Source: Wolfiporia cocos
Lineage: Eukaryota; Basidiomycota; Agaricomycetes; Polyporales; Phaeolaceae
Reading direction: 5' to 3'
Length of the DNA: 64,000 nt
NCBI GenBank assembly: GCA_029448655.1
Contig: JACCLO010000003.1
Location: 1-64,000, forward strand
In this document: piece after piece, positions 1-64,000 of the stretch
Layout: every line of letters starts with the position of its first letter
Position numbering within the stretch: the first letter of the stretch is position 1
Notes under the pieces: generated by a model
Told to the model about the DNA's origin: nothing
Database searches by the model: none
What the model saw: only the letters and a program-made list of their open reading frames with translations
Program-made: the position numbers and the translations under genes

Positions 1-158
1 CCCCTAACCCCTAACCCCCAACCCCTAACCCCTAACCCCTAACCCCTAACCCCTAACCCCTAACCCCTAACCCCTAACCCCTAACCCCTAACCCCTAACC
101 CCTAACCCCTAACCCCTAACCCCTAACCCCTAACCCCTAACCCCAAACCCCTAAACCC
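1..158. repeat. Telomeric repeat array (CCCCTAA)n
   Basis: About 22 near-perfect tandem copies of CCCCTAA start at the first base; only a few units vary near the inner edge. This is the C-rich strand of a TTAGGGG telomere, so base 1 is a chromosome end and coordinates increase towards the centromere. TTAGGG-type repeats with an extra G are known from some basidiomycetes. Confidence 0.97.
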
Positions 159-600
159 AAAAAATCAAAATAAAAATTAAAATTAAATTTAAAATTAAAA
201 TAAAAAATTATTTTACGTTACCAAATTGAAACCAACTCCAAACCAAACCAAATAATTTCAAACAACACCACATAACCTCACATAAATTCATTTCATCCTC
301 ACATAACCCCACATAATTTCATTTCATACTCACATGACCCCACATAAATATATACAACACTCACACAACCCCATTAAATTCATTTAAAATTCCCACAACT
401 TCAAATAAATTCACCCAAAATCAAATCATCCCCAAACTACCACACACACTTTTATCATCTCTATCACATTCATCCTCCATACCTACCCTTAATCCAACAA
501 TCTAAATCTCACTCGCTCATCTAACTAATCTCATCTCACCTACTACACTCCTACATAGTCCCATCACCTATCATCACACATACCATCTCAGCTCTCACAA
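159..600. other. G-poor subtelomeric spacer
   Basis: After the telomere comes an AAAATT-rich stretch (about 160-220) and then low-complexity A/C/T sequence in which G is almost absent from the plus strand for about 400 bases. No ORF is credible here. The same composition and order recur at 18590-19085. Confidence 0.8.
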
Positions 601-2560
601 TCTCTTATCTATCTCTCACAATTCTGTCTCTGTCACATCTCAACCTCCTCACACAACATAGACTTCTGCTAAGAACGAAACAGTTGCTAGCCAACTCCAC
701 AATCCTCACCAACAGTAGAAAACAGTTGCAAAATACCCCAAGTTTCCATAGCATACATCCAATTACTAAACGAGCCACCCGTGACAATGCTCACATACCA
801 GCCACATTCCCCACGTCCAATCCGTCATCCCATAGGGCATGTCCCACTGACCCAGAGAGTTGGCCAGTAAATTCCCATGCCCGGTGCCTGCAACGCACAT
901 CTTCAAATCCCTTTGACAAAAACTTGTGTTGCGCATCTTCTTCCTGCACTGCCCTATGGGAATTTTGTAGCTGTTGTAATCTAAATGGCCTGTAGATACC
1001 CAACAGAAAATCCCAATAAATAACAGGGAGGGATTACATTTTGCACACACGATTACAAGCAGAGTGATGATAACACCAAGCATTAGTGACGTGTCAGAAG
1101 TCGCTGAGTGGTGTGGAAGGGCAGTGCAAAAATGCAGCGAATAGCAGGTCGCCGATACGTAGCGCGAGAGAACAAAATGTATGTGTGGGAATGCAAGAAA
1201 AACCCACAACAAAATATCCGATTGGCCACAAACTAATGTGCCTGCAATGACGAATACTAACACATGATCATGTTTGCTAACGACAAGGAGATACTACGAG
1301 ACGAAACGACTAAAAACTTCAAGACTCACCGGTGATCTCTTCACCACAAAGACTTGATCAGCTACGGTTGAGCTTGGTGTCGCCTCGCTAAGACTTAGAG
1401 GACAGCGTCACACAGAAAATGCAAGGAGAGAGAGATGGATTGCACCCTGGGTATGGCAGCTGTTTTATGTTACAAACGACACAGTTTCAAGAGCCAACTG
1501 AAATACGACAGAAGAAAAAGTAGTGATATGCGATCGAGAGAAGCGAGTGATCATGTAACTCGATAAGGAAAAATGACTACCATAACAGTCTTGTGGCTAT
1601 GAATCTATGTGAAGTAGTGGAGAAAAAATAGATGGAGGCCACGTTGTCGGCACAGACACATCCGACATACCGTCAGGATTGGCGTACGAAACACGCAATG
1701 GCTCGGACTCCATCAACAATGTCAAGACCACATCCAATTTACGTGCGCATCTTGCCACCCTCGAGCGCAGAAACGTCGGTCTGGAACGTCACAGATCCTA
1801 CTTCACTTTTGCGTACCACTCCCTTGGGACATGTCTCACGCGCTGCTAGAGTCGGTGGAGAGGTTTTAGTACAGTAAGGAAAATAATCAAAAATACCAGA
1901 AATAAAATATACACGCAGGACGACAACCTGTATGCATGATCGAAGAGTATAATCGCATACTAATGCTGTACGCTCGATGAAGTTTTTGGTATGTGCTTGA
2001 TTCTTAAAGCTTCTGCGAGTTTGAGTGTAGAGAACTTGAGCTTGCTATCTTGTAATCGTTGTTCGAATGGTGATCTTGTGACTTATACGGATTTGAGTAT
2101 AGAAACGCGCTACCCCTCCACAAGAGGACGACACTTTTTGTCTTGACCTTAAGACCAATTCATCCCTGCGACCTCATCGGCTAGAACCATGGCTTCATGC
2201 TACTCCAGTGTACCAGTGGATACAACTTGTCAAGGTTGGTGTGATACTTGCATGATGTTGCCCGGATTTCGGTGGAGTTGTATAGTGTGATTGAACCGGC
2301 TTGGTGTGCCTCGCGGATGTACGCGGTGTCGGATACAATGCAGTGATATTGGGTGTGAAAGTTTCGAGTGCCGATGGAGAAGTTCGGAGCATCACGCTGT
2401 AGCACGAATGACGTCTCGATGGTCTGATGATCCTCTCTGTAGTAAAAGAGTTTGAGCCTGTTTGCTACAACTAGTTCTTTCAGCACAGATAGACTGCAAC
2501 GTCGCGTACACAAGCGTCTAGCGCCGCTGCGCGAGGGCATAAGACCGTATCCTCTAATAA
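601..2560. other. Subtelomeric region without a recognisable gene
   Basis: Normal base composition resumes. There are short open frames on both strands, for example a 165-codon minus frame at 766-1263 with hydrophobic stretches, but none shows a domain I recognise, a convincing intron pattern or a neighbour that supports it. The last few hundred bases may be leader or LTR sequence of the decayed retroelement that follows. Confidence 0.5.
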
Positions 2561-2579
2561 TAGACCAGTTACCCGCTCC

Positions 2580-5050
2580 ATGACAAAGTCATCCACTAGT
2601 TCTACTAATCAGCAGCCCCTCAACACGAACGTGAACACAAACACAAACACGACGAACATACCATCGATCGCAAACACCATGTCGGCAATCACTTCAGCAC
2701 TCGTCGTTCCGATGATGAGCGCAGGGTCACGCTATGCACCTAAATTTGACGGTAAGAACGTAACAGATTTCTTGTTAGTTTTTGAAGCACAGGCTTACGC
2801 TGCTGGTGTTCCGTATACCGAGTGGTCAGACAAGGTTCTACAGTATTGTAAGCCCAGCATTAGACAGATCATCAAGAATCATGAGCTGTTCAAGAACAAG
2901 ACTTGGATAGATACTAAGAAGGTATTTTATCATTATTTTCCTTCTGAGGAGGAGAAAACGGTACCTACGCCGGAGGGTCTATGTGAGTTCTCAAGGCGTT
3001 GCTGAGAGGACGAGCGAGTGAACTTGTGTAGCTCCTTCGACAGATATGTTAGGAACTTTGCTCTGAAAGAGGGGGACCTGGTGAGAAAGAGTAAGATGAC
3101 AGAGACAGAGAGAGATTTGTTATTTTACCAAGGCTTACCGGTGACTGTGAGGCATCGTATTGCAGGTAGTTTGCGCAGGAAAATAGGTAAAGACATCACA
3201 ATGGATGCACCTCCGGATCAAAGCATGACGATTGAAGCAGTAAGATTGTATTTTAGCAGAAATAACATTGAGTATGGTCTAGGTACATTGAACTCAGGTT
3301 CTGACGAAGAGACGAGTGACGACAAGGAGTTGTCATCTGACGAATCGGATTCCGGGAAGGAGGTGAGGCGTAGAGCTAGAAAGAGAGCTGAGAAAGAGTA
3401 ATGTGGTAAGAAAGTGAAGTCGAAGGCTAACGAGAAAGACGAACAGACGGAAAGATAGCACAGCTGAGTGAAGCATTGACTAAATTACAGCTGACGATCG
3501 CAAATCAGGAGGTAGCGACACAGGTACGACAGGAACAACCAACGACACAGCATCAGCATACGCATCAGGTATCGACTGGCCAGATGGAAAGGGCACCACA
3601 TACATGTTTCATGTGTGGCAAGACGGAGGGTGTCAATCTCGATCATCCGATTGGGATGAGTAAGTGTCCAGAGACGATAGCACTAATTGCAGAAAAGATG
3701 TGTCAGTTTTCGCCAGCAACTGGGAAGGTCATTCAAGCAAACGGAGCAAACTTACTGATGATGCCTGCCGGGCAACGTGGCGGCATTGCAGTGGTGCTGC
3801 AAGAGGAGATCTGTTTCGGTAAGGAAAAGGACCGTGACATGTCTAATGTTGCAGGTCCCTCAGGTACCTGTTCGAGCCTAGGGGTGTTAGTTGACGGCGA
3901 ACAATTGATCGAAGGTGACGTATACGCATACTCATTGAGGGTGCTGAACACTTTTGCAGCTACTCGAGCACAAGCCAAGAAGTCGACAGCAGAGGATGGG
4001 GAGTCAAGCAATGAAGAGCCGATAGCCAAGAGGTTTGAATACAGGCACACTAACGATAGGTCGAAGGGTAAGGTTGTGGGGCTGTCTGAAGCTACAAAGA
4101 TGACGCCGACAGCGAAAGTGGATGGTAAGGCTGCGAGCGAGAAGCCACCAGCCGTGAACATGGAAGAGGGTTGGAAGACTAGGAAAAAGGATCAGGTAAC
4201 TGCGCACAAGAGGGACATGCCTCCTCATCTGAAGCAGACGAGGTTCACGTCTGACGTATAGGATATGGTGTCCGCCGACAACGTCGCTAATCAGATACTT
4301 GATCAGAAGCTAACGCTGCAACTGAGACAGATAATAGGAATTTCGCCTACCTTGCAGAAGCGTTTTGCGGCACTCACGAAGACGCGCAAGGAGGTAGGTG
4401 GATCTGTGGCACAAGCAATTCGGATAGCCACAGTTGAAGATGAGAAAGAGGCAGTCGAGAATGTCGTGACAGAGGGGTCGGTGATGCTGAGCTTACAGGA
4501 GGGTGAGAACCTCGAAGAGGTAATAACGCAGCACGCTGACGTTTATGCTGTGGCAGTTGGACAGGAACGATTCTTTGCAATGGCATGTGGAGTTGTACAA
4601 GGGATGTTTGGGACTGAGGCAGTAATGTACCTCGTAGACTCAGGATCAAAGCTGAACTTAATATTGAAGAAAGTGTGGGATCAGACTAACCTAGCTATCG
4701 ATCCAGATGGGTGTGGGTGGACACTCAAAGGTATTAATGGTATGCTTACACCACTTGAGGGCTGCATCCGTGACGCACCTGTCGAGATTGGGGGGGAAAG
4801 GTTTGATCACCATTTCTTTGTCACCCTGACTGACTTAGGGCAACACAATGGGATTCTCGGGCAGCCATGGTTACAGTGGGTGGCAGCTAATCTAGAATAT
4901 GAAAGGAAGAACGGAATGTACCTTGTGGCACATCGCAACGGTGATCGATCCATGACGCCGATACAGGTGCATATTGTCGACACAGGCACTGACCGAAACA
5001 AGGAGAAATTAGTGTTCATGACAGGACTCGTGTCGCGCAAGGATTTTTGA
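2580..5050 (+). pseudogene. Decayed Gag-protease of a Ty3/gypsy-like element
   Basis: A gag-like reading frame starts at the ATG at 2580. It has an Asn/Thr-rich N terminus and then a segment with FDGKNVTDFL typical of fungal gag proteins. It runs in one frame through a TGA at 3003, changes frame near 3450, then continues in a second frame to 5050 with a single TAG at 4259. A Cys/His motif (CFMCG, HPIGMSKCP, about 3608-3670) resembles a zinc knuckle. A retropepsin follows: YLVDSGS near 4630 holds the catalytic Asp and GILGQPW near 4855 is the flap-side motif of retroviral-type proteases. The element would cleave its own polyprotein and package its RNA, but with a frameshift and several stops it is inactive. 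Most stops are CGA to TGA or CAG to TAG changes. Confidence 0.8.
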
Positions 5051-5159
5051 AGAGAGGCGTGATGTCTGAACTGGCCTCGATAGGTAGTATCGCGTCCTCA
5101 GAAATTCCTAGGTTGGGATAACATTTTTCATTGTGTTGCGAGCGACATCTCTACACTCA

Positions 5160-6320
5160 CAGATTCAGAGTTATCGATAGCTTCCCAGATTGATCCACCA
5201 GACTCTTCTGACAGGTTGTTACAGGATTATATTGCAGCAAGCCCCATTCCTTTGACTCCAGTCCCTTCAGCATGGCGCAAACGTGTACAAATGCATTATA
5301 GCGTGACAGTAGCATTGAAAAGATATAAGCCCATTGACCGAAAGGTGTGCCCAGTGCCATCGTATATGCCTAACCCATTCACACAGAAATTCAAACCTAT
5401 TGCTATACCTGAGTTGATGCCGCTACCAATTGAACCGAGACCCTGAAAGAAGTATGAATTCGGCTCAGGCAATCGGTGGACCGTGCAGCGGCTGAGTGAT
5501 GTGATTGCGAAGATTCCCGCTAACTTCTTATCAGATGCAGAAATTGACTTGCTAGTCCATGTTGTGGTTTCGTGACAGGCAGCATTTGCGTGGACTGACG
5601 ATGAGTGAGGTACTTTCTCCCCAAGATACTTTCCTGACTATGAAATACCAGTGATCGAACACGTACCATGGGCACAACCGTCCATCCGAATTCCAAAGGC
5701 CATCGAGGAGAAGGTGAAAGCAGTCATCAAATGCCAATTAGATGCTGGCAAGTTTGAGCCATTCTCCGCGTCGTATCGGACAGCATATTTTGCGGTCAAA
5801 AAGAAACAGGGTGATCCGCGACTCGTATTCAATTTAGGTGACCTTAACGCTATCACTATATGTGATGCGGTGCTACCTCCATGGCCAGATGACTTTGCTG
5901 AAAGCTTTGTAGGGCATCACATTTTTATGCTAGCTGACATTATGGCAGGTTTCGACAACTGCATTCTCGCATCAGTTTCGCGCGACCTTACAACATTCCA
6001 ATGCCCCTTTGGGTCGTTGCGATTGACTAGGCTGCCACAAGGCTATACTAATGCAATGCCTGAATTCAGTCAATGCATATTGCATACGTTGGGTGACATG
6101 TTACCGAACGAAGCTGATGCTTTTGTGGATGATGTAGGTGTGAAGGGTCCGAGTACTGACTATGACGACAAGGCTGTTGCAGGCAATTCGAATATTCAGA
6201 GGTTCATGTATGAGTTTGCATGTACAGCTAATAAGCTGCTTGCCAGGTTTGTCGAAGCGGGAATTACGGCATCTGGATCGAAGCTTGTTATCGCGATCCC
6301 CAGGCTGAAGATCGTCGGTT
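5160..6320 (+). pseudogene. Decayed reverse transcriptase of the same gypsy-like element
   Basis: The frame used by the upstream protease continues here with in-frame TGA codons at 5444, about 5573 and about 5606. From 5651 an open stretch of over 200 codons carries RT motifs: a primer-side HVPWAQP segment, DPRLVFNLGDLNA, a LADIMAGFDN block, the FGSLRLTRLPQG block, and FVDDVGVKG as the catalytic YxDD equivalent. RNase H and integrase are missing. The RT homology stops near 6318 and runs straight into an inverted LTR fragment, so the element was truncated by a later insertion or rearrangement. Confidence 0.8.
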
Positions 6321-8016
6321 CCTTAATATATAGAAGTCTGTATGACCGCAAATAAGTAAGACCACTCTAAACTAAGGTGATCTGTGCATAAGTGGCTAAG
6401 TATAGCCCATGATGCCATAAGCCCTCATGGTGTGGTGCTACTCTAATGATAGTGCAGTATATCATAATGATGTCCTTTGTATCCTAAGAATATCACTGTA
6501 TGTCATAGAAGATGACTTGACTATGTAAGACTAGCCTTGTATGTCATATGTGTATAGTAAATGGCACCACTATGTCATACCTGTAAGGTAAGCAGACCAC
6601 ACTGAGTCTGGGCCTATAATAATAGGCATGAGGTTATAGAAACCTAGAATGTGAGGCTTGTAGACTAATAATAGTCCTGACATCTTAGATAAGAAGGAGG
6701 GTCACCTGACATGATTCCTGTGATAGTACCTGGTGCTGCTATCTAATCTAAGAGTTTGGCAAGTCATGTGACACAACTCACATGACCCACTGACCTTCAG
6801 GTCGTTGGATCGACCCCAGCCATGTGCAATAAGTACAGTAAACATAGTAAGAGAGGACAATTCTGGATGTGCACAAAATAATTGACACAAGCCATCTTGT
6901 GGGACTCACCAACTTAAGGGTCTTACTCAGACAAGTTGGTGAGGGGTTAGAAGGCAAGCTACAGAGGGTGAGAGGTGCTTCTGCGGCGGTAGCCGAGAAG
7001 AATAGAACTAAGATATCAAGGCGTCAAGCCTTGGTCTTTAAATATGTACAGGGTGAGAACACGTGCTACTAACTAGTGTGTCTGCCCTAAAGGAATGGTC
7101 AGTGCGCCCTATCGGCGTATGCTGACGTATACTCTACTCTAAGAGACCGTGGGAGGCCGGTAATGGCCAGACCAATGGTAAATGAGAGAGTGGTGGTGTC
7201 ACCTTGCGGTGGACATGTGGAACGCGGGCGCAGCCCGGGTATATGGAAGGCCGGTTGTACCGGTGCCTTGAGGGACTATGGCTATTTGCCAGGCCCTTGG
7301 TGACTCAGGCCGAGAAGGCCGAGTGGTATGCCAGAAGCCGGTGATATGATCAGGCCGGTGGTGGCGTGGGAGCGAGGCCTTGCGGCTGGCTCGGAGGTAT
7401 GGCAACGCCGGCGTGAGAAGCACGGAGGTTGCACATTGCCGGGTCTAGAAGCCCGGAGGTAGGACTGTGCCGGTGACGGGAAGTCCGGGGGTTGCATAAG
7501 GCCGGTGATAGAAGCGTGTGCTATTGAGGGAAGCACGGAGCTTAGGAAGTGCCGGTGATGCATGTGGTGGTCGTTAGGCTTCTCAGCGTAGTAGACCGAT
7601 GGGCACAGAGCTTAGTCAGCTGTTGTGCCATGTTGCCATTATTATGCGAGTGGTGCTCGCTGACAGGGAGAGGCTGGTCGACTTGTGGACTCTAGACTCT
7701 ATGACGGGGTTGTGACGTAGCGGTGGCGGTGCTATGACCTAGACGTATGACGTGGATCACAGGATGAGGCACAGCGAAGCACGTTGCCTTAGTGATGACG
7801 TAATCAGTCATGTGGTGTAGCGTTGGGCCGGTGCTATGGGTCACGTGTAGGTTAAGGCCTATTCGGCCGTAAGGTTCCGTTATAATACCTCGGCAGGTTC
7901 GGCATGGTGGGATAAGTCCCGGATAACTTTGTAGAGGCTTGTATAAGGCCAGAATTGGTGCTATAATTGCGCGAAAAATGTGCTATGTCCCAAATCCGTG
8001 ACAATAATCTGTGACA
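6321..8016 (-). repeat. LTR remnant (minus sense), split by a solo LTR
   Basis: Read on the minus strand from 8016, the sequence begins TGTCACAGATTATT and, after removing the nested LTR at 6883-8003, continues to about 6321, where it meets the truncated RT. It shares several blocks with 8017-8365 in inverted orientation (for example TATTATTATAGG and GGTATGACATAG), and with 12169-13010 more distantly. The downstream half of this LTR is lost. Confidence 0.6.
6883..8003 (-). mobile_element. Solo LTR, self-primed family C, TSD ATAAT
   Basis: On the minus strand the LTR runs TGTCACGGATTTGGG to GGCTTGTGTCA, 1121 bp. It is flanked by identical ATAAT at 6878-6882 and 8004-8008, which proves both ends and insertion by an integrase. 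It shows TTAGGG box (7085-7090 as CCCTAA), a TATA-like run near 7040, the palindrome CAAGGC/GCCTTG (7017-7022, 7028-7033), AGTTCTATTC at 7000-7009 and GTGAGT at 6904-6909. Related copies are at 51273-52361 and 56972-57873, all diverged. Confidence 0.85.
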
Positions 8017-8366
8017 CTATGAGGTCAGAACTATTATTAGTTTACAAGGCCCCACATTCCATCGTTTACAACATCAGCGCCCATACTGGCCCAGTCTATG
8101 ACATCATGCCTATTATTATAGGTCTATACTTAGTGTGGCCTGCTTATCTGACAGGTATGACATAGCGGCCTGCTTCCTCCACATTTATGGCATACAAGGC
8201 ATATTTACAGAGCCAGTGTCATCTCTATGACATACTGCACTATTCCTAGATAGCACCATATTATGACGCCTTATGGCATCACTATGATACCACAACATGT
8301 GCACAGACTAGCTGCATTAGGGTAGACATTAGTAGTAGTATAAGGTCTTATATGTCTAGGCATCTA

Positions 8367-8402
8367 TGGTGCCAACGGCCTAGTCACCGCCTCTTTTGTA
8401 CA
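8367..8402 (+). repeat. Left terminal inverted repeat of the transposon
   Basis: 36 bp beginning TGGTGCCAACGGCC and ending CTTTTGTACA, preceded by TA. It matches the reverse complement of 11605-11640 at 35 of 36 positions. Confidence 0.93.
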
Positions 8403-8588
8403 GTAGCCAAATCCTGTGGGCAACTTCACGTTAACCCTAATGCAGGGTTTACATAAGTGCTGGTACCTGGCGGCACCCTGAGATTAAACATTTTGGGTAT
8501 AGTACGGCACGGAGAGAACATTTGAACACTTGTTGTGGTGTAGATACGGCAACGGCGCAGGCCTGTTGTGTATGTACTATTTCACTAC

Positions 8589-11393
8589 ATGCCGCGCTCT
8601 AGTAAGATACAGAAAGCACGCAAAGCTGCCGCTGCTCGTGCACGTACTGGGAAGCAGTTGAGCACACACGCCAGCGCCAGGAAGCAGTCGTGCACATCAC
8701 AAGCCCAAGTATCAGCTGTGCGAGATGTTCTCTGCATAAGCTCAGATGAGGATGACAAGTGCACGTCATGGATGGGGGATGTGAGTTACATGATCTCCTC
8801 GGACAAGAATGAAGATGGAGAGGACTTGAATGATGACGAGGGCAACAACGGAGATGATGACGGAGATGATGACGGAGATGATGACAACAACAACAACGAT
8901 TTGTCTGAGTTGAAGGGTGATGAGCTGCGTCAGAGTCTGGAGATGGCACAGCAGAGGAAAGAACGCAACAGGGATGCCTTCGGTATCCTAATGAGACCAA
9001 TGTCTCAGAGCGTCTGGAAGCAAGCAGAGAGCAACCGGGCTCTGGGTTACAATGGCATGTCAGACAGAACGAAACGGAGGCACGATAAGAAGCTTCGGGA
9101 TGAACAGGCTCACCGTAAGAGGTACTTATCACAATTCATGGGCAAAATGTATGTGTTGACGAGTTTCGGGCACAGCTCTGGTGCGCAATTCATGCACTCG
9201 TTTTTCTCGACACAGAAGGGTCCTGAGCTGTCAGAGCAGCAGTCAAATGAGCAACAGGGTGGTTTACATACCATTCCAAGTGTTCGCCAGCCAGCACTGA
9301 GTGGAGATAAGATTTTCTGTGGATATCTCTCTGATATCTCATCATCAGAGGATGAGTACGAAACCGGAGATGTGGGTGCTGAAGGTGGAGAAGGAAGTGA
9401 AGAGAACATCCACAATAGCCAGGAGCATCAAAGTGCGATGCTACAGTTACTCATGCATGAGGAGGAGGAAGAGAGCAAAATGGACGAGGCTGAACTTACT
9501 GTGGATTCCAGCCCCTCACAGCAGCAGCGCACTGTCCGCTCCAACCAGACAACCCCCCCTCCAAAGCACTGCAAGCTTGAAGTGCCAGCACGCATTACCC
9601 GCTCTCACATCAAGGAGAACCGTATGCGGACCTTCGAGAATGGACTTGATGCAATCCAGAAATTCATTAAATCAAAGCGACATACCTTTATTTCAGGCGA
9701 TAACAGTCTGCAGGCCTGCTGCAGGCACTGTATTGAGAGCTATCTGCACTTGATTGTCAAATACAAGCACTCCATGACTGTGGCAGGGGAATGTGCAGCG
9801 AAAAGCCATGGCTTTTCTGCAAAATGGGGTGTAAGGATGGTGCAGAAGTGGGCTCGAAGATGGTTGAATGCGCGAGAACTTCCCGTATCCTTGAAGGGCC
9901 GGCATATCAAGTCCTATACATTGCTACAGGACCCTGTGGTGCAAGTGGAGCTACGCTCATACGTGCAGTCAAACAAATGGGCCATGAATCCCGAAAAACT
10001 CACCAAATTCACCAAAAACAGCATGGTACCAGCAGCTGCTCAGCAGTATCTGAAAGAGATCATTCGTAAGGAGATGCCAGCAGGGTTAAAGAAGTATATG
10101 GAGCTTGAACTCTTCCCATGGATTCACTTGAAGGTTGGCCAAGAAATCTCCCTGAGCACTGCGCACGATTGGCTTCATCGAGAAGGCTTCCAGTACATCG
10201 AGCACAAGAAGAGCCTCTATTATGATGGTCATGAGTGGCCAGATGTTGTCAGGTATCGTCAAGAAGTCTTCCTGCCAGCAATGGCACAGCATCAAAACAT
10301 GAGTGATCGAGTATGTCGTTGGAAATGTCTCGGAAGAGGTCAACAAGCAAACAGAAAATTATGTTGAGTGCCATCTAGTGTTTGTGGTGCATGACAAAAT
10401 GACTGCCCAAGCACATGATGGTGTCAAAAAAAGCTGGGTTTTCAAAGGTGAGCAGCCACTACAAAAAAAGGGTCCCGGCAGGGGCATTCACTGCAGCGAC
10501 GTAATCTGTTCCACATTCGGTTGGTTGAAGGATGCGGGACAAGGCCTTGAATATGGTAAAAATCATGATGGCTTCTGGAACGGTGAGATGTTTGTGAACC
10601 AGGTATGCCATGACAAATCTGTAGCAGACTTGACTCACAAAATAATTGATCATAGCTGAAAACAAAGATCATTCCGACATTTGAAAAATTGCATGGCCCC
10701 GGATTCCAAGCCTTAATTGCTGTTGACCACTCACAAGGACATTCTGCCTTCGCTGAGGATGCACTTCTTGTGTCACGCATGAATCTGTGCCCTGGTGGAA
10801 AGCAGGCACAAATGCGTGATGGCTGGTTCATGAAGAATGATCAGAAAATTATCCAACAAATGAATTTTCCATACAATCATCCTGATCATCCCAATCTTCC
10901 CAAAGGGATTCGACAAATTCTCATCAAGCGAAGCCTCCGGGTTGATGGACTGCGAATGCAGTGTCACAGGAAATGTGACCCAGATGTGATCAGTTGCTGT
11001 GCCAAGCACATACTCGAAAATCAGCCAGACTTCAAGGAACAGAAAACTCTTGTCCAGGAAGTCATTGAGAATGCAGGCCACATGTGCATATTTTTACCAA
11101 AATATCACTGTGAGCTGAATTTCATTGAATACTTCTGGGGTGCTGTCAAGAAGTATCTCCGCAACCACTGTGATTATACGTTTCCAATATTACAAGCCAA
11201 TATGCCAGATGCACTGGCATCGGTAAGTGTCGAGACAATCTGGAAATGGGAGCACCGGGTTGTTAGGTGGATGGATGCTTATCACTCAGGATTGGGCACA
11301 AAAGATGCTCAATTACAGGTGCAGGCATTCAGTTCTCGTCGATACAAGTCTCACCACCGTGTTCCAGAGACCCTCGCACGTCAGCTTGACTGA
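8589..11393 (+). pseudogene. Large DDE transposase, nearly intact (one frameshift)
   Basis: The protein would cut and rejoin the transposon ends in the nucleus. The first ATG is at 8589. The N-terminal third is acidic (a run of Asp/Asn repeats near 8860-8900) and probably disordered. A helix-turn-helix-like region lies near 9800-10170, with SLYYDGHEWPDVVRYRQ just before the catalytic core. The core has HDKM (first Asp, about 10396), AVDHSQGHS (second Asp, about 10729) and NFIEYFWG (Glu, about 11126), matching the DDE layout and the N-IE-W signature of Tc1/IS630 enzymes. A clean 53-nt intron lies at 10603-10655 (GTATGC...CATAG, branch-like TGACTCAC), phase 0. The frame shifts by one near 10300, between QHQNM and IEYVVG, with no plausible intron there, so this copy is probably dead. 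HDK replaces what I recall as HDE in relatives. Confidence 0.85.
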
Positions 11394-11604
11394 TATACTA
11401 TATTTAAATTAGTCAGATAGGTAGAGATGTCAATACTTTCCTTATATAGTACTGCTTTCCCACAACTGGCCAAATTTGGACATATAAATTTCTCGATTTT
11501 GATTTTCAGAGAAATCCGCCTAGCCATTTTGTTCCTATGTTCAATCTAAGCATTTTGGCTAGACCGATTGTCTCTAGGCACCAATCTGAGCGAGCAGTAA
11601 GACT

Positions 11605-11640
11605 TGTACAAAAGAGGCAGTGACTAGGCCGTTGGCACCA
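11605..11640 (-). repeat. Right terminal inverted repeat of the transposon
   Basis: 36 bp, reverse complement of the left repeat with one C/T difference, followed by TA at 11641-11642. Confidence 0.93.
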
Positions 11641-11803
11641 TAGGGACTTACTTTCCTAGACTCAACAATGTGAACTTGGAGCATTTCCCTACTCTTTTCT
11701 ACTCTTGCTGAGCATCGTGTGCTTGCCTGGGAACTCTTTTCTTCTTCTTAAAACTCTATCTTGTGCTGGCAGCTTGAGATGTCACAGAGACAGGATTGTG
11801 ACA

Positions 11804-12168
11804 ATAAGGCCTAACAATCTACTGTCACTTATCTGACTGCATATAGGTTACGATTCCTGAGGTATGAAGAAAGTGTTTTGTATGATGTAGATCCATCAGT
11901 TTAGGGTGACCACAATCTGTGTCATATGTGAGAATATAAAATAAACTGTCATTGCATTGGTCTATTCTCATTGTGTCTGACAAATAAATTGTTTCACGTA
12001 AAGATAACGTCAGAATAAAATACTGAAAGGCTAATAGAATCCATATATCTATATCTTTGATGCAAGTCTAGGCTTGGACTTGCTAATGCAGTTGTAAGGG
12101 TTGGTTGCAGTCAATAAGATAAGTGACCCGTCAAGCAGGAATTGCAAGAGTAGTAAACAAAGTGAATG
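11804..12168. other. No recognisable gene
   Basis: AT-rich sequence between two LTR remnants. I see no ORF, TIR or repeat match inside the window. Confidence 0.5.
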
Positions 12169-13613
12169 TGTCACAGTTTTACAAGGCATTTCCCACATTC
12201 TCTATTCTCATAATGGAAGTCGTGCAGCCCCTTTACTAGTACAGGTCTTCTCATCTACATTGTTAGAATCACATGACCAAGGGCTTTCCGATGCACTAGA
12301 AATTACCAAGTCACATGACCTTCCAGGTCATGTGACCTACTCAACTACATCAGATTAGATATGTGCCACTAAGTCCAATCATAGGCACCATACCAGGTGA
12401 CCTTATCTCTTATCTTATCTGTACAAGTTATGACATCAGGTTCCATTACTGGACCAGACCATGACATCATCATGACAACACTATTACTAGGTCATGACAC
12501 CATAGAAAAGCTCATCAGAAGACATTCTGATACGTTACATATCAAATACCTGAAACATGATCATCAACATCATTAGAAGCCATTAGGACAACCCTTCCAG
12601 CTAGAAGCCTAGCAGTTCCATATATCAAGTGTTATTATTAGCGTAGCACTCCACTGTCACAATGTGGCCTTATAGCCCGCTTACTTTCCATCATGACAAG
12701 AAGGCCTAGAAACCTTCACGAATGTCATTACCAGGTACATGCCATATCACACCATAGTCACACCATATTAGCACTACACACAGACCAAGCCATTAGGACA
12801 GGTCTACTCATGAATAGTATACATCATGTATATAACCGAACATCTAGCATCCTACAGCGCTAGACTTAACAATTGCCGCTAGGGCATCCATATTCTCTAT
12901 GGGGGCGTTTCCCCTACTTTTCTTCTAACCTCCTGCTGGATGACTTATGGTCTGATTTGAGGCTTACCCCTTGGTGTTATACTATGTACTGGCAGCTTGA
13001 GACGTCAACTTGACACATACTACTCACATCTGTGGGACCGGTCCTACTGGGGACCCTAACCGTCAGACGAGGTGCGACCGCGCCGTCAGCAGTGATCCTA
13101 GAACCTATGTGACAGAGGTTGCATAGGCCTCCCCAGGCCTAAGGTGACATAACAAGGTGGTGACCCTCGGACTAGCAGTCAAAGAGCCAGTAAGGACCAC
13201 ACCAGCACACAGAGAGGTAAGGAGTAAGAGGGCCAAGCCCTAATGCCGAGAATCTTAGACTTGAGGCATAAGGCAACAAGTCGACATACTTATATACATG
13301 AGGTAACTACCTAATGGCTGGCCCTAAAGTCATAGCCTGTGTGCAGTAACTAAGGGAGCACATGATGAGTAACTACCGTAATGTAACATGTACATAGTGT
13401 GACCGTGATGTAAGTACCTGAGACGCGTGCTACCCTACAGTGCTAATCTACTGGGTCGGGTGGTCTGATAAGATAACAAGGAGCGGACGAGAGGAAACTG
13501 TACGCTAAGACTTAGCCCCATGCCTAGGGGCACTTCCACAATACAGAAAGGGATGTTGAGAACCCCTCACAGAGAATTCTGTGACACAACTAAGACATTG
13601 GATTAGTGTGACA
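12169..13613 (+). repeat. LTR remnant with nested solo LTR
   Basis: Starts TGTCACAGTTTTAC and ends TAGTGTGACA once the nested LTR at 13011-13586 and its extra CAACT are removed. It has an upstream box AGACC...GGTCT (12782-12805) with TTAGGA, a TATA (ATGTATATAA near 12829), and a palindrome TCTAGC/GCTAGA (12843-12848, 12859-12864). Flanking pentamers GAATG and AAACG agree at only three positions, so the outer ends are less certain than for other LTRs here. Confidence 0.6.
13011..13586 (-). mobile_element. Solo LTR, TSD CAACT
   Basis: 576 bp, minus-sense TGTCACAGAATTCTC to GTAGTATGTGTCA, flanked by CAACT at 13006-13010 and 13587-13591. Minus-strand TATA is at about 13290-13300, the palindrome GACTTG/CAAGTC at 13258-13263 and 13277-13282, a CCCTAA box at 13322-13327 and a splice-donor consensus GTGAGT at 13022-13027. 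It is nested in an older LTR. Confidence 0.88.
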
Positions 13614-13896
13614 AAACGGTTCTAAGGAAAGTACACCTTAGAAGTCAAGCTTATATACATAAGGTGCAGCGATCAGTAATCGTCTGCCCTGAAGCTAGAT
13701 GGTCTGTGCATAAGCAAGTAATGACAAGCACACATTTGTTTGGACGCCCTATAATGAATGATCCAAATCATGGTTGTGTATGGGACTGTAGGTCCTTGTT
13801 TGTCCAGTATGACAAAAGATGTTAGTTAGCAGGCCATGAAAATGTACCCAGACCACTGATATAAACCAGCTTGGTAGTGTGTTTGAGATGTGTCTG
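13614..13896 (-). repeat. LTR promoter remnant (minus sense)
   Basis: The stretch keeps an LTR-type promoter on the minus strand: TTCTAAGG/CCTTAGAA palindrome (13620-13627, 13636-13643) next to TATATA near 13651 and an upstream GGTCTGTGCA box near 13701-13710. I could not fix either end. Confidence 0.45.
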
Positions 13897-13901
13897 ATAA
13901 T

Positions 13902-14446
13902 TGTTATGGTCTTTGCAGGTACACTCAGTTTATTCCTTTGACACCTCACTGTGTATCAGGACTTGGCCTTCAACCGCTCCACTGTGTGCTCTATTCTACG
14001 GACCTCCACTCAACCATAGGCCCCTGTTTCATGTATAACAATCCTATGCCCATAGTCTACTTACTGTCTCGTTGCCTTCTAGCTGATATCCTATGTCTAA
14101 TCATATGTCTTCTCTGTTTCATTCCTTGTCATGCTCAACTGCAGCACTTCTCATTTGTTACTTAGAATGCTAGCTCGATGGACTTAATAGTAGCAGTACC
14201 AAGGACACTATGACCCCGATTATCGAATCACAGTATAAAACTTGATGTACATACTGATCAAGTTCCTCAGCTCAACCTTGTTGAATAACAAGCATCTTAT
14301 ACTCATTCTCAAAGGCTTGAGCAATCAAGTGCCCAGCTTCTATATCCACACTCTGACTCTGTGGAGTCCAATGAGTAGTGCACTACTCAATATGCTGAGT
14401 AACTCCACTTGGTTATTTCAGCTAAACAGATATTTGATCCGTAACA
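13902..14446 (+). mobile_element. Solo LTR, family F, TSD ATAAT
   Basis: 545 bp, TGTTATGG to CCGTAACA, flanked by ATAAT at 13897-13901 and 14447-14451. The 542-bp LTR at 61927-62468 is the same family in the opposite orientation. Shared blocks include TTCATGTATAACAA, GACTTAATAGTAG and GACACTATGACCCCGATTA. A repeated TCAACC/GGTTGA motif recurs along it. No canonical TATA-palindrome unit is obvious. Confidence 0.88.
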
Positions 14447-14463
14447 ATAATCAAGTGACCATG

Positions 14464-14900
14464 TGTCACAGATCCTGTGACATGGGTCAGCCGCTCTACC
14501 CCAGCTTGAACCTACAGTAGATTACATTGTAAGTAGCAGAGTTAGATATACCTCAGCCTGGTCATCTAGATGTGACTGCTTACATACAGGGTATCATACA
14601 TCGTGCACAGACCATGCCTTTAGGGCTGGTCCAATTACTTAGTGTAGTGATCCCCGATGTATATATACCATATGCTGAGGTCTTACAACCTCAGTCTGAA
14701 TATACTCGACTTGGGGTGCATGTGCCCCCAGTCTTGCATCTCATTACCATGTCTGCTCATCTACAACACATTCTCTACGTTATACCCTTGCTAGTCTGTG
14801 ATGCAACCTTAGCAACCAAGACAGCCATTCTGGTGTTACCTTATAGGCTCTGAAGATAGGCAACAGACACAGATGTAGCTCTGTGTCGCTGTGTATCTCA
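14464..14900 (+). repeat. LTR remnant with promoter unit
   Basis: Begins TGTCACAGATCCTG. It contains an upstream box AGACC...GGTCC with TTAGGG (14609-14632), TATATATA near 14661, and a palindrome CTGAGGT/ACCTCAG (14675-14681, 14688-14694) with loop CTTACA. No TSD was found, so the end is approximate. 14900-15187 holds nothing recognisable. Confidence 0.5.
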
Positions 14901-15187
14901 TGTACCTTCAAATTTGTTGTGATCTAGACTGTACTTCTAAGCTAGGCGCGTTCTGGTGGCTTGTAACTATAGTTATACAATCTGGTACCATGATAATGCT
15001 TATCTAAGCTATTCCCACAGCCACAAGTTGATATGCAATATTGTAGCCCTGTAAGAAAACCATCATGTGACACATAAGTGCCTGTGTGGTATGTGATGGT
15101 TGAAGCATAAAATGTAAAAGATAATCCCAGACACAAGTCTTTTGAATGTAAAATCCTGACAATAACTGTCACAACACTCCAATTATC

Positions 15188-16037
15188 TGTCACAGATTAT
15201 ATCTGTTTCCTACAATTTCCTTGCTATTTCTAGCAATTTATCCCATTTGTTAGCTCAATATCAATGCTTTACGCTAGTTGACGCCCTACGGCCTCATCTA
15301 GCATGTGACCTTATCTTATCTAGGATAGTATCTTATCTCTGTAGTTACATCTCATCTTATCACGTAGTAACATCTTATCTAACATGCGCATTCATAAGTC
15401 ACATGTTCCCAAACAGTATTTCGGGTATATCTCTTGATAGAGTAGCCCAGACCGCTTAGTAAGCTGGTCATGTACTCATGACTAAAGGACGGACCCTTTT
15501 GCCTACTTAGATCACATGATCTAGTCCAGTGCCTTACCAAGCACATAGTCATCACACAAGACATACCCCGGTCGGTGTATGAGTCACTCATCACATGTCT
15601 AAGACCAACCAATCATGCAGCGACCATTACTGGTCGTTAATCACATGCATATCCCCGGCTCTATGCCAAGCGACCCTATTGGTCGCTATTATCTATCACA
15701 TGTATCTATGCCAGTATCATTAGTCCTGCCGTAGTACCAAGGGTCCTAGCCCTTACATGTATATATACCGTACTCTGAGTCGCTTAGGACTCAGACTAGT
15801 TAATTTCGACGTCCACTGTCTATAACCCCCTTTGTAGTACCTGCAAAGGTCTACTTAGGTTTTCACTGCTATACTTAAGCCCTAGCAAGGCCCAACTCAG
15901 TACCTCAACTACTTGCTTAGCTCTTTAGTCTTTGGCCTAACAAACCATTGACCCTATCATTGAGTCGCCTTCTTGCCTATTACCAGCCTATCAGCTTCTA
16001 GCAAGACCCTTAGGCATATCAAGTTAGTTCTGTGTCA
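15188..16037 (+). mobile_element. Solo LTR, TSD TTATC
   Basis: 850 bp, TGTCACAGATTATATC to TTCTGTGTCA, flanked by TTATC at 15183-15187 and 16038-16042. TATATATA lies near 15761, then palindrome TCTGAGTC/GACTCAGA (15774-15781, 15788-15795) with loop GCTTAG. Confidence 0.9.
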
Positions 16038-16199
16038 TTATCAAAATCTGCCAACCAGATCTCCCAGAACAGCCTCTGGAAGTTTGGACTACCTATCTTG
16101 GAAGCTCAGCCACAGCCCAAAAGGTATGTCAATCAAGTCACATGATGGTGCTGATACTCATCACCTCCCCATTCTGTAGCCTCTCTGACCCTCAAATGC

Positions 16200-16888
16200 C
16201 TGCAGTACACTCTAGAAAAACTATGGTAGATCCAATCGGCTTCAATATATACCCATAGCATCTGACCATGTTACATTTTCTGTGCACCCACTCTACTGTG
16301 TCTATTTGCTGCTGTAGATGGTTCAATTCATATGGCAATAGACCTACAGAAATGTGAAATTATGCAGCAGAAAAATGCAAATATGAGTGCAGATTGAAAT
16401 TGTAAACCAATATAGAATATCTATTCAACATCATTGAGTGCCCCGTGAACCACTCTATGGTGCCTATTTATTGCTATGGAAGGTCTAATCCACACGGCAA
16501 TAGACTGACAAAAACATGAAATTGTGTACCGAAAGAAATACATGTATGGCTGCAGATTGAAATTGTAGAGTGTCATAGAACCTCCAAATACATTCAACAT
16601 GGTTGGATGCAATGTGCACCTACTGTAGGGTGAGTATTTATCACTGCAAATGGTCTACCTTTCATGCCAATGCATCATGCAGCAGTAAAACATGCATAGA
16701 ATAAAAGGTCAAAATTACAGAGCCAGACGCAGCACAACAAAGGGATTCCACATGGCTGCATATTCTGTGCACATGCTCTTGGGCACCTATTCCTGCAGTA
16801 AATGGCATCTTTCACATGGCAATAGACTGACAAAATACAAAACTGTGTAGCACAGAAATGCAAAAATTGTAGCAGATTGAAATTACAG
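16200..16888. repeat. Degenerate ~160-bp satellite array
   Basis: A marker GCAGATTGAAATTGTA recurs at about 16389, 16551 and 16871, with a decayed version near 16712, giving a period of about 160 bp. Each unit also carries GGCAATAGAC, TGAAATT and a TGCACC..ACT block. The array is cut by the solo LTR at 16894-17491 and resumes at 17497. Confidence 0.65.
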
Positions 16889-16893
16889 TACTG

Positions 16894-17491
16894 TGTCACA
16901 GATTATTCTGGGATGTCGCCGCTACTTTTTATAGGATTTATTACGCCATTCTACGCCTTGTAAGTAGCTATCCTCAGTAGCGTCACTCACCTTATGCATG
17001 GGCGCCATTACCGACACCACCCTCTATGTGGAAGCGCCCCTACAGGCGTCTTCCATCATGTTATGCCAGAGTGCCATTACTGGCGTCTCTACCCCTATGC
17101 CACATGACTCTGCGCCATTACTGGTGCCTTGTCATTATGTTATCTTCTCTCTGCATTACACGCACAGACCCTCGTGCCTTAGGACAGGCTCGTAGGTACT
17201 GGTGCACCCCCATGTATATATGCGCTAGCATGAGGACTTGCATCCTCATGTTTAGCATTCTCGACGTAGGGTAATGACACCCTCTTTCATGCTATCTTGT
17301 GGGCTGCCATTCCTCTCCTAGTCCTTGGCTTGCTTGTCTAGGGACGTCAGCTTTGTCACCCGGCGTACTGCCATCAAGACTCGCTTGTCACCCCCGCCTC
17401 TCCACAGGTGCCATGGACCTTGGAATACGGCGTAGGGCTATTAAGACTACCGTGGCTATGGGCCAGTCCCACAGATGGTATGTCTGTGTCA
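16894..17491 (+). mobile_element. Solo LTR inserted in the satellite, TSD TACTG
   Basis: 598 bp, TGTCACAGATTATTC to GTCTGTGTCA, flanked by TACTG at 16889-16893 and 17492-17496. ATGTATATA lies near 17212, palindrome CATGAGGA/TCCTCATG at 17229-17236 and 17243-17250 with loop CTTGCA, and donor-like GTATGT at 17478-17483. Confidence 0.9.
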
Positions 17492-17496
17492 TACTG

Positions 17497-17760
17497 GACA
17501 CAACAGACAAATGGATCAGACCAGGTTGAGTACACTATGCACTCAAGAGACCTATTTAACACAGCCAACAGTGCACTTGCTATGCCAACAGATCCATAGA
17601 AACACAAAATTATGAAGCAGAACGAAATGAATCTAGCAGAAGGTTAAGATCAAAATAAATTGCCTCTATTTTCTGCAATGAATGGGTGTCCTATATTGGA
17701 TGCACAATGAATCCAACATGACTGGGGCTTTGAGCCTACTGCATCTGGCTCTGCAGCTTT
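17497..17760. repeat. Continuation of the satellite array
   Basis: Sequence such as GCTATGCCAACAGATCCATAG followed by an AAATTATGAAGCAG block resembles the units at 16262-16888, and it continues directly from the point where the solo LTR inserted. Confidence 0.5.
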
Positions 17761-17844
17761 AATTTTCTGTTTTATTCATGTATTTTTGCTGTATAATTTC
17801 GCATATTTGTCATTTTTGGGTGATCTATTGGCCTGTAAATGATT

Positions 17845-18410
17845 GCGATAAATAGACGCCCACCTATGGTGGACATGAGCATCCAACATTGCTGGATGTT
17901 TTGGCCTGTCAGAGTTGGCTTCGTGGTTTGAATAATAGACGCCCACCCAGTGGTGGACATGAGCATCCGACATTGTCGGATTTTTTGGCCTGTCAGAGTT
18001 GGCTTCACGGTTTGAATACCTTCAGCACCTTCACTAAATCCAAATCCACCTCGGCATCCCCACTCTCATCAGTAAAGTCTTTGGCAACAGGGCTCTCATC
18101 ATCATCAATGTTCATTGAGTCCTCATCCCATCTCCATCTGTGCAGCCTCCACTCCTCCTCCTCCCTCTCATACTGGTCCTGTGTTCCCTTCAGATTCACT
18201 GTGAGAGGATCCAAGCATGATATCTGGCTTGCTGAAGCAGAATGACTCAATATTTTATGACATCAACTTTGACACCCTTGTCCGTCCGGCCATGTCGGAT
18301 GTGGATGTCCACCACTGGGTGAGCGTCTATCTACCCATAGCCGCATGTGACCCCACCCAGCAGTGGACATCCACGTCCGACATGGTCGGACACAGTGTGT
18401 GAGCTGCCAT
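17845..18410. repeat. Tandem and inverted palindromic repeat cluster
   Basis: Two direct copies of an ~84-bp unit (17848-17929 and 17932-18015) share GACGCCCACC, GGACATGAGCATCC and GGCCTGTCAGAGTTGGCTTC. An inverted copy of the core (17934-17984) lies at about 18283-18333 and a further direct copy at about 18352-18395. The cores are themselves palindromic (TCCGACATTGTCGGA). A small minus-strand ORF (18005-18250, 81 codons, acidic, unrecognised) lies between the arms. This resembles a foldback or MITE-type element. Confidence 0.6.
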
Positions 18411-18589
18411 GTAGGCACCACTGGTTGAATACATGGCACGTCCAATTGCAGAATAGCTGGGCGCACAATTGTGCTACTACTGCAGGATAAATAGATACAG
18501 TAGTGAACAAGGCAGTAGTACTGTAGGGGTCATGCCCTAGCTAGGGATGGCACCCTAGTGGTGAGACTGCAGGGTTAGACACCCTATGG

Positions 18590-19085
18590 CGTCTCATAAC
18601 CCCTAATTACAAAATAAATTAAAATTAAAATTAAAATTAAAATTAAAATTAAACCTAAGCCTTAAACCTTAAACTTTACGCGCCGTTCATCGTTCAAAAC
18701 ATTTCACTCCTCACACTCACAGCACATTCAAATTAACCCCATTCAATCCCACTCCCTTTCAACAATTAATTCCCATCTAATTCCCCATAAATTCTCTCAA
18801 CTTTCAATTCCCTCCATATAACTTCTCTTAAATCCCACTCCTTTCATATCCTTCCATCCCACCCATATCCCTTTTATCCAATCCTCATATAACCTATCAT
18901 CCCCTCTAATTATCCCCCCATCTTCCAATCTCCAACAACAACAACCCTGTCCTTATCAAACAACATCTCTTCCCCTACAACCCCATCCCATTTTCCCCCT
19001 ACCACCCCATACCACCAACTATATACAGTAATCCCCATAAAATACCACTTACCTCCCTCCACTCAGCCAGCAATCAAAAACAAGC
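18590..19085. repeat. Interstitial copy of telomere-adjacent sequence
   Basis: ATAACCCCTAATT is followed by an AAAATT tandem run (18607-18650) and then about 430 bases of C/A/T-rich sequence nearly lacking G on the plus strand. The order and orientation are those of 100-600 at the real chromosome end. Confidence 0.6.
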
Positions 19086-19264
19086 AACATCAACTAACAA
19101 ACATTGTATTGTCATCCTTGGCAGGCCTAACACTTGCGCATGACAGGCTACAAAAGGCAAGCAGAGACAAGCGAGCCAGACAGAGGCAAAGGGCAACCAT
19201 GAGAACTAGGCAATCTCATAGTAAAATTCAAAGCAAACCGTTGCATAAAACGCAAGTTGACAGT

Positions 19265-19606
19265 TCAGCCAAACAAGTATAACAGGCGACAGCTGTATAA
19301 AATGTACACAGACTTTCCTGCTTCCATCCCGACCAAGGACAAACCCATACACAACCTCCATATATAATCCCTCCGTATACAATGCCACCCTTTCTCCATG
19401 ACGTCCTGCCAAATGCTACCATGGTGCTGGTAATCGTAATCTTCGTCGCAAGGACAAAGGAACTCCTCAAGGGCAATGAGCTCAACATTAAAGCCTTTGT
19501 GGACTTTGTTATGGCCGGTCCCATCGACCATCAGGGTGACCAATCCCACATCGTCGTCAATCCACAGCTTAAAATGCATGGTGTCCATCAATGTCAACAT
19601 CCCCAA
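19265..19606 (-). CDS. Hypothetical protein fragment
   Basis: A 113-codon minus frame with coding-like composition: an acidic and Trp/Cys-rich segment (FLCPCDEDYDYQHHGSIW, then KGWHCIRRDYIW). I do not recognise a domain. The frame is open beyond its first Met only for a short way, and it may be one exon of a longer gene. The plus strand is also open here (19382-19645) but its translation looks less protein-like. Confidence 0.3.
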   Translation of the reverse strand: MGMLTLMDTMHFKLWIDDDVGLVTLMVDGTGHNKVHKGFNVELIALEEFLCPCDEDYDYQHHGSIWQDVMEKGWHCIRRDYIWRLCMGLSLVGMEAGKSVYILYSCRLLYLFG

Positions 19607-19699
19607 GTGTTCAGGGACTACGACTTACTCATTATGATATCATGAGATCTCCCCTTCAACTCTGTGCCTGCCATATACCCTATTCCTATGTTTAGGCAC

Positions 19700-22177
19700 A
19701 CCCTGACAGAAATGGTGCATCTGACGGTGCCTATTTGAGTCAGGATATGTCATTGTATCCGTACGGCCCCACCACCATTCTATTGATCGCTGATCATTGT
19801 CCAGCATCTGAACAAGCAGGTTCTACTGTACAAGGTTGCTTACACGATGTTCTGCAACTTGAAATCCCGTTAATAGATCAGGATTCTCTTCTCAGCTCTG
19901 TACAGCCCGCATCAACTACCATTGATCTCGCAAAAGGACATTGCATACTTTGATAAGATGTGCTTCAGGCCTGCTGTGGTGGACACAACGCCAGAGGAGG
20001 CTACGCATTGGCCGCCAGATTACAGCACGGCGCTGATCTGATCCCACGATGTGGAGGGCATCATTCATCCATCCATCCACGAACCTCTCTGGGAGACGTT
20101 GAAACAATTCAAAGAGAAGCTATTGTGATCGATGGATGGTATTCGGCAATTCAAGAATACTTTCTTCGTGCATGAGATTCATGAGATGAAGAACACGACA
20201 AGACATCGTATTGACGACATGGATCAGCGATAGCTTCAGCTTTCTGATACGCTGGAGCACTTAGACACAGAGCAGATGGACACCACAAAGTGTTGGATTG
20301 ACATTGCGATCAAGATGAGCAAGGAGGGCCGGGTACTGCAGTGACTGTCCCAAGCGCACAAAAAGTTGCTCCAGCTGGTGATGCCTTCTGTTCTGCAGCG
20401 AAAGTTGCAGAGATTGCTTCGATCACGGAATTACTTCCACCTTGACAAGATCTGTCAGCTGGTGGACTTTGCAAGATTTCATTGCGAGCTGCACAGTGTG
20501 GGGAAGGACGATCAAGTGGTGTACATGAGCACGTACATGACAGAGAAGATGACGACGTACCAGCAGCACCGAGGTGCGTTTTGACACCACAAGGCACCAG
20601 ACCTTTTCCCAGAGAAGATCGACGGGCTGCTGGACAATATTCAATTGCTCAGCCAAGTGTACGACTGCTCTTGGGACCAGACCGGCACTGCACGGTTTTA
20701 AGTGCATGTCCCGCTGAGTGAGGCGCTGGCCATATTTAGCATGGTAACGGACTGCTTTGTGCAGAGGAGCATCTTGAGCGTCCTGCCGAACCTGTATTGG
20801 TAAGTGCAACGATCTGCCGCCTTCTTATGTGATCTGACAACAATCTGCTTATAACCTTCTGCTACAATCATCTTTGACAATCTTTTTATCAGGGACCTGA
20901 AGATGATGCGGCTTGTGGGGATCAACTACGTGCTGCACAACATAAAATTCATGCCCAGCGAGTGGCGGCTGTGGTGGCCGTCGCTGGCACTGGGGGCGGT
21001 TATGGTTTACATGCTCAATGCACTGATTTACCGTTCAGGAGAGAAGTGGCACGAAGTGAAGGTGATGAGATAGGCGATGTATTGGCGGTATCTGCACATG
21101 AACAGGGACAATGGGAGCTTCAACGACGACTTGTACGTGAGTTTGGATGAAGATCTGAACGAGTTTGCACCCGTTGGTGACAGCCAAGGGTTGTATTTCA
21201 TGGGTGGAATTATAGAGGATTGTGGGGATCAGATGGATTGCCGCCCAGAGGGGGACCAGCAAGACCATCACACCTATCAGCTCAGCACCATCCGGATAGT
21301 TGACGAGGAGGTCTTGGCATACCTGTACAACGTGCCGAACATGAACCAGCTTATCACAGTGTTTGGCTTCTACTACGGGTTTATCAGGCCTCCTGCATGA
21401 CATCCGACGCGGACAACCAGTTGGGGGAAGACCCTTTTGGTAGAGCATGTCAGGAAAGAGGTGCTGGAGGACTTTGACTTTGGTCTGGACCAGCAGGACA
21501 TTCCGATGCAGCCGGTGGTGCCACCAATGACACTGGAGGAGGGAGAGCTGGAGGGTGGGAGCGTGGACTCAAAGAAGGAGGAACAAGACCAGGGGAGCAT
21601 GGATCATCAGGTGACGATGATCTGGCAGCAGATGCTCTATAACATCATTGCGCTTACTCCGAACGGACACTGGAGAGAGACACCGTTGTATGTGACGTTG
21701 ATGGCGAAGAAGCGGAACGCGGTGGACATTGATGTCTTTCGGTCGTTCGAGCTGCCACTTCATGGGGCTGTGTGGAGGGTGTCGGACACCTTCAAGACCA
21801 CCCTGTTCGACTGATTCCTCCCACCAAAGGGAGACCCGGTCTTGCTTAATTTGAATCATTGGCTGAGGGCGACGTACCTTCACGACTATCAGCGGCTGAT
21901 GACGTGGATCACATCAAGGCGGGATTTGGAGTTGGTACGAGTGAGTCTGTGGCAACTGTTCAAAGAGCTGTGGTGGTTGCCGAATGCATGCAGGAGCCAC
22001 ATGTGAAAGGTAAGCAAGAAGCGGACCAGGCAATAGAGCGTGCTTCCTAAGGGAGCAACCACCGCACAGCCATGGCTGATGATCAGCATGCGGCACTATA
22101 GGTGGTGGAGGGACCAGATCGTACTCCGGGATGTCGCAGCCAACAAGGAGGACGATGAGGATGGGCCCCAGCCTTAG
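19700..22177 (+). pseudogene. Large intron-containing hypothetical gene, broken by stops
   Basis: A long protein-like frame can be followed for about 800 codons. It starts around LYPYGPTTILL (19750) and loses frame once near 19936. It then runs through FFVHEIHEMKNTTRH, SRNYFHLDKICQLVDF, a GT-AG intron at 20800-20892 (93 nt, GTAAGT...TATCAG), a membrane-like WWPSLALGAVMVYMLNALIY, NDDLYVSLDEDLNEFAPVGD and KELWWLPNACRSHM, ending at TAG 22175-22177. At least nine in-frame stops interrupt it, all compatible with a C-to-T change in CGA, CAG or CAA codons. I recall this as a hypothetical family in related basidiomycetes, but no function is known to me. Confidence 0.65.
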
Positions 22178-23236
22178 CACTCGGAACTCAGAGACCTGTG
22201 ATTAAGCACAGTGGACACTTTGATCCGCACATTACATACAACAGATAGACTTCGACATCACCAATTCACTATACAGCCCCTGCAACCTTTACACACCTCT
22301 TACAATCCATAGAATGCTCGGTACATCCCCCATCAATCCGTTACGCACTCAATCAATATATGCAGATAACAGCCTTGCAAGCTGACCGGATTGTGTTAAG
22401 GATTAGCGTGTTAACGTGTCAGCGTTAACGGTTAAAGGTTAGTAGTATAAAGGTTAGTAGTGTAAAGGCCAGTAGTGCATAAGGGCTAGTAGTGTATTAG
22501 TGCAAAGGTAAGAACGGTGGTGGCAAACGGCAGGGGGAAAAAAGTCGCGATGTGGCAGTCCAATGCTGTAAGGCAGATGTTCGTACCTGGAGCGAGGCGG
22601 TGCACGGGGCTGAGCAAAGTCACGTGACTAAGCGACTTCAATAGAAATTGTTCTAATGCCACACAAAAGCGATGGCAAGGAAATTTCAATCGAAGAAATG
22701 TGCGTACGTGAGTGGGATATTCGTACTTGGGGCGAGGCAGCGCAGATGTTGCTCGTCGGGCTGAAAAGCAGACTGTACAATGTGCCCCGTGGTGTTCTGT
22801 GACTTAGCCGAGCCATTGCTTGTCATTCTTACATGTCGCTGGCTGTGCCCAATTGCGTTTGCTTTCAACACGTTCCATCAGGACATGTCTGTTGTCCCAA
22901 GAGCTGTGTGGTCCGTTTGGGCTCGGCAGAGAGGGACTTCGGCCTCTAACTAGATGCATGTTTGAATGTCAGTTCTCGCCACGTCTTGAGCTTTTGCATG
23001 TGTCATTCTATGCCTGCACAGTGGTTGTCTAATGTCTGCACTGGTCTTGCTCAATTGTTTGAGACCTCAAACTTGCTCCAGACTCCCCCCGTGTGCCTTG
23101 TGACACTGCCGTTCATATTGCCTTTCAGCAGATGCGGAGGTGGCTGGAGGCGAGCCGTGACTACTGCCCTATATACTCCATTGTAAGTAGAGCCTGGATC
23201 ACAAACTTCAATCCTCCCTTCTCGATTCCTCCCTCG
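22178..23236. other. No recognisable gene; short AGTAGT-rich repeats
   Basis: At 22400-22500 a degenerate unit (GTTAGTAGTRTAAAGG) repeats about four times. Around 22575 and 22725 similar blocks (TTCGTACYTGG, GCGAGGC) recur. No ORF is convincing. Confidence 0.5.
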
Positions 23237-23576
23237 TGTCACAGATCTGGGATATTAGCAATTTTGCGCACATAATTAGCACATTATCTGGCCTTTCTAC
23301 AGCCGCTACTATGTTATCCGGGACTTATCCCGTCATGCCACACCTGCCGAGGTTATACAACGGAACCTTACCGGCCAAATAGGCCTTACCAGTCATGCCA
23401 CCCAGTCATACCTTAGGCCTACAGCGTACTATCGAGCGCCACTTGCATAATAATGGCAGCATGGCACCACAAGCTGACTAAGCTGTTGCCACACCGGTCC
23501 GTCTAGCTGCAAAGCCTAACTACCATCACATGCGTAGCTGCAAAGCCTCGCGCATCACACGTGCATCACCGGCATA
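23237..23576 (+). repeat. 3'-truncated family C LTR fragment
   Basis: Starts TGTCACAGATCTGGG and aligns with the first third of the family C LTR at 6883-8003 (minus sense): TTATCCGGGACTTATCCC, CCTGCCGAGG and CGGAACCTTAC are shared. It stops at CATCACCGGC, well before the promoter. CCCTCG flanks both sides (23231-23236, 23577-23582). Confidence 0.65.
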
Positions 23577-23698
23577 CCCTCGTGTGTGTGCAACATTGTT
23601 TTCCAGTTGCGGTTAGTGATGTGCCAGGCCCGGCCCGGCTCAAAAGCCCCGGCTTTGGCCCGGCTTTGGACGGCCTTGGCTTTTCAAAACCTCAGGCC

Positions 23699-24317
23699 TG
23701 TCACAAGAAATCCCGTAACGAGGGGGCTCTACTTGTCTCACCCTTGGCTCACGCTTACCCGCAGATATTCGCTATTTCATTACTTTAGCCGCTCAGTGGA
23801 ACCGCACGTGCATAGGTAGATAAGTACTTCAATATCTTATCTCTACAGGTCACGTGACGTTGGGAGTAGTCACAACGTAACGTAGTTATGGGTTACGGTC
23901 ACAGCGCGCACACAGACCACGCCATTAGGGCAGGGCTTGGACGGCAGTAGTTACTGTCTCTCATGTATATATACTACGACGTTCTGAGGCTTACACCTCA
24001 GAACTATTCTTCTCGTCCTTGGGGCAAGTCCCCTGGAAACCATCTCCTCTCTGGTGTGCGCCTGACTCAGCGTCGACACCCTTTCTCTCTCTCTCTCTCT
24101 CTCTCTCTATGACTGCTAGCCTGGGTGCCTAAGGGGTGTTGTTCCCCTCACTCGCCAGCGGTTCGGTGCGTCCCAATCAGCCCCTGAAGACTAGGGAAGG
24201 GCTACGGCAGTTCGTCCACAAGAGCCGTCCTGTTCTCCTAGAGGATAGGATTAGGGATTAGGGAGTGGGGGTTTCCCCGCTTTGTGGGTAGCACGTAACC
24301 AGTGGGTTTCCGTGTCA
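23699..24317 (+). mobile_element. Solo LTR, family B, TSD AGGCC, nested in the hAT-like element
   Basis: 619 bp, TGTCACAAGAAATCCCG to TTCCGTGTCA, flanked by AGGCC at 23694-23698 and 24318-24322. Contains TTAGGG box (23925-23930), TATATATA near 23967, palindrome GTTCTGAGG/CCTCAGAAC (23981-23989, 23996-24004). Other copies are at 25704-26348 and 54806-55454. Confidence 0.9.
24084..24109. repeat. (CT)n microsatellite
   Basis: About 13 CT units inside the family B LTR, absent from the other two copies. Confidence 0.9.
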
Positions 24318-25099
24318 AGGCCGGGCCCCCATTGACGGCCCAGGGCTTGGCCTGGCCCGGCCTGGGGCTTGCCCGGGGCCTGGCACTGTGAGGATGATCA
24401 TCACTGTAGCCACACAAACTCATAACGTACCTTCTCCAACTATCTTCTGACAAAGCCAAGCTCCAGGATCTTCAATAATTAGTGAATTATAGTGTGAAGT
24501 CATCATTTCACCGGCACGGTGCTCTGTGGCGCGCCTTCCAAATGGGGCATCGTATAGGCGCCCAAAAGTGAGCGACAGGCTTCAGCACCAAGAATTCAAT
24601 CCATGGGACTATCCTCTTGCCTTAATTTAAAAATATAGACATACTTCATTGGAATATGGCCTACTGCTACTATATATATCCTCATATCATAGTACTAGAC
24701 ATTTTATCCATTAGAGCTTTCAGGCCCAGGGCTCACGGCTTGGCCCGGCCCGGCTTGAGACACAAGCCAGGCCCTGGGCTGTCTCAAGCCGTGGTGTAGG
24801 GCCCAGCCTGGCCCAGCCCAAGTAGGGCTTGGCCTGGCCCGGCCTATGGCCCAAAGCCGGGCCTGGCACATCACTAGTTGCGGTAACTAAAGCCACTCGA
24901 ATGCACTGTCGGCATGCTGTGCCGGGGCGTGGATGATGCGGGCCAGCCGCCCCATGCGTCTTCGGCGGCGGCCTTCCGCGCGAGCCGCGTGGCTGGCAAT
25001 GCTGGGGTAGTGCCCGCTTCTCGTAATGCTGCAATTGTTCGATCATTGCTTTATGCGCTGTCCTTGTATAGCTATGCTCACCTAAACCTCATGTATTAC

Positions 25100-25149
25100 C
25101 AAGCTTATTAGCTTGCCATACACGTGCGTGCACCAAGCTAATAAGCTTG
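25100..25149. other. Perfect 16-bp hairpin
   Basis: CAAGCTTATTAGCTTG at 25100-25115 is the exact reverse complement of 25134-25149, with an 18-nt spacer rich in ACGTGC. It lies in otherwise gene-free GC-rich DNA. Confidence 0.7.
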
Positions 25150-25229
25150 AATTATCGTACTACCCGCATACTGCCAGTAGCACTGCAGTTGATTGCCCTT
25201 CTGGGGTGAAGATCATGTGCCCGCCCACT

Positions 25230-25659
25230 CCCCGTGCCACCCACCAGCGCCTCACTCCCCGCGCCACCTACCAGTGCCCTGCTGCCCCCACGCCACCGAC
25301 AAGCACCCCGCCGCCGCTGTCGCGCACGACGGTGGCGATGGTGCGCTCAATTCTTTACATAATCACAGCGTTCTTTCACGCTTTCTAGACAACGTAGCCC
25401 TACGAATCAAATGGTAATAACAATATTTCTATTTCTGTATCTCCCACGCGTGGGGTGGATGCCGCCGCCCGACGACAGATGACATCCGGCGGGCGTCTGA
25501 CCTCCCAAACGCGGAGAGTTATCCCACGATCGGCGCTACGTCTCGTCGCGCCAGATAATGGCGCGCTTATCATCGCGCTCGTCCCACGCCGCCCCCGCGC
25601 CACCGACAAGCGCCTCGCCGCCGCTGTCACGCACGACGGCGGCGACGGCACGCTCAATC
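25230..25659. repeat. GC-rich tandem repeat, ~310-bp unit
   Basis: A unit running from CAATTCTTTACATAATCAC (about 25355) to CGCTCAATC (25659) is about 310 bp long; its 3' part (CGCCGCTGTCRCGCACGACGG) also occurs at about 25312-25355, and its 5' part recurs at 26850-27052. An LTR split the array at 25659/26850. Confidence 0.65.
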
Positions 25660-26849
25660 TGTAACGGATGACTTACTTGTAAGGTCTTGTTGTTAGACGA
25701 GCTTGTCACGGTAACCACCGTGCCACCCGCCCCAGCGGGGAACCCCTATATCCGCCTCATCTCTGATGCCTATAGCCCCCTACCCTCCTAATGGCAGAGA
25801 ACAAGGAGGCACTCCTATTGAGGAGCCCTGCCGTGCCTGAGGTACCGACCCATGAGTGTACCGGTACGCCCCCAGACTAGCAAGTAAAGGAATAAGAGAT
25901 AGTTGGATGCAATGAATAGAGGCCCCCACGCCCAAGTAGGACGTAGCAGGCTTTGTCGTCTAAGACCCTGCACGCAAGGACAAGTAGACAGACGGTATAT
26001 GAAAAGGTTGCCAGGGGACGCGCCCCCAACGACGAGAAGATAAGTTCTGAGGAGTACCTCAGAACGCTACCTAGTATATATACATGTGGACGCTATCTAC
26101 TGTAGCTACAAGACCTGCCCTAATGGCATGGTCTGTGCACACTGTGACTACACTGCACATGACTAAGTAACGATCGTGACTCCAGTGACGTACCACGTGA
26201 CCTATGTAAGAGATAAGATATGACGAAGACTTATCTATTTCCCATGCACGTGCAGTCCCGGGCGGCTAGGTATAACGTAGCGAATATCTGGAGAATAAAG
26301 GTAAATAAATCACCAGGGAATCCCTTTATTCCGGAATTTCTTGTGACAGAGCTAAGAAGACACATGTGATATAGGACCCCTGGTACTCTAAGTAGGACTA
26401 ACAATACAGTAGGGCGTAGGGCACAGGCCGGTAATGGCGGTGCTAACGAAGTGTCCGAAGCTTGTGATATGGGGATCCCGGGCTGAGTCATAGACCGATT
26501 GGGATATGTCATCAGTATGACGATGCGTGAGTAAGGCGTCTACGTTGGAAACGTGATGTGGGTCCGGACTCTGCCCAGAGTCTGGAAGTATGATGTCAGT
26601 TATGACGTGGCAGCGCTAAGGGTGCTGGAGATAGTATCATGTGATGAATAGGTAACGTGGTTGAGAGATAAGATAAGAAGTCTAGTGTGGGAATGGTCAC
26701 GTGAGTGATCTACAAGGTTATGGTTCAGTACAGCAGCACGGTAGCTTAAGTATAGCTTAGATACAGGATAAGTGTAGATGTTGAGGAACAATTTGGAATG
26801 AATGCGAAGAAAATACAGGGAAAATTAGAGAACAGATAAATCTGTGACA
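25660..26849 (-). mobile_element. Solo LTR with nested family B LTR, TSD CAATC/CAATT
   Basis: Minus-sense TGTCACAGATTTATCTG to CATCCGTTACA. Flanks CAATC (25655-25659) and CAATT (26850-26854) agree at four of five bases, and the GC-rich repeat continues across, which supports the ends. GTAAGT is at 25671-25676. About 540 bp without the nested LTR. Confidence 0.78.
25704..26348 (-). mobile_element. Solo LTR, family B, TSD GAGCT
   Basis: 645 bp, minus-sense TGTCACAAGAAATTCC to GGTTACCGTGACA, flanked by GAGCT at 25699-25703 and 26349-26353. Upstream box AGACC...GGTCT with CCCTAA (26111-26134), TATA near 26080, palindrome GTTCTGAGG/CCTCAGAAC (26044-26052, 26057-26065). Confidence 0.92.
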
Positions 26850-27052
26850 CAATTCTTCATGTAATCACGCCGTTCTTTCACCCTTCCTAAATAATGTAGC
26901 CCTATGATTCAAATGGTAATAACTATATTTCCGTATCTCCCACGCGTGGGGTGGATGCCGCCGCCCGACAATGGATGACATCCGGCGGGCATCTGACCTT
27001 CCAAACGTGGAACGTTATCCCACGCTCAGCGCTCGGCCTTGTCGCGCCTCGA
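26850..27052. repeat. Third partial copy of the GC-rich tandem repeat
   Basis: Matches 25355-25556 closely, including CCACGCGTGGGGTGGATGCC, and is cut at its right end by the chromovirus LTR at 27053. Confidence 0.75.
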
Positions 27053-27671
27053 TAACACAAGATAACACTTACTTGTAATAGTTGCTTGGTTTGCTGGTTA
27101 GGCAGGATAGTTGTAAGAGTTAAGCAGGATACGCGGAGTGGTTAACTCGTAGTATGAATGCAATGAATAGAACTGAGGCAATAGCGCTCAGCAAGGCTAG
27201 TATATATACATGATAAATAAGACCCCTAACAGCCCTATTAGGTAATATTAATATCCGTATTCGTATGTACAAGTCCCCAGGTACCTAAGTACTGAGTAAT
27301 ACGCAATAAATACATATGCCGATCAAAACCGGGATATAGAAAGGCGGCATAGGCCGCACAAATGGCGTTTTGCGCTCTTGTCATTACAAAGACGGGGCGT
27401 GACCAAAGCCCGGTCCGCTGACGTTTATACGCTGACTGCTTCCGGACAGAATGTCCGATTGGCTAGAGCTAGACATGTGACTGATGGTAACTACTAATGA
27501 TAAGATAAGACCGTCATTACGGGAGATAACGCGGCCATCATTCGGCACGTATGTAACCGTTGATTTATGAACCGGATAAGCTAGTTATTGGTCTAGAAAG
27601 TCATAGATAATTCGTAGAATTGCCGGAAAAATAGTAAGAAATATAGGGAAACTAGGAGAATTCTTGTGACA
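27053..27671 (-). repeat. 3' LTR of copy A
   Basis: 619 bp, minus-sense TGTCACAAGAATTC to CTTGTGTTA. The TATA, the CTGAG/CTCAG palindrome and the TTAGGGG box are all recognisable. It is the most diverged of the five LTRs of this family here. Confidence 0.92.
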
Positions 27672-27765
27672 TTACCCCCCCCCCCCTTAGATTTCAACGA
27701 CCCCGTTGAGAGTAGAAGTTGTGCTAGAGCCCATTGAAGGGTTAGTCTTTACGATTTTTCCACTT

Positions 27766-30700
27766 TTATCGTCCTGTTGATCCAAAACCTTGTGTACCGC
27801 GCTTGGTTGGCTTGTTGAACTGCTCATTGTAGGGCCCACTTCCATGTAGGTGAGGTTGAATTTCTTTTTTGAACTTCTCCTTGGTCATGGATTTCTGTAT
27901 TTCGGGCGTGATCGCTACTTTGCAAATTAGTTGCGCAATTTGGTCGCCTTTCTTTACTTGGTACGGGTCTCCAGTGAGGTTCATCAACATGACAAAGACT
28001 TCTCCGCGGTAGTCATGGTCTATTACACCTGCAAGGACGTCAATGCCCTTTTTTGCAAGTCCAGACCTTGGCGCTATCCGACCGTATGTTCCATATGGAA
28101 CTTTGATGCGAATATCTGTGGGAACCGAAGCGGATTTCCATGAATTGATCAGGATATCCTGCGCGGCATACAAATCGTAGCCGATTGTGTCGGTTGTTCC
28201 CCTGGTCGGTAGCTTGCCATTGACTCCTACTTCGATTTCCAAGTCTTCATTGAACTCAACGTCGGAATGTACCCATTGCCCCGTAAAGGGATCGCGCTTG
28301 TAGTACACTTTTGGTTGTGTAGGATCGACATCGTCTCGATATTGGGGCCAGTCATCGGGCCAGACACATGTGTCTGAATCCCAATCTGGTGAATCAGGGT
28401 CGAAGACGGCTATTGTCTGCCGTGTTCCGCCGAGTCTAGTTGATCGGCGAAGGGGTTGATTTGGGTCGGTACTAAGGGCTGAATGTTTTGCCTTGTACTC
28501 GTCCAGTATCTCCTTAGCGTTAGCCAAATGTTCCTCGATTTCCCACGTGTCCTCCGCGGGTCCGGTACCTTTCCAATGGATGAGGTATTCCCACCGGCCG
28601 CGTCGGTTACGATGGTCGAGAATGGCTTCCACTTCCCATTCTTCCGGGTCTTCCATTTCCGTTGGCTTGTCAGCCGCAGGAGGATGACTTTTCTGACCTT
28701 CGATGGTTGATTCCTTGTACATGACCAGTTTTGAAGCATGGAACACAGGGTGGTAAGCCCTATATTGTGCATCCATGTACACCTTGAACGTTACCGGTCC
28801 CAATTTTTCCGTGATTCGGAATGGGCCGATGTAGCAAGGGGCTAGACTTCTTTCGGTGTCCTGCCAACTTCGCACGTCCACGAGTACTTTGTCGCCTACT
28901 TTGAAGGGGACGACTTGCTTCTTTTGGTCATAGTACCAGGACCATCTTTTGGCTGCAATTTTCATTGCCGCCTTAGCTTTCTCTTGTGCAGAGAACCGTG
29001 TGTTCACAATTTCTACTAAGTCTTTGTTTCGACTCGGTTCGAAACTGCTTGGTCCTGCGATAGGGTGACGACCTAATTCTACCAGGAACGGAGATTCCTT
29101 GGTAGTTTCGCTGGCTGCATTATTGTACGCAAATTCCGCTGTTGGCAGGAAGTCCGACCAGTTATCTTTTTGGTACGTGTTTATGTAGCACCGCAGATAC
29201 TGTTCGAGTATTTGATTCACTCGTTCGGTTTGTCCGTCTGCCTGCGGATGGTACGCAGTAGTCATCGACCTTTGAATTCCCAGCAGGGTGCACCATTCGC
29301 CAAATAGTTTTGAGGCGAATTGTGTTCCTCTGTCCGATACTATCTGTTTTGGCAACCCATGTAAGGGATACACCTTTTGATAGAGTATCGTAGCTAGGTC
29401 TTTCGTTGAGAAGGTATTTTCTATTGGGAAAAACCTTGCTCTTTTGGTCAACCGATCCACTACGACCATGATCGCGTCATGCATTCCCGATGGGGGTAGC
29501 TGAGTAATCAGGTCTATTGTCATCACTTCCCACGGGCCTGACGGCACCGGTAAGGGTTGCAGGGGGCCGTACGGCTTCTGCGGGTGGTTCTTCATACGTT
29601 GGCATGTGTCACATCCGTCTACGTATTTCTTGACGTAAACGAACATTCCGGGCCACCAATAGTTGCGGCTTAGCAATTCGTACGTTTTGTAGCGTCCGAA
29701 ATGCCCAGCTGACTTGTGATCGTGATGATACTCGACCACTTGCCGTCTGATATCCGCTGGTGTAGCTGGAACGTAGACTTTGCCTCTTCGGAGGAGTAAT
29801 CCTCCTTCGTAGTTCCATTCTGATAGGTCTTTTTTGAATTCACGAGGGCCGGATGAGAGCAGCTCCTTGTAGTCTTTTGTGACCTTGTCGTCTAGCAACG
29901 CTTTGCGAATCTCTCGGAGTATCGATTCATCTTCCGATTGTGGGGTAGCATGGGAGGTATCAAGAGCCATTGCCATGTACTCTTGCTCGAACCACTCAGG
30001 TTTCAGAAGAACCTGGTCGCGATTATCGAGATCCACCCCCTCCTCATGGTCTGGCCGCCTGGACAGAGGATCCGCGGTTAGCATTGTTTTGCCAGGTTTG
30101 TGCTTCATTTGGAAGTTGAAGCGTGAGAGGTACAGTGCCCAACGGGCTTGTCGTCTCGTCAGTTTTTGCGCCGTTTTGAAATAAGTCAGGTTCAGATGAT
30201 CCGACCATATCTCGAATTTTTCAGGGTGTCCCTCTAGGTAGTGTCGCCACTCCTCTAGAGCCCTGATGACAGCCAACATTTCCTTGTCGTAGATCTCGTA
30301 GTTCCTTTCCGGGGCACTTAGCGATTTGCTATAGTATGCCACGGGGTGGAATTTTTTATCCATAGGATCTAACTGAGATAGTACTGCTCCGGTAGCGAAG
30401 TCTGACGCATCTGTTTCTACGCGGAAAGGCTGATCGTGCGACGGAATTCGAAGCACAGGCGCTTTGGTAAATGCTTCCTTTAGGGTTTGGAAGGCATTTT
30501 CCTGCTCGGCGTCCCAATGCCAAGCTTCTGACTTTTTGGTCAGCATGGTGAGTGGTTTGGCTATTTTTCAGAAGCCTTCTATGAATCGCCTGTAGAAATT
30601 GGCAAATCCAAGGAACGCTTGAACCTCTTTGACCTTGGTAGGTCTAGGCCAGTCCTGAACTCCGGCGTACTTCTTCGGGTCCATCATAATGTTTCCATCG

Positions 30701-32193
30701 GAAATGATCATTCCTAGGTATTCGATGGAAGATTGTTCGAAACAGCACTTTTCGGGCTTCGCATACAAGTCCGAGTCCTTCAGGGTTTGAAGAACCCCTT
30801 TGGTAAGTCGCCGATGTTCCTCCATATCATTCCCGAAAATCAAGATGTCGTCTAGGTAGACAACCACCTTGCCGGTCCGAATGAACGGTGCGAGGATAGA
30901 GTTCATCATTGCTTGGAACGTTGCGGGGGCATTGCAGAAACCGAAATACATTACCGTTGCCTCGTATAGTCCACGGTGTGTGATAAACGCCGTCTTCCAT
31001 TCATCACCTTCCTTGATGCGGACATTGTTGTATCCCCATCTAAGGTCTATTTTGGTAAAGATGGTCGCATGGGACAATTGATCGATTAGATCATCGATCC
31101 GAGGTATCGGATAACGATTTTTCACGGTTATTTCGTTTAGCCTCCTGTAATTGACAACCATCCGCAGTCCTCCGTCCTTTTTATGGACGAAGAAGACCGG
31201 GGATGCCATCGGACTTTCGGACGGTTGAATGTAACCCTTCCGTAGTTCGGTGTCTATCCACTCATCCAAGCTATTACGCTCTTGGGGAGACATTTTGTAT
31301 GGTTTTACCGGAGGAGGAAGCTGCGCATCTGGTTCAAGCACTATGGCGTGATCCCAGGGCTTCCGTTCCGGCATCCTCTCTGACGCTTTTTGTGAGAACA
31401 CCGTTGGCCCATACTCTTGGTATTGTTCGGGCACTAACGATCGCCATTTTTCGATGTCAATCGGTGGTGCATTTTCCTCACAGTCGTCTGCTTCGTCGAG
31501 GTCTTTGTCAAGTACTTTGGCTACCAACTGTGTCAGCAGGTTCATTTCTTCGTTGTCAAGGGTTGCCACCCAAGCGATCAAAGGATTTTCGGGGTCCTCC
31601 TCTCCTAATATGTCCACGGGAGTGTCCCAAATCGAATTTACTTCGATAATTTCCTTTTCTGGGAGTTCAACTGCTTCCTCCTCAGAAGGGCGGTTACCCT
31701 TTTTTCTGGCGTAAGGTTGGTCGTGTGTACAGCGTGCATATTCCATTTCTCCCTTCCTCCAATCAAAGGTAGGGTTGTGGAGACGCAACCAGTCATAGCC
31801 AAGGATTAGGTCTGGTTCTAGGTGCATGACCGTCAGACCTATTTTTTCCTTGTGTGTGCCATGTTGCATAATTGCTTTTACTGATTGCGTTAAGCGGCCG
31901 GCGACGTTTTCTGTTCCGTCTGCGTTTGTAACCGTAATAGGAAACGCTAGTTTGTCGGTGACCAGCTTATGTTTATCGACCAATCGTTGTGATATGACCG
32001 ATATGGTTGCACCGCTGTCGATTAAAGCCAGAGCCTGCACTTTTTGCCCATATACCCAGAGTGTTACTTCGACACGAAATGATCGAGCGAAGTCGCGCGC
32101 ATCGTTGCCAAAAATATGATACATTGACTCGAATACACTCTTTACAGCGGGTACAGGACTAAAATCACATGGGAGCACAAGTGGGCAGGTCAT
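27766..32193 (-). pseudogene. Pol of copy A, one nonsense codon
   Basis: Same domain order as intact Pol at 34503-38930: protease with IDSGAT, RT with YLDDIL, RNase H, HHCC zinc-binding and DDE integrase, chromodomain, dUTPase. A TGA at 30568-30570, just after the RT (FYRRFIEGF), splits it. The following part resumes at MLTKKSE and is open to 27766. The dUTPase has KGDQIAQLI instead of KGDRIAQLI in motif 4. Copy C has a stop at the same codon. Confidence 0.9.
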
Positions 32194-33793
32194 CACATGT
32201 GCTCGGTGGGAAAACCCGAGGCAGAGCTTCCGTAGATGCCCAGGGTGTTTGTGGAGTCGGCTATCCGCTTGCGAAGCCAGGGCAGATGTGTCCTGATGGA
32301 GTTGCCCGACGGTGTAGGCGCAGTCAAAGTCGAACCAGTCGACTGGGTCTGGACGGGGCTGGTGCTTTCTGCCGATCGCACCGGGCTCCCGCTTTTCTCC
32401 TCATCGCTGATGCGCGTAGTGGGGGCCAGAGGAACCACCTCTGGTTGGTTTGGAACGTTGGTCCGTATGGTCCCTACGGTGGCTTGGGGGGACTCATCTT
32501 CATCATCAGTCACCAGTTCCTGGGTGCTGACAATTCGGACCTTGTATTTCTTTTTTGGGTCCAGTTTCTTCTGGCCCGACTGTTGCGTTCCGCTCGACGA
32601 GCCTGTCGGCTTCGTCGTTCCGCTTCCACTACTGGCCGGCTTGGCTTCTTTTGGCTTGTTCTTAGGGTTTTCAGGACAGTCGCCCCATTTGTGTTGTCCA
32701 GAGTGCTTGCGACAGTCCTTCCCGTAAGAGCCGGTTTCCTTTGCCTTGCCTTTGCCTTTGTCATCAGCCTTGGCAGGCTTTGACATAGCTTTTTCGGCGG
32801 TCTTGCCAGACCCCGACGACTCCTTCTTCTTTTCTTCCTCGAAGATCTTGCCTTTGAGCTTGTCCGGGTATTGCCTCTTATAGAGGTCAATGGCCATATC
32901 GAGGTATACCTCCCAGTCGGTCGGCATTGTGAAGCCGGGCACCGATTCCAAGGTAGCGAGGGTCTCTCGCACCTTTTCCGGGAGGATCCGTTTGATGTGA
33001 CTGAACAACGTCTTGTTGTCAGTCTCGGCCAGGCAAGCCAGGGTCCTGAGCTTCTGTGCCCAAGAGAAGAAGTCCGATTGGAGCTTCTTTTTCCCTTCGT
33101 CTCCGAAGTACCCTTCGATCTCTTTTTCGGCAATCTCCTTGTCCGTCTTCTTGCCGTACACCTTCTCGATCGTTTCCGCAAACGTTTTCCAGGTGTGCCC
33201 CGAGGTTTGTCTGGCGGCGATTTTATCAACTACCGGCGACATGTACTGGTAGGCCTCGCCTGTAAGCCGTAGCAGGGCTTGGCGAACCTTGTCCTCCTCG
33301 AGGGTTACCTTGGCGTCTGCGAAATACATGCCCATTTTCTGGATCCATTCTTTCGACGAGATGGAGTCCTTAGGGCCCGAAAATTTCGGCGGCTGAGTCG
33401 GTTTGGTTTGTTGGAAGTTGACCATTGTGGCGGCTGCTGGCGCGGCTGCCGGTGCGTTTTTTAGAGCGGTTAACTCCGCTTCGAGTTGGTCAATTCTATT
33501 AATTAGTGCCGTGACCTGGGCACCGCTGGGTCCCGCGGTTGGGACTGCCGGACGCTTTTGCAGTACTGCGATATCTTTTTCTATGCGGACGAACCGATTT
33601 TCGGAAAGGGTATCCAATTGTTGCCGTAAACTCTCTGCTTCCTCTAGTGCTTCAATTCTATTTTGAAGCACCTGGTTGTGGCTACGAATTTGGTTAGTGT
33701 TGTTCCAGACCATTTCCACATCCGTATCCACCCGGCCTTTGTAAGCCGCGAGGTTGCTGTAGAGGTGGTTTTTGGCTTGGTACAGCGCCTCTC
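32193..33793 (-). pseudogene. Gag of copy A, N terminus missing
   Basis: Encodes the C-terminal ~530 residues of Gag from REALYQAKNHLYSN onward: coiled coil, gag capsid-like domain (SSKEWIQKMGMYFADAK), basic linker, CX2HX3HX4C knuckle (CRKHSGQHKWGDC) and Ser/Thr-rich tail. The frame runs on into LTR sequence upstream, with no real start codon. It ends in the same TGATG overlap with Pol. Confidence 0.88.
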
Positions 33794-34412
33794 TAACACA
33801 AGATAACACTTACTTGTAATAGTTGCTTGGTTTGCTGGTTAGGCAGGATAGTTGTAAGAGTTAAGCAGGATACGCGGAGTGGTTAACTCGTAGTATGAAT
33901 GCAATGAATAGAACTGAGGCAATAGCGCTCAGCAAGTCCAGTATATATACATGATAAATAAGACCCCTAACAGTCTTATTAGATAATACTAATGTCCGTA
34001 TTCGTATGTGCAAGTCCCCAGGTACCTAAGTACTTAGTAATATACGATAAATGCATATGCCGATCAAAACCGGGATATAGAAAGGCGGCGTAGGCCGCGC
34101 GAATGGCGTTTTGCGCTCTTGTCATTACAAAGACGGGGCGTGACCAAAGCCCGGTCCGCTGACGTTTATACGCTGACTGCTTCCGGACGGAATGTCCGAT
34201 TGGCTAGAACTAGACATGTGACTGATGGTAACTACTAGTGATAAGATAAGACCGTCGTTACGGGAGATAACGCGGCCATCATTCGGCACGTATGTAACCG
34301 TTAACTTATGAACCGGATAAGCTAGTTATTGGTCTAGAAAGTCGTAGATAATTTGTAGAATTGCCGGAAAAATAGTAAGAAATATAGGGAAACTAGGAGA
34401 ATTCTTGTGACA
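33794..34412 (-). repeat. 3' LTR of copy B
   Basis: 619 bp, practically identical to 42837-43455. It follows the polypurine tract (plus-strand CCCCCCC at about 34416-34422) and TAA. Its U5 end abuts the truncated Gag of copy A, so it also occupies the position of a 5' LTR for copy A. Confidence 0.95.
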
Positions 34413-34502
34413 TTACCCCCCCTTTAGATTTCAACGACCCCGTTGAGAGTAGAAATGGTGCTAGAGCCCCTTGAAGGGTTAGACTTTACGATTTTTCCAC
34501 TT

Positions 34503-37500
34503 TTATCGTCCTGTCGATCCAAAACCTTGTGTACCGCGCTTTGTTGGCTTGTTGAACTGCTTGTTGTAGGGCCCACTTCCATGTAGGTGAGGTCGAATTT
34601 CTTTCTCGAACTTCTCCTTGGTCATGGATTCCTGTATTTCGGGCGTGATTGCTACTTCGCAGATTAGCTGGGCAATTCTGTCGCCTTTCTTTACTTGGTA
34701 CGGGTCTCCAGTGAGGTTCATCAACATGACAAAGACTTCTCCGCGGTAGTCATGGTCTATTACTCCTGCAAGGACGTCAATGCCCTTTTTCGCAAGTCCA
34801 GACCTTGGCGCTATCCGACCGTATGTCCCATAAGGAACTTTGATACGAATATCTGTGGGGACCGAAGCGGACTTCCATGAATTAATTAGGATATCCTGCG
34901 CGGCGTATAGATCGTAGCCGATCGCATCGGTTGTTCCCCTGGTCGGTAGTTTGCCATTGACTCCTACTTCGATTTCCATGTCTTCGTTGAACTCAACATC
35001 GGAATGTACCCATTGCCCTGTAAAGGGGTCGCGCTTGTAGTATACTTTCGGTTGTGTAGGGTCGACATCGTCTCGATATTGGGGCCAATCATCGGGCCAG
35101 ACACACGTGTCTGAGTCCCAATCTGGCGAGTCAGGGTCGAAGACGGCTATAGTCTGCCGTGTTCCGCCGAGTCTAGTTGATCGGCGAAGGGGTTGATTTG
35201 GATCGGTACTAAGAGCCGAATATTTTGCCTTGTACTCGTCCAGAATCTCCTTAGCGTTAGCCAGGTGTTCCTCGATTTCCCATGTGTCCTCCGCAGGTCC
35301 GGTGCCTTTCCAATGGATAAGGTATTCCCACCGGCCGCGTCGGTTACGATGGTCGAGAATGGCTTCCACTTCCCATTCTTCCGGGTCTTCCATTTCCATT
35401 GGCCTGTCGGCCGCTGGGGGATGACTTTTCTGACCTTCGATGGTTGATTCCTTGTACATGACCAGTTTTGAAGCATGGAACACAGGGTGGTAAGCCCTAT
35501 ATTGTGCGTCCATGTACACCTTGAACGTTACCGGTCCCAATTTCTCCGTGATTCGGAATGGGCCGATGTAGCGAGGGGCTAGACTTCTTTCTGTGTCTTG
35601 CCAACTTTGCACGTCCACGAGTACTTTGTCGCCCACTTTGAAGGGAACGACTTGCTTCTTTTGATCATAGTACCAGGACCATCTTTCGGCTGCAATTTTC
35701 ATTGCTGCCTTAGCTTTCTCTTGCGCAGAGAACCGCGTGTTCGCAATTTCTACTAAGTCTTTGTTTCGGCTTGGCTCGAAACTGCTTGGTCCTGCAATTG
35801 GATGACGACCTAATTCCACCAGGAACGGAGATTCCTTGGTAGTTTCGCTGGCTGCATTATTGTATGCAAATTCCGCTGTTGGCAGGAACTCCGACCAGTT
35901 ATCTTTTTGGTATGTGTTAATGTAGCACCGTAGATACTGTTCGAGTATTTGATTCACTCGTTCGGTTTGTCCATCTGCCTGCGGGTGGTACGCAGTAGTC
36001 ATCGACCTTTGAATTCCCAGCAGGGTGCACCATTCGCCAAATAGTTTTGAGGCGAATTGTGTCCCTCTGTCCGATACTATCTGTTTCGGCAACCCATGTA
36101 AGGGGTATACCTTTTGATAGAGTATCGTAGCTAGGTCTTTCGTTGAGAAGGTGTTTTCTATGGGGAAAAACCTTGCTCTTTTGGTCAACCGATCCACTAC
36201 GACCATGATCGCGTCATGCATTCCCGATGGGGGTAGCTGAGTAATCAGGTCTATTGTCACCACTTCCCACGGGCCTGACGGCACCGGTAAGGGTTGCAGG
36301 GGGCCGTACGGCTTCTGCGGGTGGTTCTTCATACGTTGGCATGTGTCACATCCGTCTACGTATTTTTTGACGTAAACGAACATTCCGGGCCACCAATAGT
36401 TGCGGCTTAGCAACTCGTACGTTTTGTAACGTCCGAAATGCCCAGCTGACTTGTGATCGTGATGATACTCGACCACTTGCCGTCTGATATCCGCTGGTGT
36501 AGCTGGAACGTAGACTTTGCCTCTTCGGAGGAGTAACCCTCCTTCGTAGTTCCATTCTGATAGGTCTTTTTTGAATTCACGAGGGCCGGATGAGAGCAGC
36601 TCCTTGTAGTCTTTTGTGACCTTGTCGTCTAGCAACGCTTTGCGAATCTCTCGGAGTATCGATTCGTCTTCCGATTGTGGGGCAGCATGGGAGGTATCAA
36701 GAGCCATTGCCATGTACTCTTGCTCGAACCACTCAGGTTTCAGAAAAACCTGGTCGCGATTATCGAGATCCACCCCCTCCTCATGGTCTGGCCGCCTGGA
36801 CAGAGGATCCGCAGTTAGCATTGTTTTGCCAGGTTTGTGCTTCATTTGGAAGTTGAAGCGTGAGAGGTACAGTGCCCAACGGGCTTGTCGTCTCGTCAGT
36901 TTTTGCGCCGTTTTGAAATAGGTCAGGTTCAGATGATCCGACCATATCTCAAATTTTTCAGGGTGTCCCTCTAGGTAGTGTCGCCACTCCTCTAGAGCCC
37001 TGATGACAGCCAACATTTCCTTGTCGTAGATCTCGTAGTTCCTTTCCGGGGCACTTAGCGACTTGCTATAGTACGCCACAGGGTGGAATTTTTTATCCGT
37101 AGGATCTAACTGAGATAGTACTGCTCCGGTAGCGAAGTCTGATGCATCTGTTTCTACGCGGAATGGCTGATCGTGCGACGGAATTCGAAGCACGGGCGCT
37201 TTGGTAAATGCTTCCTTTAGGGTTTGGAAGGCATTTTCCTGCTCGGCGTCCCAATGCCAAGCTTCTGACTTTTTGGTCAGCATGGTGAGTGGTTTGGCTA
37301 TTTTTGAGAAGCCTTCTATGAATCGCCTGTAGAAATTGGCAAATCCAAGGAAGGCTTGAACCTCTTTGACCTTAGTAGGTCTAGTCCAGTCCTGAACTCC
37401 GGCGTACTTCTTCGGATCCATCATGATGTTACCGTCGGAAATGATCATTCCTAGGTATTCGATGGAAGATTGTTCAAAGAAGCACTTTTCGGGCTTCGCA

Positions 37501-38930
37501 TACAAGTCCGAGTCCTTCAGGGTTTGGAGAACCCCTTTGGTAAGTCGCCGATGTTCCTCCATGTCATTCCCGAAAATCAAGATGTCATCTAAGTAGACAA
37601 CCACCTTGCCGGTCCGAATGAACGGTGCGAGGATAGAATTCATCATCGCTTGGAACGTTGCAGGGGCATTGCAGAAACCGAAATACATTACCGTTGCCTC
37701 GTATAGTCCACGGTGTGTAATAAACGCCGTCTTCCATTCATCACCTTCCTTGATGCGGACATTGTTGTATCCCCATCTAAGGTCTATTTTGGTGAAGATG
37801 GTCGCGTGGGACAATTGATCGATGAGGTCATCGATCCGAGGTATCGGATAACGATTTTTTACGGTTATTTCGTTTAGCCTCCTGTAATCGACAACCATCC
37901 GCAGTCCTCCGTCCTTTTTATGGACGAAGAAGACCGGGGATGCCATCGGACTTTCGGATGCTCGAATGTAACCCTTCCGAAGTTCGGTGTCTATCCACTC
38001 ATCCAAGCTGTTACGCTCTTGGGGAGACATTTTGTATGGTTTTACCGGGGGAGGAAGCTGCGCATCTGGTTCAAGCACTATGGCGTGATCCCAGGGCTTC
38101 CGTTCCGGCATCCTCTCTGACGCCTTTTGTGAGAACACCGTTGGCCCATACTCTTGGTATTGTTCGGGCACTAACGATCGCCATTTTTCAATGTCAATTG
38201 GTGGTGTGTTTTCCTCACGGTCGTCTGCTTCGTCGAAGTCTTTGTCAAGTACTTCGGCTACCAACTGTGTCAGCAGGTTCATTTCCTCGTCGTCAAGGGT
38301 TGCCACCCAAGCGACCAAAGGATTTTCGGGGTCCTCCTCTCCTAATATGTCCACGGGAGTGTCCCAAATCGAATTTACTTCGATGATTTCCTTTTCTGGG
38401 AGTTCGACTGCTTCCTCCTCAGAAGGGCGGTTACCCTTTTTTCTGGCATAGGGTTGGTCGTGTGTACAGCGTGCATATTCCATTTCTCCTTTCCTCCAAT
38501 CAAAGGTAGGATTGTGGAGACGCAACCAGTCATAGCCAAGGATTAGGTCTGGTTCTAGGTGCATGACCGTCAGACCTATTTTTTCCTTGTGTGTGCCATG
38601 TTGCATGAATGCTTTTACTGATTGCGTTAAGCGGCCGGCGACGTTTTCTGTTCCGTCTGCGTTTGTAACCGTAATAGGAAACGCTAGTTTGTCGGTGACC
38701 AGCTTATGTTTATCGACCAATCGTTGTGATATGACCGATATGGTTGCACCGCTGTCGATTAAAGCCAGAGCCTGCACTTTTTGCCCATATACCCAGAGTG
38801 TTACTTCGACACGGAATGATCGAGCGAAGTCGCGCGCATCGTTGCCAAAAATATGATACATTGACTCGAATACACTCTTTACAGCGGGTATGGGACTAAA
38901 ATTACACGGGAGCACAAGTGGGCAGGTCAT
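34503..38930 (-). CDS. pol: Pol polyprotein: protease, RT, RNase H, integrase, chromodomain, dUTPase
   Basis: 1475 residues from the ATG at 38930, which overlaps the Gag stop. Protease: ALIDSGAT near residue 58. RT: YLDDIL near 446. RNase H: TDASDF near 592 and KEMLAVIRALEEWRHYL. Integrase: H-H-C-C motif ending CDTCQRMK (about 820-860), catalytic VTIDLIT near 892, SDRGTQF near 953 and Glu in QTERVN near 988. A GPF/Y-like YIGPFRI follows, then a chromodomain near 1182-1235 (WEVEAILDHR, YLIHWKG, DTWEIEEHL) that should guide integration to modified histones. The last ~155 residues form a complete dUTPase with all five motifs: GYDLYA, APRSGLAKKG, GVIDHDYRGE, KGDRIAQLI, GFGSTGR. This enzyme converts dUTP to dUMP and would limit uracil in cDNA. 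No lesion is visible. Confidence 0.96.
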   Translation of the reverse strand: MTCPLVLPCNFSPIPAVKSVFESMYHIFGNDARDFARSFRVEVTLWVYGQKVQALALIDSGATISVISQRLVDKHKLVTDKLAFPITVTNADGTENVAGRLTQSVKAFMQHGTHKEKIGLTVMHLEPDLILGYDWLRLHNPTFDWRKGEMEYARCTHDQPYARKKGNRPSEEEAVELPEKEIIEVNSIWDTPVDILGEEDPENPLVAWVATLDDEEMNLLTQLVAEVLDKDFDEADDREENTPPIDIEKWRSLVPEQYQEYGPTVFSQKASERMPERKPWDHAIVLEPDAQLPPPVKPYKMSPQERNSLDEWIDTELRKGYIRASESPMASPVFFVHKKDGGLRMVVDYRRLNEITVKNRYPIPRIDDLIDQLSHATIFTKIDLRWGYNNVRIKEGDEWKTAFITHRGLYEATVMYFGFCNAPATFQAMMNSILAPFIRTGKVVVYLDDILIFGNDMEEHRRLTKGVLQTLKDSDLYAKPEKCFFEQSSIEYLGMIISDGNIMMDPKKYAGVQDWTRPTKVKEVQAFLGFANFYRRFIEGFSKIAKPLTMLTKKSEAWHWDAEQENAFQTLKEAFTKAPVLRIPSHDQPFRVETDASDFATGAVLSQLDPTDKKFHPVAYYSKSLSAPERNYEIYDKEMLAVIRALEEWRHYLEGHPEKFEIWSDHLNLTYFKTAQKLTRRQARWALYLSRFNFQMKHKPGKTMLTADPLSRRPDHEEGVDLDNRDQVFLKPEWFEQEYMAMALDTSHAAPQSEDESILREIRKALLDDKVTKDYKELLSSGPREFKKDLSEWNYEGGLLLRRGKVYVPATPADIRRQVVEYHHDHKSAGHFGRYKTYELLSRNYWWPGMFVYVKKYVDGCDTCQRMKNHPQKPYGPLQPLPVPSGPWEVVTIDLITQLPPSGMHDAIMVVVDRLTKRARFFPIENTFSTKDLATILYQKVYPLHGLPKQIVSDRGTQFASKLFGEWCTLLGIQRSMTTAYHPQADGQTERVNQILEQYLRCYINTYQKDNWSEFLPTAEFAYNNAASETTKESPFLVELGRHPIAGPSSFEPSRNKDLVEIANTRFSAQEKAKAAMKIAAERWSWYYDQKKQVVPFKVGDKVLVDVQSWQDTERSLAPRYIGPFRITEKLGPVTFKVYMDAQYRAYHPVFHASKLVMYKESTIEGQKSHPPAADRPMEMEDPEEWEVEAILDHRNRRGRWEYLIHWKGTGPAEDTWEIEEHLANAKEILDEYKAKYSALSTDPNQPLRRSTRLGGTRQTIAVFDPDSPDWDSDTCVWPDDWPQYRDDVDPTQPKVYYKRDPFTGQWVHSDVEFNEDMEIEVGVNGKLPTRGTTDAIGYDLYAAQDILINSWKSASVPTDIRIKVPYGTYGRIAPRSGLAKKGIDVLAGVIDHDYRGEVFVMLMNLTGDPYQVKKGDRIAQLICEVAITPEIQESMTKEKFEKEIRPHLHGSGPYNKQFNKPTKRGTQGFGSTGR

Positions 38931-38954
38931 CACATGTGCTCGGTGGGAAAACCC
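38928..38954 (-). promoter_or_regulatory. Gag-Pol coupling site: GGGTTTT heptamer and TGATG overlap
   Basis: Gag codons read TCG GGT TTT CCC ... ATG TGA. The slippery pattern G GGT TTT (38954-38948) is in frame for a -1 shift into Pol, and TGATG (38932-38928) would allow termination-reinitiation. Both are kept in copies A and C. Confidence 0.55.
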
Positions 38955-41167
38955 GAGGCAGAGCTTCCGTAGATGCCCAGGGTGTTTGCGGAGTCAGCTA
39001 TCCGCTTGCGAAGCCAGGGCAGGTGTGTCCTGATGGAGTCGCCCGACGGTGTAGGCGCAGTCGAAGTCGATCCAGTCGACTGGGTCTGGACGGGGCTGGT
39101 GCTTTCAGCCGATCGCACCGAACTCCCGCTTTGCTCCTCATCGCTGATGCGCGTAGTGGGGGCCAGAGGAACCACCTCTGGTTGCTTCGGAACGTTGGTC
39201 CGGATAGTCCCTACGGTGGCTTGGGGGGACTCATCTTCGTCGTCAGTCACCAGTTCCTGGGTGCTGACGATTCGGACTTTGTATTTTTTCTTCGGGTCCA
39301 ATTTCTTCTGGCCCGACTGTTGCGTTCCGCTCGACGAGCCTGTCGGCTTCGTCGTTCCGCTTCCACTACTGGCCGGCTTGGCTTCCTTCGGCTTGTTCTT
39401 AGGGTTCTCAGGACAGTCGCCCCATTTGTGTTGTCCTGGGTGCTTGCGACAGTCCTTCCCGTAAGAGCCGGTTTCCTTTGGCTTGCCTTTGCCTTTGTCA
39501 TCCGCCTTGGCAGGCTTCGACGTAGCTTTGTCGGCGGTCTTGCCAGACCCCGACGACTCCTTCTTCTTTTCTTCCTCAAAGATCTTGCCTTTGAGTTTAT
39601 CCGGGTATTGCCTCTTGTAGAGGTCAATGGCCATATCGAGGTATACCTCCCAGTCGGTCGGCATTGTGAAGCCAGGCACCGATTCCAAGGTAGCGAGGGT
39701 TTCTCGCACCTTTTCCGGAAGGATCCGTTTGATGTGACTGAACAACGTCTTGTTGTCAGTCTCGGCCAGGCGAGCCAGGGTCCTGAGCTTCTGTGCCCAA
39801 GAAAAGAAGTCCGATTGGAGCTTCTTTTTCCCTTCGTCTCCGAAGTACCCTTCAATCTCTTTTTCGGCAATTTCCTTGTCCGTCTTCTTGCCGTACACCT
39901 TCTCTATCGTTTCCGCAAACGTTTTCCAGGTGTGCCCCGAGGTTTGTCCGGCGGCGATTTTATCAACTACCGGCGACATGTATTGGTAGGCCTCGCCCGT
40001 AAGCCGTAGCAGGGCTTGGCGGACCTTGTCTTCCTCGAGGGTCACCTTGGCGTCCGCGAAATACATGCCCATCTTTTGGATCCATTCTTTCGACGAGATG
40101 GAGTCCTTGGGGCCCGAGAACTTGGGCGGCTGAGTCGGTTTGGTCTGTTGGAAGTTGACCGTTGTGGCTGCTGCTGTCGCAGCTGCCGGTGCGTTTTTTA
40201 GAGCGGTTAACTCCGCTTCGAGTTGGTCAATTCTATTAATTAGTGCCGTGACCTGGGCACCGCTGGGTCCCGCGGTTGGGACTGCCGGACGCTTTTGCAG
40301 TACTGCGATGTCTTTTTCTATGCGGACGAACCGATTTTCGGAAAGGGTATCCAATTGTTGCCGCAAACTCTCCGCTTCCTCTAGTGCTTCGATTCTATTT
40401 TGAAGCACCTGGTTGTGACTCCGAATCTGGTTGGTCTTATTCCAGACCATTTCCAAATCCGTGTCTACCCGGCTTTTGTAAGCCGCGAGGTTGCTGTAGA
40501 GGTGGTTCTTGGCTTGGTACAGCGCCTCTCTGTAAGCTTCTTTTCCCACCTGCAGAACTTCGTCTGGGGCGGCCACTTCCAGAGTGCGCTGTAACCTTCC
40601 CATCAATTCGTTCTCGCTCCTTTCTGGCTGCGCGACGATTTCCAGAGTCCTTCTTTCGAATGTAGGGAGGAGATCGGGGAGCGTCCCGAATAGGGGCTCC
40701 GCAGGGATCGTTTCCTCCGGTCGCGGGGTCTCGCTGCCTTCCGGGGTGACGACTGCTCGGCGTGCGGGTGTTTCCGGGTTGAAGAGCCTAGCGGCTCTCG
40801 TGCGTGGCGACGCTTCTTCCTGTGAGTACCAGTGGACGTCACCGTACAGGACTATGAGGTCCGACAGGGGGATGGCGGTGCAATAGTTGTCCCACCTCCA
40901 CCACGAGATGTGGTTCCTGGTCGAATCTTCCCCGTAGTACTTGATGTACGCCGTATGGTTTACGTTCAGGAATGGGCGCACATGCGCCGGAATTGAGTTG
41001 AAGGAGGTAACACTCCCCCTAACTCTGATGCCGAATACGACTCGCAGGTAGTCCATCAAGCAGGTTTGCTCTCCGGGCCACGCGTGCTTGCCGACGGCGG
41101 GGCGGTAGGCCGTAGCCACCTTGTGGGTGTTGTACAAAGCGCCTTGGACGATTGTGTAGGACACCAT
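38930..41167 (-). CDS. gag: Gag polyprotein
   Basis: 745 residues from the first in-frame ATG at 41167 (good context GCAATGG); upstream in-frame codons lack ATG. It forms the particle that packages the RNA. The N-terminal part has an unrecognised globular region (VVFGIRVRGSV, HISWWRWDNY), then a coiled coil (about 270-330), a gag capsid-like domain at about 355-520 (SSKEWIQKMGMYFADAK, LESVPGFTMPTDWEVYLDMAIDL), a Lys-rich linker, and a CX2HX3HX4C zinc-knuckle variant near 570-583 (CRKHPGQHKWGDC) common in fungal gypsy Gags. The tail is Ser/Thr/Pro-rich. The stop TGA is part of TGATG, whose ATG opens Pol. The heptamer GGGTTTT lies 15 nt before the stop, in the phase needed for a -1 shift. Confidence 0.92.
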   Translation of the reverse strand: MVSYTIVQGALYNTHKVATAYRPAVGKHAWPGEQTCLMDYLRVVFGIRVRGSVTSFNSIPAHVRPFLNVNHTAYIKYYGEDSTRNHISWWRWDNYCTAIPLSDLIVLYGDVHWYSQEEASPRTRAARLFNPETPARRAVVTPEGSETPRPEETIPAEPLFGTLPDLLPTFERRTLEIVAQPERSENELMGRLQRTLEVAAPDEVLQVGKEAYREALYQAKNHLYSNLAAYKSRVDTDLEMVWNKTNQIRSHNQVLQNRIEALEEAESLRQQLDTLSENRFVRIEKDIAVLQKRPAVPTAGPSGAQVTALINRIDQLEAELTALKNAPAAATAAATTVNFQQTKPTQPPKFSGPKDSISSKEWIQKMGMYFADAKVTLEEDKVRQALLRLTGEAYQYMSPVVDKIAAGQTSGHTWKTFAETIEKVYGKKTDKEIAEKEIEGYFGDEGKKKLQSDFFSWAQKLRTLARLAETDNKTLFSHIKRILPEKVRETLATLESVPGFTMPTDWEVYLDMAIDLYKRQYPDKLKGKIFEEEKKKESSGSGKTADKATSKPAKADDKGKGKPKETGSYGKDCRKHPGQHKWGDCPENPKNKPKEAKPASSGSGTTKPTGSSSGTQQSGQKKLDPKKKYKVRIVSTQELVTDDEDESPQATVGTIRTNVPKQPEVVPLAPTTRISDEEQSGSSVRSAESTSPVQTQSTGSTSTAPTPSGDSIRTHLPWLRKRIADSANTLGIYGSSASGFPTEHM

Positions 41168-41221
41168 TGCTGGACAGTATTCGTCAGCTTGAGTTATTTT
41201 CTTCCTTAAACGATAATTCAA

Positions 41222-41321
41222 GAAAAAAGTGCCTTTTCAGGACTTAAATGCCTTTTCAGGACTTTTCGCAATCAATGCCATGCACCAAAAAAAAAAATGC
41301 CTTTTCAGGACTTTCTATCTA
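41222..41321 (-). repeat. Triple 16-bp repeat between ORF0 and Gag
   Basis: AAGTCCTGAAAAGGCA (minus sense) occurs three times, at about 41297-41312, 41248-41263 and 41229-41244, in the ~150-nt gap between ORF0 stop and Gag start, with a poly-T run (plus-strand A11, about 41287-41297) between the first and second. Confidence 0.85.
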
Positions 41322-42137
41322 CTACAACTGGGGTTTGCCGAGGTTGAAGTTGAGACCGCTATGTACTAGGTGTGTTTTTAAGTACGTCACGTGCTGTTTC
41401 ACGTCTAGGTCTCCAAAAACGTGCTCCACCCTCCTGAGATATTTTTCGAGGCGGCGGAGGTCTTCGTTCTTCATGGAGTCCTGACGGACCCTTTGCTCCA
41501 GGTGTGTGGAGAGATCGTCGAAGTCGGTGATGAGGGTGGTGAATTTTGCTATGATGGGGGCCGTGGTGGTTGCGTCGGGGACCTTCCATAGGCGGAAAAG
41601 ATTCTTGTGGGCGGCGTTCATCTGTTTGTCAACATCCAAGAACCAGTCCCACTTTTTCTCCGTGCAATGGACGTCCCTGGGGTTCGCAAGACCCCGTTTC
41701 TCGACCCATTCGGCCGGCATCCTAAGCTCCTCCACCCTTTCCAACAGCGATTTCTTTGGGGGCTCGATTCGCTCCCGAAGACTCCTCACCATTCTCTCTT
41801 CCTCAACCCTCTTCCTGGCTGCCTCGGCGATTAGCTGATCCAGACTCTGTTTCTGGATCCGAGCTTCGAGCTTCTCCTTCTGGCGGAGAAGCTTGTTGAG
41901 CTTCTTTCGCCTGATGTCGTCGAGGGCGGCCTCGTGGTTGACCCTTCGGATCTCCTCCGGGTCGGGGTTCGGCTTCCTGTAGAAGACGTCTTTGCCCTTT
42001 CGGGACTTTCCTCGCTTTGGGGCTGTGACCGCGGAGATGCGGTCTTCGAGCGATTTAGAGGAGGCAATGTGCCATTCCTCGCGCTCCCCCGTAGCGGCGT
42101 TTCTCGGGGTAACCGTGAAACGTGGTGCTTTTGGCAT
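41322..42137 (-). CDS. ORF0, coiled-coil protein upstream of Gag, unknown function
   Basis: 271 residues from an ATG at 42137. The N terminus is basic (APKRGKSRKGKDVFYRK). Residues about 75-145 are charged, heptad-like helix (KLLRQKEKLEARIQKQ, ARKRVEEERMVRSLRER), then PAEWVEKRGL and a helical C-terminal half ending NLGKPQL. I recognise no domain. It has no counterpart in canonical Ty3/gypsy elements. It might be a second structural protein or an N-terminal Gag piece split off as its own ORF. Copies A and C lack it only because they are truncated; copy D runs off the window before reaching it. Confidence 0.85.
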   Translation of the reverse strand: MPKAPRFTVTPRNAATGEREEWHIASSKSLEDRISAVTAPKRGKSRKGKDVFYRKPNPDPEEIRRVNHEAALDDIRRKKLNKLLRQKEKLEARIQKQSLDQLIAEAARKRVEEERMVRSLRERIEPPKKSLLERVEELRMPAEWVEKRGLANPRDVHCTEKKWDWFLDVDKQMNAAHKNLFRLWKVPDATTTAPIIAKFTTLITDFDDLSTHLEQRVRQDSMKNEDLRRLEKYLRRVEHVFGDLDVKQHVTYLKTHLVHSGLNFNLGKPQL

Positions 42138-42823
42138 GACTACGCAAAAAGAAGTCTAAGTAAGCTATTCTAGTGGAAATCACGCGGTCTTCTGTCGGGG
42201 CTTATCGTCGCTTCTTGATGTGTCGTGCGCTTATCCTCCGGCGTCAATGGGCGCTCCGCCCTCGACCGGAGTTAGTGTCGGCGACTGGCTGGCGTCTCTC
42301 TCACGCTACCAGGTGGGGGATACAGCAGGTCATCTTCCCTTGACGCCTGGGAATGCAGGATTTGGGGTATTACACCCCGCATGTGCCCACGCCTCACTCC
42401 AGTTAGGTGGCTGCCAGTGTTTGAACCAAACCCATGCCCTGAGGGACTTAGAGGGCGCCAAGGCCAGAACTCTATCGTTCTGAAGCCGTATCGGCAGCGG
42501 TTCTAGGCAGGGCAACTCGTGCCCACCATCCCAACTCTAAATAGAGTGGCCCCTGTGCGCCTGGGGATAGGCGAGAAGGTCGTCTCCGGCCCGGTCAAGA
42601 AGTTACACCGTTGCCATCGATTCCCAACATGTGGGGAAAGGCTTGGCAGCCAGTCCCCGGTTCCGCTTAAGCCTACGGTCCGGCTATTTGCCCGAAGGCG
42701 GTGATCCCCCAGAGCCCACTAAGGATACCCTGCTGCCTGGCGGCGAGCAGGGGTGCGCAGACGGCGACGAAAACCCCTAAGAAGAAAAATCCCAGACCCT
42801 CAAAGAGGGCGGGGGCGAAAGCA
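42138..42823 (-). other. Leader of copy B (between primer site and ORF0)
   Basis: About 690 nt, GC-rich, no sustained frame in sense. It is nearly identical to 63378-64000 of copy D. It probably carries packaging signals and could hold a 3' splice site for the GTAAGT in U5, such as CCACTAG about 45 nt before the ORF0 ATG. Confidence 0.6.
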
Positions 42824-42835
42824 AGTTCTATTCAT
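42824..42835 (-). other. Self-complementary primer-binding site of copy B
   Basis: Minus-strand ATGAATAGAACT lies two bases inside the 5' LTR end. Its exact complement AGTTCTATTCAT is in the LTR at 42947-42958, about 30 nt downstream of TATATATA, where transcription should start. This is the Tf1-type self-priming layout; no tRNA-like TGG follows the LTR. Confidence 0.8.
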
Positions 42836-42836
42836 A

Positions 42837-43455
42837 TAACACAAGATAACACTTACTTGTAATAGTTGCTTGGTTTGCTGGTTAGGCAGGATAGTTGTAA
42901 GAGTTAAGCAGGATACGCGGAGTGGTTAACTCGTAGTATGAATGCAATGAATAGAACTGAGGCAATAGCGCTCAGCAAGTCCAGTATATATACATGATAA
43001 ATAAGACCCCTAACAGTCTTATTAGATAATACTAATGTCCGTATTCGTATGTGCAAGTCCCCAGGTACCTAAGTACTTAGTAATATACGATAAATGCATA
43101 TGCCGATCAAAACCGGGATATAGAAAGGCGGCGTAGGCCGCGCGAATGGCGTTTTGCGCTCTTGTCATTACAAAGACGGGGCGTGACCAAAGCCCGGTCC
43201 GCTGACGTTTATACGCTGACTGCTTCCGGACGGAATGTCCGATTGGCTAGAACTAGACATGTGACTGATGGTAACTACTAGTGATAAGATAAGACCGTCG
43301 TTACGGGAGATAACGCGGCCATCATTCGGCACGTATGTAACCGTTAACTTATGAACCGGATAAGCTAGTTATTGGTCTAGAAAGTCGTAGATAATTCGTA
43401 GAATTGCCGGAAAAATAGTAAGAAATATAGGGAAACTAGGAGAATTCTTGTGACA
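42837..43455 (-). repeat. 5' LTR of copy B
   Basis: 619 bp, minus-sense TGTCACAAGAATTC to CTTGTGTTA. It holds the promoter unit at 42947-43013 and GTAAGT near the U5 end (42851-42856). Its outer edge abuts truncated Gag of copy C. Confidence 0.95.
42947..43013 (-). promoter_or_regulatory. LTR promoter: TTAGGGG box, TATA, palindrome, start region
   Basis: On the minus strand: TTAGGGG (43013-43007), TATATATA (42992-42985), CTGAG/CTCAG palindrome (42975-42971 and 42961-42957, 9-nt loop), and AGTTCTATTCAT (42958-42947), the predicted start and self-primer. Confidence 0.7.
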
Positions 43456-45045
43456 GTACCAAGCCAAAAACCATCTCTACAGCAACCTCGCGGCCTACAA
43501 AGGCCGGGTGGACACGGATTTGGAAATGGTCTGGAACAAGACCAACCAGATCCGGAGCCACAACCAGGTGCTTCAAAACAGAATCGAAGCACTAGAGGAA
43601 GCAGAGAGTTTGCGGCAACAATTGGATACCCTTTCCGAAAATCGATTCGTCCACATAGAAAATGATATTGCAGTACTGCAAAAGCGTCCGGCAGTCCCAA
43701 CCGCGGGACCCAGCGGTGCCCAGGTCACGGCACTAATTAATAGAATCGACCAACTCGAAGCGGAGTTAACCGCTCTAAAAAACGCACTGGCAGCCACGAT
43801 AGCAGCAGCCACAACGGTCAACTTCCAACAGACCAAACCGACTCAGCCGCCAAAATTCTCGGGCCCTAAGGATTCCATCTCGTCGAAAGAGTGGATCCAG
43901 AAAATGGGCATGTATTTTGCAGACGCCAAAGTGACCCTCGAGGAAGACAAGGTTCGCCAAGCCCTGCTACGGCTTACAGGCGAGGCCTACCAGTACATGT
44001 CACCGGTAGTTGATAAAATCGCCGCCAGACAAACCTCGGGGCACACCTGGAAAACGTTTGCGGAAACGATCGAGAAGGTGTACGGCAAGAAGACGGACAA
44101 GGAAATTGCCGAAAAGGAGATTGAAGGGTACTTCGGAGACGAAGGGAAAAAGAAGCTCCAATCGGACTTCTTTTCTTGGGCACAGAAGCTCAGGACCCTG
44201 GCTCGCCTGGCCGAGACTGACAACAAGACGTTGTTCAGTCACATCAAACGGATCCTCCCAGAAAAGGTGCGAGAAACCCTCGCTACCTTGGAATCGGTGC
44301 CCGGCTTCGCAATGCCGACCGACTGGGAGGTTTACCTCGATATGGCCATTGACCTCTACAAGAGGCAATACCCGGATAAGCTCAAAGGCAAGATCTTTGA
44401 GGAAGAAAGAAGAAGGAGTCGTCGGGGTCTGGCAAGACCGCCGAAAAAGCTGCGCCGAAGCCTGCCAAGGCTGATGACAAAGGCAAAGGCAAGGCAAAGG
44501 AAACCGGCTCTTACGGGAAGGACTGTCGCAAGCACCCTGGACAACACAAGTGGGGCGACTGTCCAGAAAACCCTAAGAACAAGCCGAAGGAAGCCAAGCC
44601 GGCCAGTAGTGGAAGCGGAACGACGAAGCCAACAGGCTCGTCGAGCAGAACGCAACAGTCGGGCCAGAAGAAATTGGACCCGAAAAAGAAATACAAGGTC
44701 CGAATTGTCAGCACCCAGGAACTGGTAACTGACGACGAAGATGAGTCCCCCCAAGCCACCGTAGGGACCATCCGGACCAACGTTCCGAAGCAACCAGAGG
44801 TGGTTCCTCTGGCCCCCACTACGCGCATCAGCGATGAGGAGCAAAGCGGGAGCTCGGTGCGATCGGCTGAAAGCACCAGCCCCGTCCAGACCCAGTCGAC
44901 TGGTTCGACTTCGACTGCGCCTACACCATCGGGCGACTCCATCAGGACACATCTGCCCTGGCTTCGCAAGCGGATAGCCAACTCCGCAAACACCCTGGGC
45001 ATCTACGGAAGCTCTGCCTCGGGTTTTCCCACCGAGCACATGTGA
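43456..45045 (+). pseudogene. Gag of copy C, truncated and frameshifted
   Basis: Starts at YQAKNHLYSN without a start codon and follows intact Gag through the capsid-like region. A single-base loss in an A run near 44406-44412 shifts the frame, and the true frame resumes to the Gag stop at 45043-45045. The zinc knuckle region lies in the shifted part. Confidence 0.88.
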
Positions 45046-48000
45046 TGACCTGCCCACTTGTGCTCCCATGTAATTTTAGTCCCGTACCCACTGTAAAGAG
45101 TGTATTCGAGTCAATGTATCATAATTTTGGCAACGATGCGCGCGACTTCGCTCGATCATTCCGTGTCAAAGTAACACTCTGGGTATATGGGCAAAAAGTG
45201 CAGGCTCTGGCTTTAATCGACAGCGGTGCAACCATATCGGTCATATCACAACGACTGGTCGATAAACATAAGCTGGTCACCGACAAACTAGCGTTTCCTA
45301 TTACGGTTACAAACGCAGACGGAACAGAAAACGTCGCTGGCCGCTTAACGCAATCAGTAAAAGCATTCATGCAACATGGCACACACAAGGAAAAAATAGG
45401 TCTGACGGTCATGCACCTAGAACCAGACCTAATCTTTGGCTATGACTGGTTGCGTCTCCACAATCCTACCTTTGATTGGAGGAAAGGAGAAATGGAATAT
45501 GCACGCTGTACACACGACCAACCCTACGCCAGGAAAAAGGGTAACCGCCCTTCTGAGGAGGAAGCAGTTGAACTCCCAGAAAAGGAAATCATCGAAGTAA
45601 ATTCGATTTGGGACACTCCCGTGGACATATTAGGAGAGGAGGACCCCGAAAATCCTTTGATCGCTTGGGTGGCAACCCTTGATGACGAGGAAATGAACCT
45701 GCTGACACAGTTGGTAGCTGAAGTACTTGACAAAGACCTCAACGAAGCAGACGACCGTGAGGAAGACACACCACCGATTGACATTGAAAAATGGCGATTG
45801 TTAGTGCCCGAACAATACCAAGAGTATGGGCCAACGGTGTTCTCACAAAAGGCGTCAGAGAGGATGCCGGAACGGAAGCCCTGGAATCACGCCATAGTGC
45901 TTGAACCAGATGTGCAGCTTCCTCCCCCAGTAAAACCATACAAAATGTCTCCCCAAGAGCGTAATAGCTTGGATGAGTGGATAGACACTGAACTACGGAA
46001 GGGTTACATTCGACCGTCCGAAAGTCCAATGGCATCCCCGGTCTTCTTCGTCCACAAAAAGGACGGAGGACTGCGGATGGTTGTCGATTACAGGAGGCTA
46101 AACTAAATAACCGTGAAAAATCGTTATCCGATACCTCGGATCAATGATCTAATCGATCAATTGTCCCATGCGACCATCTTCACCAAAATCGACCTTAGAT
46201 GGGGATACAATAATGTCCGCATCAAGGACGGTGATGAATGGAAGACGGCGTTTATTACACACCATGGACTATACGAGGCAACGGTAATGTATTTCGGTTT
46301 CTGCAATGCCCCTGCAACGTTCCAAGCGATGATGAATTCAATCCTCGCACCGTTCATTCGGACCGGCAAGGTGGTTGTCTACCTAGACGACATCTTGATT
46401 TTCGGGAACGATATGGAGGAACATCGGCGACTTACCAAAGGGGTTCTCCAAACCCTGAAGGACTCGGACTTGTATGCTAAGCCCAAAAAGTGCTTCTTCG
46501 AACAATCTTCCATCGAATACCTAGGAATGATCATTTCCGACGGTAACATCATGATGGATCCGAAGAAGTACGCCGGAGTTCAGGACTGGCCTAGACCTAC
46601 CAAGGTCAAAGAGGTTCAAGCTTTCCTTGGATTTGCCAATTTCTACAGGCGATTCATAGAAAGCTTCTGAAAAATAGCCAAACCACTCACCATGCTGACC
46701 AAAAAGTCAGAAGCTTGGCATTGGGACGCCGAGCAGGAAAATGCCTTCCAAACCCTAAAGGAAGCATTTACCAAAGCGCCCGTGCTTCGAATTCCGTCGC
46801 ACGATCAGCCTTTCCGCGTAGAAACAGATGCGTCAGACTTCGCTACCGGAGCAGTACTATCTCAGTTAGATCCTACAGATAAAAATTCCACCCCGTGGCG
46901 TACTATAGCAAATCGCTAAGTGCCCCGGAAAGGAACTACGAGATCTACAACAAGGAAATGTTGGCTGTCATCAGGGCTCTAGAGGAGTGGCGACACTACC
47001 TAGAGGGACACCCTGAAAAATTCGAGATATGGTCGGATCATCTGAACCTGACTTATTTCAAAACGGCGCAAAAACTGACGAGACGACAAGCCCGTTGGGC
47101 ACTGTACCTCTCACGCTTCAACTTCCAAATGAAGCACAAACCTGGCAAAACAATGCTAACCGCGGATCCTCTGTCCAGGCGGCCAGACCATGAGGAGGGG
47201 GTGGATCTCGATAATCGCGACCAGGTTCTTCTGAAACCTGAGTGGTTCGAGCAAGAGTACATGGCAATGGCTCTTGATACCTCCCATGCTGCCCCACAAT
47301 CGGAAGATGAATCGATACTCCGAGAGATTCGCAAAGCGTTGCTAGACGACAAGGTCACAAAAGACTACAAGGAGCTGCTCTCATCCGGCCCTCGTGAATT
47401 CAAAAAAGACCTATCAGAATGGAACTACGAAGGAGGATTACTCCTCCGAAGAGGCAAAGTCTACGTTCCAGCTACACCAGCGGATATCAGACGGCAAGTG
47501 GTCGAGTATCATCACGATCACAAGTCAGCTGGGCATTTCGGACGCTACAAAACGTACGAATTGCTAAGCCGCAACTATTGGTGGCCCGGAATGTTCGTTT
47601 ACGTCAAAAAATACGTAGACGGATGTGACACATGCCAACGTATGAAGAACCACCCGCAGAAGCCGTACGGCCCCCTGCAACCCTTACCGGTGCCGTCAGG
47701 CCCGTGGGAAGTGGTGACAATAGACCTGATTACTCAGCTACCCCCATCGGGAATGCATGACGCGATCATGGTCGTAGTGGATCGGTTGACCAAAAGAGCA
47801 AGGTTTTTCCCAATCGAAAATACCTTCTCAACGAAAGACCTAGCTACGATACTCTATCAAAAGGTATATCCCTTACATGGGTTACCGAAACAGATAATAT
47901 CGGACAGAGGGACACAGTTCGCCTCAAAACTATTTGGTGAATGGTGCACCCTGCTGGGAATTCAAAGGTCGATGACTACTGTGTACCATCCGCAGGCAGA

Positions 48001-49471
48001 CGGACAAACCGAGCGAGTAAATCAAATACTCGAACAGTATCTGCGGTGCTACATCAACACGTACCAAAAAGATAACTGGTCGGAGTTCCTGCCAACAGCG
48101 GAATTTGCGTACAATAATGCAGCCAGCGAAACTACCAAGGAATCTCCATTCCTGGTAGAATTAGGTCGCCACCCTATTGCAGGACCAAGCAGTTTCGAGC
48201 CAAGTCGAAACAAAGACTTAGTAGAAATTGCGAACACACGGTTCTCTGCACAAGAGAAAGCTAAGGCGGCAATGAAAATTGCAGCCAAAAGATGGTCCTG
48301 GTACTATGACCAAAAGAAGCAAATTGTCCCCTTCAAAGTGGGCGACAAGGTACTCGTGGACGTGCGAAGTTGGCAAGACACCGAAAGAAGTCTAGCTCCT
48401 CGCTACATTGGCCCATTCCAAATCACGGAAAAATTGGGACCGGTAACGTTCAAGGTGTACATGGACGCACAATATAGGGCTTACCACCCTGTGTTCCATG
48501 CTTCAAAACTGGTCATGTACAAGGAATCAACCATCAAAGGTCAGAAAAGTCATCCTCCTGCGGCTGACAAGCCAACGGAAATGGAAGACCCGGAAGAATG
48601 GGAAGTGGAAGCCATTCTCGACCATCGTAACCGACGCGGCCGGTGGGAATACCTTATCCATTGGAAAGGCACCGAACCTGCGGAAGACACGTGGGAAATC
48701 GAGGAACATTTGGCTAACGCTAAGGAGATACTGGACGAGTACAAGGCAAAATATTCAGCCCTTAGTACCGACCCAAATCAACCCCTCCGCCGATCAACTA
48801 GACTCGGCGGAACATGGCAGACAATAGCCGTCTTCGACCCTGACTCACCAGATTGGGATTCGGACACATGTGTCTGGCCCGATGACTGGCCCCAATATCG
48901 AGACGATGTTGATCCTACACAACCGAAAGTGTACTACAAGCGCGATCCCTTTACAGGGCAATGGGTACATTCCGACGTTGAGTTCAACGAAGACTTGGAA
49001 ATCGAAGTAGGAGTCAATGGCCAACTACCGACCAGGGGAACAACCGATGCGATCGGCTACGATTTGTATGCCGCGCAGGATATCCTGATCAATTCATGGA
49101 AATCCGCTTCGGTCCCCACGGACATTCGTATCAAAGTTCCATATGGGACATACGGTCGGATAGCGCCAAGGTCTAGGCTTGTGAAAAAGGGCATCGACGT
49201 CCTTGCAGGCGTAATAGACCATGACTACCGCGGAGAAGTCTTTGTCATGTTGATGAACCTCACTGGAGACCCGTACCAAGTAAAGAAAGGCGATAGAATT
49301 GCGCAGCTAATTTGCAAAGTAGCAATCACACCCGAAATACAGGAATCCATGACCAAGGAGAAGTTCGAGAAAGAAATTCGACCTCACCTGCATGGAAGTG
49401 GGCCCTACAACGAGCAGTTCAACAAGCCAACCACGCGCGGTACACAAGGTTTTGGATCGACGGGACGATAA
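45045..49471 (+). pseudogene. Pol of copy C with two stops and a frameshift
   Basis: Protease (IDSGAT) and RT begin normally from the ATG at 45045. A TAA at 46104-46106 follows YRRLN at the start of the RT core, a TGA at 46668-46670 follows FYRRFIESF (the same codon as in copy A), and a base is lost in an A run near 46883 within RNase H. From about 46895 the frame is open through integrase, chromodomain and dUTPase to 49471. dUTPase motif 2 reads APRSRLVKKG, losing the conserved Gly. Confidence 0.9.
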
Positions 49472-49562
49472 AAGTGGAAAAATCATAAAGACTAACCCTT
49501 CAATGGGCTCTAGCACAACTTCTACTCTCAACGGGGTCGTTGAAATCTAAGGGGGGGGGTAA

Positions 49563-50181
49563 TGTCACAAGAATTCTCCTAGTTTCCCTATATTTCTTAC
49601 TATTTTTCCGGCAATTCTACAAATTATCTACGACTTTCTAGACCAATAACTAGCTTATCCGGTTCATAGGTTAACGGTTACATACATACCGAATGATGGC
49701 CGCGTTATCTCCCGTAACGACGGTCTTATCTTATCATTAGTAGTTACCATCAGTCACATGTCTAGTTCCAGCCAATCGGACATTCCGTCCGGAAGCAGTC
49801 AGCGTATAAACGTCAGCAGACCGGGCTTTGGTCACGTCCCGTCTTTGTAATGACAAGAGCGCAAAACGCCATTCGTGCGGCCTACACCGCCTTTCTATAT
49901 CTCGGTTTTGATCGGCATATGTATTTATCGTATATTACTAAGTACTTAGGTACCTGGGGACTGGTACATACGAATATGGACACTAGTATTATCTAATAAG
50001 ACTGTTAGGGGTCTTATTTATCATGTATATATACTGGACTTGCTGAGCGCTATTGCCTCAGTTCTATTCAATGCATTCATACTACGAGTTAACCACTCAA
50101 CGTATCCTGCTTAACAACTGCTTTATCTCTTGCCTAACCAGCAATATCAAGATCATTACAAGTAAGTGTTATCTTGTGTTA
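49563..50181 (+). repeat. 3' LTR of copy C
   Basis: 619 bp, TGTCACAAGAATTC to CTTGTGTTA, preceded by a polypurine tract of nine G and TAA. The right flank ATGGC does not match the flank of B or A. Confidence 0.94.
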
Positions 50182-51267
50182 ATGGCCCGCGGTGTCTCGC
50201 CACTCCTTACCTCACCCATGCCATTCACGACGTGTGTGGCGGACGTTACCATGAGACATGTGTATGTACATCCATTTGTTGGTTCGCGTTCCACTGCCAG
50301 GCTGAACGACACTTCTGCCTCACCAGACAGATATACGTCTGCCCACACAAAAGCGGTGTCGTGACATACCCATCACACCACTTCATCGTCGAGCACGACC
50401 TGCTTGCCTCCCCACATCCAGTGAGTCACCGATCCCTCCATGTGAAGCCAGGCACAACAGACTGATCCAGCCCAGAACACATGACAGCTTGTGGACATCA
50501 GCTTCATGCCCAACTTGCTCTACCTGGCACTGTGGACAAAGAGATGTGCAATTGTGCAGCATCAGAATCAACGAGAAAGTTGGCAGGTATTCCAGCATAC
50601 GAGCTGACAACAGCAAGGCAAGGCATGATGAGGAAGGCAAGCCGTCTTTTTTTGCCTCACGAAGGGCAGATGCTGAGGCCAACGTGGCAAAACATGAAAT
50701 GCAAAGGTTTCACATGCTTAGCAATGGGATAAGCCACAGGCATAGAAATATGAAACGAAAATTAGGTGCCTTGCAAAAGTTGTATGTTCGTTTGACGAAT
50801 TTGTGATGATAAGAACCCACTACCTTCGATATCGGGAATAAGGGTAGCGCCGGTTCCGGCAAGGCCCGCTATGCAACGTTCTCTAGTAGTGCAATACAAT
50901 CTCGATACATGTATTGAAGGATCTATAAAAATATCGTCTGCCGGGAGTCATGATAAGTCTAATTCTACAACATACGAACACATTCTGCGGTCCAACATCT
51001 CTGCTATGGCACTCTGTTATGGCATGGAGATCCTCACAAGCGTAGTGAAGATGATTCTCCTGCGAAGGTGAAGACATTCTGCTGTGTAATGCATATGCTG
51101 ATCCTGGCAGCAGGCAGACATCGGCCGCTGTCAATGCTGAGGCCAATATAGGTGGTTATAATTTTCATATGCTAATTGATGGTTATGGACGAGTACAAGG
51201 GGACGGCCCGGCTATAGGATGTGCATTATATTAAGGATGTCACGATTATCCCTATCTGTGAGTTCTT
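50182..51267 (+). pseudogene. Gene remnant with Cys/His-rich coding traces
   Basis: Coding-like pieces are visible on the plus strand. At about 50235-50370 a frame reads CGGRYHETCV and later QIYVCPH, spaced like the second half of a PHD-type zinc finger. At about 50489-50806 a frame with CPTCSTWHCGQRDVQLC and a basic tail (HRHRNMKRKLGALQKLYVRL) follows in another phase. I do not recognise the whole gene; frames change often, so it is probably a decayed host or transposon gene. Confidence 0.3.
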
Positions 51268-51272
51268 CCATG

Positions 51273-52361
51273 TGTCACAGATTTATCTGGGGCTTACAGC
51301 ATTTTTCCTACGATTATAGCAATTTACCTGGGATTTATACGTCTAACTACAAGTTATCTACGGGTTAACTCCCATTGCCACCACGACAAGCTCTTAACTG
51401 GGCTTATCAACCACATGACTAGCTTACGTAACGCTACGGTACAACCACGTCCAATAGCAACACTACAGCATACGTCATAGGTCTCGCCCGTCAGAGCAAG
51501 ACCAGCCACGTCATAGATCTTAGATCATAATGATAGGCCGAGCGCGGCACGCTCGCATAATAATGTCCACATGTACAAACAGTGCCTCGCGGCCTTGTAC
51601 TATTGGGTCAGCCTTCCCGGCTTCCCACCGCCATAAGATCCTCGATCACAATGGCACCTCAGGCGCGCCACGCCTTCGCATAATAATGGCAACACGGCCA
51701 AATAGCACTATATTAGCATCAAGGCAATATCGCTATAGGCTCGGCCTTCTCGGCCATCCCACGGACTCGGCGTTCTCCAAGTCCCGGGCTTCTGCCATCA
51801 CGGCGTTGCCCAAACACCGGTCCTCGCCTCACGGCTAAGACCACCATATGTCCCGGTAACCATCCGGTCCGGGCATATCACATGCTACGGTACCTATCGG
51901 TCCAATAGCATAACGACCTCGGCGTCCCGCCTTGGTCATCCAACGAAGCACGGCCAATCGCCATTATGCCGCAAGGTATCCGGCAACCGGCTTCACCTAT
52001 ACCCGGGCTGCGCCCGCGTTAGCAACACAATAAAGACATAATCCCTCTATTACGATTGGGTCGGCCATTAGGGCCTTCCACGGCCATTCTAGATAGAGTA
52101 ACTAAACATCAGATAAGATAGCGCTTCGCCCCTTGGCAAAGCCACATAACCCGGAATGGTAGTACTAGTTAGTAGCACGTGCCATCCGCATAAACATGTA
52201 TATAAGTAGGGGCTTGACGCCCTTTAACTTCAGTTCTATTATTCTCGGCTTGCGCCATAGAATAACCTCTCACATCCTGCTGCGCTGGTATTGTCTCCTC
52301 TCTAAGTCGCCTTATCTCAACAATATAGGCACTTGGTGAGTCCCACAGGCATACTGTGTCA
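51273..52361 (+). repeat. 5' LTR of a family C retroelement
   Basis: 1089 bp, TGTCACAGATTTATCTGG to ATACTGTGTCA. Box GCCATTAGGGC (52064-52074), TATATAA (52199-52205), short palindrome GGGC/GCCC (52210-52213, 52219-52222) with loop TTGAC, start region AGTTCTATTATT (52232-52243), donor-like GTGAGT (52336-52341). A matching primer site follows, so this is a 5' LTR rather than a solo LTR. Confidence 0.82.
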
Positions 52362-52362
52362 T

Positions 52363-52374
52363 AATAATAGAACT
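52363..52374 (+). other. Self-complementary primer-binding site of the family C element
   Basis: AATAATAGAACT is the exact reverse complement of AGTTCTATTATT at 52232-52243 in the adjacent LTR. It starts two bases after the LTR end, the same spacing as in the chromovirus. Confidence 0.78.
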
Positions 52375-53400
52375 TCCTACCCCCCCGCCCTTCCTTAATT
52401 GGTTGGGCCTGGGGTTTTTCCCCCCACAGGTGTCTGAGATTGCGCCCCATTCCGCCTCTGCAGCCCTGACAAGGGTTGTATGCTAAATGGTTGGGTTCTG
52501 GGGGATACTAGCGGCGGGGGTTTGATCCCCCTGCCACCCAGTGGGGCTGCGCCTGCCTAATCAGCGGTGCGGTCCTGCAAACCCGGACTCCAGGGTTAAG
52601 GAGAGGCGCTGGCTTCCTGAAAAGGTCGCTGGCGCCAGCGTTTGAGACCCATCTACTGGGAAGAGGGGACGGTCTGCCTGTGTGCGCCCAACCCCCTGAC
52701 ATGGCAAGCGCTGTTCAGCGCCCCATCTCTACCAGTAGAGTCGCCATTATGGCGGCGTGGGAATCTTGCAAGCCGATCCCCAGGCGTAAGGGGCCCGCTT
52801 TGGATCCTTAATTGGATTAAAGTGGTGAGGTGGCGCGGCTTGCAAGGCCGCGCCGGCCTAGGTCATTGAGCGGTAGCCAATAGCGTCAGTCCTCCGGGCG
52901 GCTCGGCGTGCTCACCACGGGAAACTGGATCTGAGGGTCCCTCTGGAAGCCTGCGGCGTAGCCCACCATCTTAGATGCGTGGAGCGCTCGTTAAAGCGCG
53001 ATCCTTGATCGACAGAGGAGCTGCCCTTGATGGACACAAGTGGGGCCTAATACGGCAAGCCTTGCCATTGAGGCGTGGTAAGGGCTGCGGTGTAATACTG
53101 CGGCCCACTTTCCCGCTCTCCTCCTGTTTAGGGGAAGGGCGGTGTATCTTCTTCCCAACCATGTGATCCAGCCGATCAAATGCTGGCAATCACCAACCCT
53201 ACCCCTGGAGCGAGCGCCTCTGTTACAAACACAAGCGAATATCTCCGCCTCTTGGCACAGGGTATGCACATCTATGAAGACACCTGGCGGTTTAATTCCG
53301 CGCGGCAACCCTCAAGAGGTTGCCCCTAACCATGCCCCCGTTCTTATTGTGTTCAATGAATATGACCACTCAGCGATAGTTCGCTGATGACTCGCTCTTC
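52375..53400 (+). other. Leader of the family C element
   Basis: GC-rich, structured sequence beginning CCCCCCCGCCC, like the start of the chromovirus leader (CCCCCGCCC), but otherwise different. No sustained coding frame. CCCCCACAGGTG near 52422-52433 could be a 3' splice site for the U5 donor. The coding part of the element is not seen. Confidence 0.55.
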
Positions 53401-54426
53401 TAGGTACCCTGGTATCCCAGTCAAAAGTAGATAAATATATAGTTTTAGCGGCGGCTCCAGTAGTTTACTTACCTTGTAAAGTAGCTTAGTAACTGCCAAA
53501 TAGCATTTGTATTCAACCTTGGACATCCTGTGTCACCGTCTGGTTCCCAGGTTATTTAGCCTGGTTAAGGTCGCTTATGTACTTAAAAAGCAACCTTTCT
53601 CGTCTTAGGTACACTTAGTTAATCGAACAACGATACTAGTACCTTGCCCGACGTAGGAACGTGTACGCTATGGTTAATATATGCTTATAACTATCATTAC
53701 TGTGGGAAAATACCTATTACCAAGTCGATAAGGATTACCCATAAATCCGTCGGCGCCCGTTTGACTTCGGTCTTCGCTCCTGAAAAGGGGATTCGGGTTA
53801 TTGAGCATTAGTCACGGTCATTTCATTCGTTAAGAACCTTAGAACGGGGGCACCCCTTTCGGTAATGGAATTCCTGGCAAGGAAATTACCATCCGTTTGG
53901 GAAGAGACGTCTGACAAGCGTCTATAAATAATTGGAAACACTGCTGTTCTCACCGGCGTTCCACGTACAAACAGATCGCAATAGATTACTTAATTGAATC
54001 TCGCAATCTGGGTTAGAGGAAGGGAAAACAAGGGACACACGCTATTGATACGCGTTCCCTTGAAGTGTAGCGGAGGTCGTCAAGACTTCCAGAATCACAC
54101 TTCATTCGGCATCTTCGCACATCGCCGAATTCACATCGGTCCCAAACCGATCCCCCCGAATTGAAATCGACAAATTCGCACGCCACTCGCAAATATTGTC
54201 ACGAGACTCGCTATCTCATTACGATTTCACTCCAATACGACACTTCTCTGTGGGGAGAACAACTGTATTTGGAAAATTCACACTAGCAATAAAATGCGAT
54301 CGTCCGCAAAAGGCTTCAAAAGGAAACTCGAACATCCTCCGAAGTAACAGATGAGCCCCATCTTTTAGGACAATCACTCCGATTTGGCAATCGGATATCA
54401 TTACAATTGCTTGGGGGTTCACAAGG
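53401..54426. other. No recognisable gene
   Basis: No ORF above background, no repeat match inside the window. It may be the remaining internal part of the family C element or flanking DNA. Confidence 0.5.
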
Positions 54427-55729
54427 TGTCACAGTTTTACAGGGTTTTTATCCTCAAAAGACTCATGTCTCAAACTTTCTTTTGCATTTTGCGCCTTAAC
54501 CATCACGTGCCGCATGGGCGCTCAAGCATCACATGATAGTTCCTTTATGGGGCTACAACATTGCACAAACACACGTGATCGTGGGAATAGCTTATCTAAG
54601 CAACTGCTGTTATGCCCGACTAAATAGTTACAAGCCACAAGTCACAAGACCCTGTCTCAGGTCCCGGCTATAGTCTAGGCTCCATGGATTAGATCATGGA
54701 GGAAGCACATGATCTTAATTACATCACATGACCTCAATGACATCATTGAATCCAGGCCGCTACCCTCGGACATGGGTCGGCCTTAGTCATTTACCAGTAG
54801 TCGTCTGTCACGGTAACCACCGTGCCACCCGCCCCAGCGGGGAACCCCTATATCCGCCCTATCCCTAACGCCTATAGCCCCCCACCCTCCTAATGGCGGA
54901 GAACAAGAAGGCACTCCTATTGAGGAGCCCTGCCGTATTGCCTGAAGTACCAACCCATGAGTGTACCGGTACGCCCTCAGACTAGCAAGTAAAGGAGTAA
55001 GGGACAAGTTGGATGCAATGAATAGAGGCCCCCACGCCCAAGTAGGACGTAGCAGGCTTTGTCGACTAAGACCCTGCACGCAAGGACAAGTTGGCAGACG
55101 GTATATGAGAGGTTGCCAGGGGACGCGCCCCCAATGACGAGAAGATAAGTTCTGAGGAGTACCTCAGAACGCTACCTAGTATATATACATGTGGACGCAG
55201 ATTCCTATAGCTACAAGACCTGCCCTAATGGCGTGGTCTGTGCACACTGTGACTACGCTGCACATGACTATGTAACGCGGGTGACTCCAGTGACGTACCA
55301 CGTGACCTATGTAAGAGATATGATATGATGAAGACTTATCTACTTTTCCATGCACGTGCAGTCCCGGGCGGCTAGGTATAACATAGCAAATATCTGGAGA
55401 ATCAAGGTGAATAAATCCTCAGGGAACCCCTTTATTCCGTGATTTCTTGTGACATCGTCACATGTACAGTTGAGACATTGGTTGATTTACGATATGACAC
55501 CATTACTGGTTGTCCAATCACAATTGTACTCATAAGTACAGGGGGGTCTCACTTTAGGGTCCTTAGGGGCCTATACAACATGTATTTAAAGTACTACCTT
55601 CTGAGCGCTTACTCTCAGAACTAGCAACTTCGTCGTATTACCTCTGCTTGCCGCATTGTAACCTCGTTACAATCTTGCCTCATAACACCTTGAGTCGCAT
55701 ACCTGTCCGCAAGTAAGTAGCTTGTGACA
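54427..55729 (+). mobile_element. Solo LTR with nested family B LTR, TSD CAAGG
   Basis: TGTCACAGTTTTACAGG to TAGCTTGTGACA, flanked by CAAGG at 54422-54426 and 55730-55734. About 650 bp without the nested copy. ATGTATTTAA near 55580, palindrome TTCTGAG/CTCAGAA (55599-55605, 55614-55620), GTAAGT at 55713-55718. Confidence 0.9.
54806..55454 (-). mobile_element. Solo LTR, family B, TSD TCGTC
   Basis: 649 bp, closely matching 25704-26348, flanked by TCGTC at 54801-54805 and 55455-55459. Box AGACC...GGTCT with CCCTAA (55216-55239); palindrome GTTCTGAGG/CCTCAGAAC (55149-55157, 55162-55170). Confidence 0.93.
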
Positions 55730-55825
55730 CAAGGAAGGCAATTGAGAAGAAGGAGGCATAGGTTAAGATCGCACAGAAGCAAAGAGTTTCCAGCACATGC
55801 CAGGCAGATTGGTGGCATGAAAGTG

Positions 55826-56299
55826 TCAGCACAGTGCGACCACGGATTGAACAAACAGTGTACCGGCGCTGTGCGAAGGTTCCCAGACATGGCCCTGGGG
55901 TAAATTTTGCAACACAGTAGATGGTGGCTCTACCAGAGCAGAGACTTCCAGCAAAGGCTGACAGGCGAAGATCCAATCCAAGCCAAGGACCACATCAAAG
56001 CGAGGCAAATACGACATAGGCATAGGAAAGGTTGAGACATATTGACCACAAATGGTGGGCACAGAAACGGGTCCAGATGCTTGAGAAGCAGCCAATCCTG
56101 CATGGACAGAGATTGTTCTTGGGATGTTGTACCGGTCCGCGAATCGAGACGAAATGCAAGAAAACGCGGTGCAAGAGTCGACCAAAAGGTCGGCGGGAAT
56201 ACCAGCGTAGCTTCCTGTGACGGAGAGTCGAGGCATGATGCATGATGCACGAAGTTCTAAGCGCTGTGGCCAGGAAAAAGTAGCGTCCTTGGATCCCAT
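55826..56299 (-). CDS. Retropepsin-like aspartyl protease domain protein
   Basis: 157 codons from the ATG at 56299. PRLSVTGSYAGIPADLLVDSCTAFSCISSRFA is cut here as: a beta-strand lead-in, then LLVDSC where retropepsins have D-S/T-G, then SCISSRFA; further on FDVVLGLDWI is the ILGxDWL-type motif. It could be a domesticated or leftover protease of a gypsy-like element; no RT follows within the frame. Cys in place of Gly after the catalytic Asp-Ser makes activity doubtful. A solo LTR inserted directly at the start codon (56302-56672), its CATGT duplication overlapping the ATG, so the original promoter is now 371 bp further away. Confidence 0.55.
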   Translation of the reverse strand: MGSKDATFSWPQRLELRASCIMPRLSVTGSYAGIPADLLVDSCTAFSCISSRFADRYNIPRTISVHAGLAASQASGPVSVPTICGQYVSTFPMPMSYLPRFDVVLGLDWIFACQPLLEVSALVEPPSTVLQNLPQGHVWEPSHSAGTLFVQSVVALC

Positions 56300-56301
56300 G
56301 T

Positions 56302-56672
56302 TGACACAAGCGCTATCTCAAGCAACTACTCAGGGGAATATTACTCGCGTGGAAGCATATTCCTAGTCTGAGGCTACTCAAGGCAACAAAGGCCAAGACG
56401 AGTCTGGGGTGCTCCCTGCTCGTCTGGCTGGTATATATGCTCGTAGGCTGTTTGTACATGTTTGGCTACTGTACAGTATTACGTAAGCTGATAGACCGTT
56501 TAGAGTATGGTAAACCCTATCGTAGGTGTAGAGCCACAACAAGGGTGTCCGGGGTCTGTGTAAGCACGTGTGGGGTGTTCGGGGTCCTTGCACGTGATGC
56601 ATAGGCGGGCGCTTAGATAAGATAAGGGTTGTCCCTAGTCGCAAGCTAGTTGGAGAAAATCGGCTTGTGACA
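56302..56672 (-). mobile_element. Short solo LTR at a start codon, TSD CATGT
   Basis: 371 bp, flanked by CATGT at 56297-56301 and 56673-56677; minus-sense TGTCACAAGCCG to GCGCTTGTGTCA. TATATA near 56434 on the minus strand, then palindrome AGACGAG/CTCGTCT (56396-56402, 56419-56425). Confidence 0.87.
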
Positions 56673-56971
56673 CATGTGACGTGAAATGCGTAAACGGATA
56701 AGGGAACGCTCTCCCACACTTTGCTGAGAGATTGCAATGCTCTTGAAACGAAATTCAGGCGCGCGCAAAAAGTGTAAGATAGACCCAAGTCATACTCAAC
56801 CAGGGGGTGTCACACCGTGACATCCACGTGCCGCAGACTAATCCGGCATGATCAGGACTTGTCTATTACATGATATGTAAATTACAAAAACAGAGTACAC
56901 GTGCTGTCCTGGGCATGAAAGGATTCAATCTATGTTACATTGTCTAGCTTGGCCGAGACACCTTCTGGGGT

Positions 56972-57873
56972 TGTCACAGATTTATCTGGGGCTTACAGCA
57001 TTTTTCCTATGATTATAGCAATTTACCTGGGATTTATACGTCTAACTACAAGTCGTCTACGCCACTCACGCTTACGCTCACGCCTCGCTAACGCTAAGTG
57101 TAACCCTTGGCTCACGCTAAGCTAACGCTTGGCTAACGCCAAACCACATGGTCTCGCCCGACAGAGCAAGACCAGCCACATCATAAGATCTTAGATCATA
57201 ATGATAGGCCGAGCGCGGCACGCTCGCATAATAATGTCCACAACACCAAACATCGCCACCAAGCAATGTTCTATTAGGTCGGCCTCCTCGGCTTCCCACC
57301 GTCATAAGATCCTTGATCATAATGACACTTCAGGCGCGGCACGCCTTCGCATAATTATGTCAACACGACCATACAGCATAATATTAGCAACAAGGCAATA
57401 TCGCTGTTGGTCCGGCCTTATCGGCCATCAATACCCGGGCTGTGCCCGTGTTTGTCCAAGATAATAATAAACCTCCTCTCTTACTATTGGTGCGGCCATT
57501 ACCGGCCCACACGGCCATTGTAGATAGGATCATAAAAACATAGATAAGATAAGCTTCGCCCATTGGCAAAGCCGCATAACCCGGAAAGGTAGTACTATAC
57601 AGTATCACATGACCTCTCCGCATACATGTATTTAAGTAGGAGCCAAGCGCTCCATACTTCAGTTCTATTCTATCGTCGTTACCACGAATGCCCACACGTG
57701 GAGTACCATAGGTACTCCCAGTGGACTACCATTGGTAGTCCCAAGCTTCGTCTGGTTTGCGGCTGCGCTACTATTCCACTAGCAACTGCTGCACTGGGTC
57801 CGTCTTCCTCGTCTAGTCGCCCTAGTACCTCAGGATAGCGACTAGGTGAGTCCCACAGGATAGATCTGTGTCA
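56972..57873 (+). mobile_element. Solo LTR, family C, TSD GGGGT
   Basis: 902 bp, TGTCACAGATTTATCTGG to TAGATCTGTGTCA, flanked by GGGGT at 56967-56971 and 57874-57878. ATGTATTTAA near 57628, palindrome GGAGC/GCTCC (57639-57643, 57649-57653), start region AGTTCTATTC (57661-57670), GTGAGT (57846-57851). Confidence 0.92.
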
Positions 57874-58923
57874 GGGGTCACTCTACGACCATGGTCGCCG
57901 CCCAAGCTGCTTGGGAGCCAGAGAGTCCCTTGCAGTATGCATCCATAAACATCTGCAAACGCATATAGAATTTATGTAAATGTCAACAATTAACTCACAA
58001 TATAACGAGGCAGTATATCATACCTTTGAATGTTCACTTTGTGGATTGTATGCTCTTAGCAATGGTCTCTCGAGACTACATGTTGGAAGACACAATCTGT
58101 ATGTCTGGGCATATATTCAATGGATAATGTCATCCTCCTAAATTGTGCGATGCTGACTAATTCAACGGGTCGGCCACATAAATAGCCACATAAGAAGGGA
58201 CTGATGCACTTTATCAAAAATCGAAAACCTCAACCTTTGTGTTTGCAAGAGATCTCAGGTTTTAGATTTTACTCAAATGGTCTTTGACCATTGTTATGTC
58301 AAATGCAAGTTGCCCACTCTGTCAAACTTGCCTCGGCGTGACAGATTTTGGTCATGTGACGTGATTGAGTATGACTTGGGTCTATCTTATGTTCATTTGA
58401 CAAAAACCAAACGACAAGAACCCACTACTGACGTAGCGGGAATAATTGTAACTCATTAAAACGCTCCATAGCAATTGCGGCTTGCAGGTTGCAATCTGAC
58501 CCCGCCTTCAGCAATCACCTGACCTCGATTGGAAGCGCCGCGCACGACTTGCTTACAATTGATTGTATTTAGTTGCAATTTATATTGATTACGTGTTCAT
58601 TGCAACGCGCGCTCGGTTTTCACAAATGATGATTTGTCTCAAAACACCCATAACCATACATCGCACGGATTTGGCGACTCAGTAGGTAGAGCCGAAAACG
58701 TAGCGGGCCATGCCGGAATCGGCGCTACAGCCATGTAGACTGTGACTTCCGCGTGACGGCTTTGTGCCGTCGCCAGCGCCTGGGAACGTCACATCCCAGG
58801 AACGTCATATTCCAAACACCAACCCAAACCTCAACTTTGCGTAGAACGTGCAGAGTAGCATAGCACACTCAACCCGAATCGCATCCACCACAACGCAAGC
58901 GTCTCCGTTACCCCTCCGTCATC
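57874..58923. other. Intergenic region upstream of the kinase-like gene
   Basis: No gene recognised. A block AAGAACCCACTAC near 58419 also occurs near 50813, within a different context. The last ~150 bases are C/A-rich with CCAAACACCAACCCAAACC, as is common just upstream of fungal start codons. Confidence 0.5.
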
Positions 58924-61043
58924 ATGTCCGGAGAACCTCGTTCGTTTGACGTTCCTATTCTGCTTGCCACTGCCGACAAGTATCGGTATCTGACGAATAC
59001 TTTCTTCGAGTATTTCCCATCCGAACGCGCCCATATATCCGACTTGATTAGTGTTGCCATCGACGAGGTTCGTGGCGAGTCATTTCGCCTCAAAATCCAT
59101 CCAGACAGCGAGATGACCGTGGGGGTATTTGAGGTGCGACAACTTGATTGTGGCCTGGGATATCGTTATCTTCTGTACTGATTTTCCTACAGCTCTTAGA
59201 ATCGCTCGGGCCCGTCCATGGAACCGCACAAGCTATGGAAAAACAATTTGAAATCGTCGATGATGCATACCTGAAGAACAATGCACGCTTTTTCTCCCGT
59301 CGTAAGATGATGAAAAGCTTGACGAAGCCGGAGAATGTGATTGCCGTGCTAAGTGCGTCTGCGAACTCTTTTATCCCTCGCGTATTACAGCATTTCTATT
59401 AGCCATCGTGGCCCGAGCTCCCCCACCATCGCTGTATCATTTACAAGAAGTGAACGAGTCGGATGCACAAATCCGTCAGTCAACTTTATCTCGGATCGCA
59501 GTATTCTCCCCTAAGAACATATACTAGGTCGCGAAAACATTGCTGCAGCCGCTAGATCACGACGGTCTCCCTCGACTGGCGCCACCCTTGCGCAGCGTAT
59601 CGAGACCCAAAAGAGCACCCGTCTGGATGCTCTCTACAACTGCCGGCCTCTCGGACTGACGCCCCCGCCAATCGCTATCTATCATCCAGTGTATGCCAAG
59701 TTCATCCAGATGATGGCCGATCCTCAAGAATTTACTCACGAAGAGCTTGATCGTGCGCAAAATTTTGTCACCCAGGCCGCTGCCTACTACAAAGTTGAAG
59801 ACGAGCGAAAGATTGAAACGTCCGAGATGGGTTTGGCAGTACATCCAAGCATTCTCGTGGCTGCAACACTCTCCTATATTTCCGGTAAACTACAACCAGA
59901 CGGTGTCGTATTCTCTTCGAAGGTGCTTGATGGCTTCCGCACCGTTGTCGCGATCACCGAGGTAAAGGCCGAGATTGGGGAGGGCGGCTGCGATCCAATT
60001 GCCCAGGCTGAGTGCGCTTACGTGGCTATATACTCGTCTGACGAGGTGTGTCGCTCGCAGCGCTGCCCGCTTTAATGCTAATGTGTTGATCCTAGGCTTT
60101 GCCTGTCCGACAAGTGTGTTGCTGTCCCGCATTCCTCATAGGGATAGCTGGCCCGAACATCATCGTCAGCGGCGCTGTGTATGCCGACAACCTAATCGCA
60201 CAGACCCTCACGGACTACATCAGCATCATCCCTCGCCCAGGCCAGAACCGCCGCTCGCCGCTCGATGATGCCGGCTACCGTGTCGCGAGACTCTTTCGCG
60301 CGCTGAAGGAGTGTATCAAAGATCTCGACGAGTACTATTCACAGCTGGTTCAAGCCATTTCTCCCCCAGCGCCTTCGGTCGCTCGCCGTTCTACTCGTGC
60401 TTCCACTGCCAGTGCAGGTGTTCGCTCACTGCACGTGCCCTCTTTCATTGGTCCCCATTTCACCACATACTGCGACAGCGCAGGCAAGAAGGTCGTGCTC
60501 AAGTACAGGGAGCGCCTTGTTCCCTACGTCAACGAGAAGGCGGTATTCGTAGCAGAGGCCGAGAGCGAGTCTGAGATAGCAAAGGTCGTCGTCAAATTCG
60601 CGTACACGTACAATCACAAAGCGCACGAGCTCCTCGCCAGAGCCTCGCCCCCACAGGCCCCGAAGCTTCGGTACTGCGCGCACGAGCCTAGCATCGGGAT
60701 GCAGGTTGTCGTCATGGATTTTGTTGAGGGTAGCGAGGTCGATGGTGCGCTGATGGATCCCACACACATCCAGTCGCTCCGCAGCGCAGTCACGACGTTG
60801 CACCAGGACGGGTTTGTGTTTGGTGACTTGCGTGCTCCGAATGTGTTGATTGTGGGAGACGGGATTGTGCTGGTCGACTTTGACTGGTGCGGGAAGGATG
60901 GTGAAGTGCGGTATCCTAGCGATATTCTCCTGGATGAGCAAACCATAGGTTGGCACCGTGGAGTGAAGCGGGGAGGGCTTATAGAGAAGGAGCATGATGC
61001 GCACCTTTTCCGCGTTCTCACGCATCAAAACTTAAACCCGTGA
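58924..61043 (+). pseudogene. Fungal protein-kinase-like gene, four exons, one frameshift
   Basis: Start ATG at 58924 (ATCATGTCC). Exons: 58924-59133, 59193-59352, 59403-60045, 60096-61043; introns of 59, 50 and 50 nt with GT-AG ends and a TGCTAATG branch-like site in the last. The N-terminal half (SFDVPILLATADKYRYL, SRRKMMKSLTKPENVIAVL, MGLAVHPSILV, GGCDPIAQAECAYVAIYSS) resembles a fungal family I recall as fused to a kinase-like C terminus. The C-terminal half has VVVMDFVEGSEV, then FVFGDLRAPNVLI in place of the HRD catalytic loop and LVDFDWCG in place of DFG, so it belongs to the kinase-like fold, substrate unknown. One base appears missing near 59515 (after IAVFSPK), giving a stop at 59525-59527 unless this is a sequencing error. 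It is the only cellular gene recognised here. Confidence 0.75.
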
Positions 61044-61926
61044 TTATCATGGTGATCCTGCATGTATCGCTGAGTGTTCTGGCCGGCTAATGGAATCACA
61101 CTCAAGTGTATTGAGGATTCACTCATGTATTTGGGACAGTATTTGACTTGTCACCGACAACATGGACAGGGATACAGACAGCCGTCTCTGTGCAGGCTCT
61201 TGGGTGAACACGCGATCGCATGCTCAATAGGGAATATTGAACCGCAGAAGGCGCAAAGCAATTGGGCACTGGCAGCAAGTTGCCAGGTTCTCACATCGTC
61301 TGTGTTGCTATATGGAATATCATTATGATCCTACTATGACTTGATGATGCGAACTATAACGAAATACTTGTGGTCCTTTACGAGACACAACAGAATTATA
61401 TCGATGTACGGTATGAATATAGCGACATGTATCGATGTCAGTATAGAATAGACTGTCATGGACATTTCGGGAGGGAAATTTTCGGGAGGGAAATAACAAT
61501 TATACGGACGTACGTTAGCAGCGAATTTGGAATTCATAACACTTTACCATTGATGTTGAGCTGAATTTAACGATTAGGTGGGAAGCCATGAATTTGGTCA
61601 TGGGTCAGAGTAGCATTCGCGAATATGTGACCGCAGTGAGGGCAAGAAGTTCCTACCGGAGGTACGCTGGAGATGCAAGAGTATTGAATATCCCGTTGAA
61701 CAATGAAGCTGATAGGAGGCTTACTGAGTTGACAGATGGGCGACTAACATGCCATTCTGTGTGAACAATAATCCACATGCATGGCAAGTGAGTGATCTAT
61801 TGAACGACCATCAGGTATGTGTGAACTGTATTTGAACATTCGGACTCACAGAGTGAGGAAATGGCTGGCCCAATCAATGTGTTTCTTGATAGCTGTAGCA
61901 TCGCCTGCATGTCCACATATACCCTG
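61044..61926. other. No recognisable gene
   Basis: AT-rich sequence downstream of the kinase-like gene, with a direct repeat TTTCGGGAGGGAAAT near 61465-61495. ORFs are short and unlike proteins. Confidence 0.5.
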
Positions 61927-62468
61927 TGTTACGGATCGAATATCCGTTCAACGCAAAATAACTAAGTCGAGTTACTCAGCGTATCGAGTAGCGCACTACT
62001 CGTCGGACTCCTCTGAGTCAGAGCGTCGATATACAAGCTGCAGGCTTAATTGCTCAAGCCTTTGAGAACGAGTATAGGATCCTTGAATTCAACAAGGTCG
62101 AGCTGAGGAACTCGACCAGTATTTACATCAGGCTATATACTGCGATTCGTTAATCGGGGTCATAGTGTCTTTGGTACTACTACTATTAAGTCCGTAGGGC
62201 TAACGATATAAGTAATAAAGGAGAAGCGTTGCGGTTGAGCGCAACAAGAGATGAAACATAGAACCACTGTGGTTGGACACAGAATATCAGCTAGAACGAG
62301 ATGCGGACACGGAGAGTGGGCATAGGGTTGTTATACATGAAACAGGGCCTACGGTTGAGCAGAGGCCCCCTAGAAATAGAGCGCTAGGTACAGCGGTTGA
62401 ACGCTAAGTCCTCATACACGGTGAGGTGTCAAATGGAATATCCTAGTGTACCTGGTGGAACTGTAACA
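61927..62468 (-). mobile_element. Solo LTR, family F, TSD CCCTG
   Basis: 542 bp, flanked by CCCTG at 61922-61926 and 62469-62473. It is the inverted relative of 13902-14446, about 48 kb away, with long shared blocks despite clear divergence. Confidence 0.9.
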
Positions 62469-63180
62469 CCCTGTCCGTTAGTATCAATTGGCCAGATACA
62501 AATGAATTGATTAAGGGCATGTTACGGTTATTTCGATTTCTTGAATATCTATAGAACTTGTCACAAACTTTCGCTATGCAGGTTTGTACTCCCTCGCTAT
62601 AGGACGCACGCGCGGCGCTAGGCGTACGCCGTGCCTCTGCGCTGTAGTTACCTCCAGCGTCACTCCCAGTTATTGCAGGTCACCTGGTCGTTAGGTTAGC
62701 GCTGTAGGGTAGCGCGCGCCTCCGGTACTCACACTATGGTCACAGTGTCACAAGAATTCTCCTAGCTTCCCTATATTTCTTACTATTTTTCCGGCAATTC
62801 TACGAATTATCTACGACTTTCTAGACCAATAACTAGCTTATCTGGTTCATAAGTTAACGGTTACATACGTGCCGAATGATGGCCGCGTTATCTCCCGTAA
62901 CGACGGTCTTATCTTATCACTAGTAGTTACCATCAGTCACATGTCTAGTTCCAGCCAATCGGACATTCCGTCCGGAAGCAGTCAGCGTATAAACGTCAGC
63001 GGACCGGGCTTTGGTCACGCCCCGTCTTTGTAATGACAAGAGCGCAAAACGCCATTCGTGCGGCCTACGCCGCCTTTCTATATCCCGGTTTTGATCGGCA
63101 TATGTATTTATCGCATATTACTAAGTACTTAGGTACCTGGGGACTTGTACATACGAATACGGACATTAGTATTATCTAAT

Positions 63181-63254
63181 AAGACTGTTAGGGGTCTTAT
63201 TTATCATGTATATATACTGGACTTGCTGAGCGCTATTGCCTCAGTTCTATTCAT
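63181..63254 (+). promoter_or_regulatory. LTR promoter of copy D
   Basis: AAGAC...GTCTT box enclosing TTAGGGG (63181-63198), TATATA (63209-63214), palindrome CTGAG/CTCAG (63226-63230, 63240-63244), and start/self-primer AGTTCTATTCAT (63243-63254). Confidence 0.7.
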
Positions 63255-63344
63255 TGCATTCATACTACGAGTTAACCACTCAACGTATCCTGCTTAACAC
63301 CTGCTTATCCCTTGCCTAACCAGCAACTACCAAGAACATATCAA

Positions 63345-63350
63345 GTAAGT
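63345..63350 (+). promoter_or_regulatory. Splice-donor consensus at the end of U5
   Basis: CAAGTAAGTGTT, 14 nt before the LTR end, matches the fungal 5' splice-site consensus GTAAGT. It is present in all five LTRs of this family. Confidence 0.5.
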
Positions 63351-63365
63351 GTTATCTTGTGTTAT

Positions 63366-63377
63366 ATGAATAGAACT
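63366..63377 (+). other. Self-complementary primer-binding site of copy D
   Basis: ATGAATAGAACT pairs over all 12 bases with 63243-63254 in the LTR, as in copy B. Confidence 0.8.
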
Positions 63378-64000
63378 CGCTTTCGCCCCCGCCCTCTTTG
63401 AGGGTCTGGGATTTTTCTTCTTAGGGGTTTTCGTCGCCGTCTGCGCACCCCTGCTCGCCGCCAGGCAGCGGGGTATCCTTAGTGGGCTCTGGGGGATCAC
63501 CGCCTTCGGGCAAATAGCCGGACCGTAGGCTTAAGCGGAACCAGGGGACTGGCTGCCAAGCCTTTCCCCACATGTTGGGAATCGATGGCAACGGTGTAAA
63601 CTCTTGACCGGGCCGGAGACGACCTTCTCGCCTATCCCCAGGCGCACAGGGGCCACTCTATTTAGAGTTGGGATGGTGGGCACGAGTTGCCCTGCCTAGA
63701 ACCGCTGCCGATACGGCTTCAGAACGATAGAGTTCTGGCCTTGGCGCCCTCTAAGTCCCTCAGGGCATGGGTTTGGTTTAAACACTGGCAGCCACCCAAC
63801 TGGAGTGAGGCGTGGGCACATGCGGGGTGTAATACCCCAAATCCTGCATTCCCAGGCGTCAAGGGAAGACGACCTGCTGTATCCCCCACCTGGTAGCGTG
63901 AGAGAGACGCAATCCAGTCGCCGACACTAACTCCGGTCGAGGGCGGAGCGCCCATTGACGCCGGAGGATAAGCGCACGACACATCAAGAAGCGACGATAA

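Follow-up and report, generated by a model that had tools for sequence, protein, structure and literature searches.

A covarying palindrome near the predicted RNA start of Wolfiporia cocos LTR retrotransposons and its possible role in hiding a second self-primer copy

Results

The window, by which we mean the whole stretch of 64,000 nucleotides of Wolfiporia cocos DNA that was analysed, holds five copies of the LTR of a Ty3/gypsy family (family 6). The coding part of this family, the only one whose pol was examined, contains RNase H, integrase and chromodomain; among the matches of the pol, some carry the source name 'tf2 155 kDa protein type 1-like', and no relatives of it were found in IMG/VR. 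The family 6 features are as follows, with LTR ends, TATA box and palindromes as read from the sequence.

62746..63364, + strand: family 6 LTR, TGTCACAAG...TTGTGTTA, followed by internal sequence
63209..63217, + strand: TATA box TATATATAC (index 0 = 63209)
63226..63244, + strand: palindrome CTGAG-9-CTCAG, spanning the predicted U3/R border
63243..63254, + strand: predicted RNA start (presumed) and 12-nt self-primer AGTTCTATTCAT, exact reverse complement of 63366-63377
63366..63377, + strand: predicted primer-binding site ATGAATAGAACT, just inside the LTR
42957..42975, - strand: palindrome as in family 6, in the 5' LTR of a gypsy copy
42824..42835, - strand: predicted primer-binding site of that gypsy copy, pairing with 42947-42958
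27173..27191, - strand: palindrome of a gypsy LTR copy
33914..33932, - strand: palindrome of a gypsy LTR copy
50043..50061, + strand: palindrome of a gypsy LTR copy

The first-pass annotation of this DNA had cited 17 coordinates at which a short palindrome was said to follow the TATA box of an LTR, and at 15 of them a local inverted repeat does lie next to a TATA-like box. The remaining sites, 8355 and 11655, paired there as TCTAGG/CCTAGA, are separated by 3.3 kb and sit at the ends of a terminal inverted repeat that flanks a DDE_3 transposase frame; they belong to a DNA transposon and are ruled out as an LTR hairpin. LTR boundaries were sought around the cited sites by an exact 5-bp target duplication, with several end motifs tried per site. 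Eight sites lie inside LTRs with such a duplication, and these eight LTRs share TGTCAC...GTGTCA/GTGACA ends; no boundaries with a 5-bp duplication were found for 7017, 12843, 13620, 14675, 52210 and 55599. Entries below that carry no assignment are given as read.

7017..7033, - strand: palindrome CAAGGC-5-GCCTTG, of family 7 type by position and an R-like stretch
8364..8402 against 11643..11605: terminal inverted repeat of the DNA transposon, 97% identity
12843..12864, + strand: palindrome TCTAGC-10-GCTAGA
13258..13282, - strand: palindrome GACTTG-13-CAAGTC, in LTR 13011-13586, duplication AGTTG
13620..13643, - strand: palindrome TTCTAAGG-8-CCTTAGAA
14675..14694, + strand: palindrome CTGAGGT-6-ACCTCAG
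15774..15795, + strand: palindrome TCTGAGTC-6-GACTCAGA, in LTR 15188-16037, duplication TTATC
17229..17250, + strand: palindrome CATGAGGA-6-TCCTCATG, in LTR 16894-17491, duplication TACTG
23981..24004, + strand: palindrome GTTCTGAGG-6-CCTCAGAAC, in LTR 23699-24317, duplication AGGCC
26044..26065, - strand: palindrome GTTCTGAGG-4-CCTCAGAAC, solo LTR 25704-26348, duplication AGCTC on the - strand
52210..52222, + strand: small palindrome GGGC-5-GCCC (family 7), wholly in predicted U3
52232..52243, + strand: predicted RNA start and self-primer AGTTCTATTATT (family 7), reverse complement of 52363-52374
52363..52374, + strand: predicted primer-binding site AATAATAGAACT (family 7), reverse complement of 52232-52243
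55149..55170, - strand: palindrome GTTCTGAGG-4-CCTCAGAAC, solo LTR 54806-55454, duplication GACGA on the - strand
55599..55620, + strand: palindrome TTCTGAG-8-CTCAGAA
56396..56425, - strand: palindrome AGACGAG-16-CTCGTCT, in LTR 56302-56672, duplication ACATG
57639..57653, + strand: small palindrome GGAGC-5-GCTCC, in LTR 56972-57873, duplication GGGGT; core same as L185, wholly in predicted U3

The palindromes are real, lie far above chance and covary. When LTRs were sampled on the TATA box alone, stems of 6 bp or longer whose centre falls 24.5-27.5 nt downstream of the initial T of TATA were present in 65 of 103 families, and in 33 families a stem of at least 6 bp is absent from the scanned region; families were clustered for this count by alignment identity, with rare families weighing the same as common ones. 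Clustering by shared 11-mers was dropped, having chained 125 of 200 unique modules into one group through shared flank words; this chaining and the shared ends of the eight LTRs make the description of the host LTRs as unrelated too strong. A stem of at least 7 bp is present in 84 of the 144 unique TATA-sampled modules vs 0.34% in shuffles. Moreover, LTR-type ATG-TATA sites have a stem of this length at the palindrome position in 93 of 170 cases, other TATATA sites in 12 of 288 (six of the 12 being the opposite strand of the gypsy LTR), TATAAA sites in 4 of 89 (three of the four resemble LTR modules), TATTTA sites in none of 87, and random sites in 1.8%. In this genome, two families of copia LTRs lack any stem reaching 6 bp. 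Palindrome-bearing retrotransposon copies number in the hundreds in the Wolfiporia cocos genome, and one core, TCTGAGG/CCTCAGA, is very frequent. A hairpin-pattern search of IMG/VR returned 62 stretches with 66 script matches, none recognised as the LTR module described here, and these are taken as chance.

Pairing was examined across 36 families whose hairpins had been picked by loop motif, not by pairing. The sixth, seventh and eighth pairs from the loop are kept in 26, 28 and 22 of these families, respectively, vs about 11 with permuted arms, and all four Watson-Crick types are used at pairs 7 and 8 and three at pair 6. Genome-wide counts at one pair are 1294 for A-T and 122 for G-C, with the mismatched versions at 8 and 0, and one crossed arm combination has 0 occurrences. 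The first-pass observation that the letters change while pairing is kept is confirmed by these counts and by the arm permutation. Wobble counts were dropped as proof of an RNA hairpin: at the pair just described G.T occurs 8 times vs 0 for A.C, and at three other pairs 15 times vs 29 for A.C. Mismatches in a small sample of fetched stems are similarly mixed (G.T 4, A.C or C.A 2, T.C 7, C.C 6, others 2).

The elements appear to be self-primed, a feature absent from the earlier annotation. In 11 families or loci, the internal sequence at the LTR edge contains 11-14 nt that are reverse-complementary to a segment of the LTR. This segment begins 32-40 nt after TATA, with an A at index 32-34 in 10 of the 11, and we infer that it is the RNA 5' end. 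It begins inside the right arm of the palindrome in 8 of the 11, and the covarying pairs 6-8 fall mostly in predicted R. The palindrome had been placed before the RNA start; its right arm extends 1-6 nt past the predicted start in these eight and stops short of it in the other three (family 7, L185 and family 21), in which the hairpin lies wholly in predicted U3 and at a different distance from TATA. The search for primer complements covered each element's own LTR, and no tRNA genes were found in the window. Scanning 105 modules gave 15 matches of at least 10 nt, four of which (L119 twice, L128 twice) were not counted, being hairpins of neighbouring inverted LTRs. Mismatched family pairs also match over at least 10 nt in 31 of 503 cases, and the location of the site at the LTR edge, rather than the match alone, therefore carries the argument for self-priming. 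Twelve further loci yielded four primer-binding sites, a partial one of 8 nt (L177), an 8-nt match far off (L183), and nothing in six others. When leaders were folded from the presumed start, the primer:site helix was predicted in all 9 folded of the 11 known, with mean pair probability of 0.92-0.98; in the predicted folds of L187 and family 19, a second duplex joins the LTR end to sequence after the primer.

Fold predictions also distinguish the two RNA copies of R. The median energy predicted to free R1-12 is 1.2 kcal/mol in the 5' copy; for the 3' copy it is 6.9 kcal/mol when the own U3 is present and 3.6 kcal/mol with shuffled U3, the own U3 exceeding shuffled U3 in 78 of 95 families. Predicted unpaired probability of R1-5 is 0.76 in the 5' copy, 0.24 with the own U3 and 0.42 with the U3 of another family; R6-12 is hardly masked, at 0.61 unpaired in the 3' copy and 0.65 in the 5' copy. 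Masking above shuffled U3 is absent in four (7, 9, 38, 70) of the eight families whose R starts AGTTCTATT.

Discussion

The reading that we favor, albeit tentatively, is that a hairpin at the U3/R border of these predicted self-primed LTR retrotransposons hides the second self-primer copy in the 3' copy of the RNA. If the RNA begins where the complementarity begins, the left arm would lie in U3 and would therefore be missing from the RNA 5' end, so that only the 3' copy could form the hairpin. The primer of about 12 nt would be free at the 5' end to pair with the primer-binding site, whereas at the 3' end the same stretch would adjoin the left arm and its first nucleotides would fold into the hairpin. 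Without the hairpin, the primer-binding site could anneal to the 3' copy instead; RNase H cleavage at that place would then sacrifice the site and remove the 3' R on which first strand transfer depends. Joint drift of R and the primer-binding site would oblige the left arm to change with them, which is our proposed reason why the letters change while pairing is kept. In favor of this reading are the primer-binding sites, the predicted leader folds and masking energies, the covariation, and the lack of stems in the two copia families; against it are the three lineages with a hairpin wholly in U3, the four families without masking above shuffled U3, the near absence of masking at R6-12, the mixed wobble counts, the 33 families in which no stem of at least 6 bp was found, and a second Y-A step that falls within the loop. 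A fuller version is more doubtful: a cis-acting RNA switch in which a U3 'guard arm', with the same sequence as the end of the primer-binding site, keeps the 3' self-primer locked in a hairpin, such that only the 5' end primes. Guard arm, primer and binding site would then covary as a set of three over dozens of families.

Self-primed elements carry the primer sequence twice, once per RNA end, and how the wrong copy is avoided is not stated in the excerpts of the literature on Tf1-type priming that were examined. A 3'-only hairpin, if true, would answer this question. Dozens of diverged families in one fungal genome supply naturally occurring compensatory changes on which the idea can be tested directly, and the rule that the left arm is complementary to R, and R to the binding site, would permit prediction of the RNA start from DNA alone.

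The Tf1/sushi group comprises the self-primed Ty3/gypsy chromoviruses Tf1, Tf2, Tj1 and Tosmo1-3, with Tcn1 proposed, and the self-primer complementarity of Tf1 is given as 11 nt (PMC7175516). The group is further characterised by a leader RNA with three duplexes (the 'pretzel') and by release of the primer through RNase H cleavage. The elements here resemble this group in that the internal sequence bordering the LTR holds a primer-binding site reverse-complementary to the presumed RNA 5' end, over 11-14 nt and in the same 11 families or loci; in that the predicted folded leaders close on the primer helix; and, for family 6 only, in a Ty3/gypsy pol encoding integrase with a chromodomain. The excerpted secondary literature on Tf1-type priming makes no mention of what our elements have, a covarying hairpin at the U3/R border that complements the start of the primer. 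Retroviral LTRs likewise have conserved pairing near the RNA start (PMC3601003), but those stem-loops lie in R and hence at both RNA ends, whereas the palindrome described here needs U3 and would exist at the 3' end only.

Among other explanations, the one that survives best, although we consider it unlikely, is a DNA-level promoter element between TATA and RNA start that opens the promoter or fixes the start via a cruciform or a melted-strand hairpin; precision of the start would be important, since the end of the RNA would itself serve as primer. Such an element would account for the tight spacing from TATA in the 65 families, for the lack of net wobble preference, and for the lineages with a hairpin wholly in U3, but the distance from TATA differs in those very lineages, TATA sites outside the LTRs described here mostly lack the palindrome, the two copia families lack it, and the covarying outer pairs lie mostly in predicted R. 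Less probable again is a 3' RNA hairpin with another job, perhaps as a mark of the U3/R border used in first strand transfer, or as an aid to 3'-end formation in the 3' LTR only. Given the presumed start, the 3' copy is the only one in which it could form, and U3-only hairpins would fit; a stem in the template, however, should slow rather than aid copying from R into U3.

Slightly more improbable, in our estimate, is that pairing is kept mainly by mutation, with template switching in the palindrome copying one arm onto the other without stepwise selection. This mechanism is described for RNA-gene hairpins in PMC8794818, where paired arms change together as they do here, and it would explain why mismatched intermediates are rare without wobble excess. 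Nevertheless, it leaves the single fixed place of the palindrome in most sampled families unexplained, position here being fixed relative to TATA and predicted RNA start, unlike in those hairpins. The loops also keep one orientation (TTAC in 63 of 200 modules, GTAA in 3), an argument weakened by loop inversion being likewise rare in PMC8794818.

The first-pass annotation had suggested selection on structure or on a dimer-binding site, and structure is the better supported; a site for a dimeric DNA-binding protein is very improbable despite the very common TCTGAGG/CCTCAGA core, since the Watson-Crick types at pairs 6-8 vary with pairing kept, loop length varies among modules and shifts half-site spacing, and conserved half-sites with conserved spacing were not found.

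The palindromes and the LTRs around them

Every one of the 17 coordinates at which the first-pass annotation had placed a short inverted repeat just after the TATA box of an LTR was checked again in sequence. Fifteen are indeed local inverted repeats adjoining a TATA-like box, and the remaining two, 8355 and 11655, are ruled out as an LTR palindrome, being the two ends of one DNA transposon:

Window 8364-11643: DNA transposon bounded by terminal inverted repeats of 39 bp and containing a frame for a DDE_3 transposase; its ends are the 8355/11655 pair

When several end motifs and flanking duplications were tried, eight LTRs around cited palindromes proved to have exact 5-bp target duplications, and the same test found no LTR boundaries with a duplication for 7017, 12843, 13620, 14675, 52210 and 55599. 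The Ty3/gypsy LTR (family 6) has five copies in the window, and the matches of the window's pol protein are named from basidiomycetes, with Trametes species among the nearest named (among 120 of 5475 matches listed).

Excess and position of the hairpin

In the genome (64.4 Mb in 76 contigs, the window being the first 64 kb of one of them), CATGTATATATAC is present at 1288 places, versus 5 for its reversed control. We collected LTR modules by their TATA motif (index 0 being its first T), the hairpin not being a criterion; the fetched modules were the first places listed, mostly from few contigs, so they do not sample the genome at random. In 84 of 144 unique modules, a stem of 7 bp or more begins no more than 16 nt from the motif, compared to 0.34% in composition shuffles. 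Reduction of 200 unique modules by flank identity gave 103 families. In 70 of these, the scanned region holds a stem of 6 bp or more, centred at index 24.5-27.5 in 65 of them. Stems of at least 7 bp number 51 in the index bin 25-29, where 0.2 are expected, and weaker excesses lie downstream at index 60-64 (10 versus 3.0 expected, counting stems of 5 bp or more) and 80-84 (4 versus 0.0, at least 7 bp). The hairpin is mostly missing at other TATA-like sites of the same DNA; in 8 fetched of 36 TATAAAAGGC places, the best stems there are just 2-5 bp. Neither of two copia LTR families of the same genome, a small control from 2 of 32 RVT_2 places, shows a stem reaching 6 bp around a 3-10 nt loop at any point of the aligned LTR. 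Both carry GGTTATGAGCCC at the LTR edge, which we take to be a match to the initiator tRNA anticodon region.

Covariation of the stem

For 36 families picked by the loop motif NTTAC[AT], with pairing ignored, positions 1-8, counted outward from the loop, form Watson-Crick pairs in 32, 28, 29, 26, 27, 26, 28 and 22 families, the arm-permuted means being 10.8-24.6. In 2000 arm permutations, which leave kinship among the families in place, the observed pairing was never reached at positions 1, 3, 5, 6, 7 and 8, once at position 4 and 62 times at position 2; pairing at positions 9 and 10 is not significant (reached in 177 and 1748 permutations). Three pair types are used at pair 6, and four at pairs 7 and 8. 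Genome-wide, the fifth pair of TCTGAGG/CCTCAGA is A-T in 1294 counts, G-C in 122, G.T in 8 and A.C in 0, each TATATATA site being counted twice, and the one crossed combination tried, GTTCTGAGG with CCTCAGACT, does not occur. In 55 fetched modules with the core TCTGRGG/CCYCAGA, the next pair outward is T-A in 26, G-C in 22, and C-G or A-T in 3; the other 4 are mispaired.

Template switching, a mechanism described for RNA-gene hairpins (PMC8794818), could keep such pairing without selection. The loop orientation, however, is fixed (TTAC in 63 and GTAA in 3 of 200 modules), which is mildly contrary to this explanation. Against an RNA-level role, wobble pairs show no RNA signature (G.T 23 versus A.C 29, summed); such a signal would be blurred if many copies are dead and decaying, as they may be, but this does not count as support.

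Complementarity to a predicted primer-binding site

Read as its reverse complement, the 12-nt sequence adjoining the gypsy LTR on the internal side is identical to an LTR stretch starting within the right arm, at index 34, a complementarity that the first-pass description of the module had overlooked. Among 105 modules with enough downstream sequence, 15 matches of at least 10 nt were found; 11 of these, from 7 families, lie at an LTR edge. Of 503 mismatched family pairs, 31 had such a match. Twelve further stretches, picked as likely 5' LTRs, added four sites and one partial match. Counted together, such complementarity spans 11-14 nt in 11 families or loci, beginning at index 32-34 in all but one, where it begins at 40. 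All 9 leaders folded, with locus L185 and family 21 left out, are predicted to form the primer helix, at a mean pair probability of 0.92-0.98; each fold covered the sequence from the predicted start to the end of the site. We infer that these elements are self-primed and that their RNA starts where the complementarity starts.

A recurring motif, TTCTCGAC/TTCTCGTC, follows directly on the predicted primer. In the folded leaders of locus L187 and family 19, its GACA is predicted to base-pair with the TGTC at the LTR end, resembling a second duplex of the self-primed retrotransposon Tf1. Self-priming, leader structure and stem-loops in R (which begins at the RNA start) are already described in the parts of the literature covered; these parts, on LTRs, self-priming, hairpins and template switching, with the primary Tf1 papers outside that scope, contain no covarying hairpin at the border of R and U3 (the LTR before the start).

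A hairpin at the predicted U3/R border

The position of the palindrome, its pairing and the primer complementarity are demonstrated directly. Should the RNA begin at the first complementary nucleotide, then in 8 of 11 cases U3 comprises the left arm plus loop, and R takes in the outer part of the right arm; such a hairpin, its left arm being U3, could not form at the RNA 5' end, but at the 3' end only. There it would hold the beginning of the second primer copy, and we propose that it conceals this wrong primer copy. With a Y-A step at index 32-35 used as the start in 95 of the 103 families, the predicted cost of freeing the first 12 nt of R has a median of 1.2 kcal/mol for the 5' copy; for the 3' copy it is 6.9 kcal/mol when R follows its own U3 and 3.6 when that U3 is shuffled. 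R1-5 are predicted to stay unpaired with a probability of 0.76 in the 5' copy, compared to 0.24 behind their own U3 and 0.42 behind the U3 of another family. As a point against masking, R6-12 are hardly affected (unpaired 0.61 in the 3' copy versus 0.65 in the 5' copy). Covarying pairs 6-8 lie mostly within predicted R. Small hairpins entirely inside predicted U3 in families 7 and 21 and in L185 also count against masking, and among eight families with R beginning AGTTCTATT, masking is not above shuffles in families 7, 9, 38 and 70. A second Y-A step is present in the loop at index 26-27, so that the start is uncertain by about 7 nt; even with a start there, the hairpin still would need U3.

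Other features

A further inverted repeat, often GGGG..CCCC, is seen in LTR modules at index 60-85, within predicted R. Other features of the window are:

1-160: telomere-like array at the contig start, heptamer CCCCTAA
42837-50181: two gypsy copies, head-to-head
42837-43455, minus strand: LTR adjoining, at 43456, the truncated internal part of the plus-strand gypsy copy
63170-63200: example of a second inverted repeat of gypsy LTRs, immediately before TATA; on the other strand it reads AATAAGAC-8-GTCTTATT and has a telomere-like loop CCCTAAC; listed in 4 of 5 gypsy window copies
27766-30567, minus strand: C-terminal dUTPase domain of a Ty3/gypsy chromovirus pol

Such a pol-dUTPase fusion is known from Postia, Phanerochaete and Tuber elements (PMC2864245).
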